This document shows positions 1 to 38,814 of a DNA stretch of 38,814 nt, one piece after another. Below the pieces are notes generated by a model that saw only the letters and a list, made by a program, of their open reading frames with translations, did no database searches and was not told where the DNA came from. A program made the position numbers and the translations under genes. This DNA is from Longimicrobiales bacterium (GTDB lineage: Bacteria > Gemmatimonadota > Gemmatimonadetes > Longimicrobiales > Gaopeijiaceae): the NCBI GenBank assembly GCA_028278645.1, contig JANQDZ010000030.1:1-38814 (forward strand), given 5' to 3'. The first letter of the stretch is position 1; each line of letters starts with the position of its first letter.

Positions 1-1
1 G

Positions 2-274
2 TTGCTCAATGTGTTCGTGGACGAGGTCAAGGCTCTGGGCCGCCGTCAGAAGCTCCAGGTTCTTACCTTCGCACCGAGCACGGTGAAGAAGGCCGTGACC
101 GGAAACGGCCGGGCAACGAAGGAGCAGGTGGCCCGCGCCATCGTCCGTGAATACCCCGAGCTTAAGGCTTACCTCATCCACGAGCGTCAATGGAAACAGC
201 GCTTCCACTGCAACATGTTTGACGCGGTGGGGGTGGCACTGACGGCCAAAAGTACGATGGGTTTTGATCGGTAG
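2..274 (+). CDS. RuvC-like Holliday junction nuclease, C-terminal fragment
   Basis: The reading frame is open from the left edge of the window, so the N-terminus is missing and only about 90 residues are visible. The stretch around residues 24-42 (PSTVKKAVTGNGRATKEQV) is the hallmark of the RuvC fold, and HCNMFDAVGVAL near residue 70 matches the helix that carries the last catalytic aspartate of RuvC-type resolvases. RuvC cuts four-way junctions during recombination and repair. Whether this is the housekeeping ruvC or a phage or plasmid-type relative cannot be told from the fragment. The DAVGVAL version of the usual DAxDALA motif is a mild departure from canonical RuvC. No ruvA or ruvB follows. 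Confidence 0.6.
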   Translation: MLNVFVDEVKALGRRQKLQVLTFAPSTVKKAVTGNGRATKEQVARAIVREYPELKAYLIHERQWKQRFHCNMFDAVGVALTAKSTMGFDR

Positions 275-573
275 GGTCTTTATGGGCCTCAAGCGCCGAG
301 TAAAACTCTCCGGCAAACTGACAAAACGTCCTCTCCGCTTCTCGGAATTTCCCTCTGGCTCGAAGGGGGCTTCGGGCTCGTCCTTCGCTCCCTCCGCGGT
401 AGACCCTCGTCCAATCCCGAGAAAAATGACTCGATACATGGGTCCTGCTGGACTGGATCAGGACACGGGGGGAAGAGCCGGAGACCTTGGCCGGATGGGA
501 CACCGTCTCAGGTATTGACCGAACAAAACCCGAAGATTTACTATCCTGGTTCCCCCCAGCATAGGAGAGCGAC
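275..573. other. Intergenic stretch without a supported gene
   Basis: No reading frame here has a convincing start and ribosome site. A frame at 430-561 reads like the tail of a hydrophilic protein (GEEPETLAGWD ... SWFPPA, then stop) but has no start codon and may be the remnant of a lost gene. A 16-base string at 465-480 (acggggggaagagccg) recurs exactly at 1911-1926. Confidence 0.4.
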
Positions 574-1038
574 ATGACACGCAACCAGAACAGGATTTGG
601 ATGTGCGACGGTATCGACTACACGATCTATTGGACCGAGGGTGAGGGTCACCGCTGCGCGAGGCTCAACTTCCAGGCAGGGCCACAGAGCGTTGATTCAG
701 TCATGTACCGGGGACCTGGCTCATTGTCAGATATGAGCGAAGAGATGCTTCAATTTTGCCTTCGCGTCGCCTGTTCAAATGGGTTTGTGTGGGTAGATCC
801 AAAAGATGGCGTGGCTTGGCACGTCGAGGCCCGAAGCCGAATGACGACCATCGATGGCGAGAAACTGGAGGTTCGGTTCGCCGAGCCGAACGTGAAGCTC
901 TGGCACCTGGATGACTGGCGACTTCAAAAGCTTGCGGCAGAGGCGAGGGAAGAAGAGATGCGCAGTTCTAAGCTCGCAGAGTCTCTGGCCTACCAGGCGA
1001 AAAAGAGGAAGCGGTGGCGGGCACTGAGGAACAGCTAG
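574..1038 (+). CDS. Hypothetical protein
   Basis: A 154-residue protein that I do not recognise. The ATG at 574 follows the ribosome site AGGAGAG with about 5 bases of spacing, which fixes the start. The first 110 residues look like a compact alpha/beta domain rich in tryptophan and aromatic residues (WMCDGIDYTIYWTEGEGH near the N-terminus). The last 40 residues are a highly charged helix (EAREEEMRSSKLAESLAYQAKKRKRWRALRNS), possibly for nucleic-acid contact. There is no signal peptide or membrane segment, so it is probably cytoplasmic. It converges with the SRAP gene, whose stop is only 15 bases away on the other strand. No function can be assigned. Confidence 0.65.
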   Translation: MTRNQNRIWMCDGIDYTIYWTEGEGHRCARLNFQAGPQSVDSVMYRGPGSLSDMSEEMLQFCLRVACSNGFVWVDPKDGVAWHVEARSRMTTIDGEKLEVRFAEPNVKLWHLDDWRLQKLAAEAREEEMRSSKLAESLAYQAKKRKRWRALRNS

Positions 1039-1053
1039 ACTCGCTCGCGCCTG

Positions 1054-1776
1054 TCACCTGTCGCTGAAAAGGTCGAGATCTCCGTCGCCTTGGTGGTCCA
1101 GGATTACAGGACTGATGCACTCCGGTCCCTCGTTGCCAGGTTTGTTGACGAACGGGCTGACTGGATGAAGATGCATCTCTTCCTCTGGATAGGGACGGAG
1201 GAGAGAGTCTAGCTCTTCTGACGAAGCCTCTGGATTTAGCCAGGAATTCCATTCTGAGCTTTCACCGAGAACCACCGGCATACGGTCGTGAATTGATCCC
1301 ACCAGCTCATTCGCCCGCGTCGTCAGGATAGTGCAGGTGTAGAGCGGCCCCTCTCCCCGATCCCACCGTGCCCACAAGCCGGCAAAGCCAAATGGTCGCT
1401 CATCAGCCATGTGGATCCAGTAAGGAATCTTCGGCCCCTTTCCACCTTCACGCCGCTGCCATTCATAGAATCCATCAGCCAGCACCATACAACGACGTCC
1501 CTTTTTCCACTCGTTTCTGAACGCCGGACTCTCGCTCAAAGTCTCGCTTCGGGCGTTAATGAGCTTGTATCCCACCGTTACGTCCTTAGCCCAGAATGGC
1601 ACCAGGCCCCACCTATACTCCTCGATGCGTCGGCCCTGATCATCCTCCATCAGCACAAGCACTTGCTGGGAGGGGGCAATGTTATAGCGGGGCTTAGGAG
1701 GCACCCGAAGACCCTTGAGCAGATCGAGCAGCTCCGGGTCATACTCGTCCTGCGTCAACGCGTAGCGTCCACACAT
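1054..1776 (-). CDS. SOS response-associated peptidase (SRAP/HMCES/YedK family)
   Basis: A 240-residue SRAP-domain protein. The start is the ATG at 1776 because it places cysteine at position 2 (MCGRYALT); in this family the initiator Met is removed and Cys2 forms the thiazolidine crosslink with abasic sites in single-stranded DNA. The frame is open a further 83 codons upstream but that part looks non-coding. The other family landmarks are present: YNIAPSQ, the GLVPFWAKD loop, INARSET (active-site Asn and Glu), RCMVLADGFYEWQ, and SIHDRMPVVL with the catalytic His. The length is normal for the bacterial family (about 220-240). It shields abasic sites from error-prone processing. An AAGG-type ribosome site lies just upstream, and no LexA box was recognised. 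Confidence 0.95.
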   Translation of the reverse strand: MCGRYALTQDEYDPELLDLLKGLRVPPKPRYNIAPSQQVLVLMEDDQGRRIEEYRWGLVPFWAKDVTVGYKLINARSETLSESPAFRNEWKKGRRCMVLADGFYEWQRREGGKGPKIPYWIHMADERPFGFAGLWARWDRGEGPLYTCTILTTRANELVGSIHDRMPVVLGESSEWNSWLNPEASSEELDSLLRPYPEEEMHLHPVSPFVNKPGNEGPECISPVILDHQGDGDLDLFSDR

Positions 1777-1983
1777 GATCCCGACCTTAGAACCTGTAAG
1801 TTTAATAAGGGTAAAAACATAACAGTTCTGAGTGAGAGGGAGCCACAGACAGCGGTGGTCAGCCTCGAGAACCTCGGAGCTCAATAACGTCAGTCGCCCT
1901 GGATAAAAAAACGGGGGGAAGAGCCGTGACTGGCACACTCCTCTCCGGTACTCCAGGCAAGAGAATCTGTCCCAACCTGCCAT

Positions 1984-2018
1984 GTACTCCACCCCCATTC
2001 CCTGCCATCGTGGAGTAC
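1984..2018. promoter_or_regulatory. Interrupted palindrome upstream of small ORF
   Basis: GTACTCCAC at 1984-1992 and its exact reverse complement GTGGAGTAC at 2010-2018 are separated by 17 bases. The site ends 20 bases before the ATG at 2038 and lies in the gap between that gene and the divergently read SRAP gene. The geometry fits a dimeric repressor site or an mRNA hairpin next to the ribosome site. There is no T-run, so it is not a classical terminator. Confidence 0.45.
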
Positions 2019-2037
2019 ACTTCAACGAGGAGGAGAC

Positions 2038-2229
2038 ATGGGAATCCCATCAGGCGGATTCGGAGACCGGAACGAGAGCTGGACACCACTCTGGCCGACG
2101 GACTGGGAACATGAGAAAAGGCTGCTTTGGCCGGATGGGAGGCTGAGGCGGGAGTGGGTGGGGAAACCCCAGGAACAGGGTGACAGCCCCGGAGAACAGC
2201 CTTCGGGAGAGGAGCCGGGTCAGGGGTAG
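2038..2229 (+). CDS. Small hypothetical protein, 63 residues
   Basis: A short, strongly hydrophilic ORF starting at ATG 2038 behind a long purine ribosome site (gaggaggaga, spacing about 5). The protein is rich in Trp, Pro, Gly, Glu and Arg (for example ESWTPLWPTDWEHEKRLLWP) and shows no recognised domain, signal or membrane segment. The good ribosome site and the inverted repeat just upstream are the only reasons to take it seriously. A 14-base string inside it (ttggccggatggga at 2127-2140) also occurs at 487-500. Confidence 0.35.
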   Translation: MGIPSGGFGDRNESWTPLWPTDWEHEKRLLWPDGRLRREWVGKPQEQGDSPGEQPSGEEPGQG

Positions 2230-2287
2230 GGTAGGGACCCAAAACGCCTCTCCCGCTAGTGCCCTACATCGTCCGAGGCTGGTTGCC

Positions 2288-2638
2288 TTAGAGTAGGCGG
2301 TGGAGAATGTCGATGGCTGCCGGTATCGCCCCCAAGACCGTCAACCACAGCCAGAAGGTACGGGGCCAATTCTCGACGGTTCGGATCGGCCTCCCGCTCC
2401 AAGCCACCGCCTCCGTTCTGTCCGGCTGCTGATCCTGCCGACTGGCAGCCCAGACAAGCAGGTGATAGGCATCATTGATGCGCTGAGTCTGACGGATCGC
2501 CTCAGGGTACGACGCAGGATCGGTGGAGAAGAGGTCAGGATGCCACCGCTTCAACATCCTCCGGTACGCCGCCTTTAGCTGCGATGGAGAGGCGGTTGGC
2601 TCCAAATCTAAGAGTTGCCTGGCCTCGGCCTCGTACAT
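2288..2638 (-). CDS. J-domain (DnaJ-like) protein with C-terminal membrane anchor
   Basis: About 116 residues. Residues 5-65 form a J domain: EARQLLDLEPTASPSQLKAAYRRMLKRWHPDLF contains the diagnostic HPD tripeptide between helices II and III, followed by the helix III/IV region (RINDAYHLLVW). J domains stimulate the ATPase of an Hsp70 (DnaK) partner. The C-terminus has a hydrophobic stretch (FWLWLTVLGAIPAAIDIL) that should anchor the protein in the membrane, so it is a membrane-tethered co-chaperone rather than a canonical DnaJ; the G/F and zinc regions are absent. I chose ATG 2638. A TTG at 2650 is in frame, but the AGGA motif lies only one base before it and 13 bases before the ATG. Confidence 0.8.
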   Translation of the reverse strand: MYEAEARQLLDLEPTASPSQLKAAYRRMLKRWHPDLFSTDPASYPEAIRQTQRINDAYHLLVWAASRQDQQPDRTEAVAWSGRPIRTVENWPRTFWLWLTVLGAIPAAIDILHRLL

Positions 2639-3161
2639 AGAGTCGCTCAAATCCTAGTTCGGGAGTCCGGTCACGGGTCTAGGCTTTCGCCCCCAGGGAG
2701 GATCATGCGTTATGGGTATGGTGGGGGCAAGGAGGTTACCCTCCCGATCTGTCCCCTATGACTCTCCTTCCCTGCTCCCTGCATCCTCTGTAAGGATGGC
2801 TTCCAGAGAGGCCAGACGCATCTGTATCTCGCCCATCGGGACCTATCGGGGTCACCCAGTATCCTCTCATGCCACGGCGGACACGTTCTTGACCAGAAAG
2901 ACGGTGGCGAAGATGCCAGTCAATTCCGGCTTTTCCGCCTGGATGGAGATGACCCCTGAAGGTGGACACCTGATCTCTATGGATGGACTTCCCACGGTAT
3001 CGTGGGCAGCTAGGAGCCGCTGCGTAAAGCCTCCTCGAAGGCTTCTGGGCTGACGCCACCGAGACGGCTGTGACGCCTGGTACGATTGGGGATCATGGCA
3101 GAATGACCAATAGCCGATTAGGTTGTCCGCGCCTTCCCGCTGAGGTTCACGGAGGAGTACC
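2639..3161. other. Intergenic region with IS3-type relic
   Basis: Apart from the transposase stub at 3010-3105 (listed separately) no gene is supported. On the minus strand the end of the stub is followed by GTGTCCACCTTCAGGGGTCA at about 2952-2971. This looks like an IS3-family right end (terminal CA) and closely resembles a second such sequence at 13700-13721. Confidence 0.35.
3010..3105 (-). pseudogene. IS3-family transposase OrfB, C-terminal stub
   Basis: Reading the minus strand toward the stop at 3012-3010 gives IPNRTRRHSRLGGVSPEAF, then EEALRSGS. This matches the conserved C-terminus of IS3-family DDE transposases (YNRxRRHSxLGYxSPxxFE). Nothing of the catalytic core remains upstream, so this is a short 5'-deleted relic. 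It precedes a sequence resembling an IS3 right end. Confidence 0.6.
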
Positions 3162-4349
3162 GTGCTACGATTTAAGGACACCGCACAGACCTGCCTGGAG
3201 GTCTTTGGCATTGAGGAATGGGACGCTCGAAGGACACTCACCAAGCCCGACTCTGCCCAGGTTATTGAGGCCACCGATGATCTCTCGGTTCGGCTGACAA
3301 TAAAAGACCACGATGGGTTGAGGTTGTTGGTGGTAGCCACAGAGGAAGGCGGTGCAAGTCCCGCAGTTGATGCTGTATTCCCACTCCGCACCAACGTCCC
3401 GGCCCACCTTTCTCCCGTCGAAGCCCTTGGCGAAGTATGTCGAACCTACGGGGAAGATTTGGCGATTGAGACCGATCGGATTGTTAAACGGACCACCCTT
3501 CTTTTGGGCGCCAAACTCCCCGGTATCTACTCACCGCCGCCGCAGCCGAACGGCAGAGAGACCAAATCATCCTTGCTTGGGCCTTTCCTCGTCAAGGTGA
3601 TACCAGATGAGAGGAAGACTGTTGTAGTCGTTGCCTTTCGGGTGGATGTCCTCCGTATCCAACAGGATTTGGAGAGGGACAAGCATCCCCTCGGCCGAGT
3701 GCAGTTGGAAGATCACCTAGCCGTGGAGTCCCTCAGAGAACGGGACCCCAATCCTGGCCTCCGACCCATGGAGTATGTCTTCAAGCAGGAATCCACTCTC
3801 GACCTAATCAAGAAGTACGAAGCGGGAGAAGTGTCACGGTCAGTCCAGCCAACCCTGTTTGACATTCTCGCAGGCAGAGATGGGGCAGACGCCGCATTTG
3901 CGGCAGATTTCCTGTTGCCTCTGACCCTATATAAGGAGCCTGGTGCGTTAGATGCATTTGTACTCTTGGGTGAGAGAGCGGTCTTCGCTGCCCGCAGGAA
4001 ACTTGAGGATTGGTGCGAAACTGCGCACAGTGAGCAATGGAAACCTCTGCTTTTGCTTCTGGCCGGGCTAGGCGATGAGGAAGGCCCGCTCATTCTCATG
4101 GACAAGTGGGAGCGCCATCTGGCCGCAGCCCGGAGGGAAGAATTGGAACATCGCCGCTGGCAGAAGAAAGTAGATGATGAGGAAACAACCGGGAGTTACA
4201 GGGACGGTCTTTGGAAGACTAGCCGTGATGTGCCCAGACGACACCAACAAGAAGCTCGGATGCACAGGGAAGCGGCCGATAGGATCGAGCAGGTGTTCAA
4301 CGCATGGGAAGATATTTGGGGGAGACATAAGCACAGCTTGAAAAAGTAG
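3162..4349 (+). CDS. Hypothetical protein, 395 residues
   Basis: A soluble protein of unknown function. The GTG at 3162 follows GGAGGAG with 4 bases of spacing, which sets the start. The N-terminal half (residues 1-170) is beta-rich and contains a stretch resembling a repeated strand unit (DLSVRLTIKDHDGLRLLVVATEEGG). The middle (210-320) is helical with leucine-rich runs (WKPLLLLLAGLGDEEG). The last 80 residues are a charged, probably coiled-coil helix (RHLAAARREELEHRRWQKKVDDEE...). There are no transmembrane helices or signal peptide and no catalytic motif that I recognise. It stands alone: no gene follows in its direction for a long way, and a strong terminator lies 30 bases after the stop. 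Confidence 0.75.
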   Translation: MLRFKDTAQTCLEVFGIEEWDARRTLTKPDSAQVIEATDDLSVRLTIKDHDGLRLLVVATEEGGASPAVDAVFPLRTNVPAHLSPVEALGEVCRTYGEDLAIETDRIVKRTTLLLGAKLPGIYSPPPQPNGRETKSSLLGPFLVKVIPDERKTVVVVAFRVDVLRIQQDLERDKHPLGRVQLEDHLAVESLRERDPNPGLRPMEYVFKQESTLDLIKKYEAGEVSRSVQPTLFDILAGRDGADAAFAADFLLPLTLYKEPGALDAFVLLGERAVFAARRKLEDWCETAHSEQWKPLLLLLAGLGDEEGPLILMDKWERHLAAARREELEHRRWQKKVDDEETTGSYRDGLWKTSRDVPRRHQQEARMHREAADRIEQVFNAWEDIWGRHKHSLKK

Positions 4350-4379
4350 CCAAAGGTCAGATCAGACCCGGGTCTCCTC

Positions 4380-4410
4380 GGACGGGTCCTTTGGGGGGCC
4401 CGTCCTTTTT
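4380..4410 (+). terminator. Rho-independent terminator
   Basis: A 10-base-pair stem (GGACGGGTCC pairing with GGGCCCGTCC, including one G-T pair), the 6-base loop TTTGGG and a following TTTTT. It starts 31 bases after the stop of the 395-residue hypothetical gene and should end its transcript. Confidence 0.85.
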
Positions 4411-4716
4411 CGGGGACCACGCCAGGTCCGCCACGGCCCGGGGAGCCTGGATCTCCTTGCCCTGCTCGCTCCCACCAATGGCTTAGGGTATCACAGCCAA
4501 CGTGCAGTTTAAGGCGGTCCTGAGGATGGGGAACAACCTTCCCATGGATCCTTGCACGACTGCTTCCCTGAGACCCAGTGAACTGAACCGCCCCGGGTTA
4601 ATCGGAGACAGTTTTGCTTGAGTCCTGCCCCAATCGATTGGGGACGAACATGTCAGTGATTGGGTGTGCTTTGACTTGTTGGCATGACGTCGGTGCATGG
4701 CTCGTGTTTGTCCGTG
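4411..4716. other. Gene-free stretch with an IS3-like end and a perfect palindrome
   Basis: No gene is supported. TGAACCGCCCCGGGTT at about 4582-4597, followed by aatcggagac, resembles the left end of some IS3-group insertion sequences. A perfect 16-base palindrome, CCCCAATCGATTGGGG, lies at 4628-4643, about 75 bases from the 3' end of the HTH pseudogene copy 1. Confidence 0.35.
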
Positions 4717-5163
4717 TCACCCCCAACGCGACGAGGTCAACACTGGACGAATCAGGGACTCGATCCGCTTTCGGAACCGTGGGTTTGGCAACCGTTCGCC
4801 GGACTCCCACCGTCAAACGGTTTCCGGATCAACGCCGATTCGCCGAGCGAACTCCTTCCTCGATATGCCTTTTAGCTTTCGGAAGGTGCAAAGTTCTTCT
4901 GCCAGGGTTGTTGGGCGGGGCATGGGGATGTAACCCAGGAACCGATTAATCGCAGGGAAGTGTCGGATCGCCGGTTCAGTGTGACCCAATTCCCAGTTTC
5001 GGACTGTCTCGGTGAAAACCCCGATCTCCTGAGCCACGTCTCGCTGAAGCGAGCCGGCTTTCAGCCGATGGTGCCGTAGATGGTCTCCAATTGTGTGAAG
5101 GACCTTCGGAAACCCTGTGGAAGGGGGTTTTCCCGCTGTCAGAGTGACATGGCAGAAAGGCAA
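4717..5163 (-). pseudogene. Double-XRE HTH regulator, copy 1, with premature TGA
   Basis: This copy is collinear with the intact copy 2 (6036-6482), with the same 447-base length from the shared TTG to the shared TGA. The first 116 codons encode a first HTH (GDHLRHHRLKAGSLQRDVAQ, then TETVRNWELGHTEP), the linker RFLGYIPMPRPTTLAEEL and the start of a second HTH (RKEFARRIGVDPETV). Then the Gly codon of copy 2 is replaced by TGA at 4815-4813. Downstream the frame continues perfectly as RWESGERLPNPRFRKRIESL, ending SSRWG, so a single nonsense mutation disables the DNA-contacting second helix. A truncated 116-residue protein could still be made. Confidence 0.75.
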
Positions 5164-5519
5164 CGCAGGGGTGCCCTCCCTTGAACGTCGGGAGGAAGCA
5201 TCTTCCGGGCTTCAGGTGTCCCTCGCCGGACTAGCGACGCTCAAGTAGACCGGTCTCCCAAAAAAGCCGGGTCGGTCCATTCTGTACCTCGCGCTGGAGC
5301 TTGGCCGGCGGCTCAGTTTCGGCCCTGGGTCTCCCCGGAGGTGGGGGGGGAGACTCTACACGGGAATTGAGGCCGCCAAGGGACGAGAGATAATAGCAGG
5401 CCTTTCCATTTGGGTGCGGCGGCTAGGCCCGGCGGAGCGACGGGCCCAGCCCTGGTTTCCATGACACTGTGGAACAGCGCCAATCCCTAGGGTCAGCGCC
5501 TGAAAATCCGGGCCGTGCC
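5164..5519. other. Gene-free stretch between HTH copy 1 and the lipoprotein gene
   Basis: I see no supported gene. On the minus strand TGGACCGACCCGGCTTTTTT (about 5259-5278) resembles the inside end of an IS3-type element. A run of nine G lies around 5343-5351. Confidence 0.25.
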
Positions 5520-5879
5520 TTAGGAGCCGATCCTCCAGCACAGGGCGTTCCCATTCTGCCCACTGTTCAACGAGAGGTACCACCAATCCTCAGTATAGGC
5601 GTTGCCCTGAGCGTCGGTCCGCTCCCTTGCCTGCACCTTCAGTTCCACCAAGTAAGCTTGGGTGGGATGATCGTGGGATCGGCTCTCGTTGTGCTTCCCT
5701 ATTGTGCAGAAGTTCGTTGCTGCTTCGGCAACCCAACCACCACCGTTGGCGACGGATATGGTGCTGAACTTTGTACCAGCAAGGGCTGCGGTACCGTTCT
5801 CCTCTACCCAACTGCGCGTGGCAATACAGCCTGTAGAAAGAAGGCAGAGGACGCAGAGTAGTAACCTAGAACGTAACAT
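5520..5879 (-). CDS. Small lipoprotein of unknown function
   Basis: A 119-residue protein starting at ATG 5879, chosen because GGAG lies 6 bases upstream and because it gives a textbook lipoprotein signal: MLRSRLLLCVLCLLSTGC, with the lipobox LSTGC at residues 14-18. The mature part (about 100 residues) contains a conserved-looking aromatic stretch (AQGNAYTEDWWYLSLNSGQNGN) and no recognisable enzyme motif. The frame is open 40 codons further upstream without good features. The gene lies between the two direct HTH repeats, so it may have been carried in with, or trapped by, the duplication. It should be exported and anchored in the outer or inner membrane. Confidence 0.75.
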   Translation of the reverse strand: MLRSRLLLCVLCLLSTGCIATRSWVEENGTAALAGTKFSTISVANGGGWVAEAATNFCTIGKHNESRSHDHPTQAYLVELKVQARERTDAQGNAYTEDWWYLSLNSGQNGNALCWRIGS

Positions 5880-6013
5880 GCCGGTCTCCGGAGGATGAAA
5901 ATGGACGCTTCGGGGGGGGACCGGTAATTTAGGTTGCGCATTTGCAGTGGGAAAGTCAATAGTTTCTTTGGCTCTCCTAAAATTTCTCTCTTTCACCACA
6001 GACCGGCATTGGG

Positions 6014-6491
6014 GCGTGGCTCGTGTTTGTCCGAGTCACCCCCAACGGGAGGACTTCAACATGGGACGAATCAAGGACTCAATCCGCTGGTGGAGCCGTG
6101 GGTTTGGCAACCGTTCGCCAGATTCCCACCGCCCAACGGTTGACGGGTCAACGCCGATTCGCCGGGCGAACTCCTTCCTCGACATACCTTTCAGTTTTCG
6201 GAAGGTGCAAAGTTCTTCTGCCAGGGTTGTTGGGCGGGGCATGGGGATGTAACCCAGGAACCGGACAATCGCGGGGAAATGCCGGATCGCCGGTTCAGTG
6301 TGACCCAATTCCCAGTTTCGGGTTGTCTCGGTGATGACCCGGATTTGTCGAGCCACGTCGCTCTGATGCATGGCGGCATTCAGCCGATGGGTGCGGAGGT
6401 GGTCGCCAACTGTTTGGAGGGTCTTCGGAACCCCTGTGGGAAAGGGCTTTGGTGCTGTCAAAGTGACATGGCAGAAAGGCAACGCAGGGGT
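6014..6491. repeat. Direct repeat unit carrying the HTH gene (copy 2; copy 1 at about 4695-5172)
   Basis: The two segments can be aligned along their whole length, from gctcgtgtttgtccg at the left to tggcagaaaggcaacgca at the right, with scattered substitutions. The right border string recurs a third time at 14144-14161. The homology extends roughly 20 bases past the stop and 10 bases past the TTG of the HTH gene, so the repeat is little more than the gene itself. Confidence 0.65.
6036..6482 (-). CDS. Double-XRE helix-turn-helix regulator, copy 2 (intact)
   Basis: A 148-residue protein if read from the TTG at 6482, a start chosen because it is conserved in all three copies; the open frame extends further upstream but runs antisense through the comM remnant. 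Residues 24-60 form a first HTH (GDHLRTHRLNAAMHQSDVAR, then TETTRNWELGHTEP), followed by a linker RFLGYIPMPRPTTLAEELCT and a second XRE-type HTH (RKLKGMSRKEFARRIGVDP, then STVGRWESGERLP). The tandem-HTH design with the FLGYxPxPxPxTLxE linker is a known, widespread uncharacterised DNA-binding family. No strong ribosome site is evident, so expression is uncertain. Confidence 0.65.
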   Translation of the reverse strand: MPFCHVTLTAPKPFPTGVPKTLQTVGDHLRTHRLNAAMHQSDVARQIRVITETTRNWELGHTEPAIRHFPAIVRFLGYIPMPRPTTLAEELCTFRKLKGMSRKEFARRIGVDPSTVGRWESGERLPNPRLHQRIESLIRPMLKSSRWG

Positions 6492-6520
6492 GTCCGTGCG
6501 GTTTTTATGGTGAAGAAGAT

Positions 6521-6970
6521 CGATGCTTGTGTGATCCGGCGGTGGTGGCCCGGTATCGGAACAGGGTTTCCGGGCCCCTTCTGGACCGAATCGACCTTCA
6601 CGTGCCCATGGGTAGGGTCTCCATGGAGGATATCTCGAGTCAGGGCCGCCCCGGGGAGAGCCGGAGGATCCGGGCCAGGGTCCAGAAGGCCCGGGCAATC
6701 CAGAAGCGCAGGTTCGGACCTCTTAAGGGGATTCATTGCAATGGCCAGATGGGCCCAGGAGAGATCCGCAGGTTCTGCAAGCCTTCTCCCCCAGTTGCCC
6801 GCCTCCTCCAGAGGGCCCTGGACCGGTTGGGCCTCTCGGCCCGGGCCTACCACCGGATCCTGAAGGTGGCTCGGACTGTAGCGGATCTGGATGCCTCCCG
6901 CGAGATAGCACCGGCCCATGTAGCCGAGACCATCCAGTATCGGACCATGGATCGGACGGCCCCCCTCTGA
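6521..6970 (+). pseudogene. ComM/YifB-type Mg-chelatase-like ATPase, 3' fragment
   Basis: The plus frame reads CLCDPAVVARYRNRVSGPLLDRIDLHVPM, then a stretch with arginine-finger-like RARVQKARAIQ, and ends LGLSARAYHRILKVARTVADLDASREIAPAHVAETIQYRTMDR, then stop. This is the C-terminal third of the ComM/YifB family, which promotes branch migration in natural transformation. Full-length members are about 500 residues; only about 150 are left and the Walker A/B part is missing. The fragment starts abruptly about 30 bases from the right border of HTH repeat copy 2, so the repeat or an associated deletion marks the breakpoint. Confidence 0.8.
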
Positions 6971-7094
6971 GCCCAGGAGCATCCCACAATCTGGACGCAA
7001 CCTTCCGTGGGTCTAGAGCGTCTACTAAAGAGACTCGATTACAAACTAGACACGTGTCGTCAAAAGTCTGAGGGCCCCTCCCCAAGGGATCGGT

Positions 7095-9749
7095 GTGCAA
7101 ATGGAAAATGCGAAAAAACGAGGGGGACCGCCCCGGTTCTTTGAGTTCCTGCTCAGATGGATTCTCCCGGACGGAATCGTACGGGAGGACATCGTGGGCA
7201 GTCTGGCTGAGGAGCACAACGGCCGGGTGGCCTGGGATGGACAACGTCGCGCCGATAGCTGGTATCGGCGCCAGGTGCTTGGGATCGTGGCACGGTGGCT
7301 CCGTAAGGGTTTCGCCCGCGCCATTGGAGCATGGAGCATAGGAGATCTTGTGAAGGAACTCGCGCGGGCTGCACGACGTTTGGTGCGGGTGCCAGCGTTT
7401 TCGGCGGCCGTGGTGACGACCCTCGCGTTGGGGATCGGCGGCACCACGGCCGTCTTCGCCATTGTGTACGGCGTCCTGATTCGGCCGCTGCCCTACCCGG
7501 ATGCGGAACGCCTGACCTGGATCCGGAACGGAGCTCCCGACCGCACCTGGAGCTTCTCCATGGCCGACTACCTCGCCCTAGAGGAGCAGCAAAGCTCCTT
7601 CACCCGAGTGGGGGCTTACGATCCCAATGGCATCACCCTTTCAACGCCCGAAGGGTCCGAGCGGATGCAAGCCCACATGGTGACTGCCGGATTCATGCCC
7701 CTCCTAGGCATCCGGCCGGTGTTGGGCCGATCCATCACCGAGGAAGATACCCGGCCCGGTGCCGACCCCGTGGTGCTCGTGAGCCACCGGGTATGGCGGT
7801 CCCGCTTCGGCGGCGATCCGGGTATCGTCGGGCGCACGGTAACGCTGGATCAGGAGATCACCACGGTCGTCGGAGTTCTGCCCCCGCCAGCCGGTCCGAT
7901 CGAGCGGGACCAGGACTTCCTTCTACCGCTGACCCTCGAACCGCCCCCACGGAAAGGACCGTTTTTCCTCTACGTGGTCGGCCTGTTGGAGGAGGGGTCG
8001 ACCCGGACGGCCGCCGCCCAGGAGCTGGAGGCCATCAGCGATCGCATCTTCCCGCTCTGGCAGGACAGCTTCCCGGACGCGGAGGTCCGCTGGGTGATGT
8101 TCGACCTCAAGAAGGCGTTGCTGGGCGACGTGGGCGGATCCCTCTGGGTTGCTCTCGCCGCCGTGGGGGCCCTCCTTCTCATCGCCCTCGCCAACGCGGC
8201 GAACCTGTTGGTAGCCCGCGCCGTGGAACAGAAGCACGAAACTGCGGTTCGCGTGGCACTGGGCGCGGGATGGGGACGAATGCTCGTGCATCGACTGTCG
8301 GAGAGCATCGTCCTGGCAGGCCTCGGTGGTGGGGCGGGCTTGGGCCTGGCCTACCTAGGCCTCGCCACGGCCGTCCGCCTGGGCGGAGCCCTGATACCCC
8401 GAGTTGCGGAAGCCGCCCTATCGGGCCCGGTGGTCCTCTTTCTCTTGGCCGTGGCACTGGTGTCCGTCGCGATCCTGGGCCTGGTTCCCGCACTGCACAA
8501 CCGGACCCCCCTACCGGCATTGAGGGGGAGTGGGAGGGGTGTCGGGCACGGTGTGAAGCAGCGCGGGCTTCGCCAGGCACTCGTCGTTGCCCAGTTCTCC
8601 GTCACGGTCCCGCTCCTCGTGGGAGGCGCGCTGCTAACCTCCAGCCTCTGGTCCCTCAGGCGAGCCGATCCTGGTTTCGACGCGGACCGAGTTTTGACGC
8701 TTTCTCTTTCGCTTCCCCACACGGGCTACGAAGAGGCTGCCATTCGGCTGGATTTCTGGCAACGGGTCCTTGCCGAGGTGCGGGCCTTGCCCGGTGTGGA
8801 GGCGGCGGGGCTCGGAAACGGCCGGCCACCCGACGAACCTGGATTCGGCAACAACTTTATGCTGGAAGATGTACCCCTCCCATCTGGCGCGTCACAGTTC
8901 GAGGTGCCGTGGACCATTGCGGACCCGGCATATTTCCAGGCTCTCGGTGTGGACTTGTTGGCGGGACGCCTGTTCGATGTCGATACGGACTCGTCCCGGG
9001 TGGCCCTCGTCGACGAGACCTGGGCCCGGCGCTTTTTTGCCAACCCACAGGATGCCTTGGGACGCCGGTTCATCCACGGAGGATGTACCGATCCCACCAG
9101 GTGCCCGTGGTGGACCGTCATCGGAGTAGTGAGCGATGTGGAATACAACGGCCTTGCCGAGGACAACCAGGGCGCCATGTACCTGGACGCCGAACGTTTC
9201 GTCCAACTCGGGTCCTTCCTGGTGGTCCGGACGCCCAGCGCCGACGCGGCGGCCCTGGCGCCTCGGATCCGGGCCATCGTGCGGGATGCTGATCCCAGGG
9301 TCCCAGTGACGGACGTCGCCACGGGCCGGGAGCTCCTGGAGGAGAGCCTTCGCACCGACCGGTACCTGGCTGGTCTGGTAGGATTGTTCGGAGCGGTAGC
9401 ATTCCTTCTCTCGCTCGTCAGCATCTATGGGGTTTTGGCATACTTCGTGGAGGAACACAGGCGGGACATCGGCATCCGGTTGGCCCTTGGTGGAGAGCCC
9501 CTGCGGGTGGCCTGGATGGTCATGGCCTCTGCCATGCGACTGGTTCTTGTCGGTGTAGGGACGGGCACCGTACTGGCGCTGGGTATCTCCAGCCTACTGG
9601 ACCACTTGCTCTTCAGAATCAATCCCTGGGACCCGGTCTCCTTCGCCGCGGTGGTGCTGGGCCTGAGCGCCGCAGCTTTGCTTTCATGCGGGGAGCCGGC
9701 CTTCCGAGCCGCCAGGTTGGACCCGGCCGGCGCACTCAAGGAGAAATAG
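7095..9749 (+). CDS. Module A ADOP-type permease (duplicated MacB/FtsX domains)
   Basis: An 884-residue inner-membrane protein. Residues 10-45 form a soluble prefix (RFFEFLLRWILPDGIVREDIVGSLAEE) of the prefix-2 kind. A first transmembrane helix (about 102-128) is followed by a MacB-like periplasmic domain, three helices with a coupling motif (ETAVRVALGAG, about 380), then a second copy: helix near 497, a second periplasmic domain, and a three-helix FtsX domain from about 755 with DIGIRLALGG. This 4+4 layout defines the ADOP family (TIGR03434). No ATPase domain is fused or encoded nearby. GTG 7095 follows AAGGGA by 5 bases; ATG 7101 is an alternative. Its PadR partner follows directly, the reverse of modules B-F. 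The substrate is unknown. Confidence 0.9.
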   Translation: MQMENAKKRGGPPRFFEFLLRWILPDGIVREDIVGSLAEEHNGRVAWDGQRRADSWYRRQVLGIVARWLRKGFARAIGAWSIGDLVKELARAARRLVRVPAFSAAVVTTLALGIGGTTAVFAIVYGVLIRPLPYPDAERLTWIRNGAPDRTWSFSMADYLALEEQQSSFTRVGAYDPNGITLSTPEGSERMQAHMVTAGFMPLLGIRPVLGRSITEEDTRPGADPVVLVSHRVWRSRFGGDPGIVGRTVTLDQEITTVVGVLPPPAGPIERDQDFLLPLTLEPPPRKGPFFLYVVGLLEEGSTRTAAAQELEAISDRIFPLWQDSFPDAEVRWVMFDLKKALLGDVGGSLWVALAAVGALLLIALANAANLLVARAVEQKHETAVRVALGAGWGRMLVHRLSESIVLAGLGGGAGLGLAYLGLATAVRLGGALIPRVAEAALSGPVVLFLLAVALVSVAILGLVPALHNRTPLPALRGSGRGVGHGVKQRGLRQALVVAQFSVTVPLLVGGALLTSSLWSLRRADPGFDADRVLTLSLSLPHTGYEEAAIRLDFWQRVLAEVRALPGVEAAGLGNGRPPDEPGFGNNFMLEDVPLPSGASQFEVPWTIADPAYFQALGVDLLAGRLFDVDTDSSRVALVDETWARRFFANPQDALGRRFIHGGCTDPTRCPWWTVIGVVSDVEYNGLAEDNQGAMYLDAERFVQLGSFLVVRTPSADAAALAPRIRAIVRDADPRVPVTDVATGRELLEESLRTDRYLAGLVGLFGAVAFLLSLVSIYGVLAYFVEEHRRDIGIRLALGGEPLRVAWMVMASAMRLVLVGVGTGTVLALGISSLLDHLLFRINPWDPVSFAAVVLGLSAAALLSCGEPAFRAARLDPAGALKEK

Positions 9750-10088
9750 ATGGGCGGTCGGGCTTTTCTCGGTGAATTCGAGCAGATGGTCCTCCTGGCA
9801 GTGCTTCGGCTGGGGGACGAAGCCTTCGGCCCCGGCATCGCCGGTGAGCTGGAGGAGCGGGCCGGGCGGCAAGTATCCCGAGGAGCGCTCTACGGTACCC
9901 TCGACCGGTTAGCGCGGAAAGGCTACCTCAGATGGGAGATAGAGGCGCCAACCTCCGAATCCCGGGGAAACCGGCGGCGGCGTTTCAGCGTGACCCCGGA
10001 AGGAATCAAGGAACTGGTGTCCGCCCGAGACGCGCTCGTGAATCTCTGGGAGGGGTTGGACGGTGTCCTGCGCAGACCCACGGGGTGA
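9750..10088 (+). CDS. PadR-family regulator of module A
   Basis: A 112-residue winged-helix repressor. The N-terminus GEFEQMVLLAVLRLGDEAFGPGIAGELEE and the recognition helix region SRGALYGTLDRLARKGYLRWE, then RRRRFSVTPEGIKEL for the wing, are typical of PF03551. It differs from the other six in its GEFEQ start and in lacking the HGYGI motif. The ATG abuts the permease stop (TAG-ATG), with AAGGAG in the permease's last codons, so translation should be coupled. Short PadRs bind as dimers at palindromes and are usually relieved by a small molecule. Being downstream of its permease, it would be expressed only when the permease is. Confidence 0.9.
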   Translation: MGGRAFLGEFEQMVLLAVLRLGDEAFGPGIAGELEERAGRQVSRGALYGTLDRLARKGYLRWEIEAPTSESRGNRRRRFSVTPEGIKELVSARDALVNLWEGLDGVLRRPTG

Positions 10089-10166
10089 TGGAGGGTGGCG
10101 GGGAGCCTTCGCCTGAGGCGCTTCTTGTGTTGCTCGTGAAGAGATCGATGGCCTTGCTTCCCTTGT

Positions 10167-10209
10167 CCTGAATTGTTCAGGTTATTACCTTTGCCCTGAA
10201 TCATTCAGG
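10167..10209 (+). promoter_or_regulatory. Two-copy operator candidate of module B
   Basis: CCTGAATTGTTCAGG at 10167-10181 and CCTGAATCATTCAGG at 10195-10209 are near-perfect 15-base palindromes with consensus CCTGAAT-N-(A/T)TTCAGG, 28 bases apart start to start. They end 16 bases before the ATG of the module B PadR gene. Spacing near three helical turns suits cooperative binding of two dimers. The obvious candidate ligand is the PadR encoded just downstream (autorepression). No clear sigma-70 boxes were found. Confidence 0.6.
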
Positions 10210-10225
10210 TCAACCAGGGGCATAA

Positions 10226-10567
10226 ATGTCTTCGGTACTCGGCCCGCTCCCGGGCACGTTGGAATTCCTCATTCTCAAAACCCTCGCGACGGCCGGCGAA
10301 AGGCACGGTTTCGCAATCCTCGATTGGATTCGCGAGGCGACCGACGAGGTGCTTATCGTCGAGGACGGCGCGCTCTATCACGCGCTCCACCGCATGGTCC
10401 GCCGGGGCTGGCTCGAGGCTGATTGGGGCGTATCGGAGAAAGGCCGCCGGGCGCGGTACTACCGGCTCACCGTAGCAGGTGAGTCTGCGCTCTTGGAAGA
10501 GGAGCTCCGCTGGAACCGATACGTCGAAGCGGTGGCGAAGCTCGCGACTCGGCCGGGCGGACGCTGA
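10226..10567 (+). CDS. PadR-family regulator of module B
   Basis: A 113-residue winged-helix protein. It begins GTLEFLILKTLATAGERHGFAIL and contains VEDGALYHALHRMVRRGWLEADW and GRRARYYRLTVAGESAL, the helix-wing core of PadR. The class is that of module F (GTLxxLxL start, an acidic residue before GALY, and a KGRRARYY wing). The ATG is preceded by AGGGG at good spacing and by two 15-base operator-like palindromes, so autoregulation is likely. The permease gene starts 24 bases after the stop, with its own strong ribosome site. Confidence 0.92.
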   Translation: MSSVLGPLPGTLEFLILKTLATAGERHGFAILDWIREATDEVLIVEDGALYHALHRMVRRGWLEADWGVSEKGRRARYYRLTVAGESALLEEELRWNRYVEAVAKLATRPGGR

Positions 10568-10591
10568 GAGGCTGAGAGAAAGGAGGCGACT

Positions 10592-13285
10592 TTGCGGAAC
10601 ACGGGTCCTTCGAGGCGGTTCTTCCGTCTGGGTCAGCGCCAGCCGCCTCTCGACGAAGCCGTGGATTGGGAGATTGAACACCACCTGGCTGAGCAGGTGG
10701 ATAGACTCGTTGAGGCGGGATGGGATCCTGGAGAGGCTCGCGCCGAAGCTGAGCGGCTCTTCGGGCATCTCGGTCGCCACAGGGACCGGATCCTGAGAAT
10801 CGACCGAAGTGAGGCAGCGATGCGGAGGCGAACGCAGGGGTTGGAGGGCGCGTTGGCAGTCGTTCGGACCAGTCTGCGCGCCATCCGTCGTCAGCCGCGG
10901 TTTGCGCTTGGCGTCGTGGTGACGCTGGCCCTAGGTATTGGGGTAAACTCAGTGATGTTCGGCGTCGTCGACCGCCTCTTGCTGCGGCCGCCGGAGCACG
11001 TTGTCGACCACGGAGACCTGCGGCGGCTCTTCGTGCGGCGGAGCTTCCTCGGCACCGTCCACACCCAGTCGATCGTCACCTATCCGGATCTCCAGGATTT
11101 GCGGACTGCCCCTGAATTCAAATCGGTGGGCGGGTACACGCCGGCCCGCGAACGCACGTTGGGCGGGGGCCCGAATGCGACGCGGGTGAGAGTTGCCCTA
11201 GCCAGCCACGACTTTTTCCCTACGCTAGGGGTCTCCGCCCACCGCGGCCGGTTCTTCGCCCCGGAGGAGGACCGCATCGGTGTGCAGGGGGCAGTAGTGC
11301 TCGGGTTCGACTTCTGGCAGAGCGCATTTGGGGGGGATCCAGGCATCCTGGGAAACGAGATCGATTTGTCGGGCTTCCGACTCCCGGTGATCGGGATCGC
11401 CCCGCCCAAATTCACTGGGGCCGAGCTCTCGGCAGTAGACGCATGGATGCCGCTCGAAGCTGGCCGTTATCTCGAGGCCGGCTCCGACCGCTTCATGCAC
11501 ACCTACGGTTCTTGGTGGTTGCGCGCAGTGGCTCGTCTGGCGCCTGGGAGCACGGAGGAAGCCGCGACCGCCCGTGCCACGGCGCTCCATCTCCACGGTC
11601 GCGCCGACCGTATTGAGCGCGGCATGTACGATCCCGAGGCACGCATGATCGCTGGCCCCCTGATCCTCGCCCGCGGCCCGGAGGCGTCGAGCGAGTCCGA
11701 TGTTGCCAGATGGCTGGCAGGTGTCTCTTTCGTCGTGCTCCTGATCGCCTGCGCCAATGTCGCAAACCTTTTTCTGGCGCGCGGAGCGCGTCGCAGGCGA
11801 GAGGTTGCGGTGAGACTCTCGCTGGGTGTGTCGGGGCGACGGCTCGTCGGCGAGAGTGTGTTCGAGGCAGCGTTGTTGGCGCTCGCCGGAGGTATGGCAG
11901 CTGTAGTCTTGGCGTTATGGGTTGGCCCGCTCATCCATGCCACGCTAATCCCCGACTTGTACTGGTCGCCTGGCCTCGACGGTCGGCTGCTGACCTTCAC
12001 CGCGCTCATTTCGGTGGGTGCGGGGCTGCTCGCCGGGTTCGGGCCCGCGATCCAGGCAACGCGTATCAATCTCGTCGACGATCTGAGGGACGGGGGGCGC
12101 GGTTCCACCGGACGCAAGTCGCGAACTCGTGGGGCCCTCTCTGCACTGCAGGCTTCGCTGAGCGTGGTACTTTTGGTCGGCGCCGGACTCTTCGTGCGGA
12201 GTGTCTCGGAGGCCCACGATGTCAACCTCGGGATCGATCCCGACCGGGTGGCTCTCGTCACCCTCGAACTGGATTCCCCGGATGCGGATGCCGAGACCAG
12301 GCTACGAGTTTACGAGGAAGCCGCTGCCCGGGCCGGGGCTATGCCGGCGGTCTCCCACGTCGCCCTCACCGACGTGCCGTTTCAATGGGCGTTGGGTCAG
12401 GCGCTTGGAGCCGAGGGGTGGGATTCTATCCCTGCCCTACCGGGCGGTGGTCCTTACTACTACCACGTTACACCCGAGTATGCGGCGACCTTAGGTCTCT
12501 CTGTGATCCGTGGGCGTGACTTCGAGCATTCCGACCAAGAGGGTGCCCCGGTTGCCATCGTGAACGCCACGATGGAGCGGGTCCTGTGGCCGGTCGACGG
12601 CGCTCTCGGCAAGTGTCTGTATCTGGGCGAGTCGAACCAGTGCACGACCATCGTAGGTGTGATGGAGGACGCCTCACGGGGTGGGATCGAAGAGGAGCTG
12701 CACATGGCGTACCTCCTGCCGCTGAGCCGCACGGATCCACCCGAGATTATGGGGCTCTACGTGCGTACCAGGGGGGATGCCGCAGAAGCGCTGTCGCCGA
12801 TGGCCCAGACGCTGCGTTCTTTCTCGCCGGACATCCGCTGGGCCGACGTGAGCACGATCCGTGAGTTGATTGAACCCCAGGTTCGCTCCTGGCAGCTGGG
12901 CGCTACCCTGTTCACCGCCTTCGGAGGCCTGGCTTTAATCGTTGCGGGCATCGGGCTATACAGCCTGCTGGCGTTCAACGTCGCGGAACGGACGAGGGAG
13001 ATCGGAATCCGTTCCGCTCTTGGTGCCCGTCGAGGGCGGATCGTACGCGAGGTGATAGCGGAGGGAGCCCGCTTCGCTGTCATCGGGATCACGGTTGGCT
13101 TCGGTGTCGCACTCATGGCCGCCCCGGCCATCACCGACCTCCTCTTCCAGGTGGAGCCCATGGATCCACCTGTGCTGTTGGCGGTGACGGTGGCGCTCCT
13201 GCTGGCCTCCCTCCTGGCCTCGATCACACCGGCCCTCAGGGCCACCCGAGTGGACCCGGCCGCCGTGATGCGCACGGACGCTTGA
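10592..13285 (+). CDS. Module B ADOP-type permease
   Basis: An 897-residue ADOP permease. The TTG start at 10592 is supported by AAAGGAGG ending 5 bases upstream. Residues 20-70 are a prefix-1 domain: DEAVDWEIEHHLAEQVDRLVEAGWDPGEAR, then AEAERLFGHLG, a cytoplasmic helical bundle also seen in module F. First transmembrane helix at about 103-130 (ALGIGVNSVMF), a MacB-type periplasmic domain, FtsX helices from about 373 with EVAVRLSLG, the second half from about 513, and final helices from about 768 with REIGIRSALGA. There is no ATPase partner. It probably moves or responds to envelope substrates by a MacB-like mechanotransmission, but no substrate can be inferred. Confidence 0.93.
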   Translation: MRNTGPSRRFFRLGQRQPPLDEAVDWEIEHHLAEQVDRLVEAGWDPGEARAEAERLFGHLGRHRDRILRIDRSEAAMRRRTQGLEGALAVVRTSLRAIRRQPRFALGVVVTLALGIGVNSVMFGVVDRLLLRPPEHVVDHGDLRRLFVRRSFLGTVHTQSIVTYPDLQDLRTAPEFKSVGGYTPARERTLGGGPNATRVRVALASHDFFPTLGVSAHRGRFFAPEEDRIGVQGAVVLGFDFWQSAFGGDPGILGNEIDLSGFRLPVIGIAPPKFTGAELSAVDAWMPLEAGRYLEAGSDRFMHTYGSWWLRAVARLAPGSTEEAATARATALHLHGRADRIERGMYDPEARMIAGPLILARGPEASSESDVARWLAGVSFVVLLIACANVANLFLARGARRRREVAVRLSLGVSGRRLVGESVFEAALLALAGGMAAVVLALWVGPLIHATLIPDLYWSPGLDGRLLTFTALISVGAGLLAGFGPAIQATRINLVDDLRDGGRGSTGRKSRTRGALSALQASLSVVLLVGAGLFVRSVSEAHDVNLGIDPDRVALVTLELDSPDADAETRLRVYEEAAARAGAMPAVSHVALTDVPFQWALGQALGAEGWDSIPALPGGGPYYYHVTPEYAATLGLSVIRGRDFEHSDQEGAPVAIVNATMERVLWPVDGALGKCLYLGESNQCTTIVGVMEDASRGGIEEELHMAYLLPLSRTDPPEIMGLYVRTRGDAAEALSPMAQTLRSFSPDIRWADVSTIRELIEPQVRSWQLGATLFTAFGGLALIVAGIGLYSLLAFNVAERTREIGIRSALGARRGRIVREVIAEGARFAVIGITVGFGVALMAAPAITDLLFQVEPMDPPVLLAVTVALLLASLLASITPALRATRVDPAAVMRTDA

Positions 13286-13877
13286 TTCGACGGCCCTCGG
13301 GGTGCTCAGATCACGGACACCCAGACAAATCGTTCAAAAACCGCGGAGTTGTTTTTGGTGGCGTTCAGCTAGCTGGCACGGAACAGGCGGGGATGGCGAC
13401 GGCGCCGAAGTATGGTAGCACTGCGGGATCGGGACCTTTTCCCCAGGTCACCCTTCGGACCGTACGCGAAAGAAGGAGCCTCGTTGGAGTATTACGGTCC
13501 GGAATCGTAAATGGGTGACTGGAAGGAACGTGGGGCGAGCCGGGATTCTCGGGCACTAGAACTGGTTAGGGGTGATGACGATATCCGAGCTGTCGCAGTT
13601 ACCGTTGGGGGTTGCTCAGTGGGTTTCTTCTCTGGCACCCCCCCGGATACGAGTCGGCTAACGATCACTACCTCACTGAACTGATCCGAACAGATTGTGG
13701 AATTGACCCAAACGGTGGACACCCCTTCTTCGTGGCCTCGCCAACCCGTGGATTCCAGAATAAAAGCTGTAAGGTGGGGTCCTCTCCGCCCTAATCCCTA
13801 GCCGTGACCTCCTCTTGCCCACGTGATGCCGTGGTTGAGAAGCCGCCCACTCGACAGGCCGAAACGCCGGCGCCGTA
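13286..13877. other. Gene-free interval after module B
   Basis: No supported gene. An A/T stem (CAAAAAC ... GTTTTTG, about 13335-13358) with a trailing T-run may serve as a weak terminator. On the minus strand GGTGTCCACCGTTTGGGTCA at about 13701-13720 resembles the IS3-type end at 2952-2971, pointing to an orphan insertion-sequence end. Confidence 0.3.
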
Positions 13878-14158
13878 AAAGTCCAGAGTTCTTCTGCCAG
13901 GGTTGTTGGGCGGGGCAGGGGGGCATAGCCCAGGAACCGGACAATCGCGGGGAATTGTCGGATGGCCGGTTCGGTGCGACACAACTCCCAGTTTCGGACC
14001 GTCTCGGTGAAAACCCCGACCTGTCGAGCTACGTCTCGCTGACGCAGGTCCGCTTTCAGCCGATGGTGCCGCAGATGGTCTCCAATGGTGTGGAGGACCT
14101 TCGGGAACCCTGAAGGACGAGGTCATGGTGTTGTCAAAGTGACATGGCAGAAAGGCAA
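13878..14158 (-). pseudogene. Double-XRE HTH regulator, copy 3, truncated
   Basis: This copy aligns with copies 1 and 2 from the shared TTG (14158) through the first HTH (GDHLRHHRLKADLRQRDVAR, then TETVRNWELCRTEPAIRQF) and the linker RFLGYAPLPRPTTLAEELWTF. Homology then stops at about 13878, so the second HTH is gone. Codon 12 is TGA (14125-14123), and no usable start lies downstream before the first HTH is complete. It is therefore a dead, 3'-truncated copy. Codons 13 onward show no frameshift, so it decayed recently or is under weak change. Confidence 0.75.
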
Positions 14159-14163
14159 CGCAA

Positions 14164-14669
14164 TGGTGCAGATCTGAGAATGCGGTCAGAGTGAGCTAAG
14201 GGAGCCCCGAACTGTCGGTTTTCCTTAGTGGCCGAACCGTCCCTCCCGGGAGGTCGACGTACTACATTTTCGGAACGGTCCTCTTTGCATCCCTCGGGTC
14301 CGCGAGCAAATCTCAAGAGAACGATTGTCTTCCTGGCCAGCCAACTGTCAGACCGGCCGGTTTGGCCACTGTGCCCCAAATTCTCACCTTTTGACTCGCT
14401 CAAATAGAACTGCCTGCCTCAGCACGTCCGCTCACCGAACTTCCTGGGACCGATCCGTACATGAAGACCTGGGTAATTCGGGGTCCCGGATGGCATCCGG
14501 GCTTTGGATCCTCGGAAGGGGCAGGGCCCTGCATGTTTGCCGGGAGGTTGAGGACGGAAAAGGAGATCCATGCGTGTGGGATTGCTGCCTGGACCCCCTC
14601 CCTTTACACCTGAGAATTCCCGCACTATATATCCATTTCGTACATGTCCAAACAGTACTTGGGGGCGAG
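14164..14669. other. Upstream region of module C, no gene before the promoter
   Basis: I see no supported gene. A short palindrome CCCGGATG-G-CATCCGGG lies at about 14486-14502. The promoter and operator candidates of module C occupy the last 70 bases. Confidence 0.3.
14603..14631 (+). promoter_or_regulatory. Sigma-70-like promoter of module C
   Basis: A -35 box TTTACA (14603-14608), a 17-base spacer and a -10 box TATATA (14626-14631). Transcription would begin near 14638, about 30 bases before the GTG of the PadR gene. Between them lies GTACATGTCCAAACAGTAC (14640-14658), an imperfect inverted repeat of the TGT-N4-ACA kind that PadR proteins favour and so a candidate operator. Confidence 0.6.
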
Positions 14670-15008
14670 GTGAATCAGACTAACGCTGAAACATTCCTAC
14701 CACTGAAACCGGCAGTGCTACACCTGCTACTTGCGCTCTCTCACGGTGAGGCCCACGGCTACGGCCTGATGCGGCGAATTCGTGAGGACTCTGGGGGGCA
14801 CGTGGATCTCAAAACCGGGCCTTTCTACCGGCACCTGAAAAGGCTTCTCGACATCGGGGCGGTTACCGAGGTCCAGAGGCCGGATGGTGTCGATGTACGT
14901 CGCGGCGCCCATTTCGCGTTGACGCCCCTGGGCCGTCAGATGCTGGCTGCTGAAAGGCGGCGGCTGGCCGAGTTGCTCGGGCTGTCAGCAAAGGCTAGGA
15001 CAACCTAA
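14670..15008 (+). CDS. PadR-family regulator of module C
   Basis: A 112-residue PadR repressor. The frame is open far upstream, but the GTG at 14670 follows GGGGGCGA and lies 39 bases after a good -10 box, so it is the likely start. LPLKPAVLHLLLALSHGEAHGYGLMRRIRE is the N-terminal helix pair with the HGYG motif; LKTGPFYRHLKRLLDIGAVTEV is the recognition-helix region; and HFALTPLGRQML is the wing. It belongs to the same class as the PadRs of modules D, E and G (LxP start, HGxxI). The permease GTG follows after one base, so the two are coupled. Confidence 0.9.
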   Translation: MNQTNAETFLPLKPAVLHLLLALSHGEAHGYGLMRRIREDSGGHVDLKTGPFYRHLKRLLDIGAVTEVQRPDGVDVRRGAHFALTPLGRQMLAAERRRLAELLGLSAKARTT

Positions 15009-15009
15009 G

Positions 15010-17778
15010 GTGACCAGGTGGCTGATCTTCACTCTTCTCCGGGCATATCCGCCGGCGTTCCGACAGCAGTTCGGAGTGGGTATGCAATATGGGCTAGAGG
15101 AAGAGCACGCGGCAGCTCGTCTCCGAGGCCCGTTCGCTTTGGCCTTCTTTTGGTTGTCCACGACCTTGAGCCTCGTTCCTGATGGCATCCGTGAACGTTC
15201 CGCAGCTAGCCGCCGCAGGCAGGGTCCGCGCGCGGCCCCTTTCAAAGAAGGGACTCAGGATTCGGGAGGGATGGAGATGATCGGAGCGACCTTGCGAGAC
15301 TTTCGGTTCGCGACACGCAGATTGGCTAAGCGGCCTGGATTCTCGTTGGCAGGGATCGCCACGCTCGGGCTCGGGATGGGCGCAACCACCGCGATCTTCG
15401 GCTTACTGCACACGGTGATCCTGCACCCCCTCGATTACTTTGAGCCCGAACGGTTGATATGGATCGCACATGAGAGCAACCAAAGTAGCCTGGGCGTCCC
15501 GACCGGCGCCTACCTAGAATATAAAGAGCGTTCGAATACGGTCACGGACCTGGCGATCTATACTGAAGCCACAACGACAATTCAAATAGCTGGAGAGCCG
15601 CTTGAGGTCGGTGTAATCCGTGCGACGAATAATCTCTTCGACGTCCTCGGTTCGTATCCAGCCAAGGGCCGGACCTTCACTCCTGACGATGCAGTAGAAG
15701 GAGCTACCCCGGTCGCGGTTATTAGTCACGGCTTTTGGCAGCGTGCGCACGGAGGCCGTCCTGACATTGTCGGACGGCCCGTCGTCAGTGGCTCCACCGC
15801 CACCGTTGTCGGCGTGATGCCTGAAACGTTCGCCTTTGTCAGGCCTACTGCCTCCGTCGTCTTTGGGAACACCTTCAAAACACCCGACCTCTTCCTCCCC
15901 ACCCGGATTCGTGAGGACAACGCGCGGGTTGGAAACTTCATGTATCAGGGGATCGGCAGACTGACCAAAGGGGCGACGGTTGGTGGAGCGAACACCGAGC
16001 TTCATCACCTCATGCGAGATGCCGCGGATCGGTACTCGCCTACAGGAGGTGGTCATTCGCGAGAGAGTCTTGACGCCGGACACTACCGCCCTGTAGTCGC
16101 TACCCTCAAAGACGCAGTGGTAGGAGAGATCGGTGAGGTGCTCTGGATCGTGATGGGCACGGTGATGTTCGTACTCCTCATTGCAGCGTCGAATGTTGCT
16201 AGCCTCTTCGTGCTGCGTGCGGAATCGATGCAACAGGAACTCGCCGTCCGCACAGCGCTGGGCGCGTCCCGACGGGCGGTGGCTCGCTGGTTTATTGCCG
16301 AGGGGATTACAGTTTCCTCTCTTGGGGGCCTTCTCGGCATCGGGATCGCGGTATTCGGTACCCGAGCCGTGCTCGCGCTAGCACCTTCGGACCTCCCTCG
16401 CACTGATGGTCTTGTGATGGGTCCCACGGTCTTCGGCTTCGCCCTGGCTCTCTCTCTTTTGATTGGCGTGCTCTTCGGCATCGGACCTGTCCTCCGGTCA
16501 CGTGGCGATCCCGTGTCGTCCGTCGCCCTCCGAAACGCCCGGACCACGAGCGAGGGGGTAGCCCGACGCCGCGGACGTGAAGTTCTGGTGGCTGGCCAGG
16601 TGGCGTTCGCCCTTGTGTTGCTTATCGGCTCGGGACTCCTGGTTCGGACCTACGTAAGCCTTCGTGCCGTCGATCCGGGTTTCGGCGCATCGGACATAAT
16701 CACCTTCAAGCTGGCCCTCGATGGGGATCAGTTCTCAGGCGAGCTGAATCGGGCGCAGTTCATGGTCAACGTTGCCAATCGGGTGGAGCAGCTCCCCGGC
16801 GTTACGATGGCGGGGTTCTCGGCGGACTTGCCGATGGACGGGAACGAACGGGTCGACGCGATCGTCACAGCCGAGGACTTCGAGACCGAACTGGGCGGTG
16901 CCGCGCGGACTCTACGCGTCTTCGCGGGAGCATCATATCTTACGGCACTGGGAGCCGAGATTCTGGAAGGGCGCGACCTTGAGTCGCTGGATTTCGCAGA
17001 CTTCCCTCGGGTCGCGCTCGTGAACGAAACGTTCGCCCGGACCCGGTGGCCCGGGGAGAGCGCCGTAGGCCGCCGGATAGCGCAGCGGAAGGATGGGCTC
17101 ACCCTTGAGGAGGACGTCTGGTACACGGTCGTGGGTGTCGTCGGGGACCTCCGGGAGCGGTCGCTGATCCTTGAACCCGAACCGGTGGTCTATCTGCCCA
17201 CCGTTTTTCTGCCTGGATCCGACTACGCAATGTTCGTGACTGCACAAACGCTGCTCGTGAAGGCATCCGCCCCACAGCCGGACGTCATCCAACAGGTTCG
17301 CGACGAGGTCCGCGCAATTGACCCCGGGATTCTGGTCGATGACATCCGTTCCCTCGACCGCGTTGTCGCCGCATCTATGCAACAGGTGACGTTCGCGATG
17401 GTGCTTGTACTCTTGTCCGCAGGGGTGGCGCTGGCTTTGGGTATCATAGGGATCTATGGCGCTGTAGCGTATACGGTGGGGAGACGCACTAAGGAATTCG
17501 GTGTACGGATCGCTCTCGGAGCGACAGCGGCGGATGTGCGCAATCTGGTACTCCGACAAGGAGGCGCCATAGGGATCATGGGGATCGTACCCGGCCTCGT
17601 CGGTGCCGTGTTGGCCACGCAGGTGCTCAGCTCCCTGCTGTTCGGAGTGTCCACACTTGATGTCTCAACCTATCTATGCGTCGCCGCCTCACTAATGGCC
17701 TTTGTGCTGGCGGCCGGGTGGGTGCCGGCCCACCGGGCAACCCGCGTCGATCCTGTCGCAGCACTGTCTGCGGAGTAG
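15010..17778 (+). CDS. Module C ADOP-type permease
   Basis: A 922-residue ADOP permease, the longest of the seven. The GTG start lies one base after the PadR stop. The N-terminus (residues 1-70) is the third prefix kind, LLRAYPPAFRQQFGVGMQYGLEEE, followed by an amphipathic or membrane-grazing stretch FALAFFWLSTTLSLVPDGIR; modules D, E and G share this plan. First transmembrane helix about 112-140 (LGLGMGATTAIFGL), FtsX helices from about 377 with ELAVRTALGAS, the second half from about 524, and the final FtsX block from about 794 with EFGVRIALGAT. No nucleotide-binding domain is present. Function is inferred only from the family. Confidence 0.93.
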   Translation: MTRWLIFTLLRAYPPAFRQQFGVGMQYGLEEEHAAARLRGPFALAFFWLSTTLSLVPDGIRERSAASRRRQGPRAAPFKEGTQDSGGMEMIGATLRDFRFATRRLAKRPGFSLAGIATLGLGMGATTAIFGLLHTVILHPLDYFEPERLIWIAHESNQSSLGVPTGAYLEYKERSNTVTDLAIYTEATTTIQIAGEPLEVGVIRATNNLFDVLGSYPAKGRTFTPDDAVEGATPVAVISHGFWQRAHGGRPDIVGRPVVSGSTATVVGVMPETFAFVRPTASVVFGNTFKTPDLFLPTRIREDNARVGNFMYQGIGRLTKGATVGGANTELHHLMRDAADRYSPTGGGHSRESLDAGHYRPVVATLKDAVVGEIGEVLWIVMGTVMFVLLIAASNVASLFVLRAESMQQELAVRTALGASRRAVARWFIAEGITVSSLGGLLGIGIAVFGTRAVLALAPSDLPRTDGLVMGPTVFGFALALSLLIGVLFGIGPVLRSRGDPVSSVALRNARTTSEGVARRRGREVLVAGQVAFALVLLIGSGLLVRTYVSLRAVDPGFGASDIITFKLALDGDQFSGELNRAQFMVNVANRVEQLPGVTMAGFSADLPMDGNERVDAIVTAEDFETELGGAARTLRVFAGASYLTALGAEILEGRDLESLDFADFPRVALVNETFARTRWPGESAVGRRIAQRKDGLTLEEDVWYTVVGVVGDLRERSLILEPEPVVYLPTVFLPGSDYAMFVTAQTLLVKASAPQPDVIQQVRDEVRAIDPGILVDDIRSLDRVVAASMQQVTFAMVLVLLSAGVALALGIIGIYGAVAYTVGRRTKEFGVRIALGATAADVRNLVLRQGGAIGIMGIVPGLVGAVLATQVLSSLLFGVSTLDVSTYLCVAASLMAFVLAAGWVPAHRATRVDPVAALSAE

Positions 17779-18063
17779 CCCGCGGCGGATCGAACGCACG
17801 CTCGGGATTCGCGTAGGTGCCAGAGCGGTACGGAGCCAGAACCACGAAAAGTTACATCGAAGTGTGCCCTGTTGGGCCGACCTGCCAGAAGGCCAGGAAT
17901 TGGCCTCCGTTCCCAAAGCAAGGCCACCCGAAGGGTTAGATCTGGACTCGCTTTGGGGACGCCTTCAAACTGGCCAGAATCTACCACTCGGACTGGTCTC
18001 GTTTTCGGGGAGGAGACCAGAGACCAAGACCACAGGAAGGGTTCACCCGATTCTGGACGCCAT
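17779..18063. other. Gap between modules C and D with orphan IS3-like ends
   Basis: TGGACTCGCTTTGGGGAC (17949-17966) matches the sequence just after the two IS3 transposase remnants at about 27160 and 32464. CTGGTCTCGTTTTCGGGGAG (about 17993-18012) matches CTGGACCCGTTTTCGGGGAG at about 21779-21798. These look like solo ends of lost insertion sequences. No gene is supported. Confidence 0.4.
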
Positions 18064-18105
18064 CTATTTAGGTCACTTGACACTGTCATGTGACCTAAAT
18101 AGAAT
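18064..18105 (+). promoter_or_regulatory. Promoter embedded in a 39-bp near-perfect palindrome (module D)
   Basis: Arms CTATTTAGGTCAC (18064-18076) and GTGACCTAAATAG (18090-18102) are exact reverse complements. Between them TGACA-C-TGTCA continues the symmetry, with one T-T mismatch, so 39 bases are symmetric about 18083. The center contains a consensus -35 box TTGACA (18077-18082). A -10 box TAGAAT lies at 18100-18105 after exactly 17 bases. A dimer on this site would cover the whole promoter, a design for tight repression, probably by the PadR encoded 70 bases downstream. Confidence 0.8.
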
Positions 18106-18175
18106 GCCAGAGGTGAAACGAGCACCGCGCACGGTTCAAGCAGCGCACCAAGCCTCCCTCAGGTCTAGACGATCC

Positions 18176-18529
18176 ATGACAGACCCAGTAGCCATGATTC
18201 CGTTGAACCCCCGCGACTACCTCATCCTCTTCTCGCTGGTCGAGGGGGAGCGTCACGGCTACGGAATCGTCAGGGAGGTTGAGGCCGGAAGTGGCGGGGG
18301 CGTACGCCTTGATCCGGCCAACCTCTATCGATCGCTCAAGCGCATGACCTCGGATGGCCTGGTCGAGGAGGCGCCCCATAAGGCGGGAGAGGACGGGGCG
18401 GCGAAACGCCGCAAGTACTACCGCATCACCCGGCTCGGACGGGCGGTGGTGGAATTGGAGGCCCGACGCTTGGCTGAGCTGACGGCGGCGGCTCGAGCCC
18501 TGGAGCTCCTCCCGGGGGAAAGGGTGTGA
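18176..18529 (+). CDS. PadR-family regulator of module D
   Basis: A 117-residue winged-helix repressor. An in-frame ATG at 18104 is ruled out because it lies inside the predicted -10 box, so ATG 18176 (or 18194) must be used, with only a weak ribosome site. The core reads IPLNPRDYLILFSLVEGERHGYGIVREVE, then LDPANLYRSLKRMTSDGLVEEA and KRRKYYRITRLGRAVVEL, matching the class of modules C, E and G. The stop overlaps the permease start (GTGA), coupling translation. The 39-bp palindrome over its own promoter is the most likely operator. Confidence 0.92.
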   Translation: MTDPVAMIPLNPRDYLILFSLVEGERHGYGIVREVEAGSGGGVRLDPANLYRSLKRMTSDGLVEEAPHKAGEDGAAKRRKYYRITRLGRAVVELEARRLAELTAAARALELLPGERV

Positions 18530-21186
18530 GAAGGGTTCCCCTCGCCGTGCGCCTGTATGCGGCAGCCACCTGGCTGTTGCCAGGTGATTTGCGGCGGACT
18601 CACGCGGATGACGCGACACGGCTTTTCGGGGAGCTGTACGCCGACGAACTCCGCCGGCGCGGGTGCTTGGCAGGGTGGCTTTTCTGGACTCGGAGCACTT
18701 GGCTACTGGGCATGTGCACCCTCCGGGCCCTGAGTGAATACGAACGTGGGAATACCAATAGAGGAGGGGGAGGAATGGGCGATCCGTTGCGTGATTTTCG
18801 ATACGGGCTCCGGGCCTTGGTAAAGCGTCCTGCCTTCAGTCTGACGGCGGCGTTGATCCTCGCCACCGGAATCGGGGCCACGACGACCATCTTCAGCGTC
18901 GTCGATACCGTGGTCCTGAGACCGCTTCCCTATCCGGAAGCCGGTCGTCTCGTTCATTTCGACAACGGAGCGCATTCCTTCCCGAGCTTCCGCGCCTGGC
19001 AAGAGATGTCGTCGTTCGAGGCCGTGGCGGCGGTCCGAGACGAACAGGTGCATCTCATTGGAGAGGGAGCGCCCGCCGTCCTGCTGGCCGTATCGGTTTC
19101 ATACGACTTCTTCCGCATGTTCGGCGGCTCACCCCACATCGGCCGCCTTTTCCATTCGGGCGACCATGCCGGCGATCGAAGCGTCGTGGTGCTCGGGCAC
19201 GACTTCTGGATGGGGCGCTTGGGTTCCGATCCGGACGTGATCGGACGCACGCTTTCCCTTGATGGGACGCCGTCCGAGATCGTCGGCGTCCTGGATCGCC
19301 ATTTCCATCCTCCAGAGCTCGATACGGGGAGCCGGGTGGATGTCTGGTTCCCCTTGGGATCCGGGGGACTCGATGCGAATGATCACGGCCGGTACGCGCT
19401 CGGTGTCACGGCCCGCCTGGGGCCTGGAGTCTCCATCGAGATGGCCCAGGCTGAGGTCGACGCTCAGCGTCGTGCCATAGCGGACGAGGCTCCGGAGAAC
19501 TACTACGCACGCGATGGCTCGCTGGAAACCACACCCTTGGTCCCTTTGCGTGAGGCCACCGTCCAGGGAGTACGAGGGACTCTCCTGACCCTCCTTGGAG
19601 CCGTCGGGATCTTGCTTGGCATCGCCTGCGCCAACGTCGGCAACCTGTTTCTCGCCCGTGGCTCGGCCCGTTCTCCCGAGTTGGCCCTCCGCGCAGCCCT
19701 CGGCGCCAGCCGGGTGCAGATCATAAGACAGGTGTTGGCCGAGAGCGTGACCCTCGCGATTGGGGCTGGCGCCGTCGGCGTTGGCGTTGCCTTCGGCGGG
19801 GTAGAGATCTTCTCCCGCCTGAACCCCGGTGGGATCCCTCGTGTGGACTCGGTGGGCGTCGACCTGCGCGTCCTCCTGTTCTCGCTCGTGACGTCTACGC
19901 TCACCGGCGTGTTGCTTGGTGGTTTGCCGGCCTTACGGGCGACACGCCTTGGCCTGACGGGCGCGCTTAACCGGGGGCGAGGGGGAGACACCAGTGACGT
20001 TCGGGGGCGCAGGTTTCGCTCGGGCCTGGTGGTGTCGGAAATCGCCCTGGCCGTCGTGCTCGTGACGGGAGCAGGACTGCTCCTGCGCTCCTTCGTGGCC
20101 CGGGCACAGGTGAATCCGGGATTCGAGGCGGCGAGTCTGGTCATTGTGCCGCTGGCTCTGACTGCTGGGTATGACGAGACCAGCCGACTCCAGTTTGCAG
20201 ATCAGCTTCTTGAGGGGGCGCTCGCGCTCCCGGGTACTCGCGAGGCGGCGGCCGGGTGGACGTCACCCTTCAAATTTACGGGCGGGAGTCGCTGCTGTTG
20301 GCGCACTCTCGTCACCGGAGATCCCGGCCTGGCCGGCGAGGAGGACAGATTTCGCGGCATCACGCACCCGGTAACCGAGGGTTATTTTGCGGCCCTGAAA
20401 GCATCCCTTGTGGAAGGACGTGAGTTCACCCACGACGACGGACGAACAGGTGCCAACGCGGCGATCCTGAACCGGCCCGCAGCCCGGAAGTTGTTCGGGA
20501 CCGAAGAGGTCGTTGGGCGCACGATCGATCACAGGGGTGAACCCCTCGAGATCGTTGGAGTGATCGACGGTGTCTACCACTGGGGGCCGACACAGGGGGT
20601 GGAGGAGGCCGTCTACGTCCCCTACGCCCGATACGGGCCCCGGTCTGGGGACTTCGATCTGATCGTTCGCACAGACGCCGACCTCGAGGTAGCGGCCAGG
20701 AGGCTACGCGAGGTGATCTGGGCTCTTGATCCCGACCTCCCCATCCCCGAGGTCACAACCATGGAACGACGAATGTCCGCGTCATTGGCCACACCCCGGT
20801 TTCTATCCGGGTTGTTGGGTGGCTTCGCCACGGTAGCGCTCCTCCTCGCAGCCGGCGGGATCTACGGCTCGATGCTCTACTCTGTCGGGCAACGCAGACG
20901 GGAGATGGGAATCCGATTGGCCGTGGGCGCAACGGGGTCCGATGTTGTGCGGTTGGTCATGCGGGAAGGTGCCCTCTTGGCAACCATCGGGATTGCGCTC
21001 GGCGGGGCAGCAGCCTTCGCCATGTCAGGGGTCCTGGCGGGACTCTTGTGGGGTGTCCAACCCACCGATCCTCTCACCTTCGGTGCTGTCCCATTCTTGC
21101 TGGGAGGGATCGCGTTGGCCGCGGCCTTCCTACCGGCCTGGCGCGCTGGGCGCACCGACCCAGTTCAGACCCTCAGAGTTGAGTAG
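18526..21186 (+). CDS. Module D ADOP-type permease
   Basis: An 886-residue ADOP permease whose GTG overlaps the PadR stop by four bases (GTGA), with GGGGGAAAGG just upstream. The prefix is of the third kind (LYAAATWLLPGDLRRTHADDATRLFGELYADELRRRG), followed by a partly hydrophobic segment LAGWLFWTRSTWLLGMC. First transmembrane helix about 103-130 (ATGIGATTTIFSVV), MacB-type periplasmic domain, FtsX helices from about 349 with ELALRAALGAS, the second half from about 499, and the final block from about 760 with EMGIRLAVGAT. All expected segments are present and uninterrupted. No ATPase domain is present. Confidence 0.93.
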   Translation: MRRVPLAVRLYAAATWLLPGDLRRTHADDATRLFGELYADELRRRGCLAGWLFWTRSTWLLGMCTLRALSEYERGNTNRGGGGMGDPLRDFRYGLRALVKRPAFSLTAALILATGIGATTTIFSVVDTVVLRPLPYPEAGRLVHFDNGAHSFPSFRAWQEMSSFEAVAAVRDEQVHLIGEGAPAVLLAVSVSYDFFRMFGGSPHIGRLFHSGDHAGDRSVVVLGHDFWMGRLGSDPDVIGRTLSLDGTPSEIVGVLDRHFHPPELDTGSRVDVWFPLGSGGLDANDHGRYALGVTARLGPGVSIEMAQAEVDAQRRAIADEAPENYYARDGSLETTPLVPLREATVQGVRGTLLTLLGAVGILLGIACANVGNLFLARGSARSPELALRAALGASRVQIIRQVLAESVTLAIGAGAVGVGVAFGGVEIFSRLNPGGIPRVDSVGVDLRVLLFSLVTSTLTGVLLGGLPALRATRLGLTGALNRGRGGDTSDVRGRRFRSGLVVSEIALAVVLVTGAGLLLRSFVARAQVNPGFEAASLVIVPLALTAGYDETSRLQFADQLLEGALALPGTREAAAGWTSPFKFTGGSRCCWRTLVTGDPGLAGEEDRFRGITHPVTEGYFAALKASLVEGREFTHDDGRTGANAAILNRPAARKLFGTEEVVGRTIDHRGEPLEIVGVIDGVYHWGPTQGVEEAVYVPYARYGPRSGDFDLIVRTDADLEVAARRLREVIWALDPDLPIPEVTTMERRMSASLATPRFLSGLLGGFATVALLLAAGGIYGSMLYSVGQRRREMGIRLAVGATGSDVVRLVMREGALLATIGIALGGAAAFAMSGVLAGLLWGVQPTDPLTFGAVPFLLGGIALAAAFLPAWRAGRTDPVQTLRVE

Positions 21187-21944
21187 GGCGGAAACCGAGC
21201 ATCAGGTCAATACTGCACTTGTAGAGCCTGGATCCCGCACCAGCTCACCCAACTGGGAATACCAGGAACCTCAACGACGAGGACTCAGCCCGCGTGCTTC
21301 CCGATTAGAACCCGATATCGTCGATGAATCGCTGGCTAGAGCCGGCCGCCCAAGAACGGGTTATAAAGGACAGGTGCGCCGGGCATGGCCCATAACGACA
21401 AAGCATTGCTTCCGAACCCGGGGCACGAGACGGTGTGGATCACCTGCCTCGATTCAGGAGTCGGAAACAATTAGTGTCTCTTTCGGGGATGGTGGAAACC
21501 CCTCGCTTTCAAGGCGAGGGTCGTTCAGTCGGATGTTTTGAGGTGGCATAAAGGGGAGTCCAAGCCGCCACGAGAGAGTCCGCTGGCGCACCCTCCAACG
21601 CCAGGATGACACCTCCGATCCGCAGTCCCGACGAGGGTCCGATACCCTGGCGGGAGTAACCCGTCACCACGGCTTGCCCCTCGACGAAGCGGACTTCATC
21701 ACCGCTACGGCCACCGGCTCCCTGCCTGACCTCCCGGCTTCACAAGGCTGATTGATCCCGCCTCTTCAGGTTAGTCTAGCTGGACCCGTTTTCGGGGAGG
21801 CGACCAATCTTCCCGTCTGGCTTGAAAGTCGAGCCAGTGGGGGCGGACTCCCTCCTTGCCTTGGTGAGGCGGTAGGGGGATACTTCCGTGTAACCTGCGA
21901 ATTCCTGTTTTACTCAATTGTGAACAGCCCCTAGGAGCCGAGAC
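21187..21944. other. 758-base gap after module D
   Basis: No gene is supported. A 7-bp hairpin CCCTCGC ... GCGAGGG with a 7-base loop lies at about 21500-21520. CTGGACCCGTTTTCGGGGAG at about 21779-21798 is an IS3-like end matching one in the gap between modules C and D. The last 40 bases, AT-rich around cctgttttactcaattgtgaa, probably hold the promoter of the lipoprotein gene. Confidence 0.35.
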
Positions 21945-23108
21945 ATGGTCAAGCTAAGTCGGTTCGGAATCGTGGTAGCTGTGGCCGTCGCCGGGTGCAC
22001 GGGCACGCCAGAGGAATGGGGTGGCCGGGTCTTCGTGTCAGATGGGGTTCTACGAGTAGAAAATCCGATCGTCCCGCTGGCTGAACCTGGCGCCGTGGAG
22101 GCGACCCTCCTCTGGAGTTCGACGGGACCGGAGAAAGGCGATTTCTGGGAAGCTCCGAATCGGATCCACGCTTCTGACGACTTCGTCTACGTCGTTGATC
22201 GCCGGGCTTCGAAGATCCATAGGGTCACTCCCAATGGTGAGCTGGAATCGTCGCTGGGAGAGCCGGGAGGTGGCCCCGGGCAGTACCGGAGCATCATCGA
22301 TGCAGTTCCCACCAGTTCCGGGTTGTTTGTGGTCGACCGGAGGAACGCCCGCGTGGAGATTCTGGACTCTACAGGTGGCATCGTTGCCAGCGCACGACTG
22401 GATCAGCCCATCATTCAGGTAGTTCCCGTGGCAGGAGACGCCATCGCGGTGACGGCGGTACCGGGGGGAGAGTCCGGTTGGCAGCGAATCGATGCGTCGG
22501 GTGCCGTGGAGTCCTACACGTTTCCTGGCTTCGTCGATCCGGACACCGTGGGGGTGCCTGATTCCAGGGCCGGTGCCTGGAATGGACGCCCCGTTCGGCT
22601 CCGGTTCACCTCACCGCAGATACAGATCTACTCCAGGGCCGGAGGAGAGCTCGAGAAGGTGATCGATCTTCCCCTCCCGCCGGAAGAAGCTACAGATGAG
22701 GAGATCGAGGCCATGGTCTCCGAGATCACGTCCTTTTTGGCTGAAGACGGGGTATCGAGTGCGGTCATCGAGGACCAAGCCCGCCGAATCCGGTCTCGTC
22801 CCCGAACCAAATACCTCTATCGTGACCTTCAGTTTGATGCCCCATCGGGGTTGATGGCCATCTGGGAGCAGAATCCAGAGGACTTCGGGTCCGGAAACGC
22901 GTCCCTTCACCTTCTCTCCATCGACGGGATCTACCTGGCCTCGCTCGCGTTCGACCGGGCCTGGGCGGACTTCGATCTTCGCCATGGCGTCCTATACGCC
23001 CTTTCCCAGGATCCACTCACGCACCTGGTCACCCTAGAGGCGTTTTCGATCTCGGTCCCGGATGCAGTGATGGAGCGGGCAGCAGAGTTGGCGAATCCGG
23101 GATCGTGA
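21945..23108 (+). CDS. Lipoprotein with 6-bladed beta-propeller (NHL-like) fold
   Basis: A 387-residue exported protein. ATG 21945 follows AGGAG at 7 bases. The N-terminus MVKLSRFGIVVAVAVAGC is a lipoprotein signal with the lipobox AVAGC (Cys18). From about residue 50 the protein shows repeated NHL/propeller-like blades: NRIHASDDFVYVVDRRASKI, then HRVTPNGELESSLGEPGGGPGQY, then DAVPTSSGLFVVDRRNARVE and ILDSTGGIVAS; the later blades are more diverged. Such propellers usually bind proteins, peptides or sugars at the cell surface. It is read toward module E, not co-transcribed with it, and no link to the permeases is shown beyond proximity. Confidence 0.85.
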   Translation: MVKLSRFGIVVAVAVAGCTGTPEEWGGRVFVSDGVLRVENPIVPLAEPGAVEATLLWSSTGPEKGDFWEAPNRIHASDDFVYVVDRRASKIHRVTPNGELESSLGEPGGGPGQYRSIIDAVPTSSGLFVVDRRNARVEILDSTGGIVASARLDQPIIQVVPVAGDAIAVTAVPGGESGWQRIDASGAVESYTFPGFVDPDTVGVPDSRAGAWNGRPVRLRFTSPQIQIYSRAGGELEKVIDLPLPPEEATDEEIEAMVSEITSFLAEDGVSSAVIEDQARRIRSRPRTKYLYRDLQFDAPSGLMAIWEQNPEDFGSGNASLHLLSIDGIYLASLAFDRAWADFDLRHGVLYALSQDPLTHLVTLEAFSISVPDAVMERAAELANPGS

Positions 23109-23441
23109 GCTGAGAGGGGGAGACGGCGAAGTACCAAGGGACCGAGTTGGGTGGCTTCATGGGTGGATCGGGCCGGTCATTGGGCCGGGAAACCCCGGCA
23201 TAATCCGGCATGTTTGCCGGAAAAGTACGGAAGATCGTGGAAGCGACCAGGCAATGCTGGTCAGGGAGGAGGGTTCGTGGATGACCAGCCGAGGGAGTGG
23301 AGAGGCTCCACTCACCTACAGCTGGTGTGTTCCCGAAGCGCGAGAATATGCCATCGATCTGGCCGGCCCCAGCGCCGAGGAGGAGACTGCCCCGGGAGGA
23401 GGGGGAAGCGGACCGGCCAGGGAAAACCGCCAGGCGCTCGT
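23109..23441. other. Convergent gap between the beta-propeller gene and module E
   Basis: A hairpin CCGGCA-TGTT-TGCCGG lies at 23205-23220 but has no T-run on either side. A 54-residue frame from ATG 23281 has the ribosome site GGGAGGAGGG at good spacing but no recognisable protein features, and it runs into the end of the module E permease gene on the other strand. I do not call it a gene. Confidence 0.3.
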
Positions 23442-26159
23442 CTAATCCGCGCGCAGCGCCCCCATCGGTTCCACTTTAGATGCCTTCCTGGCCGGAAAGT
23501 AGCTGGCGAGGACCGAGATGAGTGCCAGGCAGGCCGATGCCGATACCAATCCAAGAGGTTCCAGTGGCTTGACGCCATACAACTCGGCCTCCAGGAAGGC
23601 GGCCACCATCAAAGCCAACGTTGAACCCCATATCAGTCCCATCATGGTCCAGGCCAAACCCTGCCGGACCACAGAACCTAGCACGCGGGCGCGAGATGCT
23701 CCCAGGGCCATACGCACACCGACTTCGCGGGTGCGCTCCGTGACAGACCGCGAAACTACCCCGTAGATCCCCACCGACGCGAGGAGCACTGCCAGACCAG
23801 CGAACGCTCCTAACAAAAGACCCATGATTCGATTGGATGAGAAGGTATCTGTGAAGTAATCATCCATTGTCCGAACGGCCGAGATTGGCTGGAGTGGATC
23901 GAGATCGAGCACTGCTTTTCGGAGTGGCTCGACCAGCCTTTCCGACGGGATCTCGGTCCTGACTGCCAGGAACCGGGTTCCGTCGTCGTGCTCGAAAGGA
24001 AAGTACATCTGAACGGCGGTCTCGCTCCCCGGGACCTGATGCTTCACTGAGCCCACTACACCGACCACCCGAAACCAGTCGGCGTCGGGCCCAGGAGGGC
24101 CCCAGGCGATCCGCTTTCCAATTGGATCCGTGTCGGGCCAATGTCGGTCCGCGAATGCAGCGTCAACGATCGCGACCCGGACGGAGTCCCGACCGTCGCT
24201 ATCCTCGAATAAGCGTCCCCTAAGGAGTGGTATCCTCATGGTCTCATGGTAGTCGGCGCTTATCGCGAAGACATCAGTGAGCTGCCGTTGCCATGCGGTT
24301 GGGGCTTCCTCACCTTCCACCGAGTATCCGTTCCGCCAGGTGGCGTTTCCAAGGGGAAGCGGGCCCACGATCGACGCGGAAACCACCCCTGGCATCGCCG
24401 CTGCTTGATCTCGGAGCCCCAGATAAAACCGAGACTGGTCCCCCGCTTCAGGATACCTGCTTTGGGGCAGCGAAACCCTCAGGGTGAGCACGTTTTCAGT
24501 TTCGAATCCAAGATCAACCCGTGTGAGGAGAAACAGGCTCTGTAGGGCGAGACATGCAACCACTAAGAGGGCCTGGGCGAGCGTGATCTCTGCCACCACA
24601 AGGCGCCGGCGGATCCGCTGCCCGTGGCTGCCGGTCTCGGTTCGCCCGCCCTCCATGATTGAGTTCTGAGGATCCGATCGTGCCGCAAGAACGGCGGGGA
24701 GAACGGCGAAGATCACTCCCGTGGCCAGAGTGACGCCGAGCGCAAAGATGAGAACTGGTGCACTGAGTTCTACGTTTTCGATCCTCGGCACTTCCCCTGT
24801 CAACCAGCGGGTAAGCATCCCGGTGCCTGCGCCGGCCAAACCCACCCCCACCCCCGCTCCAATGAGCCAGAGGAACACACTCTCGGTCAAGAGGAAGCGG
24901 ACGATCCTTCCCCGGGATGCTCCTAGCGCTGCCATCACACCGATTTCTCTCCGGCGTGACGCAGCATCAGCCAGGAGGAGGTTGGCCACATTCGTGCATG
25001 CAATAAGGAGCACAAAGACCACACAAAAGAGGATCGCCCAGAGCAACCCGTCTACAGTTCGAACCACGTACCCGCGGAGTGGACGAATCAAAGCGCGCAG
25101 CCCGGTGTTCGAGTCCGGGTAGGCGGCCTCCAGTCGAGCGCCCAAGGCGTCGAGATCGGCCCGGGCTCGTTCGATAACGACTCCCTGACCAAGACGACCG
25201 ATCACGGCCACTCCCATGCGGCTTCCGCGATCCTCAAGCCATGACTCCTCACTGCAACCGATCGGCACGTACAGGTCAAAACCTTGCCCTGGCGTCGGGA
25301 AGGAGAAGGACTCTGGCATTACCCCGACCACGGTGTAGCTCAGGCCGTCCAGCGTTAGGTTCTGCCCAAGTAAACCGGGATCGGCCCCGAACTGGCTCTC
25401 CCAGAGGCCGAAAGACAGAACCACGGCTCGGGGGCCGCCTGAGAGGTCTTCATTAGCCAGGAAGCCCCTCCCAACAAAGGGAAGGACACCCAGGACATCG
25501 AACATCGATGCCGATACTGCCAACGCCGAAAGACGGATCGGATCGACCTTGCCTGTCAGGTTCATCTCAGATCTCCTGAAGGCGAACATCGATTCGAAGG
25601 AAGATGCTTCTCCTTGCCAGTCGAGGTAATTGGGATAGGAGACTGCGAGAACTGAACCAAGTTCCGGTGCAGTCTCGTGGATTATCACCAACTTGCCTGG
25701 CTCTTCGAAAGGGAGGGGAGCTAGCAGCACACCATTGACGACAGTAAAAATGGCCGTTGTCGCTCCGATTCCGAGGCCCAGAGTTCCTACGACCACGACG
25801 GCAAACCCAGCGCGCCTCTGAAGGCTCCGCACCGCGAGACGGAGATCCTGGGCAAGAATGTCGATCATCGATGGCTTCGCTCCCCCGCCCGGATCCGGTT
25901 TTGGATCCGATCCACGTGGGGCGGACTCTTCTCCCGTCATTCTCAGGCGTAGGGCGACTAAGAACGCGTCCTTCCCGACCTCCAAGTGGTACAGAATCCC
26001 ACCGCTCCACCCCTGGAATCGCGTTTCACGGCGTTGGAGCTGGAGAAACCTGAGAATCTCGCATCCGTTCGCCGTCCAAAACTCCCTCGGATAAAGTGCT
26101 TTGAGGACCCACAGGAACAGGCGCGATGGCCCCGGCCGACCGCCGTCCGAGGTAATCAT
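23442..26159 (-). CDS. Module E ADOP-type permease
   Basis: A 905-residue ADOP permease on the minus strand. Its ATG overlaps the PadR stop (ATGA, 26159-26156). The prefix is of the third kind (FLWVLKALYPREFWTANGCEILRFLQLQRRE). It is followed by a linker rich in Gly, Pro and Asp (about 75-97), longer than in its relatives. First transmembrane helix about 119-146 (LGLGIGATTAIFTVV), FtsX helices from about 375 with EIGVMAALGAS (Met in place of the usual Arg), the second half from about 520, and the final block from about 780 with TEREVG-type RTREVGVRMALGAS. The frame is intact. It points away from modules A-D and F and converges with the propeller gene. Confidence 0.93.
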   Translation of the reverse strand: MITSDGGRPGPSRLFLWVLKALYPREFWTANGCEILRFLQLQRRETRFQGWSGGILYHLEVGKDAFLVALRLRMTGEESAPRGSDPKPDPGGGAKPSMIDILAQDLRLAVRSLQRRAGFAVVVVGTLGLGIGATTAIFTVVNGVLLAPLPFEEPGKLVIIHETAPELGSVLAVSYPNYLDWQGEASSFESMFAFRRSEMNLTGKVDPIRLSALAVSASMFDVLGVLPFVGRGFLANEDLSGGPRAVVLSFGLWESQFGADPGLLGQNLTLDGLSYTVVGVMPESFSFPTPGQGFDLYVPIGCSEESWLEDRGSRMGVAVIGRLGQGVVIERARADLDALGARLEAAYPDSNTGLRALIRPLRGYVVRTVDGLLWAILFCVVFVLLIACTNVANLLLADAASRRREIGVMAALGASRGRIVRFLLTESVFLWLIGAGVGVGLAGAGTGMLTRWLTGEVPRIENVELSAPVLIFALGVTLATGVIFAVLPAVLAARSDPQNSIMEGGRTETGSHGQRIRRRLVVAEITLAQALLVVACLALQSLFLLTRVDLGFETENVLTLRVSLPQSRYPEAGDQSRFYLGLRDQAAAMPGVVSASIVGPLPLGNATWRNGYSVEGEEAPTAWQRQLTDVFAISADYHETMRIPLLRGRLFEDSDGRDSVRVAIVDAAFADRHWPDTDPIGKRIAWGPPGPDADWFRVVGVVGSVKHQVPGSETAVQMYFPFEHDDGTRFLAVRTEIPSERLVEPLRKAVLDLDPLQPISAVRTMDDYFTDTFSSNRIMGLLLGAFAGLAVLLASVGIYGVVSRSVTERTREVGVRMALGASRARVLGSVVRQGLAWTMMGLIWGSTLALMVAAFLEAELYGVKPLEPLGLVSASACLALISVLASYFPARKASKVEPMGALRAD

Positions 26160-26521
26160 GAGCTGTTCCGGCGGGAGGTTGAAAGCCCCGCTGCGTATGC
26201 GAGGTCCAAATCCGTTTCCAACCGCTCAAGTTCGGCTAGGAGCACCGTTCGCCCCAACGAAGTCAGTTCGTAAAAACGCCACCGGTTGGTCGCCTCTCCG
26301 GGGGTTTCTCGGCCGGCAGTTTCGGCGACGAGTCCGGAGTGGTTCAACCTCTGGATTGCCGCATAGAGTGTACCGGCTCCGAGGCGCAAGATCCCTCCAG
26401 TTCGTTCCTCTACTTCGCGTTTTATGCCGTAGCCGTGTTTAACCCCCCGGTGGAGGCTTAGGAGGATGTGGAAGGTGACCGGGGTCAGGGGTATGAACCG
26501 CTCGGGTTGGAACTCGGGCAT
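26156..26521 (-). CDS. PadR-family regulator of module E
   Basis: A 121-residue PadR repressor from ATG 26521, which has GAGG six bases upstream; an in-frame GTG at 26533 lacks a ribosome site. The core reads IPLTPVTFHILLSLHRGVKHGYGIKREVEE, then LGAGTLYAAIQRLNHSGLVAET and RWRFYELTSLGRTVLL, the class shared with modules C, D and G. The gene overlaps its permease by 4 bp. Two overlapping palindromes cover the presumed transcription start just upstream, so it very likely represses its own operon. Confidence 0.92.
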   Translation of the reverse strand: MPEFQPERFIPLTPVTFHILLSLHRGVKHGYGIKREVEERTGGILRLGAGTLYAAIQRLNHSGLVAETAGRETPGEATNRWRFYELTSLGRTVLLAELERLETDLDLAYAAGLSTSRRNSS

Positions 26522-26533
26522 GTTTGGCCTCAC

Positions 26534-26877
26534 ATTATCGACGGTCGATTATCGATGGTCGATAATATAGTCTGCTAGGCGCCTGGCGGAAAGGACTGAC
26601 AGGTGCTGATTGGTGTGGATCGGGAGCCCGGCTGAGGGGAGAATGGGCCTCTCATCCTTCCTCACCTCCTCAACCCTTCTCACGGGCTTCGCTGCGCTTG
26701 TTTCCGAACCACAGCATCGGCCGCATCGAGAAGCTCTATCTGACTTTGACCGAGATTCCGCAAGGCCCGCCCGACAGGAGATTGGATCGCGAGACGACCG
26801 AGGAAGGCTGGACCCTTGGAGTGGGGCGCGGGGTGATCGGATGGACCTCCTTGACAGGGAGGGGACGAAGGGGAGGG
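26534..26877. other. Divergent gap between module E and the IS3 relic
   Basis: Apart from the module E operators at its left edge I see no gene. The stretch 26698-26877 is in frame with the transposase relic that follows, but its sequence does not resemble transposase. Confidence 0.3.
26535..26569 (-). promoter_or_regulatory. Operator pair and -10 box of module E
   Basis: TTATCGA-N3-TCGATAA occurs as a perfect palindrome at 26549-26565 and, with one mismatch, at 26535-26551, the two offset by exactly 14 bases and sharing three. On the minus strand a -10-like TATATT (26569-26564) overlaps the upstream edge, so the operators sit over the transcription start and leader. The -35 region is poor (TTTCCG at 17 bases). 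Confidence 0.65.
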
Positions 26878-27180
26878 GAGCGGCTGAAGTGGGTGGTGGC
26901 AGACCTGACGCTGGACAAGGACATGCTCCGGGAGGCTCTTCAAAAAGTGGTGAGGCCGGCGGTTTACCGGGAATTGGCGGCCTGGGTTAGGACTGCCTTC
27001 CAGACCTCGAAGACTCTCAAGGGCGGCCGGAAGAATAGCGGGAAGACTATAACAACGTTCGATCCCACAGCAGCTTAGGCGACCGACCACCAGCCCACTT
27101 CGGGGTTGGTGGCCGCTTCACTCCCGGCCCAGATAGGCCAAAACCCTAGCTCTTCATATGGACTCGCTTTTGGGACACCT
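26878..27180 (+). mobile_element. Internally deleted IS3-family element (remnant)
   Basis: The plus frame reads ERLKWVVADLTLDKDMLREAL, then VRPAVYRELAAWVRTAFQTS, which is the OrfA end and OrfB beginning of IS3-type transposases. At about 27006, in another frame, it joins LEDSQGRPEE-stop-REDYNNVRSHSSLGDRPPAHF, the very C-terminus of OrfB. The whole DDE catalytic core (roughly 200 residues) is missing, and the usual Trp codon before REDYN is a stop. The DNA after it, ending in TGGACTCGCTTTTGGGA (about 27160), matches the tail of the remnant at 32170-32490. It is dead. Confidence 0.7.
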
Positions 27181-27458
27181 TCCTCATTCTCCTCACCGCC
27201 TTGTTCGGCTCGAAAGCCAAGCATGCCACCGCCTCTTCCGACAGGAGACCAAGGCAGGGTCGGCAGCGAGTCACTAGTGGTCTGTTGGCTGGCCATTGGC
27301 CCCCACCGCTTGATGGACCCGGCGTTCGCGATCCCGGGCCAGGTAGGCTGGCTGAAGCAAGTAACCGTGTTTGGTCTTCATGGTCCTCCCGTTCAGCGGG
27401 GATAGGTTGAAGGACCCAATGGCTTCCCGAACAAAACTCCTTGACCTTCCGAACATTT
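27181..27458. other. Gap upstream of module F
   Basis: No gene supported. The last 20 bases contain a possible -35 box, TTGACC (27441-27446), 18 bases from TAATTG (27465-27470), which lies inside the first operator repeat. Confidence 0.3.
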
Positions 27459-27506
27459 TACCCCTAATTGAAGTACCCCTCATTGAATTAGGGTAACCAA
27501 TATTGG
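27459..27506 (+). promoter_or_regulatory. Operator candidate of module F
   Basis: TACCCCTAATTGAA (27459-27472) is repeated as TACCCCTCATTGAA (27474-27487) with a 15-base period and one mismatch. It is followed by AATTAGGGTA (27486-27495), an inverted near-copy of the first half. A separate perfect 10-base palindrome, CCAATATTGG, lies at 27497-27506. The block ends about 40 bases before the PadR start and is the likely site of autoregulation. Confidence 0.5.
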
Positions 27507-27547
27507 TGCGCTTCGACAGCCGAGACTGCTCTAGGGAGACACACACA

Positions 27548-27880
27548 ATGGCAGGCAGCAACCTTTTCACAGGGACCCTGGACCTCCTGATGCTTCAAGC
27601 TATCAAGAACGGGCCCAAGCACGGGTATGGCATTGGAAAGTGGCTTGCCGAGCGGACCGAAGGAGAGGTGGACCCGGATGAAGGTGCTCTTTACTCCTCA
27701 CTTCATCGTCTGGAAAGGAAACGCCAGATCGAGGGGGATTGGGGGGAGACCGAGAATGGGCGCAGGGCTCGTTTCTATTCTCTCACGAGTAAGGGGCGAA
27801 AGACGCTTGGAAAGGAGGTGACCCGCTGGGAGCGGCACGCCAGGGCCGTATTCGCTGTCCTGCGTCACGAGGAGCAGTGA
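27548..27880 (+). CDS. PadR-family regulator of module F
   Basis: A 110-residue PadR repressor starting at ATG 27548 (GGGAGA about 10 bases upstream). The frame extends 15 codons upstream, but only this start gives a normal PadR N-terminus: LFTGTLDLLMLQAIKNGPKHGYGIGKWLAE. The recognition region is DEGALYSSLHRLERKRQIEGDW and the wing is GRRARFYSLTSKGRKTL. It is closest in pattern to the module B PadR (GTLxxLxL, GALYxxLHR, GRRARxYxLT), and its permease likewise has a prefix-1 domain. The permease ATG follows 4 bases after the stop. Confidence 0.92.
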   Translation: MAGSNLFTGTLDLLMLQAIKNGPKHGYGIGKWLAERTEGEVDPDEGALYSSLHRLERKRQIEGDWGETENGRRARFYSLTSKGRKTLGKEVTRWERHARAVFAVLRHEEQ

Positions 27881-27884
27881 TCCA

Positions 27885-30593
27885 ATGAAGCGGATCTTCA
27901 GGGCCCGGGATTTTCAACCTCATGCTGATCAGGATCTCTCTGAAGAACTCCAAGCCCACCTGGAGCTCAAGGTAGACGACCTGGTCAAACAGGGAATCCC
28001 CGAGGAGGAAGCGAGGGAGGTGGCTCGCCGCTCCATGGAACGAGGGCAAGGGGCGCACGCCACAGCCGCGCCTCATGCCCGCACCAACCTGCGGCGCAGG
28101 CTCTTGCTCGGTGGCGTTGAAGACTTTGTTCTAGACCTACGGCTAACACTCCGAACCTTCAGAAAATCCCCTGGATTCTGGGCGGTCTCGGTGCTTTCCC
28201 TGGCGGTAGGCATCGGGGTGAACTCCGCTGTGTTTACGGCGATCCACGGCGTGTGGTTTGCCCCCGTACCCGGCATGGTTGACCAACACAGACTCGTGGA
28301 TATGGTGCCCGTGACCGACGGACGGGACCATTGGCAGTGGGCTTTTCCAGACTTTGAAGTCGTGAGAGATACCGAAACCCCTCTGATGGCCATCTCAGCC
28401 TGGGCAGAGGGGTACGCCACAATCGGGGAGGAGACGACGCGGAGTGAGCGGGCCTTGGTGGGTTATGTCACTTCAGACTACTTCCTCGTTCATGGAGCCC
28501 AACCCTCGCTTGGCCGCGGGTTTTCCGCATCTGACGATGAGATCGCTGGAGAGAACCGGGTGGCAATTCTGAGCCATCGGATGTGGAAAGACCGATTTGA
28601 TGGTCTGCCGGGGGTCCTGGGGGAGTTCCTGGTCATAGACGGAAACGCCTACACCGTGGTTGGGGTGGCTCCGGAGGGGTTCCGTGGAGCAAGGGTCAAC
28701 CTATGGAGCCTCGACCTGTGGCTACCGTTGTCCGAGCATCCAGAAGCAACCAATGACGGATCTCCTTTTCACAACAGGACTGAGTCCACGGTCCAGGTGC
28801 TTGGACGCCTTCGTGAGGATGCTACAGTTTCGGGGGCCCAGGCGGCCCTTCGGACTGTGTTCGCCAACCTGGAGCGGGACTTCCCAGAATCCAATGAAGG
28901 GAGAACGGTAAAGGCGGTCCGATTCGGGAGGTTCCCAGCCCAGAATCGGGACCTGGATGCTTTCGCTGTGGTCGGGGTCTGTGGGCTTTTCACAATCCTT
29001 TTGCTCATCATCTGTGGGAATCTGGCTGGTATGGCTATGGCCAGGGCCATAACCCGCGAGAGGGAGCTCGGTGTGAGACTCGCTCTTGGCGCGAGCCGAT
29101 CCCGCTTGATGCGGCTCCTGATGTTGGAGGCCGGAGTTCTTTCCGTCGTTGGTGGAGCGGTTGGAGTGATCCTTTCTGTCTTGGTCATGTCTCGCGTATC
29201 CCCGATGGACCTCAATATCACGGCCCCCGGGGCTGCCTTCGAGCCCAGCGGATGGATGTTGGTCCTGTCTTTGGCCCTCTCTTTCGTCGCGGCCATGGCT
29301 TTTGGGCTCCTTCCCGCCGTGCGCTTTAGTCGTCCAGAGCTGATGTCGGCCCTGAAAGACGATAGCGGTGCCGGCGGCTGGCGCGTCGGGAGATTCCAGC
29401 GTTATGCCTCAAGCCTACAGACCGGGGCGGCCTTCCTCCTTCTCCTCCTAGGTGTCCTGTTTTTCCGATCGTTGACCACCCTCAACGAAGAAGAGATCGG
29501 TTTTCAACCCGACGGGGCGATTGTCGCGGACTTCGGGACCGGAGGGCCGTTCCTGAGTTTTCTTGACCCGTCGGAACAAGGCTTCCCGAGTCCGGCGGAG
29601 GGTGGGTACACCTTGGTGGACCGCTTGATTGAGAACCTCGGCTCAGTGCCCGGGGTTTCGGCTGTTGCTCTTTCCAACGGGTTTCCGCTGGACCGGTCGG
29701 GAGCTTACCTCTCGGTGCGGCCCTCGGGCCAAGCGGGCACTGATTCGGTGGGCGTCATGGTTGAGTGGACCCGCGCCACGGAGGGGTACTTCTCCGTCAT
29801 CGGCTCTCCGATACTCCAGGGGAGGGGAATACTCCGCTCCGACGATTTGGACTCCTCCCCGATCGCCGTAGTTAGCCGGTCATTCGCGGATCGGCTCTGG
29901 CCTGGGCTAGACCCACTAGGCCAACAATTCACCCAGGTCGGCGGCGATGGCCAGCGCCCATGGACTGTCGTCGGTGTGATAGGTGCGACTGCAGCAAGCC
30001 GAGCCACAGAGGACCTCCCACAGGTTTATCTATCTCTGATGCAGTCGACCCGCCCCGTGTTCGCGATCGTCCTCCGATCGGAGTCGGACCCCAGCGCTTT
30101 GGTCGCGCCGATACGTGAGGCGGTATGGTCGGTTGATCCCTCCTTGCCGGCCCCAAGAGTGATGCCGGTAAGAACGGTGGTTGGTTGGGCCACTCAAACT
30201 CAGACCTCTGGCGTCCAGCTGGCAGGTGGCCTCGGCCTGATTGTGCTTCTCCTTGCGTCGATTGGTATCTACGGGGTGGTGGGACAGACGGTGGCCGCAA
30301 GGACCAGGGAGATAGGGGTGCGAATCGCAATGGGAGCCTCCTGCGGTGCAGTCGTCCGGGGGGTGGTGCTAGACGCCTACCGCACGGTTGGACCCGGGAT
30401 GTTCTTTGGCGGCATCCTGGCCGCCGCCACCGTCGGCGTGCTCCGGTCAACGTTCCTCGGATTGAGCCCGGTCGATGTGCCCTCCTTCGTCTCCGCGACC
30501 GGCCTGGTTTTAACGGTCGTGGCCTTGGCGAGTCTCGGGCCCGCCCTCAAAGGGGCCCGGATCATGCCCATGGATGCTCTGAGGAACGAATGA
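27885..30593 (+). CDS. Module F ADOP-type permease
   Basis: A 902-residue ADOP permease. ATG 27885 lies 4 bases after the PadR stop, with GAGGAG inside the PadR end. Residues 15-55 form a prefix-1 domain (QDLSEELQAHLELKVDDLVK, then QGIPEEEAREVARRS), as in module B. First transmembrane helix about 99-125 (LAVGIGVNSAVFTAI), a periplasmic MacB-like domain, FtsX helices from about 362 with ELGVRLALGAS, the second half from about 510 (FLLLLLGVLFFRSLT), and the final block from about 778 with EIGVRIAMGAS. No ATPase. A serine hydrolase gene follows 260 bases later on the same strand, separated by a hairpin. Confidence 0.93.
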   Translation: MKRIFRARDFQPHADQDLSEELQAHLELKVDDLVKQGIPEEEAREVARRSMERGQGAHATAAPHARTNLRRRLLLGGVEDFVLDLRLTLRTFRKSPGFWAVSVLSLAVGIGVNSAVFTAIHGVWFAPVPGMVDQHRLVDMVPVTDGRDHWQWAFPDFEVVRDTETPLMAISAWAEGYATIGEETTRSERALVGYVTSDYFLVHGAQPSLGRGFSASDDEIAGENRVAILSHRMWKDRFDGLPGVLGEFLVIDGNAYTVVGVAPEGFRGARVNLWSLDLWLPLSEHPEATNDGSPFHNRTESTVQVLGRLREDATVSGAQAALRTVFANLERDFPESNEGRTVKAVRFGRFPAQNRDLDAFAVVGVCGLFTILLLIICGNLAGMAMARAITRERELGVRLALGASRSRLMRLLMLEAGVLSVVGGAVGVILSVLVMSRVSPMDLNITAPGAAFEPSGWMLVLSLALSFVAAMAFGLLPAVRFSRPELMSALKDDSGAGGWRVGRFQRYASSLQTGAAFLLLLLGVLFFRSLTTLNEEEIGFQPDGAIVADFGTGGPFLSFLDPSEQGFPSPAEGGYTLVDRLIENLGSVPGVSAVALSNGFPLDRSGAYLSVRPSGQAGTDSVGVMVEWTRATEGYFSVIGSPILQGRGILRSDDLDSSPIAVVSRSFADRLWPGLDPLGQQFTQVGGDGQRPWTVVGVIGATAASRATEDLPQVYLSLMQSTRPVFAIVLRSESDPSALVAPIREAVWSVDPSLPAPRVMPVRTVVGWATQTQTSGVQLAGGLGLIVLLLASIGIYGVVGQTVAARTREIGVRIAMGASCGAVVRGVVLDAYRTVGPGMFFGGILAAATVGVLRSTFLGLSPVDVPSFVSATGLVLTVVALASLGPALKGARIMPMDALRNE

Positions 30594-30618
30594 GGCCCTA
30601 CCCCGATGTAGAAACCGT

Positions 30619-30659
30619 CGGGAGGTTCATCCACTCTGCGCTTCTCGATCAACCTCCCG
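30619..30659 (+). other. Hairpin downstream of module F
   Basis: CGGGAGGTT (30619-30627) pairs with AACCTCCCG (30651-30659); inside, after one mismatch, ATC pairs with GAT. The hairpin starts 26 bases after the permease stop. There is no T-run, so it may stabilise the mRNA end, act as a Rho-related boundary or be a DNA site. The function is unknown. Confidence 0.4.
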
Positions 30660-30852
30660 CGGCCGGTCTTCGGTCGTCGATCGGATCGGGAGAACCGGGG
30701 ATAGACGGGGACGGATTGTGAATCCCCAAGTGTCCAACCTGAGGAGACCACCCTTTGGTGGGCAGAGGCGGACGAACGAACCATCGAAGTTCTGGACCAG
30801 ACGGCCGTCCTCTTGGCTGGTCCGGTACAAACCAAAGAACGGGCTATTCAGC

Positions 30853-31995
30853 ATGCGGCATCGGAAAACCCTCATCTTCTTGACTTGTCTCGGCAGTGTC
30901 CTTCCGAACTTCTCCTGTCAGAGGACCTCCACCCCAACCGATCCCACCGCCACAACTCTCGAAGAGGAGGTTAGGGAGATCTCGGGCCCATATATCCGCG
31001 TCGGCGCCATGGTGGGTATCATCGACGGAAGTGGGTCGAAGCGAGTCTTTTCTTTCGGAACCAAGGCGGTCGGGACGGAAGATCCCCCGGATTCCAACAC
31101 CGTTTTCGAGATTGGCTCGGTTACAAAGACCTTTACGGCAACACTCCTTGCCGAAATGCATCGGCGGGGCCTCCTGTCAACGGCTTTGGCCCAGAGTTAC
31201 CTGCCCGAAACAGGAGTCATCCTCCCCACGAGGGACGGGGTGCCCATCACGCTCTTTCATCTGGCGACCCATCAATCGGGAATTCCCAGCGCGCCTCACC
31301 TGGATCCCGTTTCTGGGTATCCTCTCCCCGAGGGTTTTGACTCCTCAAGACCCTATTCAGCCTATACGTTCGATCACCTGTATGAATACCTCAGCGATTA
31401 TTGCAGCCTAAGCTTCACACCTGGTACGTGGTGGGAATACTCCAATACTGGGGTGGGCCTTCTCGGCCACATCCTCGGCCGAGCCGACGGTACCTCCTTC
31501 CGGGTCGCCCTCCAGCGATACGTGTTAAACGAACTCGGAATGACGAACACCGATGTGGCTCCGGTACCGGCAACCCCTGGGAACGTGGCCAAAGGACATG
31601 ATTCTCGGCTCGAACCGGCGCCCGACTTTATTGCATCGGATATCTACCAAGGTGCGGGAAGCATCCGATCTTCGATGCAGGACATGCTCCGGTTTCTGGA
31701 AGCGCAAATCGGAATCCGTGAGACCCCCCTCGAAGCGGCAATAGAGTTCTCCCATCAGCCGGTCCTCCACCAGGGTAGCCTAGGTGAGCAAGCACTTGCT
31801 TGGTACATCAAGAAACTGGATGACGGCCGGGAAATGGTCTACTCAGGTGGGGACACCTATGGGTATTCGGCATTCGTTGGTTTCAACAAAGCGGAGCGGA
31901 CCGGTGTAGTGGTCCTCCTCAACTATCAAGGCAACGTGAAACAACTAGAAATGGGCCAAGAGCTCTTGGAGGCCATTCATCGGTACCTTGGCTAG
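30853..31995 (+). CDS. Class C beta-lactamase-like serine hydrolase
   Basis: A 380-residue secreted hydrolase of the beta-lactamase/DD-peptidase fold. I chose ATG 30853 over the GTG at 30718 because it gives a signal-like N-terminus (MRHRKTLIFLTCLGSVLPNFSC). The catalytic SxxK is Ser89-Val-Thr-Lys92 in FEIGSVTKTFTATLLAEMH; the YxN motif is Tyr196-Ser-Asn in WWEYSNTGVGLLG. The third motif, usually H/KTG, is replaced by Tyr330-Ser-Gly-Gly in MVYSGGDTYGYSAF, so it is probably an esterase, peptidase or D-amino-acid hydrolase rather than a beta-lactamase. A Cys in the signal region could make it a lipoprotein, but the lipobox is poor. The ribosome site is weak. Confidence 0.88.
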   Translation: MRHRKTLIFLTCLGSVLPNFSCQRTSTPTDPTATTLEEEVREISGPYIRVGAMVGIIDGSGSKRVFSFGTKAVGTEDPPDSNTVFEIGSVTKTFTATLLAEMHRRGLLSTALAQSYLPETGVILPTRDGVPITLFHLATHQSGIPSAPHLDPVSGYPLPEGFDSSRPYSAYTFDHLYEYLSDYCSLSFTPGTWWEYSNTGVGLLGHILGRADGTSFRVALQRYVLNELGMTNTDVAPVPATPGNVAKGHDSRLEPAPDFIASDIYQGAGSIRSSMQDMLRFLEAQIGIRETPLEAAIEFSHQPVLHQGSLGEQALAWYIKKLDDGREMVYSGGDTYGYSAFVGFNKAERTGVVVLLNYQGNVKQLEMGQELLEAIHRYLG

Positions 31996-32169
31996 AAACA
32001 GCGCCCCTGAAGATTCCAAGAGCAGTCCTTCCCCGGTAATACTGCCCTTGTCTACTGCGAGGGAAGCTAGGCATGGGGCACTGCTGGCCCTCAAGCGCAA
32101 CCTGGCGAGGCGAAGCAAGAATGCTGTGGTGAGGGTGAAGAGGCAGGAGGCGAAGGGACCCGGGGAACC

Positions 32170-32490
32170 ATACCTCATGGACCACCGGGCCTACTGGAAT
32201 CAGGTAGAGCTGGACATCAGCCGTCCGGGCAAATCAATGGAAGACGCCGTCGCTCAGTTATTCTTGGCAAACCTGAGGCGGGAGTGTCTCTCGTTACCCT
32301 AGTTCAGGGACCTCGAAGAGGCTCGATACCGGTTGGGTGAAAGGCAGGAAGACTACAACAGTCTCCGACCCCACAGCAGTAGCCGACCGACTACGAGGCC
32401 ACTTCGGGGCTGGTGGCCCCTTCACTCCCGGCATCGAAAGGGGCTTGAACTCTAACTTCTCCACTGGACTCGCTTTAGGGAGCCTTCGGC
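32170..32490 (+). mobile_element. IS3-family transposase remnant (OrfB 3' part and right end)
   Basis: The plus frame reads LDISRPGKSMEDAVAQLFLA, NLRRECLSLP, stop, then FRDLEEARYRLGERQEDYNSLRPHSS. This matches the last third of IS3 DDE transposases (SRxGNxxDNAxxESFFxxLKxE ... RPHSSLG). The acidic active-site Asp-Asn step has changed to Glu-Asp, and a TAG interrupts the frame before FRDLEEA. Downstream, cacttcggggctggtggc, then a TGGACTCGCTTT end at about 32464, are shared with the remnant at 26878-27180. It is a dead relic. Confidence 0.7.
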
Positions 32491-32702
32491 CAGTCGTCTC
32501 CAACCAATAGGCCCGATCTCGGTTCAGGGGTCCAGGTCACACATTGGGGAGATGGCTCGGATTGGCAGTTCCAAGTCTTTCTAGCGTTTGAGACAAAGGA
32601 GGTACTGAGGTTAGAACGGTTCATTGGAAAGAAAAAAGGGGTTTTGAAGCAACTCTTCTTGAGGGGATTCGGTCAGGGGACCCTGCATCGCTGGAGAAGC
32701 TC

Positions 32703-33227
32703 GTGGAGGCCCTGTGGTGTCCTCTGGTTGTCTATCTACGATCCTACCTCCCTGCGGCCGACGACGCCGAGGATGCCGCCCAAGAGGCTTTCGTGAGGAT
32801 CTGGGAGTTCCGGGAACGATGGGGACCCGGCTCAGCCAAAGCCCTAGCTTACAAAATCGGCCGGAACCTGGCCTACGACCGACAGCGACGAAGAAGAGTC
32901 CGGCTGAGAAGAGAGGTTCGGGTCGGAAGAAGCGTGTTCCCTCGAATCGATACTCCGGAAGAACAAATGATGGGGTCCGAACTGCGAGAGAGATTCGAGG
33001 AGGCGCTGGAGAGGCTACCAACAAAAAGGCGGAGGGTGTTCGAGTTGATTCGATTCGAAGGCTGTTCTTATCGGGAGGCAGCCGAAGTGTTGGGGATATC
33101 CACCCAGACCGTTGCGAATCACCTCTGTATGGCCGTACGCGATCTCCGAACCTCTCTCAGCGAATTCCTCGGCAGTAGCGGGGAAGATGGATCATCGGAC
33201 CGGGTAAAGGAGAGGTGGAAGAGCTAG
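32703..33227 (+). CDS. ECF-type RNA polymerase sigma factor
   Basis: From the first canonical start (GTG 32703) this is 174 residues: region sigma-2 (VVYLRSYLPAADDAEDAAQEAFVRIWE ... YKIGRNLAYDRQR) and region sigma-4 (EEALERLPTKRRRVFELIRFEG, then CSYREAAEVLGISTQTVANHL). The true N-terminus almost certainly lies upstream: the frame is open from 32592, its residues read LLEGIRSGDPASLEKLVEALW, exactly how this family begins, and a strong ribosome site AAAGGAGG lies at 32595-32602. No ATG, GTG or TTG is in frame there; GTT at 32610 has the right spacing. The gene overlaps a decayed FecR anti-sigma gene. Confidence 0.88.
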   Translation: MEALWCPLVVYLRSYLPAADDAEDAAQEAFVRIWEFRERWGPGSAKALAYKIGRNLAYDRQRRRRVRLRREVRVGRSVFPRIDTPEEQMMGSELRERFEEALERLPTKRRRVFELIRFEGCSYREAAEVLGISTQTVANHLCMAVRDLRTSLSEFLGSSGEDGSSDRVKERWKS

Positions 33228-33882
33228 TTCTCGAAGGCCTTTGCCGGGAGATTTCCGAACCTGACCTGGTCCAGCTGAGAAAGTGGAGAAGTTCTTCTCA
33301 GAGAAATGAGGAGATCCATCGTCGGTCCAAAGACCTCTGCCCTCTCCGGTGAGCTTGGGCCTAGGGTGCCGACCAGAAGTCCCCCAGGAGTGCCCGAACT
33401 CATTGTGGATGCCTAGATCCGGCGGTACACACCTACGCGACCCCCGGGGAGGAAGTCGCCCTTCCGTCTCAAACGGCCGCGGCAGTTTCGGGTGGCTGTT
33501 TCTACAGGAATCGCCTTCCTCGCCGTGTCTTCCTGGAGCGGCCCATGGACACCTAAGGGAGTTGGAGATCAGGACGTTCTTGGATACCCAGCGGGGACGG
33601 GCACCGCGAACGCATTCCGATGGTACCATTGTTCGCCTTGCTCCGGGGGCGGAAATCCTACCGTCTGCCGATGTCCAGCTGGAGAACGAGTCTGGTGTTT
33701 TTGACCTTGTTGCTGGGGAAGTTTGGATGGCGCGCCCCGGCCCCAAACCGAGTGCCTTCCAGCCGGACGATCTCTGGTCACTTATGGACTGGCCTGGGGG
33801 CCAGCTGATCTACAAAGACACACCTTTACTCTAGATTGCCGCGGAGGTAGGAAGGCACTTCGGGGTTGAGGTTAAAGACTAG
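33215..33882 (+). pseudogene. FecR-type membrane anti-sigma factor, decayed
   Basis: The pieces occur in the right order but in three frames. Frame 1 starts at GTG 33215 (VEELVLEGLCREISEPDLVQ, a typical anti-sigma N-terminus) and stops near 33352. A second frame, interrupted by one TAG near 33416, holds a membrane helix (RQFRVAVSTGIAFLAVSSW, about 33480-33536). A third holds the FecR core (THSDGTIVRLAPGAE, then VFDLVAGEVWMARP) and, after an internal deletion, WPGGQLIYKDTPLL, a TAG at 33832, and IAAEVGRHFGVEV. At least two frameshifts, two stops and a deletion are needed to explain this. It would have restrained the sigma factor. Confidence 0.75.
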
Positions 33883-33933
33883 GTGGTTTTGGAAGCTTGG
33901 GCGATCCTCAAATCCGGGACTCTTTCTGGCCCC

Positions 33934-34272
33934 TCACCCTAGGTTTTTAGCCAACGCAGCCGCCACGTACTTCGACAACCGGGCTGCCTCAGCGGCGAGG
34001 GCGGCACGACCACTTGACGTAATCCGGTAGTACCGAGGCTGGCCTCCGCCGGATTCCGAGTCGGACGGAGGATCAGTCTCGCGAATCAGACCTTCTTCCA
34101 CCAAGTGTTTTAGCGACCCGTAGAGGACCCCCGGCCAGAGGTGGATTTCCCCGTCCGTCCGCTGACTGACCTCTTCCATGATTCTCAGGCCATGGAGGTC
34201 CTGATCAGCCAAAGAAAGCAGGATGTGAAAGAAACGGGGCTTGAGCCCATTTCGTTTGAACTCCTTCACCAT
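33934..34272 (-). CDS. PadR-family regulator of module G
   Basis: A 112-residue PadR repressor. NGLKPRFFHILLSLADQDLHGLRIMEEVSQ, then LWPGVLYGSLKHLVEEGLIRET and QPRYYRITSSGRAALAAE are the helix and wing of the family; the class is that of modules C, D and E (LxP start, FHILLSL), although HGYG is HGLR here. The ATG follows GGAG at 11-12 bases. It lies 74 bases downstream of its permease, opposite to the usual order. The gap includes an AT-rich segment, so it may also have its own promoter. Confidence 0.9.
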   Translation of the reverse strand: MVKEFKRNGLKPRFFHILLSLADQDLHGLRIMEEVSQRTDGEIHLWPGVLYGSLKHLVEEGLIRETDPPSDSESGGGQPRYYRITSSGRAALAAEAARLSKYVAAALAKNLG

Positions 34273-34346
34273 TGGGTCATGCTCCGGTCACCCCCGAACA
34301 AGGGTTTCTCAAAAAGACACCATACAAACCGTTGGAAAACCGTCCG

Positions 34347-37052
34347 TTACTCTCGACGAAGAACTTCCGACGGGTCCGACCGTGCCGCTAGCCGCGCAGG
34401 AAAGAAGGCCGACAAGTTAGCGACGGCCGCAACAAGGAATACTGAGCCAGCGAACACAACCGGATCCAGGGTATTTCGGAAATATAAGAGGCTCTTCACG
34501 AGCTGGCTAAGACCCAATGCAACCGCAAACCCTAACAGGAGACCGCCTCCGGCTGCCTTCGACTCCGAGAATACTATCTGTGTGGTTGCTCGGACGACTC
34601 CGGCACCCAGAGCAATCCGTACCCCAACCTCCGGAATTCTCTGGGCAACCGAGAACCCAACCACCCCATGGACGCCGACACAGAGAAGAAGAACACACAC
34701 TAACCCGAATAGCCCAACAGTGACTGCGCCAAGGCGGGCTGGAAGGAGCGAGAAGGCCAGATGCTCCTCCATGGTCTTCAAGTCATAGAGCGGCATCCCG
34801 GGAGCTAGAGCCTCGGTTTCGTTTCGAACAAGGGCGATGAGCGAGGTTGGATCTGAGTTGCTGAAAACGTGGAGGGTCATCGCTCCACTAGGTATAGAAC
34901 CCCACGGGAAATAGATGAATGGCCGAATCGTCTCTCCAAGTGACACGTATTTTCCGTCGGGCACAACCCCGACGATGTTCCACTCTCTTCCCCCCTCAGA
35001 GAAGGTCTTTCCGACAGCTGACTCGTTTGGCCAGAACCGCTCCACAAAGCACTGATTGACGATCGCGGCCACCGACCCAGGATCCTCGTCGGCGGCCTGA
35101 AATCCCCGCCCAGAGGTGACGGGAATACCCATCGATGAGAAATAGCCGGAGTTGACGATGTTGTACCGGACATTCATCGATTCTTCGGGACTCGGAAGAT
35201 AGCCCGGGACCTCAACTAGCCGTTGTGCGCCGTCGATGCCCAAAGGGACATACCTAGCCATTCCTACCGACCGAACTCCTGGCAGGTTTTCGATTCTCTG
35301 GCTGAGGGACACAAAAAGCTCTTCCGTCTCCGAAGGGCTGAAGCCTTGGAGCCCGGGATCAAGGGTGGCCAGGAAGAGGCCGTCGGACCGGAAACCGGTG
35401 TCGATCTCAAGGGCACTCTTCAGGTTCTTTGCGAACAGCCCTGAAAGCACCAAGAGCACCGTGGATAGCGCGACTTGGACGAATACGAGAAGACGCCCTT
35501 TCCAAAACCCCTTTCCCAGTCTTGAGGAGGCCCCCCCCTTCAGGGTGGTCATTAGATCCAATCTCTGAATCCGCACAGACGGAGCCAACCCGAAAACCAG
35601 GCCGGCAAGTAGGGTGAGACAGGAAGTGAATACCAAGGTCGGCCAGTCGAGTGAGAAACTCCAGTTCAGTGTCCACTGGATCGGAAGGCGGATCCGGTTT
35701 AGTCCTGCCAAGCCATACCGGGCTATGAGGACGCCCACACCTCCCGCAGCGAGAGCGAGGAACGCACTTTCCATGAGGAGTAGGTTCCTAAGCCTGGCCG
35801 GTGAAGCACCAAGGCCCCTCCGGAGGGCAAGCTCTTTCCTGCGGCTTTGCGCTTTGGCAAGGAAGAGGCCACTCACGTTCACGCTGGCCATTAGAAGAAG
35901 GAGAGCTACTACAACAATCAAGACTCCGCTCAGTCCGACCTGGGTATCCCGGACGGCCGGATGGAGGCCCGCCCGTTTCTGCGGAATCAAACTGAGTCCG
36001 ATACCTTTATGGGCTTCCGGGTATTCTTCCGCAAGGCGAGCCGCGAATTCCCGGAGCCACTCCTGAGCCGCACCCGGTTCGAGTCCGGGTTTGAGTCTGG
36101 CCACCAAGTCCAGAAAGTGGTTCTCTCTGTATTGTGATAGATCGTCGCTTCTCATTAGCTTCGGATGGTGGGATAGGGGTGCCCAGAGGGCGGGAGCCAG
36201 GATGGGCATGAGCCCTCGGAACTCTCCAGCGGCTACCCCGATGATCTCCCACTTCGAGCCATTGATGTCTAGCGTCCTCCCGATTACCCTCGGATCTCCG
36301 CCTAGCTGATTGCGCCAGAATCCCTCACTCACCACGACCAGCTGCTCTTGGGGGCCGAGTTCTGGGCCTTGGCTCGAGAATCCGCGGCCCAGAACCATCG
36401 GAACACCCAGAACCTCGAAAAACCGTGAGGAGACTATCTGGCCGAGCACCCGCTCCGCCCTGTCTCCGGTTCCGACACTCAGTTCGGAATAGGTCCAACC
36501 GGAAACGCCTGAGAAGGGATCGGCCGTGCTCGCGAGGTCCTGAAAGAGCGGCAGGGAACTGGGAAGAAACTCAGCACCCATACCCCGTGATCGACAAATA
36601 AGAGACAGCTCTTCAGGTTCCGTCACCCCGGGTAGGGGTCGAAGCAGAAGAGAGTAGACGCCCCCGAAGACAACCGTGTTTAGTCCAATCCCGAGGGCCA
36701 GCGTACCCACAACAGCGAAGGTGAACCCTGGGTTCCGGGCCAGGTGCCTCGCTGCAGATCGCCCGTCCTCTCTCATGCTCCTGAAAAATGGACGTTGACC
36801 GCGGGGTTTCCGGTTCGATCCTTGCCTTCTGCGGCGGAGCATAGATGCCCTTTGCCGAAGTCCTTGCCAGACGGAATCCGCCAAAATGAAGAACCAGACA
36901 CCGAGGAACCCCCTCCTACCACTCTTCTGTCCGGCTCTCCGGATTGAGGCGAGGAAGGCAACCTCCATTTCACCCCCGTATATCTTCCTGAACGGCGTGG
37001 GAAAGAGAAGAAGAACCATCCGGTAGAAGCGCCGAGACACAGGAAAATCCAT
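34347..37052 (-). CDS. Module G ADOP-type permease
   Basis: A 901-residue ADOP permease. The prefix is of the third kind (FYRMVLLLFPTPFRKIYGGEMEVAF), followed by a hydrophobic segment FLGVWFFILADSVWQGL and a basic linker (MLRRRRQGSNRKPRGQR). First transmembrane helix about 110-135 (LALGIGLNTVVFGGV), periplasmic domain, FtsX helices from about 372 with ELALRRGLGAS, the second half from about 517, and the last block from about 770 with EVGVRIALGAG. The frame is intact and no ATPase is linked. Transcription probably starts at the promoter at 37087-37115, divergent from the beta-barrel gene. Confidence 0.93.
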   Translation of the reverse strand: MDFPVSRRFYRMVLLLFPTPFRKIYGGEMEVAFLASIRRAGQKSGRRGFLGVWFFILADSVWQGLRQRASMLRRRRQGSNRKPRGQRPFFRSMREDGRSAARHLARNPGFTFAVVGTLALGIGLNTVVFGGVYSLLLRPLPGVTEPEELSLICRSRGMGAEFLPSSLPLFQDLASTADPFSGVSGWTYSELSVGTGDRAERVLGQIVSSRFFEVLGVPMVLGRGFSSQGPELGPQEQLVVVSEGFWRNQLGGDPRVIGRTLDINGSKWEIIGVAAGEFRGLMPILAPALWAPLSHHPKLMRSDDLSQYRENHFLDLVARLKPGLEPGAAQEWLREFAARLAEEYPEAHKGIGLSLIPQKRAGLHPAVRDTQVGLSGVLIVVVALLLLMASVNVSGLFLAKAQSRRKELALRRGLGASPARLRNLLLMESAFLALAAGGVGVLIARYGLAGLNRIRLPIQWTLNWSFSLDWPTLVFTSCLTLLAGLVFGLAPSVRIQRLDLMTTLKGGASSRLGKGFWKGRLLVFVQVALSTVLLVLSGLFAKNLKSALEIDTGFRSDGLFLATLDPGLQGFSPSETEELFVSLSQRIENLPGVRSVGMARYVPLGIDGAQRLVEVPGYLPSPEESMNVRYNIVNSGYFSSMGIPVTSGRGFQAADEDPGSVAAIVNQCFVERFWPNESAVGKTFSEGGREWNIVGVVPDGKYVSLGETIRPFIYFPWGSIPSGAMTLHVFSNSDPTSLIALVRNETEALAPGMPLYDLKTMEEHLAFSLLPARLGAVTVGLFGLVCVLLLCVGVHGVVGFSVAQRIPEVGVRIALGAGVVRATTQIVFSESKAAGGGLLLGFAVALGLSQLVKSLLYFRNTLDPVVFAGSVFLVAAVANLSAFFPARLAARSDPSEVLRRE

Positions 37053-37086
37053 AGGTCGCCCTGATTGTTAGCCAGTATCATCCAAG

Positions 37087-37115
37087 CTCATAGCATCCGG
37101 TTGTTGATTATTCAA
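37087..37115 (-). promoter_or_regulatory. Promoter candidate of module G
   Basis: On the minus strand TTGAAT (37115-37110), a 17-base spacer and TATGAG (37092-37087), about 35 bases before the permease ATG at 37052. Each box matches the consensus at four of six positions, so this is a moderate candidate. It faces away from the promoter at 37161-37189 across an AT-rich spacer. Confidence 0.45.
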
Positions 37116-37160
37116 TAGGATACGGTTACGTACACAAATCGGCAAGTATTTTCGAATCGC

Positions 37161-37189
37161 TTGACTCGTTTCTTTATACAATTTAGTAT
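37161..37189 (+). promoter_or_regulatory. Promoter of the beta-barrel/serine hydrolase operon
   Basis: TTGACT (37161-37166), a 17-base spacer and TAGTAT (37184-37189) in a notably AT-rich stretch. Transcription would start near 37196, about 60 bases before the ATG at 37258. Confidence 0.6.
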
Positions 37190-37257
37190 TCACTGAGGAT
37201 TTCTTCTTTTTCGGTGGCCTGCATTGTGTCACAGCTGAAACAGGCTGAGGGGGGATC

Positions 37258-37908
37258 ATGCTGAAGCCATCTGGAACTACAGGAGGCCTGGTCCTCAAGT
37301 TGCCATGGTTTACCCTCGGTTTGTTCTGTGCGGCGGGGGTAAGACCCGTTGTCTGCCAATCCGGCACCCACGTCAACGTTGCCGTGGGTGCCCATGCTTT
37401 GACCGTTCCATGGCACCCGAGCCCTTTGAACTCCGGGTACAATCCTGCCGCTGAGGTGGGCACGGATTGGCCAAGGAGACCGTGGGGCCCCTGGCAGTCT
37501 TTTTTCGCATTAAGCCTACGAGGGTTCCAGCACCGATGGTGGATGACTGGGCTTTCCCTCACACCGGAAGTCGGCCTCGGCCGGCGTCTCGCTGGAGGGC
37601 TCCACGCCGATGTTCGTGTCGGGCTTGGGTATATGCATTTCTTCTGGAGGAGGACGACCTGGAGGGCCGAGGGAGGCCGTTTTCAAAAGGTCCCGCGCCT
37701 TGGCCGGGCATCGGTAGCCCTACCCCTGACTCTATCCCTCGGATACCGAGGGAGTGACCGCCGCCCCATCCAAATCCAGCCCTACGCGTCGGTCCGGTGG
37801 ACGATCCAGGGGATCTTCCTGAAGGGGATCCCGGCAATGACCCACCTTGAGCTATTGGGAGGTTTGCGGATCAACCGGGGGCGAGCGGTGGAGGACGGGA
37901 GAGAATAG
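37258..37908 (+). CDS. Exported, beta-barrel-like hypothetical protein
   Basis: A 216-residue protein starting at ATG 37258 behind GAGGGGGG. The N-terminus is a Sec-type signal (LVLKLPWFTLGLFCAAGVRPVVCQS). The rest has alternating aromatic and hydrophobic strands separated by short polar turns (for example HRWWMTGLSLTPEVGLGRRLAG, then LHADVRVGLGYMHFFWRRT), as in small outer-membrane barrels. I recognise no named family. It ends 2 bases before the GTG of a serine hydrolase gene, so the two form an operon, with joint roles at the envelope likely. It is divergent from module G. The last residues (GRAVEDGRE) do not show the aromatic C-terminus usual in barrels. Confidence 0.7.
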   Translation: MLKPSGTTGGLVLKLPWFTLGLFCAAGVRPVVCQSGTHVNVAVGAHALTVPWHPSPLNSGYNPAAEVGTDWPRRPWGPWQSFFALSLRGFQHRWWMTGLSLTPEVGLGRRLAGGLHADVRVGLGYMHFFWRRTTWRAEGGRFQKVPRLGRASVALPLTLSLGYRGSDRRPIQIQPYASVRWTIQGIFLKGIPAMTHLELLGGLRINRGRAVEDGRE

Positions 37909-37910
37909 TA

Positions 37911-38814
37911 GTGCCAAACCCACCCCTCACAAATGTCGAAGGCTCGAGGGAAACAAGACCGCACCTTGGACCTCCTCCAATCAAAGACCTTGGTAGGATT
38001 CTCCTCTGGGGACTTCTATCACTCTACAGCTTCACTGCTGCAACCGCTTGCACGCTGGACCTCATCTCACCTTCCAGCCAGCCACCTACCGTCTGGGATC
38101 CGACACGGAACACGCATCCGAATGCAGGGGAGTTTCAGGAACTCCTGGACCGATACACGAAGAGGGGCCTTCCCGGAGTGGTCTTTCTTGCCCGGGCACC
38201 GCAGGGCTTATGGAACGGTGCGGCAGGGTTCGCCAAGATTGAAGCGGCGGTGCCAATGACCCCCTCCCACAGGCACCATTCGGCCAGTGTAACCAAGATG
38301 TATACGGCGGCCGCCGTGATGCTCCTTATAGAGGACGGACTGCTCGAGCTCGACGCATTGATCAGCGTCTATCTCCCTGAGGAAGTCTGGGGACCGATCC
38401 CGAACGGATCGAAGGTCACCGTTCGAGACCTCCTGAACCACCGCTCCGGGATTCCGGATTTCGGCGGCGACCTTTCCTTTGAACTTGACTTTCTGAATGA
38501 TCCCCTTGGTGACTATCCTGAGGGCAAGATCCTATCATACCTCCACGGACAATCGGCCTGGTGCGAGCCGGGAGAGATCTGCTTTTACTCCAACGCCAAC
38601 TACTTCCTTCTGGCGCTGATCCTAGATGAGGTGACAGCCGGGAACCATAGTGACTTGTTCACAAGGCGCATTTTTCGACCCCTCGGCCTGGATGAGACCT
38701 ATTACAAGAGTGAGGAGGGCTATCCGCGGCCGAGAGGTCTGGTGAGTAGTTACCAGGACTTCGAGGGGAACGGACGACTGATGAACGTCTCAGACCTCAC
38801 GATCCATTCCGCCG
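37911..38814 (+). CDS. Class C beta-lactamase-like serine hydrolase (3' end outside the window)
   Basis: At least 301 codons, open to the right edge, without any stop. GTG 37911 follows GGGAGAG and the upstream gene's stop by 2 bases. A long basic N-region leads to ILLWGLLSLYSFTAATAC, with a lipobox-like ATAC (Cys47), so it is probably a lipoprotein. The SxxK motif is Ser126-Val-Thr-Lys129 in HSASVTKMYTAAAVMLL and the YxN motif is Tyr226-Ser-Asn in CFYSNANYFLLALI. LLNHRSGIPDFGG is the usual loop. It belongs to the same broad family as the hydrolase at 30853 but differs clearly in sequence. The third catalytic motif lies beyond the window. Confidence 0.88.
   Translation, partial: MPNPPLTNVEGSRETRPHLGPPPIKDLGRILLWGLLSLYSFTAATACTLDLISPSSQPPTVWDPTRNTHPNAGEFQELLDRYTKRGLPGVVFLARAPQGLWNGAAGFAKIEAAVPMTPSHRHHSASVTKMYTAAAVMLLIEDGLLELDALISVYLPEEVWGPIPNGSKVTVRDLLNHRSGIPDFGGDLSFELDFLNDPLGDYPEGKILSYLHGQSAWCEPGEICFYSNANYFLLALILDEVTAGNHSDLFTRRIFRPLGLDETYYKSEEGYPRPRGLVSSYQDFEGNGRLMNVSDLTIHSA

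Follow-up and report, generated by a model that had tools for sequence, protein, structure and literature searches.

MacB-type permeases can serve as the sensor for a regulator, as in BceAB-BceRS (PMC5985334), where BceAB, probably two MacB units fused into one, acts as sensor for a regulator of its own with which it has co-evolved. That system encodes its ATPase alongside the permease and employs a histidine kinase/response regulator pair, with no PadR protein and no prefix. In MacB, the ATPase is part of the cytoplasmic N-terminus, and TM2 and TM3 enclose the major coupling helix that links to it (PMC5985334). A second arrangement was put forward by Ravi et al. 2024 (PMC11237479), the available text of which proposes the HAAS-PadR dyad, a cytoplasmic helical domain on a membrane protein beside a stand-alone PadR, as an alternative to two-component systems and names HAAS fusions to FtsX/MacB_PCD proteins. 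In LftR/LftS of Listeria, the one HAAS-PadR pair with a genetic study that was found, repression of lieAB by LftR does not depend on the presence of LftS, and the effect of LftS was termed LftR-independent by the authors (PMC4517056). The acidobacterial duplicated orphan permeases (ADOPs; TIGR03434) are a large paralogous family with a duplicated MacB_PCD/FtsX layout and no ATPase neighbour, and are among the most expanded protein families in some Gemmatimonadota and Acidobacteriota. The TIGR03434 model is silent on the prefix classes, PadR pairing and cassette exchange that were seen here.

The window, the whole stretch of 38,814 nucleotides that was analysed, comes from a draft genome of 4.91 Mb (G000) in the Gemmatimonadota, in which it forms contig C31. 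A first-pass annotation had described seven intact permease frames with the duplicated MacB/FtsX layout, each with its own PadR gene, and all were found in place (Table 1). Each permease carries two MacB_PCD (PF12704) and two FtsX (PF02687) stretches, and all seven scored above the curated cut-off of the TIGR03434 model (622.3 bits; observed, 633.6–859.6 bits), with the same layout as the described family. A stand-alone PadR gene (PF03551), a trait of the HAAS-PadR dyad, lies next to every window permease, upstream in five cases and downstream in two (7095 and 34347), with spacings in modules 1–7 of 0 bp, 24 bp, 1 bp, a 4-bp overlap, a second 4-bp overlap, 4 bp, and 74 bp. The other window permeases share 28–32% identity with the 23442 protein and are therefore old paralogs, as had been proposed, and not recent tandem copies. 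Two genes for beta-lactamase-family serine hydrolases (PF00144) also adjoin the ADOP modules (30718–31995, + strand; 37911–38813, + strand, open end).

Table 1. Permease, PadR and putative operator features in the window (positions are those of the whole stretch).
Feature	Position	Strand	Evidence
ADOP permease 1, 884 aa, prefix p2 (about 7128-7289)	7095..9749	+	TIGR03434 740.6 bits; NF038404 prefix 30.1 bits
PadR of permease 1, subfamily B, downstream of permease	9750..10088	+	PF03551 36.4 bits; clusters with PadRs of p2 permeases
Putative operator, inverted repeats CCTGAATTGTTCAGG (10167-10181) and CCCTGAATCATTCAGGTCA (10194-10212), before PadR 10226	10167..10212	+	0/40 shuffles as good
PadR of permease 2, subfamily A	10226..10567	+	PF03551 60.5 bits; PadR clustering
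ADOP permease 2, 897 aa, prefix p1, HAAS-like (about 10640-10777)	10592..13285	+	TIGR03434 670.0 bits; NF038403 31.3 bits
PadR of permease 3, subfamily C, start approximate	14670..15008	+	PF03551 43.0 bits at 14724-14948
ADOP permease 3, 922 aa, prefix p3 (about 15010-15195)	15010..17778	+	TIGR03434 730.8 bits
Putative operator upstream of PadR of permease 4, 13-bp arms CTATTTAGGTCAC...GTGACCTAAATAG	18064..18102	+	By eye from sequence
PadR of permease 4, subfamily C, start approximate, overlapping permease start	18176..18529	+	PF03551 57.1 bits
ADOP permease 4, 886 aa, prefix p3 (about 18526-18735)	18526..21186	+	TIGR03434 773.4 bits
ADOP permease 5, 905 aa, prefix p3 (about 25935-26159)	23442..26159	-	TIGR03434 859.6 bits
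PadR of permease 5, subfamily C	26156..26533	-	PF03551 53.3 bits
Putative operator ATTATCGACCATCGATAATCGACCGTCGATAAT, arms ATTATCGA / TCGATAAT, directly upstream of PadR of permease 5	26534..26566	-	Inverted-repeat test and sequence
Putative operator CCCTAATTGAA...TTGAATTAGGG upstream of PadR of permease 6	27462..27493	+	Inverted-repeat test and sequence
PadR of permease 6, subfamily A	27503..27880	+	PF03551 68.7 bits
ADOP permease 6, 902 aa, prefix p1, HAAS-like (about 27900-28037)	27885..30593	+	TIGR03434 633.6 bits; NF038403 41.3 bits
PadR of permease 7, subfamily C, downstream of permease	33934..34272	-	PF03551 54.2 bits; PadR clustering
ADOP permease 7, 901 aa, prefix p3 (about 36843-37052)	34347..37052	-	TIGR03434 703.4 bits

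A view of the 30-kb cluster as a special battery did not hold, as ADOPs reach the same density elsewhere in the genome and the cluster is typical of it. By protein search, about 87 full-length ADOPs (after merging) were found over many contigs, including 15 on the 75-kb contig C86, together with 74 PadR genes (PF03551). For a scan of genome contigs, an alignment of the seven permeases offered no sufficiently conserved stretch, and a single protein returned one distant locus. The description of the permeases as orphans was borne out, with one of the 47 ABC ATPase domains in the genome lying within 5 kb of any ADOP and none in the window. Among relatives of the same genus, the closest counterparts of the 23442 protein are 37–39% identical to it, a distance at which synonymous sites are saturated for dN/dS. 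The window permeases retain 29–35 of 35 near-invariant columns and practically none of the full-length ADOPs in the genome are broken, a pattern that fits selection. Clear remnants of modules are few in this genome; one is a truncated PadR resembling class C (C86, 70766–70948; positions 1767–1949 of locus L116), which adjoins an ADOP fragment of 137 aa. ADOPs above the TIGR03434 cut-off occurred in 52 of 101 surveyed Gemmatimonadota genomes, all at least 90% complete.

The informative part of the modules, which the earlier reading missed, is the prefix, defined as the N-terminal 60–90 residues (~70) before the first transmembrane helix (TM1), with the permease core running from TM1 onward. By homology to MacB the prefix is predicted to be cytoplasmic. 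Its co-occurrence with PadR was followed in three genomes: G000, a complete genome from another genus of the same family (G006), and Gemmatirosa kalamazoonensis (G099), from another family of the same class and placed in the Gemmatimonadota by NCBI. Pooled, a prefix was present in all 156 PadR-linked ADOPs and an own PadR in none of the 64 prefix-less ADOPs (G000: 62/62 and 0/19, Fisher 6.6e-19; G006: 45/45 and 0/5; Gemmatirosa: 49/49 and 0/40, among 104 ADOPs examined). One prefix-less ADOP of G006 is followed by a PadR gene that is part of the next operon, and two more PadR-linked copies in Gemmatirosa appear frameshifted at the start. In G000, five prefix-bearing ADOPs have no visible PadR, three of them at contig ends and two placed in tandem after one of those three; in Gemmatirosa, 13 ADOPs with prefix class p1 lack a neighbouring PadR, six of them as the second gene after a PadR-linked p1 ADOP and seven as real exceptions. 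Across the three genomes, the rule that a PadR implies a prefix thus has no clear exception, and the rule that a prefix implies a PadR has seven. Loci from further genomes of the phylum also obey the rule, with one prefix-less gene followed by a PadR that was taken to belong to the next operon. A prefix-less ADOP of G000 (C46:24066–26873, L039) has an open frame that continues upstream without a stop into RelE/ParE-like sequence, either as a fusion or as a chance in-frame neighbour.

The prefixes fell into four classes (p1–p4) and the PadR proteins into four subfamilies, and class and subfamily matched in 155 of the 156 modules. The match was complete in G000 (62/62; 17.9 expected), and with HMMs trained on G000 alone it was 44/45 in G006 and 49/49 in Gemmatirosa. 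Without labels, clusters of the G000 prefixes and PadRs agreed with an ARI of 0.87, compared to a shuffle maximum of 0.14. In the window, the neighbouring PadRs at 9750 (subfamily B) and 10226 (subfamily A) each fit the prefix class of their own permease. Class p1 corresponds to the NCBIfam permease prefix domain 1 and p2 to permease prefix domain 2; p3 (YP-x-x-FR-x-x-YG-x-EM) and p4 (LVP-x-x-RR-x-x-W-x-x-EW-x-x-EL) matched no Pfam or NCBIfam model, and p4, chosen by eye from the prefixes, equals one PadR cluster of exactly five. Against the Pfam HAAS models (PF22564/DUF1700/DUF1048), one divergent p1 member scored 33.9 bits and another 16.5 (gathering score 27), and the remaining p1 members tested had no HAAS match but 57–68 bits to NF038403; no HAAS match was found for p2, p3 or p4. 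With hhalign, p2 and p3 were distantly related (E 1.7e-4, 63 columns) and p3 and p4 matched weakly, but no relation of p1 to any of the other three was found, and a single HAAS superfamily for all prefixes was rejected. The p1 modules, being HAAS-like, resemble the HAAS-PadR dyad in the available text of PMC11237479, and such a dyad has already been published for this class, whereas the sequences of p2, p3 and p4 are not those of HAAS and each of these classes has its own PadR subfamily. Of the four PadR-prefix pairs, two or three are without a described role, and a search of open-licence papers returned nothing on p2–p4, class matching or swapping.

Among the p1 permeases of G000, three form a tandem array (C5:2–7940, L043) that joins C46_47554 (C46:47554–50082, L040) and C4_12440 in a divergent clade (support 100) with a MAFAI-like first transmembrane motif in place of LALGIG; a gene of this kind stands at the end of each of contigs C5 and C46, which may perhaps carry one array split by the contig ends.

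A maximum-likelihood tree of 86 cores, on which 'none' was included as a prefix state, required 50 changes of prefix class compared to a mean of 50.5 for shuffled labels and a minimum of 4, with the well-supported branches alone forcing 4 to 10 changes per class. As the prefix class is random on the core tree, PadR and prefix move between cores as one cassette across the gene boundary. PadR distance was uncorrelated with core distance (Mantel r 0.004) and correlated with prefix distance when the core was held constant (Mantel r 0.787); within classes the PadR-prefix correlation was present for p1 and p2 and absent for p3 (r 0.06). The core tree and the Mantel tests rule out common descent of whole operons as the source of the match, and prefix and PadR are inherited as a pair, independently of the permease core. 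Well-supported sister pairs of different state include 18526 (p3) with C64_41736 (p1), 34347 (p3) with C1_32931 (no prefix), and 27885 (p1) with C67_98492 (no prefix). Of 21 pairs of reciprocal best cores from G000 and G006, 16 had the same class (4.6 expected, p 1.7e-7), so likely orthologs retain the cassette while old paralogs differ. The pairs of different class are fully homologous from TM1 onward and show no homology before it; the breakpoint of exchange lies between the prefix and the first transmembrane helix. Exchange of cassettes from permease to permease is not described in the available text of PMC11237479. The families are known and the pattern, matched and exchangeable PadR-prefix cassettes, is new and well-supported.

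An ordinary autoregulated transporter could be imagined to leave a similar trace, with the PadR alone sensing a cytoplasmic drug-like ligand and repressing the permease, the prefix acting as an assembly or ATPase-recruiting tail, and co-variation arising only from adjacency on the DNA and from recombination breaks that favour the conserved TM1 segment. Linkage is indeed tight, as in most modules no more than a few bases separate the PadR stop from the point where the permease begins; the conserved TM1 is a plausible site for homologous recombination; and PadR proteins are able to bind ligands directly. That LftR works without LftS (PMC4517056) is in keeping with such a transporter, and repression irrespective of LftS also counts against both the HAAS-PadR dyad and the proposed docking of PadR on the prefix. 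Six PadRs, however, are separated from the prefix by the 2.3-kb core (those of 7095 and 34347 in the window, that of C86_1948, two in G006, and one in Gemmatirosa) and all still fit the prefix class, which weakens hitch-hiking by adjacency. The absence of an own PadR from prefix-less ADOPs in three genomes, and the 155/156 class match despite about 50 class changes on the core tree, likewise speak against a ligand-sensing PadR with an unrelated tail, and this explanation is considered unlikely. The match of the downstream PadRs argues instead that function is favoured, most simply contact between prefix and PadR.

Upstream of the PadR genes, an inverted repeat reached by dinucleotide shuffles in ≤5% of cases was found in 18 of 59 regions (3 expected), in agreement with the separate control of the modules that had been suggested. 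The repeat at 18064–18102, which overlaps a promoter-like TTGACA-N17-TAGAAT, was cut by the region used for the shuffle test and was found by eye. The arms vary from operon to operon and no single dyad accounts for any class; one common operator per class was therefore rejected, and the repeats appear private. Autoregulation is usual for PadR proteins, and operon-specific arms fit putative private operators at which each PadR would act on its own operon.

The swapped but matched pairs suggest that the prefix is how the permease talks to its PadR. Under the preferred reading, the N-terminal cytoplasmic prefix would connect the duplicated, MacB-type permease of each module to the PadR repressor of the same module, for which it would be the docking tail; the PadR in turn would bind a private inverted repeat and repress the operon to which it belongs. 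A ligand or envelope stress at the periplasmic MacB-like domains, or a permease cycle driven by an ATPase in trans, would change the state of the prefix, and the PadR would leave the DNA (or be allowed onto it) such that the permease is made when needed. The probability of this docking reading is put at roughly 0.6. Counting against it are the seven p1-bearing Gemmatirosa ADOPs without a PadR in the operon, the uncorrelated p3 prefix and PadR distances, and the poor prediction of the prefix by AlphaFold2, in which most prefix residues had a pLDDT of 30–50 and the segment was not resolved.

The AlphaFold2 model, made with the seven window proteins, had a mean pLDDT of 67 and a recognisable fold that matched MacB, YbbAP, LolCDE, and BceAB. 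In MacB, YbbAP and BceAB, which ADOPs match in sequence and fold, the N-terminus is cytoplasmic, and the ADOP prefix occupies the position of the MacB ATPase. ADOPs share the fold and the coupling-helix segments of the type VII ABC transporters MacB and YbbAP but lack an ATPase domain or an ATPase neighbour. The most conserved 20-residue stretch of 136 cores (802–821, numbered as in the 23442 protein) aligns with the part of MacB that follows TM2, and its first-half equivalent ranks third in conservation. It is conceivable that ADOPs have lost transport and are ATPase-free receptors whose sole output is the PadR, which would then control genes elsewhere; the absence of an ATPase gene nearby and the prefix in the place of the MacB ATPase agree with such a pure sensor. 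Yet both segments that correspond to the MacB coupling helix rank among the best-conserved stretches of the 136 cores, and 19 ADOPs of G000 have neither prefix nor PadR, indicating a use of the core of its own, and a purely sensory role is held to be very improbable. The conserved coupling-helix region argues for work with an ATPase rather than pure sensing, and in this it also counts against the docking reading; it suggests that ADOPs still cooperate with an ATPase supplied in trans.

In function, the docking of PadR on the prefix would make ADOP-PadR modules resemble BceAB-BceRS, with direct contact between permease and PadR replacing the two-component system: both would sense for an own regulator and co-evolve with it, while the window ADOPs have no adjoining NBD gene and a PadR in place of the kinase and response regulator. 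Exchange of a PadR-prefix cassette would provide a new switch for an old permease and render some 90 permeases separately controllable. More broadly, the four PadR-prefix pairs may act as interchangeable cassettes across the gene boundary, swapped among 50 to 120 permeases per genome to give each a separate switch without a two-component system, a proposal that the evidence tips slightly in favour of. This suggests a possible alternative to two-component signalling that evolves by exchange of a piece of DNA spanning two genes. The cassette offers a handle on ADOP function, as it yields a prediction of the permease segment that meets each regulator, and regulation, signals and substrates become testable.

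The ADOP complement of Gemmatirosa kalamazoonensis is about 117, with 61 on two megaplasmids (C3 and C4; NZ_CP007129.1 and NZ_CP007130.1), and consists for the most part of p1 or prefix-less permeases. On contig C30 of G000 (L106, 2022–3163), a PadR adjoins a 279-aa non-ADOP protein with a weak match to the p1 prefix (16 bits), and the PadR-prefix cassette may serve other membrane proteins too.
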